Of a DNA stretch of 64,000 nucleotides, positions 1 to 64,000 are shown piece after piece. Position 1 is the first letter of the stretch. The number at the start of each line of letters is the position of its first letter. The position numbers and the translations under genes are program-made. The stretch spans positions 102,989-166,988 of the forward strand of contig JBBHKE010003030.1 of assembly GCA_037447655.1 (NCBI GenBank), read 5' to 3'. This DNA is from Zygnema cylindricum (taxonomy: Eukaryota > Streptophyta > Zygnematophyceae > Zygnematales > Zygnemataceae). The notes below the pieces were generated by a model. It had not been told where the DNA came from. It was given only the letters and a program-made list of their open reading frames with translations, and did not search any database.

Positions 1-1319
1 GGATAGAAAAAGAGCTGAGGCGGTCTGCCTCTAACTCCCCTCTCCAAGCCCCCACACTTGTTGTAGTCACTGAAGGCTGGAAAGGGAGCTAGAGCCATGG
101 CTACCTAAACCCTTTAGAGAAGACAGGGGGTGGATTAGATAGATTTACCAAAAGGTACTTAACGGACCCAGGAATTGATCCTGGTACCTACCGTCCGTCA
201 AGTCACCGTAGCCGTTAGCTTTAACCGTTAAGTCTAGAACTAGTGTTATGATATATAGGGTTTGATAGATATATATATATATATATATATTGTTACTTGT
301 AGATTAATTCGTTTAACGAGAAATAGATACTTAGTACATAGATACAGTTTAATTTAGTGCGGAGTACGGTACGGGGATGTAACGGATACCGCGCATTTGT
401 TTCGCTATCGAAATAAATACCACGCACCAATTTTTGACGGCTAAAATTGAATGCCGGTTTAAATCAGATGGCCGCGATAAATGACGAGATCGCGGAATAG
501 GTATTTTTGGCGTTTGTGGACGTCACCACTCTGAATGACACGTGGCGACATTGTACAAGTTGCGGAATCTCGGGAAAGGAATACAACAAATCCGAATGTG
601 ACAAATGTCACATTATAACATCATCGTACAATGTCCGTACGTACTTCGACACCTGTGCTTTCTATACGGTACCGTTTTTCTGACGTGGCATGACCTGGCG
701 CCACGTGGAGGGATAAGATTTGGAAGCAAGAATTTCGGGGATTATAAGAGCGAATCCGGATAGGACATGTGTTAACTTTTTAGCCATGTCGTACGATGGC
801 CGTACAAAAGGTACACCGGCATATGTACCTTTATCTACTATACAGTAATTTGATTGTTCCGTACCTTAATACCAGAGGTTTTAGAGAGGGGATTAGGATT
901 TAGAATATTTCTGGTAGGTAGCTGCCTCTTCAATGAGCACCTTAAATAAATGGCAAACTTTGGCCAGCCATAACTATCAATTCAGTAGACCAATTTCAGT
1001 GATTCTTGTTGCTTGGGACTCACGGGAGTCTAAGCTAAACAGTGGTGTAGTTGGTGAGACTAGTTGCCTACCAAGGTGGCTGCATTTCTAAGGGAAAGTC
1101 AAAGTGTGTGAATGTGTCCAACACTCATATTCTAACTTTACATTCTGTGGTGGAACTAAGCACACAGAAAGTCTTACTTCACAGAGGTGAAGCTGTAATA
1201 GGGTTTTGATTGTCAAAGGGTCAATCATTTGGGTTTGTATTACCTAGGAGTCAACACTATGTAGATTAGCTTCTTTTGATATGCGAATTCTGTGTGGCAA
1301 TGGAGCCCATAGAATTTCA
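1..1319 (+). repeat. 5' LTR of copia element A (family alpha), cut by the window edge
   Basis: Left-truncated LTR ending in AGAATTTCA at 1319. It aligns along its length with the other family-alpha LTRs (3912-5097, 21767-23095, 58239-59291) and shares the blocks TTTTCTAGGTCT, GAGCTAGAGCCATGGCT and GCCATGTCGTACGATGG. A gag start, ATGGAGCCC, lies 20 bases before the LTR end. It holds a (TA)n run near 265-290 and an antisense tRNA-like segment at 168-236. It is joined directly to reverse transcriptase sequence with no primer site, gag, protease or integrase between. Confidence 0.8.
168..236 (-). other. tRNA-like segment in LTR A, antisense to the element
   Basis: Read on the minus strand, the segment has a D-arm-like block (GACTTAACGGTTAAAGC) and, about 50 bases on, a T-arm-like block CCAGGATCAATTCCTGG with a 5-bp stem. 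This is the B-box position and spacing of a tRNA, but no acceptor stem is visible. The same antisense segment recurs in other alpha LTRs, so it is a family property. It may be a pol III promoter relic or an inert tRNA-derived insertion. Confidence 0.5.
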
Positions 1320-2311
1320 GCTTTTCTTTCGTAAATCTATAGATAAAATAAATAAGTTGAAATGGATCTAAAAGGTAGATTTGAGTTGAAGGATATGGGC
1401 GAAACAAGGTATATTTTAGGAATTTAGGTAGAGAGAGACATAGATAGAAAGATAATGAGATTAACTCAAAAGAAGGCCATTGGAAACATGTTAGAAAGAT
1501 TCCAAATGGACAAGGCTTATAGTTCTACCGCTCTAATGGAACTAATGAAGGGAAGTGAGGGGAGTGTGGAAGAGGGAGTTATAATTTTGGATAATGAGTT
1601 AAACCCTAACGAGAAAAGATTTATGTTGACAATTCCTTATAGACAAGTAGTGGGTTGCCTTATATATTTTATGAATTATACGTGGCCGGACATAGCTGCA
1701 GCTATAGGAGTACTAAGTAGGAGTCTAAATGCTCCCACTAAAAATGATTGGAAGGCAGCTAAGAGAGTCCTTAGATATTTGATAGGAATTAGGGATCTAT
1801 GGTTGCATTTGGGTGGGGAAAATAATGACATCACTACTTGGAGTGATGCCAGTTATGGTGATGCTCCGATGAGGAGATGCACTTCTGATATGTTTTATAT
1901 GTGGGTGATGGGGCTTGCTGTAGGAGTAGCAAGCAGCAAAAGTTCATTACTCAGTCCACTATGGAGGCTGAGTACATGGACTCTTACTTTGCAGTAAAAG
2001 AACTAATGTGGGTCAAGTCTTTGCTTGGTGAGCTTGGTCATTTTAAGAGTGGTGTCTAAAAAGTGTTTTGTGATAATCTAGCAGCCATTGCCATTTCGGC
2101 CAATCGTAAACACCATTTTAAAGCCAAACATATGGACATTAGACTTAGGTCGTTAGGGAGAAGGTAGAAGACAAAATAATCAGTTTAGAGTATAGACCAG
2201 ATAGTGAAAAGGTAGTAGATATGATGACAAAACTTGTGCTTTCCCCAAAGCTAATTTATTGTAGGAAGATGTGTGGTCTTAAATTGAAGAGGGAATAGAA
2301 AATAAGGGGAG
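1320..2311 (+). pseudogene. Copia element A: C-terminal RT and RNase H, broken
   Basis: The frame opens with LFFRKSIDKINKLK, the residues just after the YVDD motif in relatives, so the catalytic core and everything upstream are missing. A stop lies in ILGI*VERD near 1424. The main open stretch, 1455-1997, covers the RT connection (IPYRQVVGCLIYFMN) and the RNase H start (TTWSDASYGDAPMRRCTS). A frameshift follows near 1890. RNase H then resumes out of frame with MEAEYMDS and VFCDN, and ends near 2298. The polypurine tract AAAATAAGGGGAG precedes the 3' LTR. The element is a deletion derivative and not functional. Confidence 0.85.
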
Positions 2312-2695
2312 TGTTGAAATAAATGGTTCTTTTAGTATTTTCTAGGTCTAAACATGTAAAATGAAATGCAGAAAAGAAGCAGAGGCAGTCTGCCTCTAAC
2401 TCCTCTCTTTAGCTTCCACACTTGTCGCAATCAGAGAAGGTTAGAGAGGGAGCTAGAGCCATGACTGCATATGCTATATAGAGGATAGAGAGAGGTAGTA
2501 GATTTTGGTAGGTTTACCAAAATATACTTGATTAACCCAAGATTTGATCTTGGTACCTACTGTCGGGTAAGTCTACAATAGTCGATAACTTTATCGTATA
2601 GTCTACGATCAATGCTATCTTATATAGGGTTTCAAAAGTATTTAAAGACGTAGGTCTATATTAACTCATTTAATTGTGCGAATAGAGATGTAACA
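2312..2695 (+). repeat. 3' LTR of element A, truncated
   Basis: Starts with TGTTGAAATAAATGG directly after the polypurine tract. It follows the alpha consensus (TTTTCTAGGTCT, CAGTCTGCCTCTAACTC, antisense tRNA-like segment near 2537-2605) and then stops abruptly at 2695, where a second LTR begins with TGTTGAAATTTAAG. About two thirds of the LTR is missing. Confidence 0.75.
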
Positions 2696-3330
2696 TGTTG
2701 AAATTTAAGTATTTTCTAGGTCTAGAGATTGTAAAATAAAAGGCAAAGAGGAGACACTAACAGCTTGCCTCTTACTCTTCACTCAAGTCCCCACACTTGT
2801 CGCAGTCACTAAAGACTTGAAGAGGAGTTAGATCCATGGCTGCCTAGGCTGTCAAAAGAGGACAAGAAGTCAAATCTTGATAGAGTTATCTAAAAGGTTT
2901 GACGAACCCAGGATTTGATCCGGGTACCTGACGTCCGTCAAATTACCCGTTCGCTTTAATCTATAAGTCTAGGATTAGTGGTAGGATATGACCGGATTGA
3001 TAAATATTTATTTTTTTACACGTAGACTTTTTCATTTAACGGGAAATAGATACGTAATGCATAGATACAGTTTTGAATAGAACAATGTACGGTTTAATGT
3101 ATTATATGAAACATATACCGTGTATTTGTTTCGAACGCGAAACAAATACAGCGCGTATATCTTCAACGGCTATAGTTGTATCCGGTTTTGATCGGACGGC
3201 CACGATAGGCGCCCCGATCACGGAATATGTACTTTTGATGTTTACTCTCATCGCCACATCACTTGATACGTGGCGCGACAACGTTGGATTAGTGAACCGA
3301 CATCGCATATGTACGGTCCACTAGATAATG
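2696..3330 (+). repeat. Truncated family-alpha LTR
   Basis: A second LTR start immediately after 2695, with the alpha order of blocks: TTTTCTAGGTCT, the antisense tRNA-like segment with GGATTTGATCC at 2911-2921, then the CGAACGCGAAACAAATAC block near 3140. The alpha match fades around 3300-3330, where family-beta LTR sequence in the opposite orientation takes over. The exact breakpoint is not resolved. Confidence 0.65.
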
Positions 3331-3855
3331 TGTCATAAAAACAATGTGGTCCCTTAAAAATATCGGCGGACGTCGTCCGCCCTCCACGTGTACCTCGAAC
3401 AACTTGCCGAAATCAATTCGTACGATCCAAATCCTGTCCGTACCGAAATCACGTACTTCGTCATAAATGCGCCTTGTCGCATTTAAGGTACACGTCATTT
3501 TCGATAAATGCATGTCGCAATAAACGACAACTTAAAGTACACCTGTCAAATACGACGCTCCGTACCGGCGGCGTCCCATGTAATAAATTTCATCTATCGC
3601 ATTATGTTTCGTACGTGCGACGTACCATTTTATCTTCGTCGATTATCTCACGTCGGATTGCTTCGCAATCCGCCGTCCATTTCCTCTCACATTTCGCGCC
3701 ACTCAATTACTCCATTAATTTTACGTGTACATTTAATTCCCCAATCCATAAATCCTTTCGAACCTCCACAATATATCGCTTTAATGCGTACGCACGAAAC
3801 ATCGCGTACGCACGAAACGATGTGTTCGCACGAAACTAACTTTTCAAAAACAACA
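3331..3855 (-). repeat. Truncated family-beta LTR
   Basis: On the minus strand it starts TGTTGTTTTTGAAAAG at 3855 and follows the start of the LTR at 6143, including GTGGAGGTTCGAA, GGACGGCGGATTGCGAAGC and the GTACGTCGCACGTAC palindrome. It ends where the alpha LTR fragment begins. Open frames on both strands here are LTR shadows, not genes. The 56 bases from 3856 to 3911 match nothing else I recognise. Confidence 0.65.
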
Positions 3856-3911
3856 AATGGGACTATGTTCGACGCTTAGACGTCCTTGGGTGATACCACC
3901 TAGGTTATCCT

Positions 3912-5097
3912 TGTTGATATTTGAGTATTTTCTAGGTCTTTATAAGGATAGAAAAAGCGTAGAGGCAGTCTGCCTCTAACTCCCTTCTCCAAACCCCCAC
4001 ACTTGTTGTAGTCACTGAAGGCTGGAAAGGGAGCTAGAACGATGACTGCCTACGCTCTCCAAAGAGACAGGTGTTGATAAATAGTAGGTTTACTAAAATG
4101 GATATTGATGGATCCAGTATTTGATCTTGAAACCTACTGTCCGTCAAGATTCCGATAGCTGGTAGCTTTGTCCGTTAAGCTTAGGACTAGTGCTAGTACA
4201 TATGGGGTTTGATATGTATTTAAATATTTCGAAGTAGACTAGTTCACAAAACGCGAAATATAAACGTAGTGCATAGTTTCAGTTATAGATAGTGCAGAGT
4301 ACGGTTTTATATATTGTATAAAACGCATATCGCGTATTTGTTTCGAACGCGAAACAAATACCGCGCGGCTATTTTCAACGGCTAAATTTATAGCTGGATA
4401 TGATCGGACGGCCACGATAGGCGCCGCCATCGCGATGTATGTACTTTTGGCATTTTACGGCCATTGGCACGTCAAGTGACACGTGGCACGTCAACATTGG
4501 ATTGCGGCGACTCCGAAGATTACGGGAACAAATAGGGATATGACATGTGTCGACATTTCGACCATATTGTACGATGGTCGTACAGAAAGTACACCGACAC
4601 CTGTACTTTTCTGTATGGTAAAGTAAAGTGATTGGTGCCGTACGTCAGTAGATAGGGTCTTAGAGAAAGAATAGGACTTAGAATTTCTTGGGTAGGTAGT
4701 CGCCTCTCCCAGAGAGCATCTTGTATAAAAGGCAAAATTTGCCAGCCATAACTATTAATTATCTTGGCCATTTTAAGTGATTCATTTTGCTGCGGACTCA
4801 GGGGAATCCAGCCTACACAGGGGTGTAGTCGGTCAGAGTTTTTGTTTGCAAGGGTGGCTATATTTATAAGGGAAAGTCAAAGTGGGTGAATGTGTCTAAA
4901 ACTCATATTCTAACTTTGCATTCTGTGGTGGAACTGAGCACACAGAAAGTCTTATTTCATAGGGGTGAAGCTATAATGGGGTTTTGATTGTCAAGGGGTC
5001 AATCATTTGGGTTAATATGAAGTTGGAGTCGGCACTATCTAGATTAGCTTCTTTTGGATCTGCGATTTCTGTGGGCAATGGAGCACAAAGAGTTTCA
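3912..5097 (+). repeat. 5' LTR of copia element H (family alpha)
   Basis: A 1186-bp LTR running from TGTTGATATTTGAG to AAAGAGTTTCA, followed at once by a primer site. The antisense tRNA-like segment lies around 4109-4185. The gag ATG at 5078 is inside the LTR, 20 bases from its end. Confidence 0.8.
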
Positions 5098-6142
5098 GGT
5101 TATGGGCCCACCATCTATGGTGCCTATGTTCGATGGAACAGACTACACTTATTAAGAGTTTACGACGGAGGGAATTTCTTTTCGAAATGTACTTATGGGG
5201 AATTGTTTCGGGACGAGTGAGGTGTCCACCATCGGGCTTTCGAGGAACTCACTACGGAGAATCATCTGGGCTTCTCAAAAAACCAATCGTATTTTAGATG
5301 CAACGGAAGGTGAAGGGAAAAATATTGCCATGGAAAGGGAAAAAAGGGAGAAGGATAAAGGGACACCTATGGTGAGGGGAGTTATGCTCTCCGCCATAAC
5401 TCCACTTAGAGGGTTATAAGTAAAATTGAAGAAAATGATAATAAAATTTGGGAGTATAAAAACACTATAGCAAAACATCTTATACTTAGAAATGTGTCTA
5501 AGTCCAGAGCTATCACTCTTTTGAATCTAACCAAGTCTTCGGAAATTTGGGAAACACTACGTCAGATTTATAAGAGTGAGACTATTGAGAGGCAAAAATT
5601 AGTAAAACAAGAAATAGAGGCGTATGTTTATAAAGGCGGTAGCATGATAGAGTTTTGAAATGATACTGCTGCGTTACATGTTGAGCTTGCTAGTGCGGGA
5701 TATGTAGAATCTGGGGATAGGAAGTTTAGACACTCCTCATGAAACTCCCGTATGAGTACGAAAACATCATTTGTCGTATTTAGGCAATGGATTGCTCATC
5801 ATGGACTTGGAGCTTTACCATGGGGATAATTCTTGTAAGGGAAAGCACTTTGGAGCTTTGTAGGGGAAGTGACAGGGTGAATGCATTTACAGATGGTGGT
5901 GACGGGCGGAAGCGTAATGAGAGCAACTGCGATGACGAGCACAAGCGTGATGAGAGGAAGAAAGACAAAGGTAAACCATATCGGAACTTTGGTGGAAAGA
6001 GAGGGAGAGGAAAAGAAACGGGAGCTTTGAAAAACGGGGTTTGCTTCTTTTCTATGGAATCGGGATATTATATAGAGGAATGCCCTTGTTTGGAAGAACT
6101 TAGAAGTTGGAGTGTGGATGAGGAGGAAGAAGGGGAAGAGGG
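5078..6142 (+). pseudogene. Copia H gag, broken and cut by element C
   Basis: Starts MEHKEFQVMGPPSM, using the ATG inside the LTR, and meets a stop after MFDGTDYTY. The gag body continues in that frame (GNCFGTSEVS) and then in others. Near 5640 a block matches the element-G gag (GGSMIEF versus GGNILDFCNEL). From 5787, MGIILVRESTLEL matches VGMILVRENTIEI of G. A degenerate zinc knuckle around 6044-6080 has lost its second Cys (CFFS). Translation runs into the LTR of element C at 6143, and the rest of H is not in the window. Confidence 0.75.
5098..5112 (+). promoter_or_regulatory. Primer binding site of H, initiator tRNA-Met anticodon arm type
   Basis: GGTTATGGGCCCACC abuts the LTR end CA. It is the exact complement of the anticodon stem-loop of eukaryotic initiator tRNA-Met (GGTGGGCCCATAACC). 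Internal, half-tRNA priming of this kind is known for Drosophila copia and yeast Ty5. The same bases are read as gag codons Q-V-M-G-P. Confidence 0.85.
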
Positions 6143-7935
6143 TGTTGTTTTTGGAAGATTCAGTTTCGCACATGTGTGCGTGTATTTCGTGCGTACGTAA
6201 TTAGTTTTTTTATGTGGAGGTTCGAATGGATTTGCGGATTGGAGGTTTATTGTACGAGTAAAATTAATTGACTAATTTAGTGGCGCGGAATGCGTAAGTG
6301 AAATAGACGGCGGATCGCGAAGCGATCCGATGTAAAATATTCTGAAAAGTTAAAATAGTACGTCGCACGTACTAAATAGAATGCCACAGACGACAGCTAG
6401 GGAGAAGGTACAGTGAATCTTTTTTGGACAAGTATACCTTTATTTCGGCTGGCGGTATTTATGACGAAGTACGTGGGTACGGTACGGTTTGATTTGGATG
6501 AGTTGACGCCGTTTCGTCAACTGGACTTTCGGGCCACGTGGAGCAACATCAAGGGTGACAAAAAGAGTGACAAAAAGAGTGACGGACGGCGGACAAAGGC
6601 CGCCGTTGTTTTCAAGTAGTGGTGACGCGAAATCGCGTCAATCACACGATATTTATTTTTGGACGTCCCGGATGCTTTGACGAGATTCGCGAAGTCTTGC
6701 TGATTTATTCGCCATGACTCACCATAAGATTTTGTGTACCTGTAAATATTTGGAACAACATTGGTTTGCCTTATTTGTATTAAATAATTAGAGTTGATTA
6801 TGATGTTTATATGGCCAATTAGGGTTTCAGCAGTCTAATTTGTGTGTCGTATTTGCAGACAAGTGTACGCTTATGATTGCCTGACTTTCATGTGTACGCT
6901 AACGATTAGTTTATTCTTAATAGTAGGTTATCATGTTTAAATAGGAGATAATGATAGTTACGTTGGTTAGTTTGACATGTAGCGATTTGTTGACAACTCA
7001 TAAGTGTATATATAGATTTGAGCTTCATTAGGATAATCATCAATGCTTGTTAAGAAAAGTGGGAACCAAAGATGTAGTATTTTAGGGTTGTCGATTAGGT
7101 CATGCACTTTGAATGATATAATGATTATTTGATTATACTTTGATTATACTTTTGTTTATGTGTAATGCATTTGTTTGTTATTATTTATTTATGTTATTTT
7201 ATATATGTTTGATATGCATTGTTTATGCATTTGTCTTAGGGTTTGCTTATGTTGATTATTCCATCAAACCAGTTGTTGTATGTTAAATGGAGGATGCATT
7301 TCAAATGATTGTTCATTGGCCTAGCTTCGCTTAGCATTTTGCATAATAGTTTGGGTGGCTTCTGCGGTCTATTTTAGACCAAAGAACAACAGTTACAACA
7401 TTTTGTGTATGGTTCAATGTGTGTAAACATTTGAATAACATTAGTTTGTAGTTTAGTGTGATATAAAATAGTGTTCATTAATCAGGTTTTTAGAAAATTG
7501 TGATTAGGGTTTTTGAGGTACAATGACGTACGGGTAGGATGCTTTGTCGTTAGTCAGGATAAAAACCGTAGTAACGGTTACCCAAATTAGTGTAGATCAG
7601 TAGATACACACTGTGAGTATATAACTTAGGACTTAGCCAATTTTGTTGTATCCAGTTTTGGGAATATGATTTTCTAAGGGCAGTTTTTTTGGAAAATTCT
7701 AGACATCATATCTAATGGTTTACTTGGTCATTGGGGCTGCAGATTTAGGAATTGTCATTTTAATGTATTTTGTATCACTGTGGCATATTTGAAGCATATT
7801 GGTTGTTTGAATTATATTTTGTGTCAGTTCTAAGTTGGCTGTTGAGTAGGTACTTTGATCGTTCTTGTTGTTTTTCATGTCTACTTCCACTACTACTGCT
7901 GGTTCTCCGCCTGCAACGGTGGTTGTAGAATAACA
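6143..7935 (+). repeat. 5' LTR of copia element C (family beta), long
   Basis: Runs from TGTTGTTTTTGGAAG to GTAGAATAACA, followed by primer site GGTTATGGGCC (7936-7946). The left flank GAGGG (6138-6142) is the expected target-site copy; its partner was not found. At 1793 bp it is much longer than the beta LTRs of D (940 bp) and E (1002 bp), so unrecognised inserts are likely in 6.7-7.8 kb, which holds no coding signal. The gag ATG at 7877 lies 59 bases before the end. Confidence 0.7.
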
Positions 7936-8835
7936 GGTTATGGGCCTTTCGTCAAGAATTCCTATCTTCAATGGCCAAAAGTATGCGTACTAGGCGGCGA
8001 TGGTTGAATCGTCGTTTGAAACTGCTGACTTATTGGGGGTCTTGGATGGCTCCCTTGATGAAACAGATCCAACTTGGGCGAAGAGGAATTCAATGGCAAG
8101 AAACAATCTAATTCTTTGTATTTTAGAAAATTTGGTCATGTCTCGACTTAAAATGAAGAAGGCGAGGGAGATTTGGACATCCCTCAAATCCGCTTTTGAG
8201 AAAGTGAATGTTCAAGAGGAACTCTTGGTGGCTGGAAAAATTTGGGGATACAAATACACGGGGGGAACTATGGTTGAGTATTGTGACAATTTTTGCGCGC
8301 TCATTGATGCTCACTCTTCTGCTGGGGGGTCATTTCCTGAGTTTCAACAGGCAGCTTTGTTCATTAGAGGTTTCCCTAGTAGCATGAAGGGTGTGTTTGT
8401 TCAATTAAAGAGTCATGATAAAGCTAGCTGGTCATTTTAGTTAGCGTATAATTTTATATTGGAGGAAGAAACAAATACTAAACTCCTTGAGGGAGAAGGA
8501 AAGGTTGAAACAAATCAGTTTAATCAGAATAGGAATCAGTTTAACCAGAATCAGAATCAGTTTAATCGGAGGCAGAATAGGCCATCTACTACTACTTGTT
8601 TCTATTGTTCCGAGAAGGGTCATAAAACACAGGTACTGTCCTAAATTGAAGAAGGCTAACGAGACAGGTTTATACAAGCCAAGTTGGCAACAGAGTCAGT
8701 ATCACAGAGGTTTTTTTGGAAATCCTTCCTTGTGGGAATGCTCTTATTTCAGCTTTGCAACTGATGCAGATGAGTCTCTCAGCTTTAATGAGAAAGAAGA
8801 GACGGATTTATTTGCTATGGCGGCTGCCATAGAGG
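7877..8835 (+). pseudogene. Copia C gag with zinc knuckle, broken
   Basis: Begins MSTSTTTAGSPP inside the LTR, reads through a TAA where relatives have CAA (E-stop-Q), then the primer-site codons QVMG, then SSRIPIFNGQKYAY and another stop. The frame 8000-8440 is typical copia gag (VDGSLDETDPTW-type, ARNNLILCILENLVMSRL, AREIWTSLKSAFE, QQAALFIRGFP). After a stop at 8438 comes a Gln/Asn-rich linker with repeated FNQNQNQ. The zinc knuckle CFYCSEKGHKT then shifts frame before RYCP, giving CX2CX4HX4C across two frames. The tail ends at GGGTCCA, where element D is inserted. Confidence 0.85.
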
Positions 8836-8884
8836 GTCCATGTTGTCCATAGCCTCTTTCAGCCATGGATTACGGTGGGTGTTT

Positions 8885-10937
8885 CTTTAAAAGACATGCA
8901 TGTAATATAAGTTTTCCAAAGTTATGATTTCTCTAAATTCACATTCTTAAAAAAAAATGTCCTCCAGAAAATCATTTCTCTCGCTCTCTTATCTTGATCA
9001 CTTTCTGAGCATGTTTTCTTCTACCCTTGATCCTTTGAATATTACATCTTCTTTTTGTTTTCTTCATGATTTTTTGTCTTGTTTGAAAGTTTACATTTCT
9101 GTCACAATTTTCTACTTGTTTAATGTCAAAAATACTAGTTTTATGTTTCACCTTAATGTTTTTCTCCATAGATTTGCTACTCCCATCAACTTCATTCATC
9201 TGAGAAATTTTAATTTTGATTCTTCTTCTTTTCAGCTGCACTCTCTTAACTTTTGCCTATCTATTACATTTTTCACTCCCACAAACTTCTTTTCTCACTC
9301 CTGAAACTCTGAGACCTCCATAAGTCCTCAGAGTAGACAGCTTCCAAGAAGCCTCTAGGATAATCCTGACCCCTTTGTGTTCCAGCAAAAATAACTGCCA
9401 CCCTGGCAGACAAAAACCCTGACCACCTGCACCCCTGTGAAGGCAAGACTCCCCTGAGTCAGTAGCAAAAAGAATCTCTGAATTTGCTCCCCTGAGCAGT
9501 AAGTTATGGAGGGTCAAAGTTGACCTTTTGTACAGAAGCTCTCTGGGAGAGAGGGTCCTATCTTCTAATTTTTCTAAGTCCTATCTCTCTCACAGACTCT
9601 ATCTACTGATGTACGGAACCAATCATAATTGAGTTCCGTACGCAAAAGTACAGCCGCCGGTGTACTTTCAGTACGGACATTGTACGACATGGCCTAAATG
9701 TCGACACATGTCAAATCCGGATTCGGTGCCATAATCTCCGGAGATTCTACAATCCAACGGAATTTCGCCACGCGTCATCCGATGTGGCGATGGCCACAAA
9801 CCGCCGAAATCTTCCTCCGCGATCTCGGCGCTAATTCCGGCCGTCCGATTAAATTCAGATTTAATCGTAGCCGTAATAAATACATGCGCGGTATTTATTT
9901 CACTTCCGAAACAAATGCGCGGTATTGATTCGTAATCCGTACCGTCATCCGTACCGGATCTATGTATCCCGTAATCCGTAACAGTTAAATGAATTTATCG
10001 TACGTATACATCTTTAAATTATTATCAAACTATATAGTACCTAACACTAATCCTAGACTTAACGGCTAAGGCTACCGGCTACTTCCTATCTGCCGGCCGG
10101 TAGGTACAGTGATCAAATCCTGCCGCCGGCACATATCTTTTAGATAAATAAATAAACCCTAAAATAAAATTCCCGTAAACCTTAGGATAGCCAAGGTAGC
10201 CATGGCTCTAGCTTCCTCTCCAATGTCTCAGTGACTGCGACAAGTTTGAGAGTTGGAGAGAGAAGTTAGAGGTAGACTGCCTCGGCTTCTTTCTATTTCT
10301 ATTTAGACCTAGAAAATACTAATAAATCCATTAGTTTCTACAACTCCAATTTTCTGAACAGTTTTTCTTTGTTTTTCTTGTAGTTCACCAATTTTCACGG
10401 CCACCTTATTTCTAGTTTTTGCTTCTAAGTGTCCATCTCTTCCTTCAACTCCTCTTGCTTTAGTTAACAAACTTTCTTGTAAGCAATTTTCACTTACAAA
10501 TTTGTCATCTGATAAGGTCACAGAAATCGTGTCCTTCTCTCTTTCGTCCTTCACCATACTATCTTCGGTGACATAACTCCTTCCACCAGTTTCCACATTA
10601 TACACCTCATTCCTAATTCGAGTTTTCTTCATATCTTCGCCCGGTCCTTCTAGAAAAACTGGGTTTATTTTATTAGTCTTTATGTTTAAGTATTTTCGGT
10701 TTCCACTTCCAAGTGACCTTCACTTCCTCTAATTTCTCTTACTTCAAACAACTCTTCCTCCTGTAGCTCTTTGTTACTCACCAATATGACGTCTGGAAAA
10801 GGGACAGACACCAAATCCTTTTCTGTCACCTCCTCCTTTACTCCATTCCAAACACCACAGAAGGTCGGTAAATACATAAATTCGCCAACACACGGTGTAT
10901 GCCTTTTGTCATTTGTCGAGTCTTGTCTCTCACTCAC
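8885..10937 (-). pseudogene. Non-pol internal region of element D, unknown proteins (interrupted by a solo LTR)
   Basis: Downstream of gag, three lysine/glutamate-rich open stretches occur on the element strand: 10937-10686, 10632-10309 and 9241-8972. The first two share a repeated segment: VSNKELQEEEL...GSEGHLEVETEN and VSENCLQESLL...GRDGHLEAKTRN. They therefore look like duplicated units of one acidic, charged protein. Nothing resembles copia pol. The product is unrecognised. It could be a diverged structural protein, captured host sequence, or simply purine-rich DNA left open by chance. Confidence 0.35.
9302..10342 (-). repeat. Solo LTR (family alpha) with perfect target duplication
   Basis: A 1041-bp LTR flanked by ACTCC at 9297-9301 and 10343-10347. 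On the minus strand it runs TGTAGAAACTAATGG to CAGAGTTTCA, which fixes both LTR ends for the family. It keeps the internal gag start ATGGAGGTCTC 20 bases from its end and the antisense tRNA-like segment (10054-10132, B box GATCAAATCC). It arose by LTR-LTR recombination after insertion into element D. Confidence 0.9.
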
Positions 10938-10972
10938 GAAAGCACTTGATTCCTTTCTTGTTGGGGTTCAAA

Positions 10973-11737
10973 CTAGTGTGTTGTCCCATCCATCTCTAAA
11001 ATTCCCTGTAACACATACACTTTTATACGATGGACATACCCTGAAGGTATGTCCGAAATCATTACAGTAAAACAATTCTTTGGCAGATCTCCGAACTCAC
11101 TATTACCTTTAAATTTCTGAAACTGAGACTTAGATTCCTTTATATTCCTTTCACTTGATAAGACCTTTCTATTAGCCTCTTCATCTAGAATAACTTGTCT
11201 AGCTACAGTTATGCTCCAATCATTTTTATCAATTAAAGTCAATCGTTCTAGTGCACTCTTATATTCTTTAGGTAGACTTCTCATTAACAAGATAGCTTGT
11301 TGAGCAACTGTAAAGTTTCCTCCTGCCAAATCATTTTCTGCAAATAATACTTGTAAGTCAATACAGTGTTTCTCCATACTACCTCCTACATGCTTGTGTT
11401 CAACTATTTTGGTAACATTGCTAAGCCAATGATATAAAGACGTCTTTGTATACATACTTTCTAAGCACTTCCATAATTCAGCTTCCTTTTTAACACTTAG
11501 GTATGACATTACTAAATCTAGAGCCAAGGAGTTCTTAATAACCCTTAGACACTCATGATTTTTACTTTTCCATCCATTTGACGTTTCGGCCAAGGAACCG
11601 TCCACCACATCCATTAGTTCCATCATCTCGAAGTAGCTCTCGAGTGCACACTTCCAGTAGTGATATTTTGATCCATCAAATATAGGTAGCCATGGGTGTG
11701 GGCCCGTAACCTGCTGTCCATAGCCTCTTTCAGCCAT
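10973..11737 (-). CDS. Copia D Gag-like protein
   Basis: 254 codons open. Residues 1-13, MAERGYGQQVTGP, span the LTR end and primer site. Then come the gag signature PIFDGSKYHYW, VVDGSLAETSNGW, a helical capsid-like region with LWKCLESMYTK and QQAILLMRSLP, and WSITVARQVILDEE. The zinc knuckle starts at KNCF but a frameshift puts CNDFGH-type residues and the last Cys in another frame, so the reading frame ends in a short wrong tail. The start is the ATG in the 5' LTR, chosen because every relative has the same arrangement. Relatives normally continue into protease; this one does not. Confidence 0.75.
   Translation of the reverse strand: MAERGYGQQVTGPHPWLPIFDGSKYHYWKCALESYFEMMELMDVVDGSLAETSNGWKSKNHECLRVIKNSLALDLVMSYLSVKKEAELWKCLESMYTKTSLYHWLSNVTKIVEHKHVGGSMEKHCIDLQVLFAENDLAGGNFTVAQQAILLMRSLPKEYKSALERLTLIDKNDWSITVARQVILDEEANRKVLSSERNIKESKSQFQKFKGNSEFGDLPKNCFTVMISDIPSGYVHRIKVYVLQGILEMDGTTH
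11697..11711 (-). promoter_or_regulatory. Primer binding site of D
   Basis: On the minus strand GGTTACGGGCCCACA directly follows the LTR end GGACAGCA. It has two differences from the complement of the initiator tRNA-Met anticodon arm. It is also read as gag codons for V-T-G-P. Confidence 0.75.
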
Positions 11738-12651
11738 AGATTACTCACGGAAACACCCACAGACTACCTCAAAAACAGTTGTGTTTCAAACAACACAGAT
11801 TACCCCACAATAAACAAAATCACCTCAGACTATACCAATGTGCAGTATACCATATACATTGTAAACTCCCAAAGTAACAGCCAAATCCACCAATGCATCT
11901 AGAAGATATAAGCTCCAGAGTCTCACAAAAACAACTGACAGCTTCACAAACTAACCACTTAGACTGCTCACAGAATCTTACAGAGATACTCGAATACAAT
12001 GAAACTTCCCACAAATATTGATTGTATATCATAGAATAACTCCACAAATTTTCACATGAAAGCACTAAACAAAGTTATCACACCAACAGGTCAAAGATGC
12101 ACAAAACAGTTTGTCATTGCTTTGATAAACTTGACTGCGATACACAAAATATTCTAAGTCCTACAAGTTATACTCAGAGATTTCACTCTTGAATGTACGG
12201 AGGCATACCAGCCGTACGGTATCTACCATCTACGTAAACTATTGTAAGTATACCCGAATAATTCAAGGTATGTCAGTCTGAACAGATCTACACTAATAAA
12301 CTAATTAGCCAAAAGACAAACCAATGTTGCTCAGGATATTTAAACCGACATCTCCGTAATCAATACACGCCATATTATCCGCAGTTGCGTTGTCTTGACT
12401 GCGTCGCAGCTGCTCCGTACCGGCAGCGCCTATTTCAATATTCCGTTTATTTTACATCGTATCGCTTCACGATCCGCCGTCCATTTGTCACAGCTTGTTC
12501 ACACCACTCAATGAGTCTTTTACGTCACTTTAATTATATCAATCCGTTCGCTCCCCCAATCCGTGAATTTATTCAAATCTCTATTTTAAATCCAATTAGC
12601 AGTTACGCACGAATTGTCTCGTACTCACGAAACTGACTTTACAAAACAACA
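11712..12651 (-). repeat. 5' LTR of element D (family beta)
   Basis: On the minus strand it starts TGTTGTTTTGTAAAGTCAG and ends GGCTATGGACAGCA. Its first 300 bases match the LTR of C and the fragment at 3331-3855 (GGACGGCGGATCG, GTGTGAACAAGC region). The start codon of gag lies 26 bases before its end. Confidence 0.8.
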
Positions 12652-12656
12652 GTCCA

Positions 12657-13775
12657 AAGGATGCAGGATGGATCATGGACACGGGAGCGTCTGCCCACAT
12701 GTGTTGGAACAAGGCGGTTTTTACGAATTTGCAACAAACATCTCCAAAGAGTATCTACTATGCTTGTGGCATGAGTGTTCAAACCTCAGCTCAGGGTGAT
12801 GTATCATTGATGGTAGATGTGGGGGGAAAATCGGTAGAGAGAACCCTTCACAATGTTTTGTATGTTCCAGATTTTAAGAAAAATCTTTTTTCTACATCAT
12901 TAGTGGAGAGAAAAGGCTTTGAAGTTGTTTTGAAAGGAGGGAGACAGGTTGTTAGCAAGAAAGGGAAAGTCGCAGTAACTGTAACTAGAGATGCGAGCAA
13001 AATGTAACGGATGGACATGGCTGAATAAAAGGAAAATGATGTTCTCTACTCTAGTGTCGAATCTGATAATGAGTTGTGGCACAAGAGATTAGGACACATG
13101 AATTATGATAGTCTAAAGAAAATGGTGAATTCAAGAAAAGTTGATGGAGTTTCTCTCACATCTCATCCTATAAAAACATGTGATGGTTGTTCACTTGGCA
13201 AGACCCACAAATTGCCATTTCCACAGGAAACAGACCATAGATCGGAAAAATTTATGCAGCTCATCCATTTTGATGTTCTCGGTCTTTCACAAGTGGCTTC
13301 GGCTGTAGGGGTCCACTATATGGTCACATTTACAGTTGACTACTCGAGGTACACCAAAGTTTACTTCATTCAACATAAAAGTGAAGTGTTTACTCACTTC
13401 AAAACATTACAAAGTGTGGGCGGAAAAGCTTCATGGCGTTCCAATATTGGAGCTAAGATCAGACAACGAGGAGAATACACATCGAAGGAATTCGAAGATT
13501 TTTTCCTTCAGGAAGGTATCAGTCAAAATCTTACAATTCTATATACACCGGAACAAAAAGGTGTTTCTGAGAGATTAAATAGGATAGTGACATAGAGTGC
13601 CCGCTCCATGCTTGCAGATAAAGGGCTAGATTTGAAATTCTGGGCTGAAACACTTAACTGTGCTGTTTATATTAAAAATAGAATTGCTTCTAGGTCTGTT
13701 AGCACTACAGCTTATAAAATTTGGACAAGGGAAAAACCTGATGTTAGTCACTTCAAGATATTTGACAGCAAGTGT
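12657..13775 (+). pseudogene. Copia C protease, pre-integrase and integrase, broken
   Basis: Resumes element C after D. Protease active site MDTGASAHMC (from 12675), then a beta-rich domain (LYVPDFKKNLFSTSLVE). Stops and frame changes occur near 13006-13030. GAG-pre-integrase with the HHCC module: LWHKRLGHMNYDSLKK and CDGCSLGKTHKLPFP. The integrase core keeps IHFDVLG (first Asp) and SERLNRIV (Glu), but the D-N-G-G-E-Y block is frameshifted near 13435 and a TAG lies near 13596. A last stretch (RSMLADKGLDLKFWAE to VSHFKIFDSKC) stops exactly where the LTR of E starts at 13776. Confidence 0.85.
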
Positions 13776-14777
13776 TGTTGTTCTATGACAACTGGTGCAG
13801 GTGGAGCTGCAGCAGTAGTAGTAGAAGAAGACATAGCTTAAGCAGAAGCTTTTCAAGAAGTCCCCACAAAAGACCTATTATTCACCACTTCAATATCTCA
13901 CAGTTTACTGAACTTTATCACACTGTAGATCCAGACTCACAGAACCCAATTAGCACACAACTTAGCACATAAGAACCTCAGCATACACACTGTTAACTCC
14001 CAAAGTTACAGCCAAATTGACACAGTAGACCATAAGATACAGGACCTGCAAGTTTCCCAAAAACTGCCTTTTGGTTTCCCTTATCCCAAAACTGGATACA
14101 AGAATATTTCTAAGTCCTAATCTTTATACTCTGAGAGAGCATCTACTACGTATTAGCCAATCAGATGTCAGTTACCTTGAATAGTAGTACTATACGATAG
14201 TACGACAAAGTACCCTAGTGTAATTCCAGAAGCTAATTCCAACTAGCCTAAAAAATGAATAGTGAAACACTATTTTCTAAAGCGCTACACTACAAAAATA
14301 ATCTCTTCAGGTATTTACAAATATGATGCCGTACATATAATGTTGCTTTGCTTAGTCAGCAACCTAAAATACTTCGAACCTGCTGTGGTAAACTTGTACG
14401 ACTATCTGGGACGCTTACGAAGCTCCTCGTCATCTGTGGTCCCCCTCAGAATTTCCCGCCGTTAGTCTGATGTGAATCAACGTCTGGTATTTGCTTTTTG
14501 GTATCACTGTTCCCAGATGTCCGAGCTAATTTCCGTCCGCTCGATCCGACGAATTCAGTCGTCCAATAGATGACATGTGGCCATGACCATTCCGCATTTC
14601 CTATACTGTCTAAAAAGCCGACGCATGTATATGTGACCGTACTAATACTCTTTAAAAAACATTCTACTGTCACACTATTTAAGGTAAGTACTACAGTTCA
14701 AACTTCATAAAATATTCTAAGTACTTAAGCTTCCCTCACAGCTCTATATACTAAAGACAAAGCTTTCAAAAACAACA
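13776..14777 (-). repeat. 3' LTR of copia element E (family beta-2)
   Basis: On the minus strand it runs from TGTTGTTTTTGAAAGC (14777), right after the polypurine tract TAGGGGAG, to ATAGAACAACA (13776). It contains an in-LTR gag start coding MSSSTTTAAAPPAPVV, 59 bases from its end, in the same phase as in other families. Left target-site flank AGTGT (13771-13775); its partner was not found. Confidence 0.8.
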
Positions 14778-16250
14778 CTCCCCTAAAGCTTTAGTCTCAG
14801 TTATTCAATTAGACCAATAGCCTTTCTGCAAAACTATAATTTAGGTGCAGGAAGAGCTTTAGTTAGCATATCTGCAACCATATTTTCATCCGGCAAATAG
14901 CAGATTTTAATGACCTTTGCAAACACATTCTCACGGACAAAATGCAGTCTGATATCCATATGTTTGCTCTTAAAGTGATGGCTGGGGTTAGAGGCTATGG
15001 CAATTGCTACCTGGTTGTTGCTGTTGTTTTGGAAAGCTTTAGTCCTCTCTATGCCTCGATTGTGAGAGAGAGAGAGTTTCACGACTTAGCATATGTTTGG
15101 TTGTAAGTTCGTTTCATTACACACCAGAATTGATGTTCCACTAGATCGGTAGGGAGTACACCTTTGTATACACTCCCAAGACACAAGTCACTACAAGAAA
15201 GAAGACACTCCAGAATATCCGATTGTTTGTGCATAGATATACTTGAGGACAAAATGGCACATGGAGATTTGTCTACGGTGCCGAATGTGATATGTACGCG
15301 GCTGAGGGAGACCACCGACAAATGCTGGTCCGTGTGAACCACATACACGACAAATGACGTGGCATATAGAATTCTACTCCTTTGTAAAAATCAAGTTAAG
15401 TAGATTTTTGTCTTTGTGTGGTTAGTTGATTAGTAAAGGAATCTTTTTGTGTGACGTACCTTGTTCGGTTTGAGCCGTAGGTATTTATTGTACGGCTGGT
15501 ATTCCTCCGTACGTTCAGCAGCATAGGCTTCAGTGTATATTAGTAGGACTTAGATAACTTTGAAGTTATGAACATTTTGTAGTCAGAAACTGTACAGCCT
15601 GTTTTTGGCATTTTCATCTGTGGATATCTCACAGATCTGTTGGCAGAATTACTTGAAATTTTGTGTGTGTGTTCATCCTGATATTATCTACTTTGTGGTA
15701 GATTTGCAGAGCTATTGTGTCTCTGGTTTGGGTTTTATCAACTGTTGAAGTTGCTGTTTTTCAGACCGGTTTTTGTGAAAGTTTCTTGCTTGGTTTGGTT
15801 CCGAGATGACTACACCGGCATCCTCATCGTCTTCGGTTCCGGTTGTTGTCTCAGAACAACAACTTTCGGCTGGGAATGTCTCCATAACTCGCGTCACTCC
15901 ATGTGCCGATTGTTACACTTGATCCTCCCACGTTAAGATCTGAATTCGTGGTCCCAACTAAGTATCGCATAACTCGCTTTGCAGCTTCCCAATCTGTCTT
16001 TTTCGGATTCTGCAAACTCCTGCTTAGAACCCGACTTTTGCCGCAATATGGGAACGCATACAATTCACAAAGTAGATAAGACTTCCCACTACTTGTCTAT
16101 AAGGAATTTCAGTCAAATTTTCATTTTGTGTTATGTCTCTAATTATAAATCTTGTGATGATTTCTAGCCTTTCAGCTTTGTGTTTATTTTCCATTGGAGT
16201 TGCACTAATTTTTGCATCTGACATATCAAATCTGTTTAGCATATTTTTGA
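14778..16250 (-). pseudogene. Copia E RT C-terminus and RNase H, split by a solo LTR
   Basis: Two pieces on the minus strand. Right piece (16250-15862): KNMLNRFDMSDAKISATPM, IPYRQVVGSLIYFVN, then WEAAKRVMRYLVGTT and the RNase H block GTWSDASYGDIPSRK. Left piece (15093-14834): NNQVAIAIASNPSHHFKSKHMD to ADMLTKALPAPKL. About 50 residues of RNase H, including the second catalytic block, are missing between them, so the intervening LTR insertion came with a deletion. The RT catalytic core is absent because F2 interrupts at 16250. Confidence 0.75.
15094..15861 (+). repeat. LTR (family beta-2) inserted in RNase H of E
   Basis: Starts TGTTTGGTTGTAAG, similar to beta starts, and ends CTCAGAACAACA. 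An ATG at 15806 opens MTTPASSSSSVPVVVSEQQ with 56 bases to the LTR end, the same phase as elsewhere. No matching 5-bp target duplication is seen, in keeping with a deletion at one side. The CACTACAAGAAA string at 15187 is probably chance. Confidence 0.6.
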
Positions 16251-17153
16251 TGCAAGTCTGTGGTCTCCATTGACCCAGAGAATGAGTAGCCAATGTAAAG
16301 CCTTTAGGATAATATTTTCCCCTTCTACTTTCCCTCTGAATAAGTGCCGCCCATGCACACAAATATCTTGACCACCCTCACCCCTGTGAGGACAAGACTC
16401 CCTTGAGTCAAACGCAAAAAGAATCACAGAATTTGCTCCCCTGAGAAGTAAGTTATGGCTGGTCAAAGATGACCTTTATAGTTACAAGCTCTCTTAGAGA
16501 GAGGTACCTAAATTTCACTAAGTCTTTGTCTGCCTACTTACGACTGCCTACTACTAAACCCTAGTCTAATACAAACACTATATAGTACAAGAAGGTACAC
16601 TTGGCGATGTACTTATAATACAGTCATTGTACGACATGGCTTTCAAAGTGACGCTTGTCAAAACGGGAGCCATGGTTCCTCCTCCCATCTTCTCCGGTAT
16701 CTAATAGTATGGTGCCACGTGGCGTCGCGTGACGTTATCCCCAAAGGCCGCCAAAATTTTATTGCGGGTGGCGGCTGCAATTGTTGCTGACCGATCATTT
16801 GTATTTATGCGGCTTCGATTTGCTTCCATGTATGAATTGATTAATGCGTGTTTTCGTTAGTCTGCTGCAAATTAGTCTGTTTAACAAATAGATGATTATA
16901 TGTGAAACGTAATACGTATATCGTTTCGCTAGTGCCTTAATGGATAAGGCTTAGGCCTAAATAGTAGTGTGTAGACCCCGGTTGAAATTCGACCAGAGGA
17001 AGTATTTTGCTACAAATAGTAAAATACCTTCTACTTCATTCTGCCTCCTTCTAAATGACGCGGCAGCCATGGCGTGCCTTTGGTTATCTTTTTCTCTCTC
17101 TTTAAATTCTAACTAAAATATAGAAGTGAACTATTAATTACCTCTTTCCAACA
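16251..17153 (-). repeat. 3' LTR of copia fragment F2 (family alpha variant)
   Basis: On the minus strand it starts TGTTGGAAAGAGG at 17153 after polypurine AAGGGGAG and ends ATGGAGACCACAGACTTGCA at 16251, again with ATG 20 bases from the end. A tRNA-like segment lies on the plus strand at 16930-16995, antisense to the element: GCCTTAATGGATAAGGC then GGTTGAAATTC. Confidence 0.75.
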
Positions 17154-18529
17154 CTCCCCTTAATTCTTAGTCACTTTTCAATTTTAATCCACAGTTTTCT
17201 TTGCAATAAATAACCTTAAAGGAAGGTACTAGTTTTGTCATCATGTGTGCAATCATTTCTTTATCATTTTTATGACCCAGTTTAATGATTTTATTTTCAA
17301 CCTTCTCTTTGACAAAGCTTAGTGTAATATCCATATGCTTAGCTTTGAAGTGATGTTTCAGATTAGCAGCAATAGAGATAGCAGCTTGATTATCACAAAA
17401 AACATCCTGAGTTCCTGTCTTCATGAACCCAAGTTCTTTAAAAATAGGTTTAACCCACATTAATTCTTTTGTGGCAACACAAGAAGCCATCTATTCAGCC
17501 TCCATAGTGGACCGAGCAACTACTTTCTGTTGCTTACTACTCCAACAGCATGCACCAGATCCAATTTGCAACACATATCCAGTCGTACACCGCGTTAAAG
17601 GCACATCTCCATAACTAGCATCACTCCAGGTTGTGATGTCAGTGTGCTCCCCTCCCAAATGCAACCACAATTCCCTTGTCCCCACCAGATACCTCATCAC
17701 CCTTTTGGCAGCCTTCTAGTCTCTCTTACTTGATTCATTTAGACTCTTGCTGAGGACTCCTACGGCTGCAGCTATATCCGGCCAAGTACAATTAATAAAA
17801 TATATTAAACTGCCTATAATCTGTTGATAAGGGATATTTTCCATAAATCTTCTTTCTATCTCATCTATCTCATCATTAATGATCAATATTCCTCCCTCTT
17901 CACTCCCCTCACACATTTTCTTCAAATCCATGGGAGTAGTACATCCGTTTGCTTTCTCCATTTGAATTTTTTCTAGCATATTACTAATTTCTTCTTTTTG
18001 AGGGAGTCTTATAATCCTATTCCCTCTATCTCTCACCATTTGAATTCCCAAAATGTACTTTGCTACGCCGAGATCTTTCATGTCAAAGTGGCTTCTAAGA
18101 TCCCGTTTTAGTTTGTTAATTTTATCTAGGGACTTTCTTAAGACCAACAAATCATCCACATAAATAGCAATAAATATCACTCCATCCTCATGCTGAAATA
18201 AATATATGGAGTGATATGAACTAATTCTGATATACCCCAAACCGGTCAAAAATTCGTCAAACTTTATTTTCCACTGTCGTGGGGCTTGCTTAAGCCCATA
18301 GAGTGATTTTATCAATTTGCAAACTTTGTTTTCTTCCCCACTTTCCACAAATCCTTTTGGTCGCCTCATGTAAATTTCTTCTTCTAACTCTCCGTGCAAA
18401 AAGGTCGTTTTAATATCCATCTGGTGAATTTCCATATCCTCCTCTGCGGCTTGTAAAATGTACGTTTTGTCAGATTCTGTGCGAATACCTTATTTACTGT
18501 AGAGGATATTAACTTGCCAAATTAGAGTA
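17154..18529 (-). pseudogene. Copia F2 reverse transcriptase and RNase H
   Basis: Best preserved RT of the stack. From 18435: MEIHQMDIKTTFLHGELEEE, KSLYGLKQAPRQWKIKFDEF, catalytic IAIYVDDLLVL, DMKDLGVAKYILGIQMVRD, then ITTWSDASYGD (17.63 kb), WSSKQQKVVARSTMEAE with a TAG, and VFCDNQAAISIAANLKHHFKAKHMD. Stops sit at the junctions near 17714 and 17490. The 5' part of RT and everything upstream is missing; the fragment ends beside a MITE. Confidence 0.85.
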
Positions 18530-18657
18530 CACCGCATAAATTAGGGTAAATTCTCTTTAGAAATAGCTTTGTCACATAAATTAGAGTAAATCACTCTAAT
18601 TATTTTTTTCTCTTTTTTACCCTAATTTTTTCATTACTCTAATTACGATGTGCGGTG
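18530..18657. mobile_element. MITE-like element, TIR CACCG, TA-flanked
   Basis: 128 bp beginning CACCGCATAAATTAGGG and ending GTGCGGTG, with TA on each side (18528-18529 and 18658-18659). It is A/T-rich, non-coding, and has internal echoes of TTAGGGTAA. Its terminal bases match the two longer elements at 34772-34988 and 39323-39524. It lies exactly between an alpha-type RT fragment and a different gag-integrase fragment. Confidence 0.55.
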
Positions 18658-20558
18658 TAGTGTTCCATTTAATCTTTTCGCAACTCCATTGTGTTCAAGA
18701 GAGTATGAAACCGTCAACTGGCGTGTAATTCTATGTTCCTTAAGAAAATATGAAAGCACCTGTGAGACATTCTCTCCTCCGTTATTGGACCTGAGATTTA
18801 GGATGGGGACTCCATGTATCTTTTCGCTCCAGACTTTGTATTCTCAAAAACATTCAAAAACTTCACTATTTCTTTTCAGAAAATACACCTTGGTATATCT
18901 CGAAAAATCATCCGTTTGTGTAAGCATATATCGAACTCCCCCCATGGAAGGTTTCTTTGAAAACCAAACATCCGAATGTATTACTTCTAAAACTTTCTTA
19001 GCTCTATGTCTACTTTTAATTGGAAATGGTAATTTGTGATTTTTTCCTAAAGCACATCCATCACATAACTCGTTTGACTTATCTTGAGACAATTTTACTC
19101 CTTTGATTACATCATTTTTCACCATATTCCCTAATCTCTCCCGATGAACATGCCGTAGCCTTTTATGCCATAGATCATTATCATTTGTTACAGCTCTGTA
19201 GAGAACTTTCATTCCATTAAATTCTTCCGCAAGATGAAGCCTATATATCATATTTTCCCCTCTAATTCCGACAGCTGCAACAAATCCATTCATACTGACT
19301 ACTTGTTTCCCATGCTTGAGATTTATTTCAAATCCTCTGCTCTCTACCAAAGATGTGCTAAAAAAAATTTTAAAGAACTGTGGAATATATAACATATCAT
19401 TCAAAGTCATGTCTATCATGTGACAGTCTATTTTGAGTTTGAGATTCACCTTTCCTTTCGAGTTTGCTACTACATAACTCTCATCTGCATAGTATATGTT
19501 TTGTGGTGAGATTGGCTCAAGAGTTTTAAGTAGATCACTCTCGCCGCACATGTAAGCAAATGCTCCCGTGTCCATAATCCATGTGTTTTCCTTTGGTCCG
19601 AATCTTCCACTTGTCATTGCAAACATTTCCTTTCCTGTCACAATTGGAAAATTGTTGATTTGTTTGTCAATTTTGTCTCTTCTTTCCTCTAAGACATTCC
19701 CTTTTTTGGCAGAAAAGGCAGATGCCTTCCTAGTTGCTTATAAGGTTTTCCTTTGTTGGAAGAGTGTCGGTTGTTGATCTATCCTTCGCGAAAATTTCTT
19801 GTCAATGCGTCTTTTTTTAAAACTGGACATTCTCGTACCAAATAACCCTTATTAAAGCAGTAAAAACATGACCATGTATTAGTTGATCGATCTGTCTGGT
19901 ATTGATTTATGTTTTGAAACTGAGTGTTTAATAATTGTCATGTCTTACTCCCTTTCATTGCTAGATTAGTATATTCTTCTTCTTATACTAGCTGAATTGT
20001 CATTGTTAGATTCTAGGATGACTGATCTAGTTTCTTTAGAGCATATGATGCGCCTTTTTATTCATCAGGCAAACCTCTCATAAGCAACATAGCTTGTTGT
20101 TTAGCTAGAATTACACCTCCTAAGCATGCATTTTCTAAGAACAGCTTTCTAAGACTATAACAATAATCTGAAATACGACCACCATTGTACTTTTACTCAA
20201 AAACACTTGTAGCAATTATCATTTGTCGCTGAACGTTCATATGTTGATACATATCTCCTAAGGATGTCCAAATTTCTTTTGCCTTAACCATTCGAATATG
20301 TGTCATTATGATTTCCAAAGATAGTGTCTGCATGAGCGCACTGACACATTGTGTATTCTTTTTGCGCCATGTAGGATCTGTTTCGGCAAGGGAACCGTCC
20401 ACCACATTCATAAGCTCTCTTTCGACAAAGTAGAGCTTCATGATTCCTCTCCAATAAAAGCAGTTGTCTCCATCAAACCTAGGTACTTTGGGCAATGAGT
20501 CCATAACATGTTGCTCTGCAGCAACAAGGACACTACCAAAAGCTGCAGAGTCACCCAT
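18658..20558 (-). pseudogene. Copia F1 gag, protease and N-terminal integrase
   Basis: Gag starts at 20558 with MGDSAAFGSVLVAAEQH, inside the LTR, then LPKVPRFDGDNCFYWRG, VVDGSLAETDPTW and IRMVKAKEIWTSLGDMYQ. Stops follow. A zinc knuckle near 19870 reads CFYCFNKGYLVREC, with the usual His replaced by Tyr. Protease: TWIMDTGAFAYMC (from 19641). Pre-integrase: LWHKRLRHVHRERL and CDGCALGKNHKLPFP. Integrase: VIHSDVW, TDDFSRYTKVYFLK and, frameshifted, NNGGENVSQVL and EHNGVAKRLN, ending at the MITE. The C-terminal integrase and RT that should follow are replaced by F2. Confidence 0.85.
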
Positions 20559-21766
20559 TTAATTCAGCAAAGGCAACCCAAAAGTACCACAGCAAAGGCA
20601 ACCCAAAAGTACCACACAAATGGCCAACTATGACCAGCTTACACTTAACACAATTCAAGCCACTTAGGCTTTAACACTATCAAAGCCACTTAGGCTACAA
20701 CAAAGCTCGCTGAGAGCTCACACTTAACACAATATACTAACAGAGTTTGAAGCAAAAACTCTAATCAGTCACAAAGTGACATATTCACAAAGACAACCTT
20801 AAACGTCACTTTCCTTAGTGAACTTGTACAACTTAATTTTTTCAAACGTCTAAGTCCTACTTTATACAAATACGTCAATCTAACTTCCTAACTACCAATA
20901 AGATCACTGTGGGCGCACTATCGTACTGTCGGTTCTACAAACTAGTACATTTAATCTAGAGTACAATTTTCTGCTGCGTTTAGCCCTGGTTTGTCCATAA
21001 ACATTTTAAATTGTATGGTACTAAGGGTGCGTCTCTATGTACTTCAAACTTAGAGAATTTCTTTGTTTTTTAGCGCCGATCCGGCGGACCCGGATTTTGG
21101 GTGTCCCTATGTCTATAAGGAGGAAATCGTAACTTACGCAATGACGATTGTATACGTCGACAGTACCTGTGACGGTGTTAGCGTCTACAATCCCTGTTGT
21201 CGCACGCTATTTTTTGGAACTGCTTGTGATGTCGCATGTCTTACCGTGACATTGTAGATGTACCCCATTGTAGACGTACCGCATTCCAGTCTGTGTAGTT
21301 TCACTGTTGAAGAAGATGTGTTTTGCCTTCGCATCTCCTATCTAGTCGATGTGAAATGGCATTGAAATTTCGAGACCCCTGCAAAATAAAAAGCCGAAAC
21401 GGACACAACCAAACCAATTATGTACTTTTCTTTGTCATATGAGAACGCAAACTGACAAAACATAGGGAATTCTGTACTTTTCTTTGTCCTCGAAAATAGA
21501 ATGAAGATTATCAAAAATTACGACATGTGCAAATATATGTTCCTATTTGTTTATCAAATATACCTAGTTTTAAAACAAATCACGCATTTGTTTTAATCTT
21601 AAGGTTTAAGATGACGTTTTTCGTCGTGGAAGTGGGTCGAAAAACACAAGACGACAAATTTTCGTACATCCTAAGGTCAAGGATGACGCAAATTATACTT
21701 TATAAATTTGCGATTCCTTCGTAAGGTTGAAACTTACGAGGTTAAGATCTAAGTTTTACAATAAAA
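20509..21766 (-). repeat. Probable 5' LTR region of F1; far boundary not determined
   Basis: Its 3' end is fixed by CAGAGCAACA at 20509, the gag phase (ATG at 20558, 50 bases before the end) and the diverged primer site TGTTATGGACTC (20508-20497). It includes a 25-bp direct repeat (AGCAAAGGCAACCCAAAAGT unit, 20567-20616). No convincing TGTT start is visible before element G begins at 21767, so part of this stretch may be unrelated intergenic DNA. The small open frames here have no recognisable product. Confidence 0.45.
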
Positions 21767-23095
21767 TGTAGAAATCGATGGTTATTTTATTATTTTCTAG
21801 GTCTAAATTGGAATATAGAAAGAAGCCGAGGAAGTCTGTCTCTAACTTCTCTCTCCAACTCCCACACTTGTTGCGGTCAATGAGAAGTTGGAAAGGAAGC
21901 TAGAGCCATGGCTACCTAGGCTATCCAGAGGTTTTACGAGGAGTACATTAGTTAATTTACAAATAGGTAGGTTTATTTACTAAAAGGTGTATGTCTGTTA
22001 CGGGATTTGATCCTGGTACATGCCGACCGTCAAAATGCCGGTAGCCACTAGCCTTAGCCGTTAAGTCTAGAAGTTACGATACACACTATAGGGTTTGATA
22101 TTTATTTAAATGTAAACACGTAGGAAAATTCATTTAACAACGGATGTTTACGAATACATAGATCTTGTTTTGTAAAACGTACAAATTTCTTTATGGACAA
22201 GAAACAAGTATCGCGCATTTTGTTTCTTTTACGAAACAAATACCGCAGAAGCATTTATGACGGCTACAATTGAAATTTGCATTCAAACGGACGGCCGAAA
22301 AGAAAGCCGAGATCGCGAAAGAGATTCTCGGTGTTTTGTGGTCTTCGCCACATCAGATGACACGTGGCACAATTACTTTGGATCGCGGCATCTCCGAGAA
22401 TTACGGGGTCGAATTCAGATATGACATGTGTCGACATTTAGGCCATGTCGTACAAATTCCGTACATAAAGTACACCGGCAGCTGTACTTTTATGTACGGC
22501 AATGTAATATGATTGGTGTCGTACACCAATAGATAGAGTTTGCATTCAATCGGACGGCCGAAAAAAAAGCCGAGATCGCTGAAAAGATTCTCGACGTTTT
22601 GTGGTCATCGCCACATCGGATGACACGTAACACAATTACTTTGGATCGCGACATCTCCGGGAATTACGGGGCCGAATTCGGATATGACATGTGTCGACAT
22701 TTAGGCCATGTCGTACAAATTCCGTACATAAAGTACACCGGCAGCTGTACTTTTATGTACGACACTGTAACATGATTGGTGCCGTACACCAGTAGATAGA
22801 GTTTGAGAGAGAGATAAGACTTAGAAAAATTGGTAGATAGGACCCTCTCTCCCAGAGAGCTTCTGTACAAAAGGTCAACTTTGACCCTCCATAACTTACT
22901 ACTCGAGGCGCAAATTCAGAGATTCTTTTTGCTATCGACTCAAGGAAGTCTTGCCTTCACAGATGTGAAGGTGGTAAGAGCTTTTGTTTTTGAGGGTGGT
23001 TGTTATTCGTGCTGAAAGACAAAGGGGTCAGGGTTATCATAGAAGCTTCGTGTGAGCTGCTTACTCTGAGGTCCTATGGAGGTCTTTGAGTTGCA
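21767..23095 (+). repeat. 5' LTR of element G
   Basis: 1329 bp from TGTAGAAATCGATGG to TTTGAGTTGCA. It is longer than the family norm because a 263-bp segment is duplicated in tandem. Antisense tRNA-like segment at about 22000-22070 (GGATTTGATCC; TTAGCCGTTAAGTC). The gag ATG at 23076 is 20 bases before the end. Confidence 0.9.
22278..22803 (+). repeat. 263-bp tandem duplication inside the 5' LTR of G
   Basis: The block beginning TGCATTCAAACGGACGGCCG at 22278 is repeated from 22541 with about 93-95% identity, through TGGTGTCGTACACCAATAGATAGAG. It spans the region with the repeated GTAC-rich motifs before the presumed transcript start. The 3' LTR of the same element has one copy (28490-28762). 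Confidence 0.85.
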
Positions 23096-24070
23096 GGTTA
23101 TGGGCCCACCATCTAGGGTGCCCATATTAAATGGAGCTGGCTTTATATACTGGGAAAGTATGATGACACTAGTTCTATGTAAGAAAAGGTTTTGGGGAAT
23201 AGGGAGTGGACGGGTGAGGCGTCCATCCAATCTTGGGATACCTCCAGGGTTTACGGAGGTAGATTCACTGGAGATGCAGATCCATTTTCAACGAAGGAGA
23301 CGAAAGAAGGAGAGGTGGTAGACAAAGGAAAGGAGAAGGAGACGACCACACCAATAACAACTAGTTCGGCATTCATGTCACCTATTCTAAGGAACGAGGA
23401 GAATGATAGTGATACCTGGGACTTCAACAATATGGCGGCAAAGCACTTCATCCTCCGCCACCTTACTAAAGGACTTGCATGTCCTCATTTACAGGCAGAA
23501 AGGGCATCCCATCTTTGGATGGCTCTCATAGAGATGTACCGAAGTAGTACGATTCAGCAACAACAGTTGGCTGATCATAAAGTTAAAGAGTACGTATACA
23601 AAGGGGGGAATATATTGGATTTTTGCAATGAGCTTGCTACCTTTTTCATGGAGCTAGAGAGTGCTCTAAAAGATTTTAGTGGAAAAGAAAAGGATAACTG
23701 TCTACTGATGAAGTTACCCGATGAGTTCGAGAACATAGTGAACCGTGTGCAGGACTTGCTAGACTCAAGGTGGATATGGAACTCAGTGGTAGGAATGATT
23801 CTTGTTCGAGAGAATACAATTGAGATCCGAAGGGGAGGAAAGAGTGGGTAAGCCTTGGCAGCTGGGACCGACTAGAGGAACAAGGATTCCCGCACACCGG
23901 TGGGAAATTACGGAGGGGGGGAGCATAAAAATCAGACAAACGAGTTCGGACCAAGGGATCCCAAGGGTTTATGTCATTTCTATAAGAAACTAGGGCACTA
24001 TATGGCAGAGTGCACTAAACTAACCGAGCTTCGGTTATAGGAGGGTCAGACCGGAGGAAACCCGAGAGGA
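23076..24070 (+). pseudogene. Copia G gag
   Basis: Starts MEVFELQVMGPPSRVP, then INFNG-type ILNGAGFIYWESMM. A frameshift near 23270 moves to the long frame ending at 23851 (PITTSSAFMSPILRNEEN, WDFNNMAAKHFILRHL, LWMALIEMYRSSTIQQQQL, KLPDEFENIVNRVQDL, VGMILVRENTIEIRRGG). A stop after GKSG is followed by the nucleocapsid zinc knuckle CHFYKKLGHYMAEC near 23967-24010, in which the second Cys is Tyr. Intact relatives have CX2CX4HX4C; element L keeps it. Confidence 0.85.
23096..23110 (+). promoter_or_regulatory. Primer binding site of G
   Basis: GGTTATGGGCCCACC immediately after the LTR: a perfect 15-base complement to the initiator tRNA-Met anticodon arm, and simultaneously gag codons. Confidence 0.85.
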
Positions 24071-24085
24071 AAGAAAAAGGCCCTT

Positions 24086-25360
24086 ATGACACAGGTACAT
24101 GTGGTGGAATTCGAAGACGAGGACAATAAGCTCCTATTGGATGAGGAGGAAGAAGCGACAAACGAGGTAGAAATTCCACGAAAGCAGAAATGTGCTTTCG
24201 GTGGATTGAAAGGTGAAGCAGGCAGGATTGTAGATTCAGGTGCCTCCATGCACATATGTAAAGATAAACACCTGTTCACTAAGATAAGAAAGATTCCCAC
24301 CGTAAAGATAGAGTACGGGGATGGGAGGATAGTCACTACTACTCTTGTAGGATCGGTAGATCTAAAAGTGTTGGTAGAAGGAAAGACATCCATAGTTACA
24401 TTTTCCGATGTATTGTTTATTCCGGAGCTGAACAAAAACCTCATCTCTACGTCCATATTAGATGATAAGGGTTTTGATACTAGCACTAGGAAAGGAGTCT
24501 TTACTGCTAGTTTTGAGGAGGAAGTTTATTTCACCATTGAAAAAGGTAGCCAAAGGATGTTTAGGCTGATTTTAAGCAATTAAAAGAAGAAACTTATTAT
24601 GCTGGTGTTCATGATATAATGATGTGGCATAAGAGGCTTGGGCATGTGAATCTAGATAAGTTAAGAGAGATGAAAAAGATGGGAGTGGTGGAAGGAATTC
24701 AGTTCAGTGAGAGTGAGAATCTAAGTGATTATAGTGGATGTGCTCAAGGTAAAGCACACAGATTGCCCTTTCCCAAAACAGCCACCTATAGGGGAGAAAA
24801 AACTCTAGATTTAGTACACACAGATATTTTGGGACCGGCCAAAGTGCCCTCACCAGGTGGGAAGAGATTTATGATGATTATCACTGATGATAGGTCTCGG
24901 TGTTCCAGGGTGTATTTTTTGAAAAACAAGTTAGAAGATCAGGATTGTTTTAGACAATATAAAGCATGGAGCGAAAAACTCAATGAAACTCAAATCAAGA
25001 GAGTAAGGAGTGACAATGGTGGAGAGTATACTTCTAACCAGTTTGAGAATTTTCTGAGGGAAGATGGGGTCCAACACCAAAAGACAGTTCCAAGAAATCC
25101 GGGACAGAATGGGGTAGCTGAAAGGTTAAATAGAACACTAAGTGATAGTGTTATAAGTATGTTGTCAGACAAGAAGATAGGAAATAGGTTTTGGGCCAAA
25201 GCAATGATTTGTGCTAATAACCTCAAAAATAGAGTTATTACTTCAGCTATAAAAGATCAAACACCTTATGAGAGATGGACAGGCTGGAAACCAGACATAT
25301 CTCACTTAAAGGTTTTCGGCAGTCAAGTATTCAGTCTAGATACAGATCGGTCTAATTAGA
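24086..25360 (+). pseudogene. Copia G protease and integrase
   Basis: Protease: GRIVDSGASMHICKDKHLF (active site DSG), LFIPELNKNLISTS. A stop at 24583 falls just before MWHKRLGHVNLDKLREM (24619). The Cys pair of the HHCC module is damaged (YSGCAQGK, first Cys lost). Integrase core: LVHTDILGP, ITDDRSRCSRVYFLKN, RSDNGGEYTSNQF and GVAERLNRTL, so all three acidic residues are present. C-terminal DQTPYERWTGWKPDISHLKVFGSQ, then a TAG at 25357 after DRSN. Confidence 0.9.
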
Positions 25361-27438
25361 AGCTAGATCCTAAAGGAAAATCGGGATACTTATTAGGATA
25401 TGAAGAGGATGTTAAGGGATATAGAGTTTATGATCTTAGAAGGGAAGATATAATCTTAGTAAAGCATCTAGTAGTTATGGATGAAGGAAAGTCCGTGGAT
25501 CCCTTCAAGTGTACAAAGTCAATAAAAATCAGATATGAGTCAGAAAATTCCGATGACTTTGAACTTTCTAACTATCCAGGTTTTAGTGAAGATGACATTC
25601 TTGCAGGTACAAATCAGATCGAAAAGGACTCGGCTGGGAAAACTCTAGTGACAACTCTAGCCAAAGCGGAAGACGTGATGGAAATTGATTCGGAATCAAG
25701 GGATAGGGGAGAAGCCAAGATTGTTCGAAAGAACCCACAAGAACTATCGATTCCGGCCACAGATTTTGAAGGGGGGAGGAGAAGTAGTAAAAGATTACAA
25801 AAAAAACATGTTAATAACAAGGTAACAAAACTATCTCATCAAGATGAACCTCAAATTTATAGAGAGGCGATGACTTGTCCAGAAAGGAACTAGTGGAAGA
25901 CAGCCATCAATGAGGAGATGGCCTCAATTATGGCAACCGATACTTGGGAGCTGGTGGATTGTCCGCCTAACCAAAAACCAATCGGTTGTAAGTGGGTTTT
26001 CATATCAAAACTGAACCCGGATAACACCATTGACCGTTACAAAGTCCGATTAGTGGCAAAAGGATTTTCATAGAAAGATGGAATCGACTACGAGGAAACC
26101 TTTGCCCCGGTCGTCAGATTTCCCTTCGTCCCCATACTTCTCAGTCTAGCTGCAGCGGAATACATGGAGGTGCACAAGATGGACATCAAGACAACCTTTT
26201 TGCATGGAGAATTGGAAGAGGAGATCTTCATACGACAACCCGAAGGATTTGTGGAGGAAGGAGAGGAGAGTAAGGTATGCCGGCTGATTTACTCTCTTAA
26301 CGGTTTGAAACACGCGCCTCGACAATGGAATAAGAAACATGATGAGTTTCTTACCGGTCTGGGATATATCTGGATCAGCTCAGATCACTCAATCTATGAT
26401 TTTGAAGATGAGGAAGGTATAATATTTATTGCAATTTATGTTGATGATTTACTTTTTTTAAGTAAATCAATGGAAATAATTAGTAAACTGAAATCCGATC
26501 TTAAAGGGAGATTTGAAATGAAGGATATGGGAGAAGCAAAATATGTTTTAGGAATTCAAGTAGAAAGAGACTGAGAAAGAAAGATTATAAGATTGACTCA
26601 AAAGGAAGCAATAAGGAACATGCTAGAAATTTTTCAGATGGATAAAGCTAATAGTTCTACACTCCAATGGTGTTAAAGAAGGGAAGTGAGGGGAGTGAAG
26701 AAGAAGGAGTCATAGTCATAGATGAGGAATTAAGTCTTGAAGAACAGAAGTTCATGCAAACTATTCCTTACAGGCAAGTAGTGGGAAACCTAATTTATTT
26801 TATGAATTGTACCCGGCCGGATTTAGCTATAGCTGTAGGAGTGTTGAGTAGAAGTCTAAATACTCCCACTAAGAAGGATTCGGAGGCAGCTAAGAGAGTC
26901 TTTAAATATTTGATAGAAACTAGGGATCTATGGTTGCATTTGGGTGGGAAGAATATTGACATCACTACTTGAAGTGATGCCAGTTATGGTGATGCTCCGA
27001 TGAGAAGATGTACTTCTGGATATGTATAAGATGTGGGTTATAGGGCTTGCTGTTAGAGTAGCAAACAACAAATAGCAAAAGGTTATTGCTCAGTCCACCA
27101 TGGAGGCTAAGTATACGGCCTCTTGCTCTGCTGTTAAAGAATTGATGTGGGTCAAGTCTTTGACAGGTGAGCTTGGTCACCTTAAGAGTGGTGTGCAGAA
27201 TTTTTTTTGTGATAATCAGACTGCAATCGCTATTTCTGCCAATCCTAAACATCATTTTAAAGCTAAACACATGGACATTAGACCCGACTTTGTTAGAGAG
27301 AAAGTAGAAAACAAAATAATCAGTTTAGAGTACCGACTTGATAGTGAGATGGTAGCTGATATGATGACCAAACCTGTGCCTTCCCCTAAACTAATTTTTT
27401 GCAAGGAGAAGTGTGGTCTGGAATTAAGAATTGACTAG
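25361..27438 (+). pseudogene. Copia G linker, reverse transcriptase and RNase H
   Basis: KLDPKGKSGYLLGYEEDVKG then an acidic linker (25477-25893). RT: TWELVDCPPNQKPIGCKWVF, YEETFAPVVRFP, MDIKTTFLHGELEEE, LNGLKHAPRQWNKK (normally YGLKQAPRQW) and catalytic IAIYVDDLLFL. Stops near 25891, 26071 and 26572; a one-base loss near 26660. RNase H: TPMVLKKGSEGSEEE, IPYRQVVGNLIYFMN, a TGA before SDASYGD, damage around WSSKQQ, then FFCDNQTAIAISANPKHHFKAKHMD and MMTKPVPSPKLIF. The polypurine tract AAAATAAGGGGAG ends at 27451. Confidence 0.9.
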
Positions 27439-27887
27439 AAAATAAGGGGAGTGTAAAAATCGATGGTTATTTTATTATTTTCTAGGTCTTAATTGGAAAT
27501 ATAGAAAGAAGCCGAGGAAGTCTGCCTCTAACTTCTCTCTCGAACTCCCACACTTGTTGCAGTCACTGAGAAGTTGGAGAGGAAGCTAAAGCCATAGCTA
27601 CCTAGGCTATCAGAGGTTTTACGGGAAATAGATTAGTTAATTTACAAATAGGTAGGTTTATTTACTAAAAGGTGTATGTCTGTAACACGATTAAATCTTG
27701 GTACCTGCCGATTGTCAGAACGGCAGTAGCGGGTAGTCTTAGCCGTTAATTCTAGAAGTTACGATACACACTATAGGGTTTGATATTTATTTAAATGTTA
27801 ACACGTAGGAAAATTCATTTTATGGCGGATGTTTATGGTTACATGGATCCCGTTATGTGAAACATACGGATTTCGGTATGGACGAGA

Positions 27888-28423
27888 TGTTGAAAAGGTG
27901 TTATTTTGTATTCTACCTTTTTTGAGTCTTGCAGTTCTTATACTTGTCATAGTCACTGAGAATTGACAGGCAGCCATGGCTGCCTTGGACAGATAAGAAG
28001 ATAGATAGAAGACAAAGCTCCTGCAAAATTTATGTCGCCATAGACAGGATTTGATCCTGTAACCTCCGGGAGAAAGCCGTAAGGAAAAGGCGCTCGCCTT
28101 ATCCGTTAGGTCTTGATGTATCGATTCATGTACTGTACTGGATAAGTATTTAAAGAAAAAACATACAGCATATTCCGTTTAACATCTTACGAAACGAAAT
28201 GAAGCATGGAACGTATGGTATCGCACGAAATGTAGTACCGCACGAAATAAATGAAACATACATTTGATTTCGACAAACCAAGCTACACAAGGGTGTAGTC
28301 AGTCAGAGTTTTTGCGTCCCAGGTTGGGACTTATCCATTGTCAAAGTCAAAAGTGCATATACTATCCTAGAGGCTTCACATAAGCTAAACATTCTGTGTA
28401 CAAATGGAGGTCACAGAATTACA
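27888..28423 (+). repeat. Solo LTR of a shorter family (gamma) in the 3' LTR of G
   Basis: 536 bp from TGTTGAAAAGGTG to CACAGAATTACA, flanked by CGAGA (27883-27887) and CAAGA (28424-28428), a 4/5 target duplication. Removing it restores alignment of the two halves of the G LTR. It carries an in-LTR start ATGGAGGTCACAGAATTACA (20 bases to the end) and a well-preserved antisense tRNA-like segment. Confidence 0.85.
28036..28113 (-). other. tRNA-like segment in the gamma solo LTR (Arg-like D arm)
   Basis: On the minus strand GACCTAACGGATAAGGC resembles the D arm of plant tRNA-Arg genes (GGCCTAATGGATAAGGC). It is followed about 35 bases later by ACAGGATCAAATCCTGT, a perfect 5-bp T stem with a 7-base loop and near-consensus B box. 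No 7-bp acceptor stem can be closed, so it is not a functional tRNA gene. Confidence 0.55.
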
Positions 28424-29071
28424 CAAGAAAAAAGTACCGTGCATTTTGTTTCTTTTACGAAACAAATACCGCACAAGCATTTATAACGGCTACGATTGAA
28501 ATTTGCATTCAATCGAACGGTCGAAGAGAAAGCCAAGATCGCTGAAAAGATTCTCGGCAGTTTGTGGTCATCGCCACATCGGATGACACGTGGCACAATT
28601 ACTTTGGATCGCGGCATCTCCAAGAGTTACGGGACCAAATCCGGATAAGACATGTGTCGACATTTAGGCCATGTCGTACGAATTCCGTACATAAAGTACA
28701 CCAGCATCTGTACTTTTATGTACGGCAGTGTAATATTATTGGTGTCGTACACTAGTAGATAGAGTTTGTGAGAGAGATAGGACTTAGAAAAATTGGTAGA
28801 TAGGACCCTCTCTCCCAAAGAACTATTGTACAAAAGGTCAACTTTGACCCTCCATAGCTACCCTCCATAGCTTACTGCTCAGGGGAACAAATTTAGAGAT
28901 TCTTTTTGCTATCGGCTCAGGAGAGTCTTGCCTTCACGAGGTGAAGGTGGTCAAAGCTTTTGTTTGCCACGGTGGCTGTTATTCGTGCTGAAAGACAAAG
29001 GGGTCAGAGTTTTCCTAGAGGCTTCGTGTGAGGTGCTTACTCTTAGGTCATATGGAGGTCTCTGAGTTGCA

Positions 29072-29400
29072 GAAAATGACAGAAAAAGCCACTTAATTAA
29101 GCACACAGAGACGCACCCTAATTTAAGTGTTACGAGAGAGTGTACTTGGTGGTAAGCTTGCCACCGACTTTCTCCTACACCAATAAAATGTTTGTTCGCC
29201 GACAACCAAACCTTTATGTAACATGTCCGTAAAATCTGCGTTGATTTCCAAACGTAAATAGTTTGTACGGATAAATTTAGTGTTTCGCTGACGCGTGGAA
29301 TATTATGACGTCTTCCGAAATTCTAGAAATGATACCGCTTCGTCGCTGGTCATCGTTGCCTCAGCGACGAGATCATCTCATCGCCTTTTCTCACAGATGA
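29072..29400. other. Unassigned sequence between element G and a CT repeat
   Basis: No coding signal or recognisable repeat. It may continue the DNA into which G inserted (left part ending at 21766). It contains CCACCGACTTTCTCC, TTAAGCACACAG and an A/T-rich stretch but nothing with homology elsewhere in the window. Confidence 0.4.
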
Positions 29401-29429
29401 CTCATTGAGAGTCCACAATTTTTTGAAAC

Positions 29430-29700
29430 CAATACCTCTCTTGCATCTCCCTCTCTTGTATCTCTCTCTCTTGTATCTCTCTTTCTCTTGTATCTTTCTC
29501 TCTCTTGTATCTCTCTCTCTTGTATCTCTCTCTCTCTTGTATATCTCTCTCTCTTGTATCTCTCTCTCTTGTATCTCCCTTTCATGTATCTCTCTATTTT
29601 GTATCTCTCTCTCTCGTATCTCCCTCTCTTGTATCTCCCTCTCTTGTATCTCTATTTTTTGGATCTCTCTCTCTCTTGTATCTCTCTCTCTTTTACCTAT
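29430..29700 (+). repeat. CTCTCTTGTAT minisatellite
   Basis: About 16 imperfect copies of a 14-20 base unit built on TCTCTCTCTTGTATC. Open frames on either strand here (Arg/Glu-rich on minus, Leu/Ser-rich on plus) are translations of the repeat, not genes. Confidence 0.85.
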
Positions 29701-29769
29701 ATTCCCCACCTTTATCTATTTTTTTCTTTATCAAAGTGCATTTTTATTTGTTTTTTTTTTCTTATGATA

Positions 29770-29916
29770 ATTTGGATGCTTAAACAAATCTTTTGGAGAA
29801 TTGTTGAATCACGTAATAGTGTGGTATTTCTAATTCAAGAAATAGATAAACATCTAAAACTGGTCACTTGGGAGAATTAACACTACAATACGACAATAAT
29901 AAAAGACGGAATTCAG
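29770..29916 (+). pseudogene. O-fucosyltransferase-like exon, plus-strand copy, broken
   Basis: Reads IVESRNSVVFLIQEIDKHLK then LVTWEN, a TAA, and HYNTTIIKDGIQ before a good donor CAG/GTTAGT at 29916. It aligns with 46668-46850 of the other copy (LKPVTWENYDYNVTIIGDGIQ). The stop replaces a Tyr codon. The matching downstream exon is at 31375, in the same phase. The upstream end is uncertain. Confidence 0.55.
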
Positions 29917-29937
29917 GTTAGTATCGCTAGTTACTAT

Positions 29938-30385
29938 GCTCCCCCGGGACTCCCTCTCCCTCGACCTCTCCCTTTTCCTCTCCCTTTCCCTCTACCCCCC
30001 CTCTCTCTCTCCCTCTCCCTCCATATATTCTTCTCTCTCTGCCTCTCCCTTTGCCTCTTGCTCCGATAATGGAATCATGCTCCTCTGTGTCTCCTTCTCC
30101 CTCTGCCTTTCCCTCGCCCTTCTCCCTCTCCCTTTCCCTTTCTCCCTCTCCCTCTCCCTTTCTTTCCCTCTCTCCCTCTCCCTTTGCTTCTCCCTCTCCC
30201 TCTCTACGCTCTTCTCTCTCTGCCTCTCCTATTGCCTCTTGCTCCGATAATGGAACCTTCATGCTCCTTCGTGTCTCCTTCTCCCCCTCCCTCTCCCTTT
30301 TCTTCTCCCTCTCCCTCTCCCTTTACTTCCCTCTCTCCCTCTCCCTTTCCTTCTCCCTCTCCCTCTCTACGCTCTTCACTCTCTG
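29938..30385 (+). repeat. (CCCTCT)n pyrimidine tract in an intron of the broken copy
   Basis: Almost pure C/T on the plus strand, with a longer-period structure: the block GCCTCTTGCTCCGATAATGG occurs at about 30050 and 30233, about 183 bases apart. It is the counterpart of tracts at 42375-42705 and 45770-46620 in the other copy. Long Ser/Pro/Leu frames here are repeat artefacts. Confidence 0.8.
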
Positions 30386-30513
30386 CCTCTTGTTGGATTG
30401 GCAGGTGAAGTCAGTCTTGGCACGTGAAGTCAGTCTAATACAGGGTAGAATATGGTATATCCATACTCGAGCCGCCTGTAATAAATGGGTACGGACCCAC
30501 CAGTCTCTACATC

Positions 30514-30585
30514 GAGATGGTGGCACAGTGGTAGTGCGTTCGCAGCTGAAGTGAAAGGTCCCAGGTTCGAACCCTAGCCGGCTCA
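30514..30585 (+). other. tRNA-like sequence in the TRIM 5' LTR
   Basis: A box TGGCACAGTGG at 30521-30531 (fits TRGCNNAGTGG) and B box GGTTCGAACCC at 30564-30574, correctly spaced. One acceptor pair is lost relative to the 3' LTR copy (GAGATGG versus GAGCTGG). Confidence 0.75.
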
Positions 30586-30798
30586 AATTTCCCAAGTGTG
30601 GGACATGCCGAATCTTGGATTTCACGGAAATCTAACATGGTATCAGAGCCAGTGGGATTGCGGATGGTTTGACTGGCTTTCCCGTGAGGGGGGGTGTTGG
30701 ATTGGCACGTGAAGCCGGTCCAATACATGGTAGAATATGGTATATCCATACTCAAGCCGCCTGTAATAAATGAGTACGGACCCACCAGTCTCTACATC

Positions 30799-30870
30799 GA
30801 GCTGGTGGCACAGTGGTAGTGTGTTCGCAGCTGAAGTGAAATGTCCCAGGTTCGAATCCTGGCCGGCTCA
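30799..30870 (+). other. tRNA-like sequence in the TRIM 3' LTR, full cloverleaf
   Basis: 72 bases with a 7-bp acceptor stem (GAGCTGG with CCGGCTC, one G-T pair), A box TGGCACAGTGG (30806-30816), anticodon-arm-like stem TTCGC/GTGAA with loop AGCTGAA, and perfect T arm CCAGG-TTCGAAT-CCTGG containing canonical B box GGTTCGAATCC (30849-30859). Position 33 is G rather than the required T, so it is tRNA-derived but unlikely to decode. Both LTR copies could act as internal pol III promoters. Confidence 0.8.
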
Positions 30871-30927
30871 ATTTTCCCAAGTGTGGGACATGTCGAATCC
30901 CGGATTTCACAAAAATCTAACACCTCT

Positions 30928-31374
30928 CCCGTTACCTCTTGCACTTATAATGGTAAACCTCATTTTCTCACACATTTAAAAAATTTTGGTTTTCACTTTG
31001 TACCACAATTGGCGTCTTTTATTTAATTGAAGAATTGAATTAATCAAAATTGAAATAAGAATTTGATTTATGGTTTATGACAATATCAAATAACTAGCAA
31101 TCGTTTCCTTTCTTTCTAAAAAAAATAAAAAAAGTTTTTTTACCATTAAGAACAAAAAAAAAAAAAAAAAGTTTTTTTACCATTAAAAAAAAAAAAAAAA
31201 AAAAAAGCCATCTTATTCTCACAATGTAACATGATATTTATGACAATATTGCAATTTTCATAAACTTATCACATTTTTATTTTTGAACTCAAAACAATTT
31301 TCTTTGATGGGCTTTCTTTTAACTCTTTCATTTTTATTTTTTGTCTTTTCATTTCATTTTTTTTTTTTTGTTAG
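30928..31374 (+). other. Rest of the intron of the broken fucosyltransferase-like copy
   Basis: Continues the pyrimidine tract, then A/T-rich DNA (AATTGGCGTCTTTTATTTAATTG at about 31008 is repeated on the minus strand at 42300). Two poly-A runs of 18 and about 26 bases (31145-31206) each follow GTTTTTTTACCATTAA, a short duplication. It ends in a T-rich 3' splice site. Confidence 0.6.
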
Positions 31375-31548
31375 GGGATTCTTGACAAATTGACTTGTAT
31401 AGAGTCGGAGGTTTTTTGTATCCGCCCGGTTTTTGTCTTAACAAAAAAAACAAATCATATTTTTTCGAATTCTGCCAAAGAAATAATTTATAATCGAAAT
31501 AAAAAAGGGTTATTATCAAAATCTACATCATTTGTAAGACCAGAATAA
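31375..31548 (+). pseudogene. Last exon of the broken fucosyltransferase-like copy, itself open
   Basis: After TTTTTTTTTTGTTAG, 57 codons then TAA: GILDKLTCIESEVFCI, AKEIIYNRNKKGLLSKSTSF. It aligns over its length with 41511-41311 (GILDKLTCMEAEVFLF, TREIVTYRDKKGLLSNATSF). The GILDKL and ESEVF residues resemble the C-terminal segment of O-fucosyltransferase-like proteins. The exon is intact but its partner exon has a stop and other exons are inverted, so the copy is dead. Confidence 0.6.
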
Positions 31549-32074
31549 TTAGGAACAAATTTTCCTAATTTAATTTCAAAAATTAAATCAAGACCAAACA
31601 AAAAGAAATAAAATCTTGACGTTTTTGCTTGATTTGAAAATGCTTTCTATTTCATTAAAAACTGTTTTTTTAAAAGGAATTAAGAAGTAAGAGAGAAAGA
31701 TTTAGGTTTTTTTTTTCTTTTTTTGTCTTTTCAGCGTGTCCCATTTGAACTTTAGGACAAAGAAAAAGAAAGAAAGAAAAAAAAAAAAACTCACTTTGAA
31801 AAAAACCTATGTGATTGTTTTAAGAAACTAAACCAAAATGTTAAACCATAAAAATTAAGCCATTTAAACTTTTAAATAAAATTATGAGATTAAAATCCAA
31901 AATTAAACTGTGAAATTTCAACATATAACAACATATACTCTGTACCAAATTAATTTATACTTTTGTATTAAAACAATTGGTAACAAATTCCTTTAAACGC
32001 AAACCCATAAAAATGCCATTTTTTTTACAGCATAGAAAAAATGTTATTAACCTTTTTCAATACCAAAAACTAAC
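31549..32074. other. A/T-rich non-coding sequence including a dispersed repeat
   Basis: Around 31810-31935 is a block (GTGATTGTTTTAAGAAACTAAA, then CATAAAAATTAAGCCATTTA) that recurs at about 47070-47215 in the same orientation and at about 35890-36000 in reverse. No gene is visible. Confidence 0.5.
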
Positions 32075-32362
32075 CTCATTTGAACACTCATGTCGGATGC
32101 AAGAAAAAAAACCCAAAGAAACCTTATAAAATAATAATTAAAATAATTTTATATTTAGTTTTGCTTTGATCTTGAGCTAAGATCCTGAGTTGTACGGAAT
32201 AGTCCTTTACTACAAAACATGAATTTCTTTTACTATGAGTCCTCTCATAAGCATTTTACTCAAATCGCCAATGTACCGCAATCGAACGGTTATCCATTTT
32301 TCTCTTTAAAATCATCGTTTTTTTGTCAAATTTTTAGTGTACAACAAAAAATCAAGTTCTAA
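32075..32362 (-). pseudogene. Fucosyltransferase-like HWR exon, inverted broken copy
   Basis: On the minus strand, after CTCTTTAG, it follows 47590-47348 of the other copy: MDNRSIAVHWRFE keeps the diagnostic V-H-W-R core, then a stop. The donor AATGAG/GTTAGT at 32075 is conserved with AATGAG/GTCAGT. Several stops make it non-functional. Orientation is opposite to the exons at 29770 and 31375, so the copy was rearranged by an inversion. Confidence 0.6.
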
Positions 32363-32510
32363 CTAAAGAGAATGGGAGGGGGAGGAAGAGGGAGAGGGAG
32401 AGGGAGAGGGAGAGGGAGAGGGAGAGCGAGAGGGAGAGGGAGAGCGAGAGGGAGAGGGAGGGGGAGAGAGAGAGTGAGGGGGGGGGGGGGGGAGAGAGAC
32501 AGAGGGAAGA
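32363..32510 (-). repeat. Pyrimidine (CCCTCT)n tract next to a splice acceptor
   Basis: GGGAGA repeats on the plus strand, i.e. a CTCCCT tract on the gene strand ending directly at the acceptor AG of the HWR exon. The same arrangement, shorter, is found at 47593-47672 in the other copy. Frames through it are artefacts. Confidence 0.75.
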
Positions 32511-32819
32511 AAACATGTTTGAAAATACAAAAAGTAAGCTTAAGTGATGCCAAAAAATCACGAAAGGAACGTGAAAGGAGATTGATTTGAAAAGACATAA
32601 GATTGTTATAAACAATGTCAAAAAGGACAGAATGCAAAAGAAACATTTGAGAATGCAAAAAACACGCAGATTGACATTTAAACAAAATAAATCACAACAC
32701 CAGTTTCTAAAAAATCTATTGTTTCAGTATTGAAACAAATCCCTCTATTAAAAAAGGAAAAATTGTAAATTGGATATCATTTTATGTGATCTCACTTCTA
32801 AATATTACAAATTATGTTG

Positions 32820-33005
32820 CATAGCAATGCAACATATTTTGTGATGTCGAGAACATCATATTGTGAAGCAAAATTTGCTCCTTTGATCGCATGATTTTCG
32901 TTATACAAATATTCTTTCTTGAATGTTGTACGAAAAAAAAAAAGACCGAATCCCTCTGTATTTAAAGTACCAACCAATCAGCCTATCTGTTTAGGAAATC
33001 TCTCA
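32820..33005 (-). pseudogene. Fucosyltransferase-like middle exon, inverted broken copy
   Basis: Minus strand: ENHAIKGANFASQYDVLDIT aligns with ENLAMQGAIFASQYDVLVVT at 48010-48090. Upstream of it frameshifts spoil the match to NILDTEGFSELPF. Homology ends close to 33010, where the LINE-like sequence begins. Confidence 0.5.
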
Positions 33006-33024
33006 CAAAACAAATTAAAAAGCA

Positions 33025-34765
33025 CGATGGCAAACCATCTGAGTCCAAAGGTACAAAAGGGGTGGCATGGCCAAAACTGAAAAACTACAAGCAGGGCAAG
33101 AAAAAACAAAGAAAGCAATGTGAACAGAGAAAAATGGCAAGTAAAATAAAAGCACTTGAACCCGGAAAGAAAAACAGAGCAAGCCACTTAAACCAAAACT
33201 ACAAACCCAACCCTAACACAACTAAATATCTATGAAAAGCAACCTTGTAAGTCCCCCCAACCCGAGGAGCACGGTGAGGGAGCCTCGAAACACTTTGACA
33301 ATCCATAACCATAATAACCGACAGGAGGGGAATAAAAGCTTGCACTCGCTGCAAAGCCATTGATAACCGCAAAAGGACCGAAGGAGGAGGGATCCCACGT
33401 CATCGTCGCTCGAAAGCGTGACGGGCAAAAGTACGGAGAAACTCGTCCAACGCAACACCCAAAAATCCAAAGATCTCAACCGCCATCAGAATAAAGTCAT
33501 CCATAGGGTCTTGATGTGCATGGTGACGCTCCTTCACCTTAGCCGCGTCACAAGCTGCCACCCCAACATGTCGAGCCGCTTGCCAAACGACTATTACTAA
33601 AGTAGGGCTTGCTAAAACAATGTCACCAAAGATGCGACGGGCACCATCGAGCAAAACAACATCAATCCGGTGCGAGGGAATAATGTGAGAACTTCACGAT
33701 GCATAGAAAAGCCCCCTTCTAAACCAATAGTTGAAACAGCGTTGCCAATAGTGTCGTGTGCCTAGATCAATACTCCCCCATAGGAGCAACAAAGCAAATG
33801 GACGCCATAGGGCTCCAAGGCACGACCACAAGAGAAAACTAGAGAGCCAAGTAAAGCAGGATGGGGGAGGCCAAGGCGAAACTGGAGGGCGTTAAGGAAT
33901 TAAGTCGGTGTGAATCGGAGTTGTGGATAGGATAGGCTTAGCGGATAGCCAAGCCCTAGAATCAGGTCCACCACAAGATAGGAGACAAGCACGCGATAAA
34001 TCAGAGGGAAGCGCCTCGAGAAGCTCAGATTTAATGGCGGCAACAACCCGATCGGAAATTGATTCTTGGACACGCACAACGTATTCCTAAAAAGGGTGGA
34101 AAGAACCGGCATATCCGCTGGGGCAGGAGGAGGAAGAGAACATGTCGCGTCTAATAGGAGCTGTTGGTAGGCGAACACACCGTCCGAAACCTGAGGGACC
34201 ACCGTGGCGAAAACGAAGGTGTCACGACCAAAAAGCGAGAAACAAGAGTGGAGGCAATATGGCGCCAACTTCCTAAATAGGCACCGGGAGCAACACGAGC
34301 AGTTTATAATAGAACCAACCAACCCACTGGCAAAGACTGAAGGGATGCGTGAATGCAGGCCAAAGGCCCAAACTTGTTATTGAATGCCCCACGACCTAGC
34401 AAAGTGTGAAGGACGCCCATGAGGCAGTCATCAAAGGTTGAGAGAGAAGAGACAAAAGTCGAGGTGGGAGGGGAAATACGAGTAAGGTAAGAAGGGCCCT
34501 GGGGGAAACACCTGGTCAACATAGCAAAAGCCCCCGAGAAGGTGAGGAAGGTCGTTCACGTGGGACAAATCTGTTTGAAGAGCATCATCAATAAATAGTG
34601 TCACGAAAGTATCCGAACCAAGGGGGCATCCCAGCACATGAATGCCATCGGAGGAAGGAGAAGTTTGAAAACTAAGAGGGGAAGTAAAGGAAAGTGGAAT
34701 ATCTTGAGGAGACCAGATAACACACTTCGTGGGTTGGACAATGAGGTTGAGGAGCTAGGATTGTG
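33025..34765 (-). pseudogene. LINE-like reverse transcriptase C-terminus plus nuclease-like domain, dead
   Basis: Read on the minus strand in shifting frames. LIVQPTKCVIWSP then GIHVLGCPLGSDTFVTLFI (34.6 kb) and MLTRCFPQGPSYLTRISPP plus STFDDCLMGVL (34.5 kb) are the end of the RT domain and thumb of a non-LTR-type reverse transcriptase. LGLPHPALLGS, a Cys/His block CCSYGGVLI*AHDTIGNAV (33.8 kb) and RRIFGDIVLASPTLVIVVWQ with AVEIFGFLGVALDEFL (33.65-33.4 kb) follow, as in RT proteins with a C-terminal PD-(D/E)XK-like domain. Last come RLSMALQRVQAF and an apparent 3' UTR. The catalytic RT motifs and the 5' part are missing. No poly-A tail or target duplication was identified. Confidence 0.6.
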
Positions 34766-34771
34766 AAGGTA

Positions 34772-34988
34772 CACCGTGTTTCGCTATTAGTGTTAATGTT
34801 TATTTCGCCAGATAAAACATCTTTTGTTCATACACATTTGTCTGGTTTTAAATTTGAGACCAGCAATCGGAAGGTGAGAACCTTACCTTTCAACCACGAT
34901 TGTCACATCCACAATCCGACATGTTTGTACGGAGAAAAGATGGTTTAAGAGACAAAAGAAACATTAACGCTAATAGCAATGCACGGTG
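34772..34988. mobile_element. MITE-like element 1, long inverted repeats, TA-flanked
   Basis: 217 bp. It starts CACCGTGTTTCGCTATTAGT and ends with the near-complement ACGCTAATAGCAATGCACGGTG. The inverted repeat extends through GTTAATGTTT and a second arm (CATCTTTTGTTCATACACATTTGTC versus GACATGTTTGTACGGAGAAAAGATG). TA lies on both sides. It is non-coding and sits in the intron upstream of the sugar-kinase exons. Confidence 0.7.
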
Positions 34989-35045
34989 TAGTATACAAAA
35001 ATAACAAAGAATGTACCAGCACCTCCTTTGCTGCCGCAAGACAGT

Positions 35046-35128
35046 ATTGAAACCTAACAGAGATCCGGAGGAGGAGCCTGAGCTTGCACGAAAATTACAA
35101 AAGAGTTTTAACGGCGTCTTGCCTGTTG
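35046..35128 (+). CDS. Possible additional upstream exon of the FGGY kinase gene
   Basis: After CCTTTGCTGCCGCAAGACAG the frame LKPNRDPEEEPELARKLQ, KSFNGVLPV stays open to a strong donor G/GTAACT. It ends in phase 1, exactly what the exon at 36184 needs (G plus GG gives the Gly of GERCPF). NGVLPVGERCPF resembles the region before the conserved GERCPF of FGGY kinases. Evidence is the phase match and open frame only. Confidence 0.35.
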
Positions 35129-35148
35129 GTAACTGCTATATGCACTGA

Positions 35149-35619
35149 GCTGTCTTCACATGTGCACCGTGATAGTACGCGTGAATTCTAGCGTATTTTC
35201 GACATGTGAAACCGCACTGACGATGCCCTAATCTCAAGCCATTTGTAGTAATTATGTAATGTTCATTATTATGAGCATTATTACGGGTATTACAGGAAAC
35301 ATCACAAATTTTTATATTGACGATTGCAAAACATTGGACATCGCACGTTGACGCTAGGCACGATCTTAGACATCTGCCTTTAAAATCTAAAGATGATGTT
35401 TGGATTGTAACATTTGACATTAGATATAGGAATACTGAACGTTGGAATGTGGATATTATTTTTTTGATATCTAAGATTAGATAAAGACAATTGTCATATG
35501 ACAGCTAACAAGGGACATTGTAAACTGGATGTGACTTTAGATAGGTCACTGGTCATGGATCATCATATACTAAAGACTAAACATTGAATTTTGGTTAGTG
35601 GACATTTGGTTTTAGATTT
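35149..35619. other. Intron or intergenic DNA, no gene seen
   Basis: Low-complexity A/T-rich DNA with scattered ACATT words that become a regular minisatellite from about 35620. The minus-strand open frame 35136-35420 has no recognisable product. Confidence 0.4.
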
Positions 35620-35850
35620 CGGCCATTTGGCGTTATAGCAAACTAAACATTGAGCATTGAAAGCTAAATGCTGAAAATTAAGCATCAAACATTGGAGAAT
35701 GAAATGCTAAACATTAAACAGGAAACATTGAACATTGAACATCAATCATTGAACATTAAACATTGGAAACAGAATGTTAACTTTTAACATTGGAAACACA
35801 ACGTTAACTTTTGAGCACATTAAACATTGTTATCATGCATTGCAAAATAA
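35620..35850 (+). repeat. Degenerate AACATTG heptamer minisatellite
   Basis: Repeated ACATTGA/AACATTA/AACATTG words, e.g. CATTGAACATTGAACATC. It is the reverse complement of the TCAATGT/CCAATGT heptamer arrays at 49.5-50.1 and 50.8-51.3 kb. Confidence 0.7.
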
Positions 35851-36183
35851 ACGCTGAATATTACAATTTTAACTTTGGCTTAATTTCAAATATTACATTC
35901 TTAGCTTAATTTCACAATTTTATTTAAAAGTTTAAATAGTTTAATTTTTATAGTTTTATGTTGTAGTCCATTTTCTTAAAACAATCATGAATTTGATTTC
36001 ACAAAACAATTCAATATAATTTGATTTCACAAAAGAATTCAACAGTATGATATATTTTTACAACTTCATAGTTTATTTGATCCTCGGGAATTTTTTTGAT
36101 CCACATCTTCTAATCAATGCAAAAAATGGCATTTAAAAATGAGCCGATTGCATTAAACTATTTACGGCAACTTCTTGCAACAG

Positions 36184-38813
36184 GGGAACGGTGTCCCTTT
36201 GAAGACGGTGACGCTCGAGCTGCTTTTTTAGGGTTATCAACAGAAACAACTCGAGGAACACTTTTGAGATCAGTATGTACTCAATGTTGAACTCATCTGA
36301 GCATTACGGAAAGATTATTGTTGCCGTTATTCATTGTCGTTGCTATTTATTGTTCTTCATTGTTATTGTTATTTATTGCAATTGTTTTTCTAGGATATAA
36401 GTTGACGGCATATGATAGGAGGAGATACATAAGAAGGATATGATAGATAAGAATATAGGATAGGATAAAGTGGGATTTGGGAGCATAGGATCGTAGTTCA
36501 AATGTGTGCAAACAATTGAAAACACTATATATGGTTACCCAGTCCAATACACGTATTACACCGTATGGTGCACGTCTAGTATGGGATGACCACATATAGT
36601 GTTTCCAATTGTTTTTGCACATTTCAATATGATTAGGATTAGGTTTTGATACACAAGAAGTTCGTGGGAGACCATGAAAATGTGGATGATGGAGATTTCA
36701 GGTAATGGAGGGTGTGGCTTTTGGTCTCCGTTCGGCTCAAGAAGCAATGGCAACTGACTCTCTACTTGGTACTATATTCCGAAAACCAAATGATTTTTAA
36801 CTTTCTGAGTTTCACGTCGTGTATATGTCTGTCATACACTCTAGGGTTTTGGTGTTTCTCTTTACTCTTGCTGGAAAATTGTCGTTGGTTTTAATTTTCT
36901 GATTTTTCTGGGTTTTTCTCGTTTTGTTGGCCGGAAATAAGCAGTTTCTAGAGAGGACTGACAATTTCTTTGTTATCCTTTGTTTTACGTGTGGTTGTAG
37001 CCCTCCCCTCAAATAGACCTCCCCTCCGTATGGTGGGTGGTGGAGCCAGGTGCCCATCTCTTTCCTTGGTGCTCCAAACTCTAGTTTAAGTGAGCCTTTC
37101 TACATTTATTATCTGGTACAGCGATGTAATTATATGTCATTCTACGTCATGATAATGATTGTTCATCATAGTACATCCTGATGATAAGTAGTTATGATTG
37201 TGTCATGATGAAAGTTATCATTTTTCATATGGTATGTCATGATGACGATGATTGTCTATCAATAGTATGTCAATGTAGTATGTCAATCACAGTAAGTCAA
37301 TCACAGGTGTCATGATATATATATTACATGATGATGTTTTGTCAGCTGTTCCTAAGTTGTCCTTGTTGTGGGATACAATCCAAATGTTTTGTATTGTTTC
37401 TTAATATTTTTTTTTGGTGTTTGGGTATGAGGGAGGGGCATCAGGTCTCCAGTCTGGCCCGTCATCTTGGCAAATATATTCAACCAGAATGTTGAAGTGC
37501 TCGCAGATTCACAGGTCTGCTGATTTTTTTTGTTTTTTTGCTTTTTTATGTGCTGTTTTTGACATGAAAGAAAGATCAGTAATCTTACAATTCTCACACT
37601 GATAAAACAGGATTCTGGCTCCTCCTTCTATGCCTTCTGTATTTCTGTAGGTCTTGTGCACTTTATTTATCTTTCCTCCTTTCTTTCTTTCTGCCTTTTT
37701 CCACCCTTCTATTTCTTCTCGTAACTTGCCATTTCTATGAGAATAGAAGAAATCTCCAAACCTGACAAAACCGAGTTTTAAATTTTAAGTGGGATCGGTT
37801 TTGAGAAAGCTGTTTAGAGCTTGAGTTAGTTTAGTTAATAACATAATGTATAGAGCTCATTAAAGTACGATGAGGTACAATGCAACAAGTGACAAAGTGG
37901 TGATGACCAACGACAAGTGACAAAGAATTATCTTGTTCGTCGTGGATGGGATGGGGAAGTTTTTTGGTCCAAAATCACTTATTAGCATTTAGAAATATTA
38001 GCATGAGGACTGTTTTGGCGTTAATAATTCTGTTTCCGGTCCAAATGACGTGGACAATTGTGAACCGCCGAAAGAATTAGCATTAAGACAACCAGAGTTG
38101 GTGTTAATAACTGAATTTGGTCTCCAGGGGACAAAAAAATCCTTGATACTAACCGTAATTAGTGTTATTAAGACTAGTAGGAATTCACGGCGGGTGACAC
38201 TTGACAGGAGGTGGGAGTGAAGGGAGCCGCGATTTTGGCCGGCCGTTGGCTCGGCTGGCATACCGATCTCGCGCCTGAAGGTGTGTTTTTTCCACTCCTT
38301 TTGGGATATGTTACTCCATTTACATTCAAATCGTGGCTCGCAACAATAGGATACCAGGTTTATGGTGACTTTTTTGCTCACTCCTGTCGCTGTTCACTTT
38401 CGATGTTTACTTCAGCTGTTGACTTTCACTATTGACTTTTGCTGTCGGCTTTTGCTGACTTTTGCTGTTGACTTTTGATGTTGACTTTTGCTGTCGATTT
38501 TGACTGATGACTTTAGCTGTTGACTCTTGCTGTTGCTTTCACTGTTGACTGTGGACATTTTTAAATGTATGTATGGTATTTTTTGGGTTCCCATAAGAGA
38601 AGGTCCCAATCTTGTCGCAATTCCCATGGGCATAACGGGAAGCTGTGGGGAAGGTCAGGTGAGTGGGTGAAATCGGAAAGGCAAATTGTACCGGATCCTC
38701 AGTATGTCAAAACTTATGAAGAGCTTTATTCAATATACAGAGGTTGTCAAAAGTCTCTTCAACATACGAACCACCAACTTGCTGCCTTTAGAAACAAAAT
38801 TGCAAAAAGTTAG
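36184..38813 (+). CDS. FGGY-family sugar kinase (xylulokinase-like), C-terminal six exons
   Basis: Phosphorylates a sugar or polyol with ATP; the closest pattern is xylulokinase. Exons 36184-36272, 36702-36768, 37001-37049, 37445-37514, 38208-38280 and 38659-38813 join with GT-AG introns and consistent phases (1,0,1,2,0,1) to a TAG stop. Products in order: GERCPFEDGDARAAFLGLS and TTRGTLLRS; VMEGVAFGLRSAQEAMAT; LRMVGGGAR; SPVWPVILANIFNQNVEVL; GVKGAAILAGRWLGWHTDL; RQIVPDPQYVKTYEELYSIY. GERCPF, MEGVAF, GGGARSPVW and GAAILA are the ordered hallmarks of the C-terminal ATP-binding domain. The N-terminal sugar-binding half is not found; exons may lie left of the LINE and MITE insertions. No damage is visible in these exons. 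Exact substrate is unknown. Confidence 0.85.
38390..38560 (+). repeat. GTTGACTTTTGCT minisatellite in the last kinase intron
   Basis: About twelve imperfect copies of a 12-13 base unit (TGTTGACTTTTGC). It lies between the exons ending 38280 and starting 38659. The Ser/Lys-rich antisense frame is a repeat artefact. Confidence 0.8.
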
Positions 38814-39322
38814 TTTTTTATTTAATAGTTATATTGTTATTAGTTACACCGTGTTATTGTAGCGAGTGTTGTTGTTATTGCCTTTATTTTTTCCTCTGGG
38901 TGTATTAATATTCTTTATCGAAAGTTCTCGGTTTCCTGTAGAAGTTTGTAGTTGACATTTGGTAGTTCAAATAGGCATAGATAGTTTTTTGATAAATCTT
39001 TTGCTAGTTATAAGATCTATAGGTTTTAAACTTGATATTTCAGGTATTTGGAATAGGGAGAAGTTCTTTTACTTTTTTTCGTGGAAGGAATTTCGTTCAT
39101 TTTTATAAAATTTACATCTATATGTAACCTTGTTATATAAAACCGATTCAGTTTTTTAACCTATCTTTTTGTGGATTGTGCTTATTTTTCACTACACTTT
39201 ATGGCTGTAAATCTGTAATACTAATGCAAAACGGTCTGCTAAACATGCCATAAGACCGATTTATTTGAACCAAATTTAGTTACAACTGATTACAGTAATA
39301 GCACTTCAGCACATGTAAATAA

Positions 39323-39524
39323 CACCACAAATTGTTATTAGTGTTAAACTTTTTTTCGTCACTTAACATCTTTTCCTCGTGCACACTTGTCGGATTGTCA
39401 ATCCAATCGTTGCTATTGGAAGGCAAGATTCTCACCTTCCTATTGGCAGTCTCCGATTGTGTGCACGGAGAAAAAGTGTATCAGTGGGGGAAAAAAAGTT
39501 TAACACTAATAACGATTAGCGGTG
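39323..39524. mobile_element. MITE-like element 2
   Basis: 202 bp. CACCACAAATTGTTATTAGT at the left and ACTAATAACGATTAGCGGTG at the right form terminal inverted repeats that continue to GTTAAAC. An inner arm pair (CACACTTGTCGGATTGTC / GATTGTGTGCACGGAG) and AAGGTGAGAATCTT resemble MITE 1. The right flank is TA; the left is AA, so the target duplication is uncertain. Confidence 0.65.
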
Positions 39525-40103
39525 TAGTTTGCACCTTCGTGTTCAAATAATTGTAAGATTCCCAACTACATACTACAGTAGTTTTTTTGTACATAGTACA
39601 TTGTTTCATGTCAATCACTACGTTTATTTTGTACACATAGAGATTCAACAGATCTCCTATTTTAATTTGTGTATGTCGCAAATTTTTTCCGTGTAATTCA
39701 AAGAAAATACTCAAATCACATATGGTTAATACTACCTCACCGAATTAAAAGCAAATAAATGATAGTCTTTGAAGTTAAACTTCTCTCCAAACTAATGTGT
39801 TTTAAACGTCTCTTGTACCACGAATACAACTAGATCAAGCTACAAACTTGTTAAACATTCTAATTTGAAAATATGGAGGTAACTATAATAATCTTTTATT
39901 GTATATTTAACGGACTCTTTGAATTAATAGTACAACATCAACATATCAGCCTTGAAACGTTTAATCAAGAGAAAGGATGTAAGGAGGTTGTTGCCATTTC
40001 CTCAAAAAGATACAGGTCTTTCTTCCACTCACATCTCCACACTAATAAATTGGCTCTTTCTCCCAACAACATGAGGAAACTCACTTTACAAAGGAAAAAC
40101 AAA
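39525..40103. other. 3' flank of the kinase, no gene recognised
   Basis: A/T-rich. The small open frames at 39481-39714 (minus) and 39873-40115 (plus) match nothing recognisable. Confidence 0.4.
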
Positions 40104-40349
40104 TCACAACGTTAATAAATTACAACGATAATAAATTACAAGTGGATTATATCTCAAATGCATTGCAATGACCACGTGAACCGGCTTAAGAAAATGGTTC
40201 CCAAGACCACAAACTCCAAAAAAGGTGAATTGTAAATCCTTGAAACATTCTCGTTTTTCGCCACAAATCTCCTCATTTGTATCCACATTCTCTATAGACA
40301 TGGAACTAATCTTTTCCGGCAGGGTGAATAAAATAGGGATTTTTCCCAC
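40104..40349 (-). CDS. Hypothetical protein fragment, possible exon
   Basis: 81 codons open, containing MSIENVDTNEEICGEKRE and FFGVCGLGNHFLKPVHVV. Composition looks like coding sequence (mixed hydrophobic and acidic, little bias) rather than repeat, but no family is recognised. It lies downstream of, and on the same strand as, the acetyltransferase exon. It could be an exon of an unknown gene. Confidence 0.3.
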   Translation of the reverse strand: MGKIPILFTLPEKISSMSIENVDTNEEICGEKRECFKDLQFTFFGVCGLGNHFLKPVHVVIAMHLRYNPLVIYYRCNLLTL

Positions 40350-40549
40350 TCGCGATAAGATACCAGACCTTCCTCACCATCTCCTAATTGATTATACTGT
40401 TTCCATACTAAAATGAAACTGCTATAATTGCACATTTACCACGGAGGTCGTTGAGCTTATCCCTCTTAAGACCTTACCTCACAATAAGTTTTTTGCTATG
40501 CCTCATACATAGAGGTAAAATACATGCAGTTGAAGATCAACGATAGTTA

Positions 40550-40775
40550 TAGAATAAAATGTCTATGTAATACTTGGGCATTTGAGAGAGAGGAAACTGT
40601 CTATGTACTTATGCAACACTTAGGCAGTTCGGAATAGGAAATTGTCTTTGCAATTATGTAATACCCAAGCAGTTAAGAGAGGAAATTGTCTTTGTGATTA
40701 CATAAACACTCGGGCAGTTGGGAAAGGAAACTGTCTATGCAATTATGTAATACTCAAGCAGTTGGGAGAGGAATG
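40550..40775 (+). repeat. 45-65 bp tandem repeat, AGTTGGGAGAGGAAACTGTC type
   Basis: Four to five copies of a unit containing GCAGTTGGGAGAGGAAACTG, TCTATGCAATTATG and TAATACTCAA. The last copy overlaps the 3' end of the acetyltransferase exon and supplies its final codons (IPLPTA) and stop. Confidence 0.8.
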
Positions 40776-41017
40776 GTGCGAATAACTCGAGCAGGATTAC
40801 CAGCTGCCACACTTCGAGGAGGAATGTCGCGAGTCACAACACTTCCCGCTCCAATAGTGCTCCCGTCTCCAATAGTCACTCCCGGACAAATCACCGCCTG
40901 GCCTCCTATCCATACACCGTTCCCAATAGTTATCGGATATGCCATCTCTTTGCCACTTATACGAAGCTCGGGATCCGTCGGGTGAGTCGCGGCATACAAA
41001 TGTACGTTCGGTCCAAA
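40754..41017 (-). CDS. Maltose O-acetyltransferase-like C-terminal exon (hexapeptide-repeat family)
   Basis: 87 codons and a stop on the minus strand. It begins FGPNVHLYAATHPTDPELR, then MAYPITIGNGVWIGGQAVI, CPGVTIGDGSTIGAGSVVTR, and PPRSVAAGNPARVIR. These are the last coils of the left-handed beta-helix and the acetyl-CoA-binding tail of the Maa/LacA/NodL acetyltransferases; the His of ATHPTD is the catalytic one. The ordinary family length is about 185-200 residues, so the N-terminal half is absent. A TAA lies three codons upstream, so the exon probably starts at the acceptor GTCAAG/TTTGG, although that acceptor lacks a pyrimidine tract. Its sequence is richer in G/C than its surroundings. 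It could be a solitary duplicated exon or an old transfer; nothing else of the gene is seen. Confidence 0.75.
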   Translation of the reverse strand, partial: FGPNVHLYAATHPTDPELRISGKEMAYPITIGNGVWIGGQAVICPGVTIGDGSTIGAGSVVTRDIPPRSVAAGNPARVIRTIPLPTA

Positions 41018-41310
41018 CTTGACATATTATCTCTCCCCTACTTCCACCCTCCACCCTTTCTTGATTTTTCAATGTGATTTTGTTTTTCTTCAAATATAAC
41101 ACATTTGAAAAAAATAAAAAACAAAAGGAAAAAAAACAAAAAATCTTTCTCTCTACTTCCTGTTTTTCTGTCTAAAAGCATTATTTAATGAAATGAAAAA
41201 CATTTTCAAATGACAGAAAAACGGCAAAGACTTGCGTTGTTTTTTTATTTTGTTTCCGATTTTTTTTTTTTTTGGAAGTCTTACCAATCATCGTGACTTT
41301 GGTTTTGTTT

Positions 41311-44300
41311 CTAAGGATAACCGTTTTCTATCTCAATATGTGACTTTGTAAATGATGTTGCATTAGATAATAACCCTTTCTTGTCTCGATAAGTAACGAT
41401 TTCTCTGGTATAACTTGAAGAAATATGAGTCATGTTTATTTCGTTAAAACATACAGAGGGTAAAAATAAAAAAACCTCCGCTTCCATACAAGTTAATTTG
41501 TCGAGAATTCCCTGACAAAAAAAAGAAATTGAAAGAGTTGAAAGATAACCCATCAATGCAAAATCTTTCAGTCACCACTCATGAACACATGACCACTGAT
41601 GACCATATGTATACCATGAACACGTAACCACTGATGGCCACAAAGCCACTCATGACCACTCATGACCACAAAGCCACTGATGACCACATGTCCACTAATC
41701 ACCACGTGACCACCCATGACAAGTGCCGACTCATGACCACATGACCACTCATGACCGTTACATGACCACTCGTGACAACATGACCACTCATGTGTCATGA
41801 CGCATCGTATCTTTGCAGCAGGTTTGCACGTTGGTTCGCGGATTATGAATGGATGCCACACTAATCTCGTGTGGTGATTACATCTTGATTTCGCGCATTT
41901 ACAAGAGTGAACGTTGGCAGAAAACCGCCAGGAATAACGCGGAGGTACGAATATACACATTCGCGCAGACAGCGGCCGTACCTACATATTCGTCGCAAGT
42001 GTTGGCTTCGCGTGGAGGCTGCCGACTATTACAAAGTTGGACATACAATCTTGGATGTGGGCGACGCATTTTGATTGGTCAAGACTTCAGTCGTGAACCC
42101 TTGGAGGTTCACGCAACAAGAGGTTCACGCATTCACATGTAGACAGGAAGGGCTTTTATCCGTAGGTTGTAGTTAGAAAACCTACATTGTTTTTAGGAGA
42201 ACAAGGTAATAATTGCTAATTTTTTGATTTTGTCATGAAGAATAAATCGAAAGCTCAATCGTTTTTTTTTTTTTTTCAATTCATTCAATTAAATAAACGA
42301 CGCCAAATTTTTTTTAAAGTAGAAACAAATGTTATTAAATTTGTGCAAGAACCAAGGTTCCATTATGAGAGCGAGAGGTAAAGGGAGATGCACAAAGAGA
42401 AGAGTATAGAGAGAAGGGGGAGAGGGAGAGGGAGAGGGAAAAGGAGTGGGAGGAGGGGGAGAGGGAGAGGGAGTGGGAGAGAGTGGGAGAGGGAATGAGA
42501 GAGGGAGTGGGAGAAGGAGAACGAGAAGGAGAGGGAGAGGGAGATAGAAAGGGAGGGGGAGAGGGAGATGGAGATGGAGACGGAAAGGGAGAGCAAGAGA
42601 GGGAGAGTGAGCGAGAGAAGGAAAGGGAGAAGGAGAGGGAGGGCGAAGGAGAGGGAGAGGAAAAGTTAGAGGGAGAGGGAGATGGAGATGGAGAGAGACG
42701 GAGAGAAATCGGCGGACCTTTGTGGGGACATATATCGAAAAAAATGAAGAAAACAAATTCATTATGGTGGTCGTTGATGCTTTTAGCAAGAAGACATGGG
42801 TATATCTTTTAAGAGCCACTTTTGATGCTTTAGAGACATTCAAGCAATTTGTGGCCATGGCCGAGAGAGAAAGTGGAAGAAACGTGAGGGTTGTACGATC
42901 AAACAACGGATGTGAATTCCTTACCTTTGCAGAGCATTGTAAGGAGATGAGGATTAGGTAGCAATTTACGGCCGCTTATTTCCCACAATCTAATGGAGTC
43001 GCAAAGAGGAAGAATCGGACGGTGCAAGAGATGGTGCAGGCCATGCTCCACACTACAAAACCCACTCATTGTCTTTGTGGAGAAGCAATAAGGGCGGCCA
43101 ATCGTGATACCAACCAAAGAGTTAACTCGGTTTTGGGCAACAAAACACAGGAGGAACTTTGGAGTGGAAGGGTACCTACAATCAAACACTTGAGGATTTG
43201 GGGATGTCAAGCAACGGGTTTTGTAGAAGAGAGGAATCGAGAGGAGAAGTTTGCAGCACGCTTTTTTGTGGGTTATCGTGAGAGCTCAATGCAATATCGG
43301 ATCTACAACTCAATTACCAAAGGGATCTAAGAGTCAAGAAATATGGAGTTCAATGAAAATTTGGAACGGATGGTGAAAGGAGCTAACGAGTCCAAACAAA
43401 CTTAAGATTACGAAAAGGAGGTCACTATGAGGAGTTCACTGGAGAGAAGGAAAAGGTTGTGATGGAGGAAGGAACAAAGAAGAAAATACGGTTTGTAGAG
43501 AAGATATTTGAAAAAGTTCCAACCGCTAAGCCTACTAGCGACGATCAACAACAAGACAAGGTCATCACTCAATCACCTACACAAACCAACAATATGTCAC
43601 CACAAGAGAAGTCTTTGGAGAATGAGGACAAGGACAAGATTGAGAGCAGTGATTCATACAAGTTTGCAAGTTTGCAGAGGACGTAAGGAGGAGTTAGAGA
43701 TCGACAAAAGGAAAGGCACCGGATTATTTCTCACGAGAGCAATCAACATACAAAAAACAAACAAGTTACTAGAGAGCTATTTTCGAAATCCGAGAGGGAA
43801 GGGCGAAATCCTTTCTCTTATGAAAGTCAATCACAAAGAATCGTCCACCTCATCCTCAATCATTTCAAGAGGCTCGAAATTCGGACGGGTGGGAGGAGAA
43901 GTGGAAGCCAACGTTTATTAAGGAGTTTTACTTTGTAAAAGCGAATGGGTTTTTTGAAGTAGACTTGACAAAAGATAAAAAAATAATTGACTTAAAATGG
44001 GTATTTAGTTGAAGACAAAAGCTTTGAGAGAAATCCTCAAGTATATGGCCTGATTTATGTATAGAAGCTTCTAACAAAACCGAGGAGTTGACTATTCAAA
44101 GACCTTTGCAAGTTTGATTTTTTTCGAGAAATTATTGCAATGGCAGCAGCCAAAGGGATGCATATCCAACAGATGGATGTGGAAACGACCTTTTTGTATG
44201 CAGACTAACTCTTTTTGAATGCAGAACTAGAGAGGCAGGTGAACATGAAGATCCCAGAGAGAGTTCTTGCGGAGAGAGAGAAGGTTTCTTTAAAAGGCAT

Positions 44301-47300
44301 ATAACAGATTGTGGAGTGTACATTCGAGAAGAAGTTTGGGACATGATGATTTTCAGTGTATACTTCGATGACTTTATTTCTATTTCTCATAACTTAGAGC
44401 TACTTGCAGGACTGAAGAGAAAATTTTGGAAATATTTTAAAATCACAAACTTAGGGGACACAATACATCTTGGGAATTCATATTCAGAGGAGGAAGAATG
44501 GAGACATCAAGTTGAGCCAAGAACATTATGTGAAAGGAGGTGTTGGAGAAATTTGGGTTTTTAGATTGCAAGCCACTTGGAACTCCTCTCGATCCTCGGG
44601 ATAAGCACTCTAATTTTGTTAAGAGTCCCGAGGTTGATGTTATTTTTTTGGAGGCAGTGGGAAGCTTCATGTATTTGAGTGTTGGAACTAGGCCAGACAT
44701 TAGCGGTGCACTAAGCATTGTAAGTCGATCCTCTAGCGATCCAAAGAAAGTACATTAGGAAGTGGTGAAGAGGATTCTTCAATACTCGGCAGATAGACTT
44801 AGTTTTGGGATTGTTTATAAAAGGGGAGAGATTCTGAGTTGTTACGGGTATTGTGATGCTAATAATAGAGGTGATCATGATACACGAAGGTCTACGTCAA
44901 GATACGTGTTTTTACTTGCAAGAGGAGCCATCTTATAGAATTTACGTTGGCAGCCTATTGTTGCACTCTCATCTAAAGAGGTAGAGTACATGGCTACATG
45001 TCATGCTGTCAAGAACGCTCTAGGGATTAAGGATTTTTTTTTTGTGAAATTGGAGTGAGAAGGGAGTGCATGCAAATATTGAGTTATAATATGTCCTCTA
45101 TTGCACTTCGTAAAAATATTATTTTGCATAAGCGAACAAAACACATTTAAATTCAGTGGCATTTTGTTTGTGACTTAGTTTTAGAAAAGGAGATCGAATT
45201 TGCATTTGTACCTACGGAGGAGCAAATTGGCGACATGTTGCCTAAAGTAGCACTGGAAGAAGTATATGGCATAGGGAAGAAATTAGTAGGCATTGAGTAC
45301 GGGGGGGCTTTGTTTCTTTTGAGGTGACTTAGAAAGAGGGGGATTATAAAGAAATAATACTAAGCACCTCCAAGCATCATGAGGGCGCTGGTGGGCGGGC
45401 CCCAGTTTGGTGCCCGGAGGCAAGTTCATTGACTGCGACAAAAGTACTTTGGACGTCTAGTCGTTTCTCGTTTTTTTGTTTGGTCGGTTGATCAAATAAG
45501 GTCGGTTCGGTCTTGTCAATTCGATTAGATTTCGTTTTGTTGCACTTTGTTTAGTGAACGCGACAAGCGTAGATATTCTGTCCTATTGAAATGTGAGATA
45601 GTTCCAAGTAAGTGTTTTCTCTTTCCAAATGTGAGATAGTTCCAAGTAAGTGTTTTCTCTTTCCAATTTGCACACGTTTATATTCTTTTGGATGCGTAGT
45701 TACTTAGTACCTTTTTGGAGGCGTAGAAAGGAGTGAAGTGAGGAAAGCATTATACTTGATACGCAAGGGGGTAAGGGAGGAGGGGGAGAGGTGGAGGGGG
45801 AGGGAGAGGGAAAGGAAGTGGGAAAGGGCGAGGGAGAGAGCAAGAGAGAGAGAGAGCTAAAGCAAGGGGGAGAGGGGGAGGGAGAGGCTGAAGGAGAGGA
45901 GGGAGAGAGGATGGGGGCGAGGCAGAGGAAAAGGGGAGGAAGATGAAGAGGGAGTGGGCGAGGGAGAGGGAGAGGAAAAGGGAGCGGGAGATGGGGGGAG
46001 GGGGAGAGGGAGAGGACGAGGGAGTGGACGAGGGCGAGAGAGGACGAGGGCGAGAGAGGGGAGGGCGAGGGAGAGGGAGAGGAAAAGAGAGGGAAAGGGA
46101 TAGGGAGAGGGAGTTGGAAAGGGAGAGTGAGAGGGAGTGAGAAAAGGAGAGGGAGAGGGAAAGAGAGAGGGAGAGGGGGGAGGGAGAGGGAGAGTTGGAG
46201 AGGGAGAGGGAGAGGTAGAAGGTTAGGGAAAGGGAGAGGGAAAGGGAGAGGAAAAGAGAGCAAGAGGAAGAGGGTGAGGGAGAGGGAGAGGGAGAGAGAC
46301 GGACGATGTGGAGGGAGAGGGAGAGGTAGAGGGACAGGGAGAGGGCTAGGGAGATGGAGAGGGAGAAGAGGGAGAGGGAGAGGGATAAGGGAATGAGGGA
46401 GGGAGAGGGAGAGAGAGGGGTAGAGGGAGAGAGAGTCAGAGTGAGAAAGGTAGAGGGAGAGTGAGTTAGAGAGGGAGAGTGAGAGGGAGAGGGAGGGAGG
46501 GAGGAGTATAGATGATGAGGGAGAGAGAGAAGGAAAGCGAGAGGGAGGGAAAGGGAGAGGGGGAGGGAGAGGGGGAGAGAGAGGGAGATGGTGATGGAGA
46601 TGGAGAGGGAGAGGAGTATAGAGAGGGAGAGGAGTGCGGGAGTAGCATAGGAACTAGCAAAACTAACCTGAATTCCGTCTCCAATTATTGTCACATTGTA
46701 GTCGTAATTTTCCCAAGTGACCGGTTTTAGATGTAGATGTAAATCCTGACATATAAATTTCGTGTTTTAAGTGATTCAACGGTTTTCAAATTGATTTTGT
46801 TTAAGCATCTTGTCCACAAAAGAACTAATTTGATAAAATCGTACAAAAAAAAAGGTGGGGGGCTAGGGGTAGGAGAGAGGTATATGAAACTCACCTTTAG
46901 TACTTTTTGAATAGCCAAATTTTGCCATTTTTCAAGCCTTTTATATGAAAGTGATGTCGGCCTGAAAACAAAAACGATAAAAAGAACTGGATCATAAAAA
47001 TTGTCAAGGATCTAACATAGTACAAATGTGCATTAAAAAATTATACTAATAGTGATTTCTGTGAAATTAAACTTTGTGATTGTTTTAAGAATTTAAAGTT
47101 AAACATTAAAACGTATAGGTTAACTTCAAAATAGAGTTATGATAATACACATTGAAATCTAACTATAAAATTAAGCCATAAAAGTAAACTGTAAAATTGC
47201 ACCATAGAGCATGTGTTCTGTGTCGTATTAATGTGTTAACGAAAAAGGGCAACATTATCCATGGAACCAAAGCCAAAAATCTGTAACTTTTTGCCATGAA

Positions 47301-49363
47301 TGAAACAAACAGAGTCTTATGAACCTTTTTCTATAAAAAAGACTGACCTCATTTGAATACTCACGTCGGATGCAAGAAAAAAAATGTTTTATATTTAGTT
47401 TTCGCATGTAATGTTTAACTGTAGAAATGAATCCTCGAGCACAAGCATGAAACTGTATTTCTTTGATTCCCTTTAGAAACATTTTTTCAAATCGCCAATG
47501 TGCCGCAATGTAACGATTGTCCATTTTTGTTTTTAGATTCGTCGCTTGTTTCTTCAACTTTTCACTATACAACAGCAAACTAGTAGCCACCTGAAGAGAG
47601 AGAGGGAGAGGGAGAGGGAGATAGATGGAGAGGGCGCATGGAGATGGAGAGGGCGCATGGAGAGAGAGAGGAAGAAAAACATGTTTGGAAATACAAAAAC
47701 TACGTTTTAGGCTATTCAATAAAAATACGGATATAAAGCGAAAGGAGAATGATTCGGAAATAAATAATATACACTTAAAGCTAAGCCGAAAAAAAAAACA
47801 AAAATAAAGACACGTTTGAAACTCTATTATATGAAACTGTTACAAACAAAACCATAAAGCACAGAAAGCAAGAGACGTTTGGGATGAATCCCGATACCAT
47901 TTCCTAGCAAAATCTATCATTTTTTATGTTGGAAAAGAACCTAAAAAAATAAAGGAAAAAAACATAAATTTTACGCCATTTGAACTCACTTCATCATTTT
48001 TGGTCGTACATGGTAATACAACATATTTTGTGACGACGAGAACGTCATATTGTGAAGCAAAAATTGCCCCCTGCATTGCAAGATTTTCTATCTCCAAATT
48101 GCTTTTGGTACAAGTCATACAAAAAAATGGGAGCTCACTGAATCCCTCCGTATCTAAAATATTGACCAATCCGTTTGAGAGTTGGGGTTTCGATGGTCGT
48201 CTAAGGGAGGAAAGCGCTGACTTCATATTACAAAGTTCCATACATTAAGATATTACAATAGAGAACCATGAAACTCGTCAAAGTCATACTAACAAAGTTA
48301 GTAAATATTAACAAGATGGCACAACGCTTGATGAATGATAAAACTTTAATAAAAAAGTAAACATTGCAAGGGATTTTACTCCAATATAGCAACAAAAAAT
48401 GATTGTAGAGTTGAAAAAAAAACTAAGGAGCTTATATTAGATTAAGATGGCACGAAGGTTTCAAGAAATGACAACATCGGACGCTAGAATTGTTTAAATT
48501 GATTTTGAGGGAGTTAATAATATTGACAGCGGTGAGGACAAAAAAATGGTAAAAGCCATTGATATTGGTTACAAAAGCCAAAACTACATCAAAATTCAGT
48601 CCAAAGAACCAAGTTAAATGACCAATTGACTAAAATGGGCAAAAAGAGATGACGATGATGTAAGGAAGATGAAGAAAACAACAAGAAAAGAAAGGAAAAA
48701 TAATGATGGAGACCTTGATGATGTCACAGAGAGAAAGCATTAGAGTTAAGGTTATACCTGCTTCCTAATATCAATAAAGAAGTGTAATAAAAAACGGTAT
48801 CATATATGATAACGTCAAAATGATGGCAACTATATCGATGACTACAATAACACTTGTGGGCAATTGGATATAACTTATCCATTGCCTTTGCTGTAAGAAG
48901 AATGTGACAAAAACAATGGACAAAATATAAACAAGAGTGACATTAATAAAAAACATTGGTAATTCGAGACCATTTTGGTCATGTTTGGTTGACCTCTGTG
49001 AAAACTTATGAGCAAACAAAGACAAAAGTTATGGACAACTTACTGGATGACAGATGCCAGTTTCTTTTAGCAAATAATATGTTGAAACTGTGATGTTGCC
49101 GATCCGTTTTGGTAGGATGTGATCAAAAAAATACTTTTGAGTGACCCATTTCACAAAATTTCCAATCAGTTTGGGATCGAGGTAAGTGCAAAATGGGAGG
49201 CAATATTTAGAATTGCTTCCAATTGCATTCCACCCTACATTAGGAAGAATCAGTATCCTGCCAGTCCCATTGGCAATCTCCATCACATCCACAAAATGCT
49301 TTATCGACTTCGACAATTGTTCCGTAAACCTCCCCACGGCGATAAATTTCCCGTACTCGTCGC
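41311..49363 (-). CDS. O-fucosyltransferase-like glycosyltransferase, five exons recognised
   Basis: Would transfer fucose from GDP-fucose in the Golgi or ER lumen; assignment is by motif only. Minus-strand exons: 49363-49044 (acceptor TTTTTTCCACAG, donor GTAAGT): DEYGKFIAVGRFTEQLSKSI, IANGTGRILILPNVGWN, FVKWVTQKYFF. About 48200-47960: NLEIENLAMQGAIFASQYDV. 47590-47348: SEKLKKQATNLK, MDNRYIAAHWRFEK (the H-x-R sugar-nucleotide motif), ACARGFISTVKHYM. About 46850-46668: HLKPVTWENYDYNVTIIGDG, donor GTTAGT. 41511-41311: GILDKLTCMEAEVF to stop. The fourth exon may hold a frameshift relative to the copy at 29770 and its 5' end is uncertain. The last intron (5.1 kb) contains minisatellites, purine tracts and copia J. 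N-terminal exons are not found. Confidence 0.6.
41565..41800 (+). repeat. CATGACCACT minisatellite in the last intron of the fucosyltransferase-like gene
   Basis: About 20 degenerate copies of a 10-12 base unit, CTCATGACCACATGACCA. Frames such as the His/Glu/Trp/Ser-rich antisense one are artefacts. Confidence 0.85.
41801..42374. other. Intron interior with a small unrecognised open frame
   Basis: 41849-42142 (+) encodes 97 codons (MDATLISCGDYILISRIYKS...), G/C-richer than the surroundings and without a recognisable domain. It is followed by a poly-T run and by sequence shared in inverse orientation with 30925-31060. I would not call the frame a gene. Confidence 0.35.
42375..42705 (+). repeat. 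Purine (GGGAGA)n tract
   Basis: GGGAGAGGGAGA repeats with GATGGA and AAGGAGA variants, interrupted at 42706 by copia J coding sequence. The tract resumes in the same strand orientation at 45770, so J may have inserted in a single original tract. On the gene strand it is pyrimidine. Confidence 0.8.
42706..45330 (+). pseudogene. Copia element J: integrase, RT and RNase H, old and heavily damaged
   Basis: A different copia lineage from A-L. Integrase: NKFIMVVVDAFSKKTWVYLL, MAERESGRNVRVVRSNNGCE (catalytic D is N), FPQSNGVAKRKNRTVQEM, EELWSGRVPTIKHLRIWGCQ. A charged linker with stops follows. The RT part is deleted between MAAAKGMHIQQMDVETTFLY and VYFDDFISISHNLELL (YFDD instead of YVDD). RNase H: GTRPDISGALSIVSRSSSDP, YGYCDANNRGDHDTRRSTSR, ALSSKEVEYMATCHAVK. 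No gag, protease or LTRs are recognisable; the left end abuts the purine tract. It lies antisense in the last intron of the glycosyltransferase gene. Confidence 0.8.
45331..45769. other. Flank of J with a 38-bp tandem duplication
   Basis: ATGTGAGATAGTTCCAAGTA with 18 further bases is present twice in tandem (45589-45663). The rest may include remains of the J 3' LTR, but no terminus could be fixed. Confidence 0.5.
45770..46620 (+). repeat. Purine (GGGAGA)n tract, 850 bp
   Basis: Longest such tract in the window, nearly pure A/G on the plus strand. It starts about 50 bases after the donor of the fourth fucosyltransferase-like exon (read on minus). The 314-codon and 187-codon Ser/Pro/Leu frames on the minus strand are repeat translations, not proteins. 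Confidence 0.85.
47593..47690 (-). repeat. Pyrimidine tract forming the 3' splice site of the HWR exon
   Basis: On the gene strand CCCTCTCCCTCTCTCTCTCTTCAG runs straight into exon 47590. It contains two copies of CTCCATGCGCCCTCTCCATC. It is an oversize polypyrimidine tract; its counterpart at 32363-32510 is longer. Confidence 0.7.
48250..49035. other. Intron DNA between fucosyltransferase-like exons
   Basis: A/T-rich. The minus-strand open frame 48771-49025 is hydrophobic and begins only about 20 bases past the GTAAGT donor. It is probably intron, though a short extra exon after TTCTTACAG (48892) cannot be excluded. Confidence 0.4.
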
Positions 49364-49436
49364 CTGTGGAAAAAATATGTCGTTAACCAATGTCCACTAG
49401 TAAAGTGCAATGTTTGAATTTGTATATACATAGATA

Positions 49437-50150
49437 TAAATTCAGTGGGATATATATATATATATATACATATATATATGTATATATAATATATAAATTC
49501 AATGTTCAATAGCCAGGCTTAATGTTCACTACTTAATGTTTAACATTTAACGTTTGTCGGTCAAGGTTTAATGCTTAATATTTAGTGCTTAATGTTTAAT
49601 GCTCAATTTTTAATGTTCAATGCTGAATTTCTAAATTTCAATGTCCTATGTTGAATTTTCAACGCTAAATTTTTAGCGTTCAATTCTCAATGTGTATTCT
49701 TTAATCCTTGTTCAATGCTTAATGTTCGACCTTTCATTGTTAACGTTCCATGTTTAATATTCAATGCTGAATGCTGATGATTAATGTTCAATTTTGGATG
49801 TTTAATTAATGTTCAGTGTTCAATGTTCAATGTATAATGTTCGATAATTAATGTCCAATGTTTAATTTGAAATGTTCAATGCCTAATGTCCAATGATTAA
49901 TGATTAATGGTCAATGTTTATATTTTCATGTTTTGTTTCTCCAATTTACCATACCCAATGTCAAATGTCTTGTGACCATTGTCTAAATCTAATCTTATAT
50001 GTGATCCAATATCCAGAATAGTACTTCCAATTTCTTATATCAAATGTCGAATTTGATATCCAAAGGATCAACATCAGCTTTTAATGTCAGGCGTTTAATG
50101 CCAAACATATAGTGTCCAATGTCCAACGTCCCATGTCTAAAGTTTTACAA
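49437..50150 (+). repeat. (TA)n run followed by a degenerate TTAATGT/TCAATGT heptamer array
   Basis: TATATATA runs at 49450-49490, then about 650 bp in which YAATGTY words recur every 7 or 14 bases with much decay. Same motif class as 50815-51300 and, inverted, 35620-35850. Confidence 0.7.
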
Positions 50151-50814
50151 TATTCAATCTCGAAAATATATGATATTACCAGAATATCCATAAAAATGAA
50201 TGTAGTTATTAAGAGGATTGTTCAATAACCATCACGGGAAAATGTCAGATGACAAGAAACTATGACTCGCTGTGTAAATGACCAGAAGTTAGGGCACAGT
50301 AGGTGGGAGGGGTGTTCACATGTCGAAATGACATTAAAAAAACCAATAAAAAACCCTAAAAAACCCTAGAAAACCCTAAACAACCATAAAAAAGCCTATC
50401 TCAGCTCCTACATTGGTTCCAAGCCGGCAAAACGCCGTTAGATAAACTTTGGAATTTCCGAGCAAAAACAGTCGCCTCCCGTGATATCTTTGCTAAACTT
50501 TAATACCCTTTTGTGGCTCAAGCAGAATAAGTCGCTACTGCATTCTCCTTAAATATCGCAAGTTTCACACACTGATATCCTTTCCTTTTGATCGGTCAAA
50601 ATCGTCTGAACTTTCTAAGAAAGTCTTGTACGCTTACGTGGTGACACGTAGCCACAAAGTGTGGGTACAATACTTCGTAATGTCGTGGTCACATTACAGT
50701 CAATTGCTCAAATCGAACAAAAATCCATCGTTGCTTGTTAAAACTAACAGAAACTAATGTGGAATCATGAGTAGCAGTTCCTTATTATGTGTATAGCTTT
50801 AACATCCTACATCT
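50151..50814. other. Intergenic, no gene; short AACCCTAAAA run
   Basis: Around 50345-50390 four AACCCTAAA-like words occur, loosely resembling the plant telomere unit CCCTAAA. The spacing is irregular, so this is a weak resemblance only. Nothing else stands out. Confidence 0.4.
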
Positions 50815-51300
50815 TATGCTCAACTCATATCCAATGTGGACTGTCCAATGTCCAGTCAACAAAAGCTAATGTTCAATGTCCAATAACTAATGTCTTATGT
50901 TGAATGCAATTTCTCATACCCCAGAGCTTTGTATACAACACTAATAACCGATAGCCAATGCCTAGGCTTTGATATTCATGAACCGTGACCAACCGGGTAC
51001 CGGCAAATGATAAAAGCACGATGTCCAATGTCCAATGTCCAATGTATAATGTCCAATGTCCAATGTCCAATGTCCAATGTCCAATTTTCAATGTCCAATG
51101 TGTAATGTCCAATGTCCAATGTCCAATGTCTAATGTCCAATTTCCAGTGTTCAATGTTCATTATCCAATGTCCAATTTCCAATGTCCACTGCAGTATGTT
51201 TAACGCCCTATGTCAAATGTCAAATTTGTAATATCCAGTGCGCAATGTTAAATTTCCAATGTCCAATGTCTGAAATGTACAAATTCCAATGTCCAATGTG
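50815..51300 (+). repeat. TGTCCAA heptamer minisatellite
   Basis: Regular tandem of ATGTCCA with ATGTATA, ATGTTCA and ATTTTCA variants, best between 51020 and 51190. Because 7 is not a multiple of 3, the 21-base superperiod gives heptad-repeat peptides (GHWTLDI on minus, MSNVQCP on plus) that look like proteins but are not. Confidence 0.85.
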
Positions 51301-51429
51301 TTTGATGGCCGTTATTTCATATGCAAATGTCCAATAATTTCTCAAAGTCAATGTAAAATGTACTCGCTGTTTATGTTCCATCGTCCATTGCAAAATGATC
51401 GGCATCCAATGTCGCCATCACGAGATATT

Positions 51430-51805
51430 ACCAACATTCCCCTCTTCCCCCCTCGCTGCCTCCTTCATTTGTGTATCTCTCCTCCTCACTCCTCCCTCCT
51501 TCCCCCCTTAGTACGGCCATTTTTTTCCTTCACATCCCATATTTAATCCCAGGCTTCGCATTTCCAAATTTCATTGACCTCCCCTCTCCCCTTCCCTCTC
51601 TTTCTCTTTCTCCTCTCCCTCTCCATCTCACCCCTCCCATCTCCGCCTCCCACTTCCTCTCCATCTCCGTCTCCTTCTCCTTCTCCCTCTCCCTTCAGCT
51701 CTCCAGCTCCCTCTCCGTCTCCCTCTCCTTGTACCCCTCCACACCCCTTTCCTCTCCCCCTCCCTCTTTCTCTCCCTCTCCCTCTCCCCCTCCCTAGAAC
51801 CTTAC
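51430..51805 (+). repeat. C/T-rich tract
   Basis: CCCTCTCC-type pyrimidine-rich DNA with more interruptions than the intronic tracts. No flanking similarity to the fucosyltransferase-like copies was found. Confidence 0.7.
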
Positions 51806-52067
51806 CTGGAAGAAAACTTTCGCTATGCGATCCTCCCTCCTCCTCCTCTCGGCAGTAGTACTTATCCCTTACCTCCACCCCTACTCTCTTCCACCCTCCA
51901 CATTCCTCCTTGCAGTGTCCTACGTGGCAGAAAAGGACAAAACATAACACGTGGCAGAAAATGACAAGATCTGCCATGTGGCACGAGCTGATTCGACGGA
52001 TTAGCGGTGGCTGTAGATGGGGCAGCCTAGAAATGAGGTGGGGAGGTTTTTTTTTTTTTTTTTCTTT

Positions 52068-52098
<31 letters not shown>

Positions 52099-52105
52099 TT
52101 AATTT

Positions 52106-52141
<36 letters not shown>

Positions 52142-53086
52142 TTTTCGTGAAGGAAAGAGATCGTGCTACAGTACAGTACCCGCCCTGGCACCTCGGATTT
52201 TTAGGGTTAGATGTTTAGGGTTTTTTAATGGTTGTGTTCTTTTTTTATGTAATAAAAACACTTATAGAGAAAAAAATCCTAAACATGTTTATCCACACGA
52301 CGTCCGCGCGGCGCGGCGCGTCGTAAAACGAAATGAATGTGGGACGTTGCCCCGCATGTCCCACACGTTGTCCGTAGCGCGAAAATTGCAAAGGTTTAGT
52401 AAAGTACAGTGTCGGCTTCGGAGCAAGTGGCTCTAAATAGCCGAGGCGTCTTTGTCGTAAATTGCAAAGGTTTAGTAAAGTACAGTGTCGGGGTCCCTAT
52501 TAACAAAAAGTACGGCTTTGGAGCAAGTGGCTCAAAATAGCCGCGGGCGTCTTTGTCGTCTTTCAAACCATTTAACTTGAAAACCACTTCTCCACTTAGG
52601 CCACTTCTCCATCAGGTGCCGACAATAATCGTACGGATACATTTACTGGAAGTAATATTTTGTTCACTTCTCGATGAGGTCGTGTCAGCAAAGAATCTAT
52701 CGCGTACGTGCTTTCTTCCGATTGGATGCACGTAGATTCCTGTTCTGACGGCGAGCATTTCAAAGATTCAAAAGCACAATATCTGAATTCGTATCCGTAC
52801 ATCTAGTCGCAAAAAAAAATTACGTGAATGTACAATTTGTACGTTCGTGTTTTGTCCTTTTTGTGGTTGTTTTTTCGTTCGTGTCATCGTGGCGCCGCAA
52901 ATTTCGGAAGTCAACGGATGGTGGAGGAGGCGTCACTGCACATTCTTCGACAAAGATTTTCTCGTGGCTTTCCTTGGGATTTGATTCCCACCTGTCCGAC
53001 CGAAGGCGCGTGGCGAATGCCACATGTAGGGTTCCTATCCTGAATCGCACGTGACCATTCCACGCGATAAGTTTTACACGTCCAGT
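51806..53086. other. Intergenic region with poly-T and a local duplication
   Basis: Poly-T with few interruptions at 52047-52138. A segment of about 75 bp (AAATTGCAAAGGTTTAGTAA ... GGAGCAAGTGGCTC ... GTCTTTGTCGT) at 52382-52458 is repeated at 52457-52560 with a 23-bp addition. ACGTGGCAG occurs three times near 51920-51985. No convincing gene. Confidence 0.45.
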
Positions 53087-53120
53087 GTCTAGCTAGTCTC
53101 AAGGAGGAGACTAGCTAGAC
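53087..53120. other. Perfect 14-bp hairpin
   Basis: GTCTAGCTAGTCTC, loop AAGGAG, GAGACTAGCTAGAC: a fully paired 14-bp stem with a 6-base loop. No poly-U run follows on either strand, so a terminator reading is not supported. It could be a small palindromic insertion or a structured RNA or DNA site. Confidence 0.7.
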
Positions 53121-54815
53121 AACCGTCTGCTTCGAAAACACATAATCGAACGGTCGACGTTGTCGCCCAAAAGTTTGGAGAATCTTGAGTAATCATGTTT
53201 TAGGGTGGAATTCCATTAGGCGTCTTAGTAATGTACGGAATATTTTACTGAAAGGCGTGCCTTTCATTAGGTCGCGACATTAAACCACTATTTATTTGCG
53301 TGGCTCATTCTGGTTGTAACACGTAGGTTAATATTAGATGCATAAAATCTTGAAAGAATCTTAAAATGCAAAGTCTGAACGAAATATCTGTACGAGCGGA
53401 GGTAATATCTGTACCCGCGGAGGAAATAGCTGTACCGTCGGAGGTAATTAATGACTCGTACATATGGCATTAGATGCACTACCCAAAATTTCAAAACGCA
53501 ACGACAAAAAGGCGGCGGCAAACTTTAATGGTGGGAGCCTGACGGGCTAATTTCGGCAGATTCGCAGCCACCCTGGCGGGACGAACGTGGCCCTTGCGAC
53601 AGGTACGCACATATGCGCGCGCTCCTCGTGGATTTCTTTTACCTTTTCCACGCGACCTATTTTTACAAGTTCTATATTCGAGAACTGTCCTCCCTGTGCA
53701 CGGTCTTAACAAACTGTAGGGTTGTAAGGTAGGTGACGTGGCGTCTCGGATATAAAGTATAATAGAATCCGACGGTCCGAAATTACGCCTACAACATTGG
53801 ACATTTTTCTGTAATGATGTTTTCCTTGGAAAAATAAAAAACCTGTACGAACCTTTTACAACGAAACGGTACAACCGTCAGTAAAAAACCCTACTTTTTC
53901 GCTAATGGAGTCCACTCTTATAAGAAAAGTAAAAACAGTACCGCCATGTACAAAAATGAGCTGCACCTGTACAAAAATGTACTTTTTCCAATAATGAACC
54001 TCACTTTTCGCCAATCACTATCGTCGAAATTGTTGTACTGTCGAAATTTGAAAGAGTCCAGAATCGGATCCGCATGCCAGTCAGGATCTTGTTCAGTAAA
54101 TAGGGTGGCTAATCAAACAAAAAAATGGGTGACGAACTGACGATGTCTCTTGGAACCATAGTTCAAAAGTAGCCGTTTTTAAGGTAGGCCTTTGGTCGGC
54201 GCCTTTATCGTAAGTTGTGTTATGAGCTTTTCATGTGATCTTCTTAGATCGCTACTTTGATCAGCGACCGTCCGATCGTCCGAATCTGACGGTGCAAATA
54301 TTTTTTTTGGTCCGAATGCTTTAATTGGTCCAATTTTTGGTCCGGATGTTTTAATTGGTCCAAATAGGTCCGAATAAAATATGGGTCTTAAGGTCATATT
54401 GTATGTTTTGCATACAATAAGCATATTGTATGGGCCTACTTTCACCTACATTTGAACTATGCTCGGAACCATAGTTGTTCACTCCGTACCGTCCGGATTT
54501 ATAATTTTTTAACTATTTTTACATAGTATTCCTCGATTTTATACGTTTCATAATTTACGCATAGTTTTCGCTGTACAATATACGGATGTGTACGGAAGCA
54601 GTTCCTTTAACCCTAAAAATTCTAAAAAAAATCGTAAAATGTACAAAAAATATATGAAAATTGAACTGAAATATATGAGACTGTACGACATAACCGAGTA
54701 CGTGCCCTAAAAACCCTTAAACCCCCTTAAATAACCTTAAAAATGTACGAAATTACACGGAAGTTGTACAAAAATGTAGGAAATATTTAATGCACTAGAA
54801 CTGATATATAAGAGA
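53121..54815. other. Intergenic, no gene recognised
   Basis: Repeated GGTCCGAATGCTTTAATTGG-type words at 54310-54375 and the inverted pair CATATTGTATG/CATACAATAAG at 54396-54435 are the only local structure. Open frames on both strands lack recognisable domains. Confidence 0.4.
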
Positions 54816-55819
54816 TGCAATTATATGTCCTCCATTGGACTACAGAATTTAGAAAGCCTCTAGATAGCTTTAAACTCACCCACTTCAAGCCACAATCACT
54901 GCTGCCCAAAAGAGCAAACATACAGTCTGACTGCACCCCTTTGCAGCTTGGACTCCTTTGAGTCCGTAGCAAAAAGAATCACTGAAACGGCAAACAAACC
55001 GATAAGTTATGAGCCGGCAAAAATGCCAATCTTAAACAAAGCTCTCTAAGAGAGAGGTGGCTACCCACCCAATTTTCCTAAGTCCTAAACCCCTCTCATA
55101 AACCCTATCTACTGGAGTACGAACCAATCACACGAGTGTAAAGTACAAAAAGGTACTACGACCGATGTACTTTCTGTACGGCCTGTGTACGGAAAGGCCA
55201 TTGAGTGGACGCTTGTCTCCATATGATTCGTCCTTATGCTCCCCGAGATTTTCGCGTTCCAATGTTATGCAGCCACGTGGCGCCAAGTCATGCCACGCCT
55301 AAAAACCGCCAAAATGGTCATTCCGAGATCTCGGCGTTAGTACAAGCCGTCGGATCCACATCGGTTTTTCATGTCAGCTGTTGAAATAAATGTATGTTTC
55401 GTTTGTTTCGTGCGTGACGTGTGCAATTATATTTTACACGCGTTCTATGTTTGCTTTCCGCAATTCCGTTAATCAGACTAGTTCTGTAAAACCATGTTTA
55501 AATAAATATCAAACCCTATGTAATGTAACGAACTCCTACGACAGACCGGTTAGAGCTAACGGCTACGCCACGCTTTGCCGGTCTAGGTTCGAGTCTTGCC
55601 GGACTCAACCTTTTGTTGAGAGTGACATAAGTCACTCTTTAGTCTTTCCTGTTGAACTAAGGCAGCCATGGCTCAACCACCCTCTCTATCCTTCAATGAC
55701 TACAACAAGTATGGTGGCTAGAGAGAGGAGGTGGAGGTAGGATGTCTGCCCTTTTCTTTTCCTTTTATGTTGATCTATTTTGACCTAGGAAATACTATAT
55801 AAAACTAGTAATTTCAACA
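54816..55819 (-). repeat. 3' LTR of copia element K (family alpha variant)
   Basis: 1004 bp. On the minus strand it starts TGTTGAAATTACTAG after polypurine AAAATAAAGGGAG and ends GGACATATAATTGCA. The in-LTR gag start is kept at the right distance (20 bases) but now has an in-frame TAA. Left flank AGAGA; the partner lies outside the window. Confidence 0.8.
55545..55607 (+). other. tRNA-like segment in LTR K, antisense to the element
   Basis: GGTTAGAGCTAACGGCTACG followed by CTAGGTTCGAGTCTTGCCGG. B box GGTTCGAGTCT at 55586-55596, one base off consensus. The T stem is imperfect and no acceptor stem forms. Confidence 0.5.
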
Positions 55820-58238
55820 CTCCCTTTATTTTCTAGTCTAACTTTAACTTCAAATTTAGTCCACACTTTTCTCTGCAATATTTTAACTTAGGAGAAGGCA
55901 CTAGTTTTGTCATCATATCAGCCACCATTTCCTCATCAGATCTATATACAAGATTCACAATCTTATTGTCAACTTTTTCTCTCACAAAACACAATCTTTT
56001 GTCCATATGTTTATCCTTGAAATGATGTTTTGGATTAGCTGAAATAACAATGGCAGCTTGATTATCACAAAAAACTTTATGCACTCCCTCCTTCATATAC
56101 CCCAGTTCTTACAACAAGGACTTGACCCACATCAACTGTTTCACAACAAAACAAGAGGCCATGTACTCAGCCTCCATAATACACTGAGCAACCACCTTTT
56201 GTTGTTTGCTGCTCCAACAACAAGCACCTTCCCCTACATACAACACATACCCAGAAGTACATCTTCTCATTGGTGCATCCCCATAACTGGCATCACTCCA
56301 AGTAGTGATATCAGTGTGCCCCCCTCCCAATTGCAACCATAACTCTCTGGTTACTGCCAGATATCTCATGACTCTCTTGGCTGCCTCCCAATCTCTCTTC
56401 CTAGTATCGTTAAGACTCCTACTGAGGACTCCTACTGCTGCCGCTATGTTGGCCTTGTACAGTTCATAAAGTAGATCAAACTTCCTACGACCTGTCTATA
56501 AGGAATAGACTTCGTAAACTCTCTCTCCTCTAGATTCATCTGATCATCTAAGATTATTACTCCTCTTTCTACACTCCTATCACTTACTTTCTTGAAGTCC
56601 ATGGGAGTGGTACAACAATTGGCCTTTCCCATCTGGAATTTCTCAAGCATATTCCATATTACTTCTTTCTGAGTAAGTCTGATAATCCTTTTCCCCCTAT
56701 CTCTCTCCATTTGGATCCCCAAAATGTATCTTGCCTAACCTAAATCTTTCATATTGAATCTGCTTCTAAGATCTTTATTTAGCATATTGATCTTTTCCAA
56801 AGACATACTGATTATCCACATAGATTACAATAAAAATAACACCATTCTCATCTTCAAACATGTAAATAGAATGGTTAAAGCTGATCCGGATATATCCCAC
56901 ACTGTTGAGAAACTAATCTAGTTTCTTACTCCACTGTCGGGGAGCCTGCATCACTCGATGTAAGGACTTTATGTGTCTGCAATTTGTTCTCTTCTCCTTC
57001 CTCCACAAACCCCTCTGGTTGCCTCATGAAAATTTCTTCCTCTAACTCACCATTAAGAAAGACAGTCTTAAAATCCATCTCGTGTATTTCCATGTCTTCC
57101 GCTTCTGCCAGAGTGAGGAGAATCCTTACTGATGGGAACCGCACAAATGGAGCAAAAGTCTCCTCATAGTCAATCCCCTCCTTTTGTATGAACTCCTTTG
57201 CTACCAATCAAGTATTATATCTTTTAATGGTATTATGTAGGTTAAGTTTTAGTTTAAACACCCATTTACAGCCAATCGGTTTTCTGTTCGGAGGACATTC
57301 CGCTAGTTCCCAAGTATTTGCTTCCATGGTGGAGGTCATCTCATCATTTATGGCTCTAATCCATCTGTCTTTCTCCGGACTGTTTACTACCTCCGAGTAT
57401 GACTGAGGCTCGAGTATGACTGAGGCTCATCTGGGTGAGATAGCTTAGTTACCTTGTGAGCGACATGTTTTTTCTTCATCCTTTTGATGCTCCTTCTCCC
57501 TCCCTCAAACTCCGAAGCTGGGATGGAGGGAAGTCTTAGATTTCTCTTTACTGTCTCATTTGCTCCCTTATCCATCGAAGCCGATTCCGGTTCCTCCTCT
57601 TCTGTCTCCTCGAAGTCCATAGGAATATGTGAGGTTTTCGGTGGATCTCCTCTATCTTGGATCTCCTCTGAATTGCAATCCCTGTTTCACTCATATCCCT
57701 TTTGGGAAAGATGGAGTCCTCACTTTCAGACTCAAACCAGATTCTTATATTTTTGGTATATTTAAAAGGGTCAAATAACTTCCCTTCATCCATGACAACT
57801 AGGTGTTTGAACAAAATGATATCTCTCTTTGCTAAATCATAGACTCTATATCCTTTGACATATCCTACAAAGTATCCAAGTTTACCCTTAGCATCTAGTT
57901 TCCGGTTTTTCCTATCCGTGTCAAGACTGTAAACTTGGCTACCGAATACTTAGAGGTGTGAGATGTCTGGTTTCCTTCCAACCCATCTCTCATAAGGTGT
58001 CACTCCCTTTACAGCAAAAAGGTAAGGACTCTATTCTTAATGTAGTCGGCACAGTTTATTGCTCCTACCCAAAATCTCTTTCCTATTTTTTTGTTTGCCC
58101 ACATACTACATGCACTATCTCCTAGTGTTCGATTCAACCTCTCAACAACCCCATTTTGTTCCGAGTTATATGGTACAGCTTTTTGGTTCTGCACTCCCTC
58201 ATCTCTCAGATATTCCTCAAACTCGTTAGAGGTATATT
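55820..58238 (-). pseudogene. Copia K integrase C-terminus, RT and RNase H, broken
   Basis: From the right: SNEFEEYLRDEGVQNQKAVP and NGVVERLNRTLGDSACSMWA (integrase end), then a linker with GGRRSIKRMKKKHVAHKVTK. RT: YEETFAPFVRFPSVRILLT, MDFKTVFLNGELEEE, damaged YGLKQAP, and IVIYVDN near 56815, where the second catalytic Asp of YVDD is Asn. RNase H: TTWSDASYGDAPMRRCTSGY, WSSKQQKVVAQCIMEAEYMA and VFCDNQAAIVISANPKHHFK. Several stops and frameshifts. The upstream half is replaced by element L at 58238. Confidence 0.85.
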
Positions 58239-59291
58239 TGAAACTCTGAGACCTCCATAAGTCCTCAGAGTAGACAGCTTCCAAGAAGCCTCAGGATAAC
58301 CCAGACCCCTTTGTGTTTCAGCAAAAACAACTGCCAACGTGGCAGATAATAACTCTCACCACCTTCACCCCTGTAAAGGAAAGAATCCCCTAAGTTGATA
58401 GCAAAAAGAGTCTCTGAATTTGCACCCTTGAGCACTAACTTATAGAGGGTCGAAGTTGACCTTTTCTATAGAAGCTTTCTGGGAGAGAGGGTCATATCTC
58501 CTAATTTTTCTAAGTCCTATCTCTCTCACACTCTATCTAGTGATGTACGGAGCCAATCAGATCACAGTTCCGTACACAAAAGTACAACTGCCGGTGTACT
58601 TTATGTACGTACACTGTACGACATTGCCTAAATGTCGACACATGTCATATCCGGATTCGGTGTCGTAATCTCCAGAGATACCACGATCCAATGTAATTTC
58701 GCCACGTGTCATCCGATGTGGTGATGACCACAAACCGCCAAAATCTTCTTCCGCGATCTCGGCGCTGATTTCGGCCGTCTGATTAAATTCACATTTAATC
58801 GTAGCTGTAATAAATACATTTGAAGTATTCGTTTCGCTAAAGAAAGAAATGCGCGGTATTGAATTCTTATCCGTACCGTAATCCGTACATTTACATTACC
58901 AGATCTATGTATCCCTTAAACAATTACAGTTAAATGAATTATCCAACATATTAATGTTTAAGTAATTATCAAATCATATAGTTCGTAACACTACTTCAAG
59001 ACTTAATGGCTAAGTTTACCGTCTACCGGCTGCTTGCCGTCCGGGAGGTACCAGGTTCAAATCCTGTGGTCGGCACATATATTTTTAGTAAATAAACCCC
59101 TAACTAATATATATTTCCCGTAAACCTCAGGATAGCCTAGGTAGCCGTGGCTCTAGCTTCCTCTCCAATTTCTCAATGATTGCGACAAGTTTGAGAGTTG
59201 GAGAGAGAAGTTAGAGGTAGACTGCCTCGGCTTCTTTCTATATTTCTATTTAGACCTAGAAAATAATTTAAACAGACCATTAATTTCTACA
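58239..59291 (-). repeat. 3' LTR of copia element L
   Basis: 1053 bp, on the minus strand from TGTAGAAATTAATGG to CAGAGTTTCA. It interrupts the integrase of K; left flank ATATT (58234-58238). In-LTR start ATGGAGGTCTCAGAGTTTCA, 20 bases to the end. Confidence 0.9.
58999..59076 (+). other. tRNA-like segment in LTR L with canonical B box
   Basis: D-arm-like AGACTTAATGGCTAAG at 59000-59015 and exact B box GGTTCAAATCC at 59054-59064, followed by a tRNA-like 3' end GTGGTCGGCA. Antisense to the retrotransposon. The acceptor stem does not close. Confidence 0.6.
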
Positions 59292-60850
59292 CTCCCCTTA
59301 TTTTCTAGTCATTCTTTAATTTCAGACCACACTTCTCCCTGCAGAAAATTAGTTTAGGGGAAGGCACAGGTTTGGTCATCATATCTGCTACCATCTCACT
59401 ATCTCATCGATACTCTAAACTGATTATTTTGTTTTCTACTTTCTCTCTAACAAAGCTGAGTCTGATGTCCATGTGTTTGGCTTTAAAATGATGTTTAGAA
59501 TTGGCAGAAATAACGATTGCTGCCTGATTATCACAAAATATTTTCTGCACACCACTCTTAAGGTAACCAAGCTCACCAAGCAAAGACTTGACCCACATCA
59601 ATTCTTTTACAGCAGAGCAAGAGGCCATATACTCAGCCTCCATGGTGGACTGAGCAATAACCTTTTGTTGTTTGCTACTCCAACAGCAAGCCCCATCACC
59701 CACATATAATACATATCCAGAAGTACATCTCCTCATCGGAGCATCACCATAACTGGCATCACTCCAAGTAGTGATGTCAGTATTCTCCCCACCCAAATGC
59801 AACCATAGATCCCTAGTTCCTATCAAGTATCTAAGGACTCTCTTAGCTGCCTCCCAATCCCACTTAGTGGGAGCATTTAGACTTCTACTCAGCACTCCTA
59901 CAGCTGCGGCTAAATCTGGCCGGTTACAATTCATAAAATAGATTAGACTTCCCACTACTTGCCTGTAAGGAATAGTCTGCATGAAATTCTGTTCTTCAGG
60001 AGATAATTTGTTGTCGAAGACTATGACTCCTTCTTCCTCACTCCCCTCACTTCCCTTCTTCAACTCCATTGGATTTGTACAACTATTAGCTTTATCCATC
60101 TGAATTTTTCAAGCATGTTCCCTATTGCTTCCTTTTGAGTTAATCTTATAATCTTTCTTTTTCGGTCTCTCTCTACTTGAATTCCCAAAATATATTTTGC
60201 TTCCCCCATATCCTTCATTTCAAATCTCCCCTTAAGATCGGTTTTCAGTTTTTTTTACTTCGTCCATTAATTACTTAAAACAAGCAAATCATCAACATAA
60301 ATTGCAATAAATATAAAGCCATCCTCATCTTCGAAAAAGAGTGATCTGAGCTGATCTGGATATATCCCAGACCCGTAAGAAACTCATCAAGCTTCTTATT
60401 CCACTGTTGAGGCGCCTGTTTCAAACCATAAAGAGATTTAATCAACCGGCATACCTTACTCTCCTCTCCTTCCTCCACAAACCCTTCGGGTTGTCGCATG
60501 AAAATCTCCTCTTCCAATTCTTCATGCAAAAAGGATGTCTTGATGTCCATCTGGTGCACTTCCATGTCTTCCGCTGCTGCCAGGCTGAGAAGTATGCGGA
60601 CGGAGGGAAATCTGACCACCGGGGCAAAGGTTTCCTCGTAGTCAATTCCTTCCTTTTGTGTAAATCCCTTTGCCACTAATCGGGCCTTGTAGCGCTCAAT
60701 TGTGTTATCTAGGTTCAGTTTTAATTTGAAAAGCCACTTACAACCGATTGGTTTTTGGTTGGGTGGACAATCCACCAGCTCCTAAGTATCGGCTGCCATA
60801 ATTGAGGCCATCTCCTCATTGATGGCTGTCTTCCACCGGTTTCTTTCTGG
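59292..60850 (-). pseudogene. Copia L reverse transcriptase and RNase H
   Basis: RT from about 60830: MDCPPNQKPIGCKWLFKLKL, YEETFAPVVRFPSVRILLSL, MDIKTSFLHEELEEE, YGLKQAPQQWNKK, then a frameshift before IAIYVDDLL (60.29 kb). RNase H frame 60099-59404: IPYRQVVGSLIYFMN, TTWSDASYGDAPMRRCTSGY, WSSKQQKVIAQSTMEAEYMA, IFCDNQAAIVISANSKHHFK, with all acidic residues present. Stops near 60110 and at the C-terminus. Among the better-preserved pols here but still broken. Confidence 0.85.
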
Positions 60851-62586
60851 ACAAGTCATCCCCTCTCCATAAGTTTGAGGTTCATCTTGATGAGATAGTT
60901 TAGTTACCTTGTTATTAACCTGTTTTTCTTACAGTCTTTTGCTACTTCTTCTTCCCCCCTCAAAATTTGAAGACGGAAAAGATGGTTCTCGTGGATTCTT
61001 TCGAACAAACTCGGCTTCTCCCCTATCCCTTGATTCCGAATCAATTTCCACCATGTCTTCCGTTTCGGGTAGAGTTGCCACTGGAGTTTCCACAGCCGAG
61101 TCCTTTTCAGTCTGATTTGTACCTGCATGAATGTCATCTTCTCTAAAACCTCGATAGTTAGGAAGCTCAAAGTCATCGGAATTTTCTGACTCAAATCTGA
61201 ATCTGATTTTTACTGACTTTGTGTGCTTGAAGTGATCCACAAACTTTCCTTCATCCATAACTACTAGATGTTTTACTAAGATTATATCTTCCCTTTTTAG
61301 ATTATAAACTCTATATCCTTTAACATCCTCATCACATCCTAATAAGTATCCCGGTTTTCCTTTAGGATCTAGCTTCCATTTAGACTAATTTGTATCTAGA
61401 CTGAATACTTGACTACCGAAAACCTTTAAGTGAGAAATGTCCGATTTCCGGCCTGTCCATCTCTCATAAGGTGTTTGATCTTTTATAGTTGAAGTAAGAA
61501 CTCTATTTTTGAGGTAATTAGCACAGTTCATTGCTTCTGCCCAAAACCTTTTTCCTATCTTCTTATCTGACAACATACTTCTAGCACTATCACTTATTGT
61601 TCTATTTAACCTTTCAGCTACCCCATTCTGTTCAGGGTTTTTTGGAACGTTCTTTTGGTGATGGACTCCATCTTACCTCAGAAAATCCTCAAACTCGTTA
61701 GAAGTATACTCCCCACCATTGTCACTCGTGACTCTCTTGATTGGAGTTTCATGGAGTTTTTCACTCCATGCTTTATATTGTCTAAAACAATCCAGAGCTT
61801 CTCACTTGTTTTTCAAAAAATACACTCGGGAATACCGAGACCAATCATTAGTGATAGTTATCATAAATCTCTTCCCCCTTGGTGAGGTGACTTTAGCCGG
61901 TCCCCAAATATCTGTGTGTGCTAGATCTATAATTTTTTATCCCTTATAGGTGGCTGTTTTAGGAAAGGGTAATCTTTGTGTTTTACCTTGAGCACATCCA
62001 CTACAATCACTTATATTATCACTCTCACTAGCTTAATCCCTTCAACCACTCCCGTCTTTTCCATCTCTCTTAACTTATCTAGATTCACATGCCCAAGCCA
62101 CTTATGCCACATCATAATATCATGAACACCAGCATAATAAAGTTTCTTCATTTCATTACTTAAAATCAGCCTAAACATCCCATGGCTTCCTTTCTCAGCA
62201 ATGAAATAGACATCCTCCTTAAAACTAGCAGTTAAGACTCCTTCCCTAGTGGTAGTAAAAAAACCCTTATCATCTAGTACAGATGTAGAGATGAAGTTTT
62301 TGTTCAGCTCCGGAATAAACAATACATCGGAGAATGTTACTATGGATGTCATTCCTTCTACTAACACTTTCAAATCTACCGATCCTACAAGAGTAGTGGT
62401 GACTATCCTCCCATACCCGTACTCTATCTCTACGGTGGGAATCTTTTTTATCTTAGTGAATAGGTGTTTATCCTTACACATGTGCATGGAGGCACCTGAA
62501 TCTACAATCCAGCCTGCTTCACCTTTCAATCCACCGTAAGTACATTTTTTCCTTCGTGGAATTTCCACCTCGTTTTTCACCTCCAA
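60851..62586 (-). pseudogene. Copia L protease, integrase and linker
   Basis: Protease frame 62586-62011: GWIVDSGASMHMCKDKHLF, LFIPELNKNFISTSVLDD, MWHKWLGHVNLDKLREME. The Cys pair of the HHCC module (SGCAQGKTQRLPFPKT) is out of frame near 61990. Integrase core pieces: SDNGGEYTSNEFE (61.71 kb) and EQNGVAERLNRT in shifted frames, then SMLSDKKIGKRFWAEAMNCA and ISHLKVFGSQVFSLDTN, TAG near 61385. The acidic linker (61258-60929) matches that of G at about 80%. Confidence 0.85.
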
Positions 62587-62640
62587 AACCTCATCTAAAA
62601 GGATCTTATCGTCCTCGTCTTTGGATTCCGCCTAATGTAC

Positions 62641-63661
62641 CTATGTCACAAGGGCCTTTTTCTTTCCTCTTAGGGTACCACCGGTTTGCCCCTCCTTTAA
62701 ACGAAGCTCGGTTAGTTTAGTGCACTCTGCCATATAGTGCCCAGGTTTCTTACAAAAATTACATAAACCTTTGGGAGCCCTTGGTCCGAACTCGTCGGTC
62801 TGATTTTTTTGCTCCCTCCCCCTATAGTTTCCGACCGGTTTCCGCGAATCATTGTTCCTCCAATCGGGCGCAGTTGCCAGGGCTTGGCCACTCTTTCCTC
62901 CCCTTCGGATCTCAATCGTATTCTCCCAAATGAGAATCATCCCTACCACTGAGTTCCATATCCATCTTGAGTCCGGCAAGTCCTGCACACGGTTGACTAT
63001 GTTCTCGAACTCATCGGGTAACTTCATCAGTAAACAGTTAACCTTTTTTTTTTCACTGAAATCTTTTCCCGCACTCTCTAGCTCCATGAAGATTGTAGCA
63101 AGCTCATTGCAAAAATCCAACATCTTCCCCCCTTTGTATACATACTCCTTATCTTTCTTATCAGCCAACTATTGTTGCTGAATCGTACCACTTTGGTACA
63201 TCTCTATGAGAGCCATCCAAAGATTGGATGCCCTTTCTACCTGCGAATGAGGACATGCAAGTCCTTGAGTGAGATGTCGTAGGATGAAGTGTTTTGCCGC
63301 CATATTGTTAAAGTCCCAGGTTTCTGTATCATTCTCCTCGTTCCTCGGAACAGGTGACATGAATGCCGAACCAGTTGCTATTGGTGTGGTCGTCTCCTTC
63401 TCCTTTCCTTTGTCCACCACCTCTCCATCCTTTGTTTCCTTCGTTGAAGATGGATCCTCTTTCTTGGTGAATCTGTTTCCTACAAACCCTAGAGGGATTT
63501 CCAAGACTTGACGGACGCCCCAACCTTCCACTCACTATGCCCCAAAACCTTTTTCCGCATAGAGCTCCTATCATCATACTTTCCCAGTATATGAAGCTAG
63601 TTCCATTAAAAATTGGTACCCTAGAGGGTGGGCCCATAACCTTAAACTCTGACACCTCCAT
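62641..63661 (-). pseudogene. Copia L gag with intact zinc knuckle
   Basis: Starts at 63661 inside the LTR: MEVSEFKVMGPPSRVPIFNG. A frameshift near 63480 leads to VVDKGKEKETTTPIATGSAF and WDFNNMAAKHFILRHLTQGL. A stop near 63169 follows QQQL. The next frame (63168-62641) runs KLPDEFENIVNRVQDLPDSR, VGMILIWENTIEIRRGG, then the complete CCHC knuckle CNFCKKPGHYMAEC near 62760-62720, and basic GGTLRGKKKALVT. Two lesions only. Confidence 0.85.
63627..63641 (-). promoter_or_regulatory. Primer binding site of L
   Basis: On the minus strand GGTTATGGGCCCACC follows the LTR end GAGTTTAA (CA has mutated to AA). It is a perfect complement to the initiator tRNA-Met anticodon arm and codes V-M-G-P. Confidence 0.85.
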
Positions 63662-64000
63662 AAGTCCTCAGAGTAGACAGCTTCCAAGAAGCCTCTAGGA
63701 TAACCCTAACCCCTTTGTGATTCAAAAAAAACAACTGCCTGAAACTCTGAGACCTCCATAAGTCCTCAGAGTAGACGGCATCCAAGAAGCCTCTAGGATA
63801 ATCCTGACCCCTTTGTGTTCTAGCAAAAATAACTGCCACCCTGGCAAACAAAAAACCCTGACCACCTGCACCCTGTAAAGGCAAGACTCCCCTGAGTCGG
63901 TAGCAAAAAGAATCTCTGAATTTGCTCCCCTGAGCAGTAAGTTATGGAGGGTCAAAGTTGACCTTTTGTATAGAAGCTCTCTGGGAGAGGGGGTCCTATC
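63642..64000 (-). repeat. 5' LTR of L with a second LTR end inside it, running off the window
   Basis: 63642-63739 is the end of the L 5' LTR. At 63740 a second, cleaner LTR terminus (TGAAACTCTGAGACCTCC) starts within it and continues to the edge. Either another alpha LTR inserted there or a 98-bp terminal segment was duplicated. Confidence 0.7.

Follow-up and report, generated by a model that had tools for sequence, protein, structure and literature searches.

Where does Gag begin in the copia-type elements of Zygnema cylindricum? Long terminal repeats (LTRs) are described as non-coding (PMC8515867). For the window, by which we mean the whole 64-kb stretch of DNA analysed here, the original prediction held that each LTR with a fixable 3' end carries an ATG 3n+2 nt before that end, and that gag starts there and reads through the primer site. 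The 16 LTR ends counted, designated by the letters of their elements, carry the following starts.

1300..1319, plus strand: A, LTR-encoded gag start, 20 nt to the LTR end, no primer site after it
5078..5097, plus strand: H, LTR-encoded gag start, 20 nt
7877..7935, plus strand: C, LTR-encoded gag N-terminus, 59 nt, in-frame stop right before the LTR end
9302..9321, minus strand: S (S9302), LTR-encoded start in a solo LTR (candidate LTR 9302-10342, exact 5-bp TSD)
11712..11737, minus strand: D, LTR-encoded gag N-terminus, 26 nt
13776..13834, minus strand: E, LTR-encoded gag N-terminus, 59 nt, no primer site after it
15806..15861, plus strand: I, LTR-encoded start, 56 nt, no primer site after it
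16251..16270, minus strand: F2, LTR-encoded start, 20 nt
20509..20558, minus strand: F1, LTR-encoded gag N-terminus, 50 nt
23076..23095, plus strand: G 5' LTR (G5), LTR-encoded gag start, 20 nt
28404..28423, plus strand: J, start carried by the solo LTR 27888-28423, which is inserted into the G 3' LTR
29052..29071, plus strand: G 3' LTR (G3), start copy
54816..54835, minus strand: K, start copy, 20 nt, in-frame stop
58239..58258, minus strand: L 3' LTR (L3), start copy
63642..63661, minus strand: L 5' LTR (L5), LTR-encoded gag start, 20 nt
63740..63759, minus strand: L 5' LTR (L5b), second start copy, the LTR tail being tandemly duplicated here (~98 bp)

As predicted, a 3n+2 ATG precedes the LTR 3' end in 16 of 16 cases, at distances of 20 (11 ends), 26, 50, 56, 59 and 59 nt; L5b is the end of the duplicated tail within the L 5' LTR and not a separate LTR. 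The frame from the ATG to the LTR end is free of stops in 14 of the 16, the exceptions being C and K. In dinucleotide shuffles, done for 13 of the 16 ends, a stop-free in-phase ATG arises within 62 nt with a chance of 0.10-0.35 per LTR, and the joint chance for H, D, F1, E and I, taken as five LTR families, would be ~1.4e-4 if these were independent, which they are not fully. ATGs are depleted in the 100 nt preceding the start, with 1 observed versus 9.4 expected across six families.

Since U5 belongs to the LTR, 3' and solo LTRs bear an idle copy of the start, and the solo LTRs carry this codon along with any promoter. Solo LTRs had been placed at 9302, 27888 and 58239: the first belongs to the candidate LTR 9302-10342, the second is where a solo LTR begins (its 3' end is at 28423), and the third is best read as the 3' LTR of L itself. 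The N-terminal peptides said to differ between families are without detectable similarity where they had been named, but C and E share one. The LTR at 15806 (I) has no DNA likeness to C and E (z 0.3 and 1.8), and its peptide likeness to them is by eye only.

With a copia-type gag and an integrase upstream of the reverse transcriptase (RT), the elements belong to the Ty1/copia superfamily (Pseudoviridae). The Pfam domains matched are PF14223, PF00665 and PF07727, and in G the integrase (24565-25356) lies upstream of the RT (26149-26879). Gag stretches connected with the LTR starts are as follows.

7936..8509, plus strand: C, gag in frame with the LTR ATG, together with a primer site of which 11 nt pair
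10976..11737, minus strand: D, 254-aa gag reading frame that is open from the LTR ATG, Pfam PF14223
20196..20558, minus strand: F1, first open stretch of gag, beginning at the LTR ATG, Pfam PF14223

The first ATG of the gag ORF in D (PF14223 at 4.9e-14) is the LTR ATG, and an in-frame stop lies two codons 5' of it. At the primer site, gag is homologous between families (37% for D vs C, 35% for D vs F1). As sequence, this is the Ty1-type layout, with the beginning of the gag ORF encoded in the LTR and the primer site inside that ORF. Translation of Gag thus very probably starts at the U5 AUG of the 5' LTR and runs on across the primer site into the capsid, as originally proposed; the genome-wide phase and the 254-aa ORF of D both agree with this. 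In these Ty1/copia elements, whose primer site matches half of a host initiator-type tRNA-Met, transcription would begin at a TATA box about 320-375 nt 5' of the LTR end (a start site placed from sequence), and ribosomes would reach the LTR AUG and read the LTR codons, then the primer site, then the conserved capsid start. The phase of the LTR ATG would be fixed by the frame at the primer site.

The remaining primer sites in the window are these.

5098..5113, plus strand: H, primer-binding site, 16/16 nt pair with host tRNA-Met nt 24-39
11696..11711, minus strand: D, primer site, 3 mismatches vs host tRNA-Met
23096..23111, plus strand: G, primer-binding site, 16/16 nt pair with host tRNA-Met
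63626..63641, minus strand: L, primer-binding site, 15 nt paired

Against nt 24-39 of the host tRNA-Met, which looks like a plant tRNA-Met, H and G thus pair throughout, L and C in runs of 15 and 11 nt, and D with 3 mismatches. Complementarity to the anticodon arm of the initiator tRNA is the Hemivirus-type arrangement; F1 is excepted, pairing poorly with 6 mismatches in 16 and so falling outside half-tRNA pairing. The pairing is with tRNA nt 24-39, not with the tRNA 3' end as in Ty1 proper. Half of the host initiator-type tRNA-Met therefore appears to be the putative primer. In the commonest families the primer site reads Gln-Val-Met-Gly, and it seems to be doubly constrained, by tRNA pairing and by protein coding. 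The junction codon had been expected to be always Gln; it is Gln in 4 of the 6 primer-site-bearing elements, Lys in L and His in F1.

Across the 352.8 Mb genome, the primer-site sequence CAGGTTATGGGCCCA has 6237 matches, versus 9 for a reversed control. In the first 100 of these 6237 places, taken in contig order, any ATG within 100 nt and open to the LTR end falls at 3n+2 in 82 places, at 3n+1 in 21 and at 3n in 2. Random phase, named in advance as the refuting outcome, was thus not found. Counting the outermost open ATG alone gives 82, 19 and 2 in the same sample, and in 15 of the 21 cases at 3n+1 the ATG is a second one, 10 nt from the LTR end and mostly within the 26-nt leader. By exact distance, the sample holds 2 ATGs at 19, 76 at 20, 0 at 21 and 14 at 26. 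An open 3n+2 ATG within 100 nt is missing in 18 of the 100 sampled elements. The LTR codons that would be read number 7 to 20 in the window families, 36 in L160 and about 51 in L101. With 6237 primer-site matches, and an in-phase start in 82 of the 100 places sampled, a large group thus appears to encode the Gag N-terminus in the LTR, and gene finders that seek gag 3' of the primer site would overlook its actual beginning.

The shared phase had been taken to argue for selection. We rejected phase as evidence independent of gag homology, since 3n+2 is simply the gag frame at the primer site, and one inherited arrangement would therefore yield a shared phase. Selection on the start and the frame of the LTR-encoded leader is nevertheless supported by three other comparisons: a diversity step at the ATG, the leader lengths of C/E, and a gag-less family in which the 3n+2 ATG is absent. 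The BLAST match between C and E begins exactly at the ATG and stops at the LTR end (79.7% over 59 nt, E 7e-11). Among 36 C/E copies, nucleotide diversity drops at the ATG, from 0.504 over the preceding 20 nt to 0.071 over the following 20 nt (gapped, from 0.41 to 0.09). Leader lengths of 53, 59 and 62 in C/E vary mostly by whole codons, and indel-shifted leaders occur in three of 70 sampled places.

These data also bear on the reading that the primer-site AUG is the sole gag start and the LTR ATG fortuitous. Such an AUG has a good start context and adjoins homologous capsid sequence, but the C/E conservation step sits at the LTR ATG, 59 nt upstream, the C/E leaders differ by whole codons, D has no AUG at its primer site, and the phase excess of 82/21/2 would be left unexplained. 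We consider this reading very unlikely.

Selection on the residues themselves, for which dN/dS of the LTR-encoded codons had been proposed as a check, is at most suggested in C/E, where pN/pS in the leader is 0.58 (interval 0.32-1.06) and 0.95 and 1.17 in the two shifted frames. The synonymous excess in the single pair C/E is not significant (p 0.09). With pN/pS of 1.17 in the 20-nt type and 1.68 in the 26-nt type, purifying selection is not seen, and no constraint on residues is detectable in the shortest leaders.

The gag-less family came from a second sample, the first 70 of 865 places in contig order, three of which are shared with the 100-place sample. Division by LTR-end motif gave 19 gag-less places and 51 others, and reassignment of L173 and L192 by sequence changed this to 21 and 49. 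No gag was found within about 1.5 kb in 11 of 11 gag-less places tested, and two positive controls matched. Although it retains the LTR end and the primer site, this family has an open 3n+2 ATG within 100 nt in 0 of 21 places, and an open 3n+1 ATG in 17 of 21; the claim that every copia family here starts gag in the LTR was therefore too broad. The family serves as a natural control that separates tRNA pairing from coding constraint. It also tells against the conserved LTR tail being an integrase end or an RNA-structure signal, with the ATG and its phase as by-products. Families do resemble one another in the last ~8 nt, which may indeed be an integrase end, but the C/E match extends over 59 nt and starts at the ATG, and pN/pS is lower in frame than in the shifted frames, albeit with an interval reaching 1.06. 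We find this explanation hardly credible.

How ribosomes would reach the LTR AUG depends on the promoter, for which four sites were located.

4724..4731, plus strand: H, TATA-like box, 374 nt 5' of the LTR end
7599..7663, plus strand: C, LTR island common to C and E, containing the TATA box 7618-7625
14084..14147, minus strand: E, LTR island common to E and C, containing the TATA box 14121-14128
20859..20866, minus strand: F1, TATA box, 358 nt 5' of the LTR end

From these boxes in C, E, F1 and H, located 318-374 nt 5' of the LTR end, we infer that transcripts start 5' of the LTR ATG. All four elements have short upstream ORFs in the interval from this predicted start to the gag ATG, and one in H overlaps the gag ATG out of frame; simple first-AUG scanning would therefore be insufficient. 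The context of the LTR ATG is mostly not strong; among 76 copies belonging to the 20-nt type, 10 have a purine at -3. The primer site, in turn, contains an AUG because it complements the CAU anticodon of the initiator tRNA; this AUG is in the gag frame, and its purine at -3 and G at +4 are inherent in the site's own sequence.

It is possible, though we hold it only tentatively, that two in-frame AUGs are used, with the LTR AUG giving a longer Gag and the primer-site AUG being reached by leaky scanning, which would add to the LTR start and not replace it. The contrast in start context favors this, as do 7 of 80 copies of the 20-nt type that have an in-frame leader stop, three of which retain at least 111 open gag codons past the primer site. 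Gag is likewise in the frame of the primer-site AUG in four contaminant elements described below (L018, L015, L019 and L029). On the other hand, gag is open in D despite a primer site without AUG, the gag of L024, an element whose LTR end is uncertain, does not share the frame of this AUG, and the ORF that the primer-site AUG opens runs to just 4-12 codons in L015, L019, L029 and L024. The stop-bearing copies are scattered in the tree, with no lineage spreading with the stop, and we accordingly rejected the idea that they form a lineage started at the primer site. More speculatively, and in our view rather improbably, the anticodon of a half-tRNA primer may write a fixed second start, either in the gag frame or as a short upstream ORF; here it would be in frame and give two Gag N-termini, and competition between ribosomes and tRNA annealing could balance translation against reverse transcription.

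Initiation in the LTR itself has a precedent. In Saccharomyces Ty1 (genus Pseudovirus), the primer site lies within the GAG ORF (PMC4974528), and a 53-nt 5' UTR with the primer site at nt 95-104 (PMC5454406) places, by our arithmetic, the ATG 41 nt from the LTR end, again 3n+2. The likeness is one of layout and phase; Ty1 is primed by the 3' end of a full-length tRNA, whereas the Zygnema elements pair with the anticodon arm, and the hosts differ. Half-tRNA-iMet priming is described for the hemivirus-type elements copia, Ty5, 1731 and Osser in PMC1181622 and PMC5371799, and primer sites complementary to half tRNA-Met for the plant Ty1/copia lineages Osser, Bryco and part of Gymco-II in PMC6317226; the likeness of both sets to the Zygnema elements is one of the primer site. 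What appears to be new is an LTR-encoded gag start combined with half-tRNA priming in a plant-like host.

Protein searches for Gag relatives gave no match at E <= 1e-3. The 15-mer occurs at 9 places in IMG/VR, none copia-like by translation, a longer pattern had no match in viral or genome contigs, and RT searches of viral contigs confirmed no copia relative. An RT profile search of GTDB contigs returned 21 contaminant loci, of which we used five with a half-tRNA-like primer site (L015, L018, L019, L024 and L029) and five with a full-tRNA site (L010, L011, L012, L016 and L023); the other 11 were left out because no primer site was located. The LTR of L011 is unreadable because the contig begins at the primer site, and the LTR end of L024 is uncertain. 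We rejected an LTR start of gag as a rule for every half-tRNA element, since gag begins after the primer site in L015, L019 and L029. L018, an intact copia element from a eukaryotic host, present as a contaminant in a Corallococcus assembly, has the same layout as the Zygnema elements, from which it is distant in the RT tree: a half-tRNA-like primer site, a TATA at -160, just one LTR ATG beyond it, at -59 (3n+2), and a 1464-aa ORF read through the primer site. Pfam recognized no gag in its first 394 residues. Its LTR (candidate 403 bp) is present once, and the last 77 nt of it are repeated at the ends of its contig.

Many nested Ty1/copia elements, mostly decayed, lie in the window, with gag (PF14223), integrase (PF00665) and RT (PF07727) domains. 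In six of them (H, G, L, C, D and F1) a primer site or its remnant lies immediately 3' of the LTR, and ten more LTR ends, one of them a duplicated tail, were placed by likeness to these six, that of I by eye via its EQQ-type end. The original prediction placed an ATG at 3n+2 nt from each LTR end, i.e. in the gag frame at the primer site, and this is what we find at all 16 ends of the window:

Distance from the LTR ATG to the LTR 3' end
20 nt: A, H, both LTRs of G, both LTRs of L, the duplicated tail in the 5' LTR of L (L5b), S9302, J, F2 and K
26 nt: D
50 nt: F1
56 nt: I
59 nt: C and E

The ATG frame is open to the LTR end in 14 of the 16, with a stop in C and K. The junction codon, proposed to be always Gln, is Gln in only four of the six window elements with a primer site. 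In the 5' LTR of L, ~98 bp of the LTR tail are duplicated in tandem (window 63640-63837), without counterpart in the 3' LTR; this doubles the gag start, and the outer copy leads to a short ORF only.

A stop-free in-phase ATG at no more than 62 nt from the end occurs in 0.10-0.35 of shuffled tails per LTR (13 ends tested), and ATG is depleted in the 100 nt upstream of the start (1 observed against 9.4 expected, six families). No clear DNA likeness was found among the leaders, the LTR-encoded codons from the ATG, of C, D, F1, I and the 20-nt type (last 8 nt left out). Only C and E, and the 20-nt types among themselves, have leader DNA that is alike (last 8 nt again omitted). The gag sequences behind dissimilar leaders are homologous, at 35-37% for D against F1 or C.

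The primer-site sequence CAGGTTATGGGCCCA has 6237 exact matches in the 352.8-Mb host assembly, against 9 for the reversed control. Among the first 100 listed of these matches, an open ATG within 100 nt of the LTR end lies at 3n+2 in 82, at 3n+1 in 21 and at 3n in 2, and the predicted phase predominates. Counted by exact distance, 76 elements of this sample have an ATG at 20 nt, 2 at 19 nt and none at 21 nt. Of the 21 places with a 3n+1 ATG, 15 have it 10 nt from the end, mostly nested within the 26-nt leader; in L045 and L130 it is that of a gag-less family. Among the 18 places that lack a 3n+2 start are leaders with a stop, damaged ATGs, the gag-less family, and the family of L101, whose leader of ~51 codons is interrupted by a stop.

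This gag-less family, which has the same primer site, accounts for 21 of the first 70 of 865 host places ending GARCAACA, and served as a control. An open 3n+2 ATG within 100 nt is lacking in all 21, of which 17 have an open 3n+1 ATG, at 49 nt. In ~1.5 kb downstream, gag similarity was not found in any of the 11 members tested, whereas two C-type controls matched. The family (L139, L145, L147, L148, L150, L151, L153, L154, L155, L166 and L167), whose LTR end is conserved and whose primer site is of the half-tRNA kind, is probably a non-autonomous element. In the remaining 49 places, an open ATG within 100 nt is in 3n+2 for 45, 3n+1 for 5 and 3n for 2; L160 has its open 3n+2 ATG beyond these, at 107. 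The C/E peptide MSTSTTT...VVVEQQ forms the majority, with 35 copies at 59 and variants at 53 (1) and 62 (2); an outer in-phase ATG stands at 71 in two, and the 26-nt type accounts for four. An indel throws the leader out of frame in L158, L170 and L172, although L170 is counted within the 45 because an ATG happens to lie at 35. In L198 the ATG is lost. The F1-type leader has 17 codons in F1 (window 20509-20558) and 36 in L160, with in-frame ATSGS-like repeats.

C and E share 79.7% identity over the 59 nt from ATG to LTR end, where the BLAST match itself stops; further LTR islands common to both include the TATA region. Across 36 C/E copies, mean pairwise diversity over 20 nt is 0.504 directly ahead of the ATG and 0.071 directly behind it (ungapped; the gapped values are 0.41 and 0.09). 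Selection on the residues of the LTR codons is at most suggested, and in C/E only. There, pN/pS is 0.58 (0.32-1.06) over 28 distinct leaders, compared with 0.95 and 1.17 in shifted frames, and 0.40 in the first gag codons. With values of 1.17 for the 20-nt type and 1.68 for the 26-nt type, only start and frame, and not the residues, look constrained in these leaders.

A TATA box with a common motif behind it lies 318-358 nt from the LTR end in C, E and F1, and a TATA-like box is present in H at 374 nt; no TATA box was seen at a comparable position in D, I, S9302 or the 5' LTR of G. Where the box is present, transcription would by inference start 5' of the gag ATG. Between this putative start and the ATG of gag are short upstream ORFs; those of C, E and F1 all stop ahead of that ATG, and in H one overlaps it.

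A pattern search, confirmed by ARAGORN, gave six host tRNA-Met genes, one of which was compared with the primer sites. Those of H and G pair over 16 of 16 nt, L over 15 and C over 11, while D has 3 mismatches and F1 pairs poorly, with 6 in 16. Counted in the host gene, the predicted 3' end of the primer falls at nucleotide 39; PMC1181622 states nucleotide 40 for half-tRNA-primed elements, and Ty5 likewise begins from internal cleavage of initiator tRNA-Met (PMC5371799). The primer-site AUG, complement of the CAU anticodon, is in the gag frame and has a better start context than most LTR ATGs. At G000:C262 4189-10971, four CAACA-plus-primer-site places, equally spaced at ~2255 bp on one strand, suggest an LTR element arrayed in tandem.

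Ty1 gag starts within the 5' LTR (PMC3522557) and the primer site is located in GAG (PMC4974528); by our arithmetic on coordinates in PMC5454406, its ATG is 41 nt from the LTR end, in the same phase as here. An LTR-encoded gag start read through the primer site is therefore a known arrangement. In the portions of the open-access literature consulted, we found no description of it combined with half-tRNA priming in several LTR families of a plant-like genome.

Outside the host genome, 21 contaminant copia loci were found. Among them, L018 has a half-tRNA-like primer site and a candidate 403-bp LTR with a TATA at -160; the one ATG after it in the LTR is at -59 (3n+2), with a stop 8 codons upstream, and a 1464-aa ORF runs through the primer site. 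L018 does not fall near the window elements in the RT tree, in which support for the deep forks is poor. With similar primer sites, L015, L019 and L029 have their gag start 152, 110 and 59 nt past the LTR, and L024, whose LTR end is uncertain, at +147 in a different frame. Among five elements with full-tRNA primer sites, the first long ORF is 79-97 nt downstream in L010, L011, L012 and L016; that of L023 begins with an ATG composed of the last A of the LTR and TG of the primer site. An LTR start is therefore present more than once, yet not universal.

The same leader codon is an in-frame stop in 7 of 80 sampled 20-nt-type copies, scattered on the tree:

Copies with the same-codon leader stop, some with open gag downstream
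Host loci: L039, L040, L042, L062, L069, L077 and L122
Window: 54816-54835

In three of the seven sampled copies, gag stays open for at least 111 codons. The recurrence may reflect a hotspot, gene conversion, or tolerance if the primer-site AUG can serve as a Gag start.

Elsewhere in the window, 30417-30922 holds two tRNA-Gln (CTG) genes within a direct repeat of 221 bp whose copies are 92% identical, and a degraded copia integrase/RT that is more distantly related lies at 42755-44564 (+).
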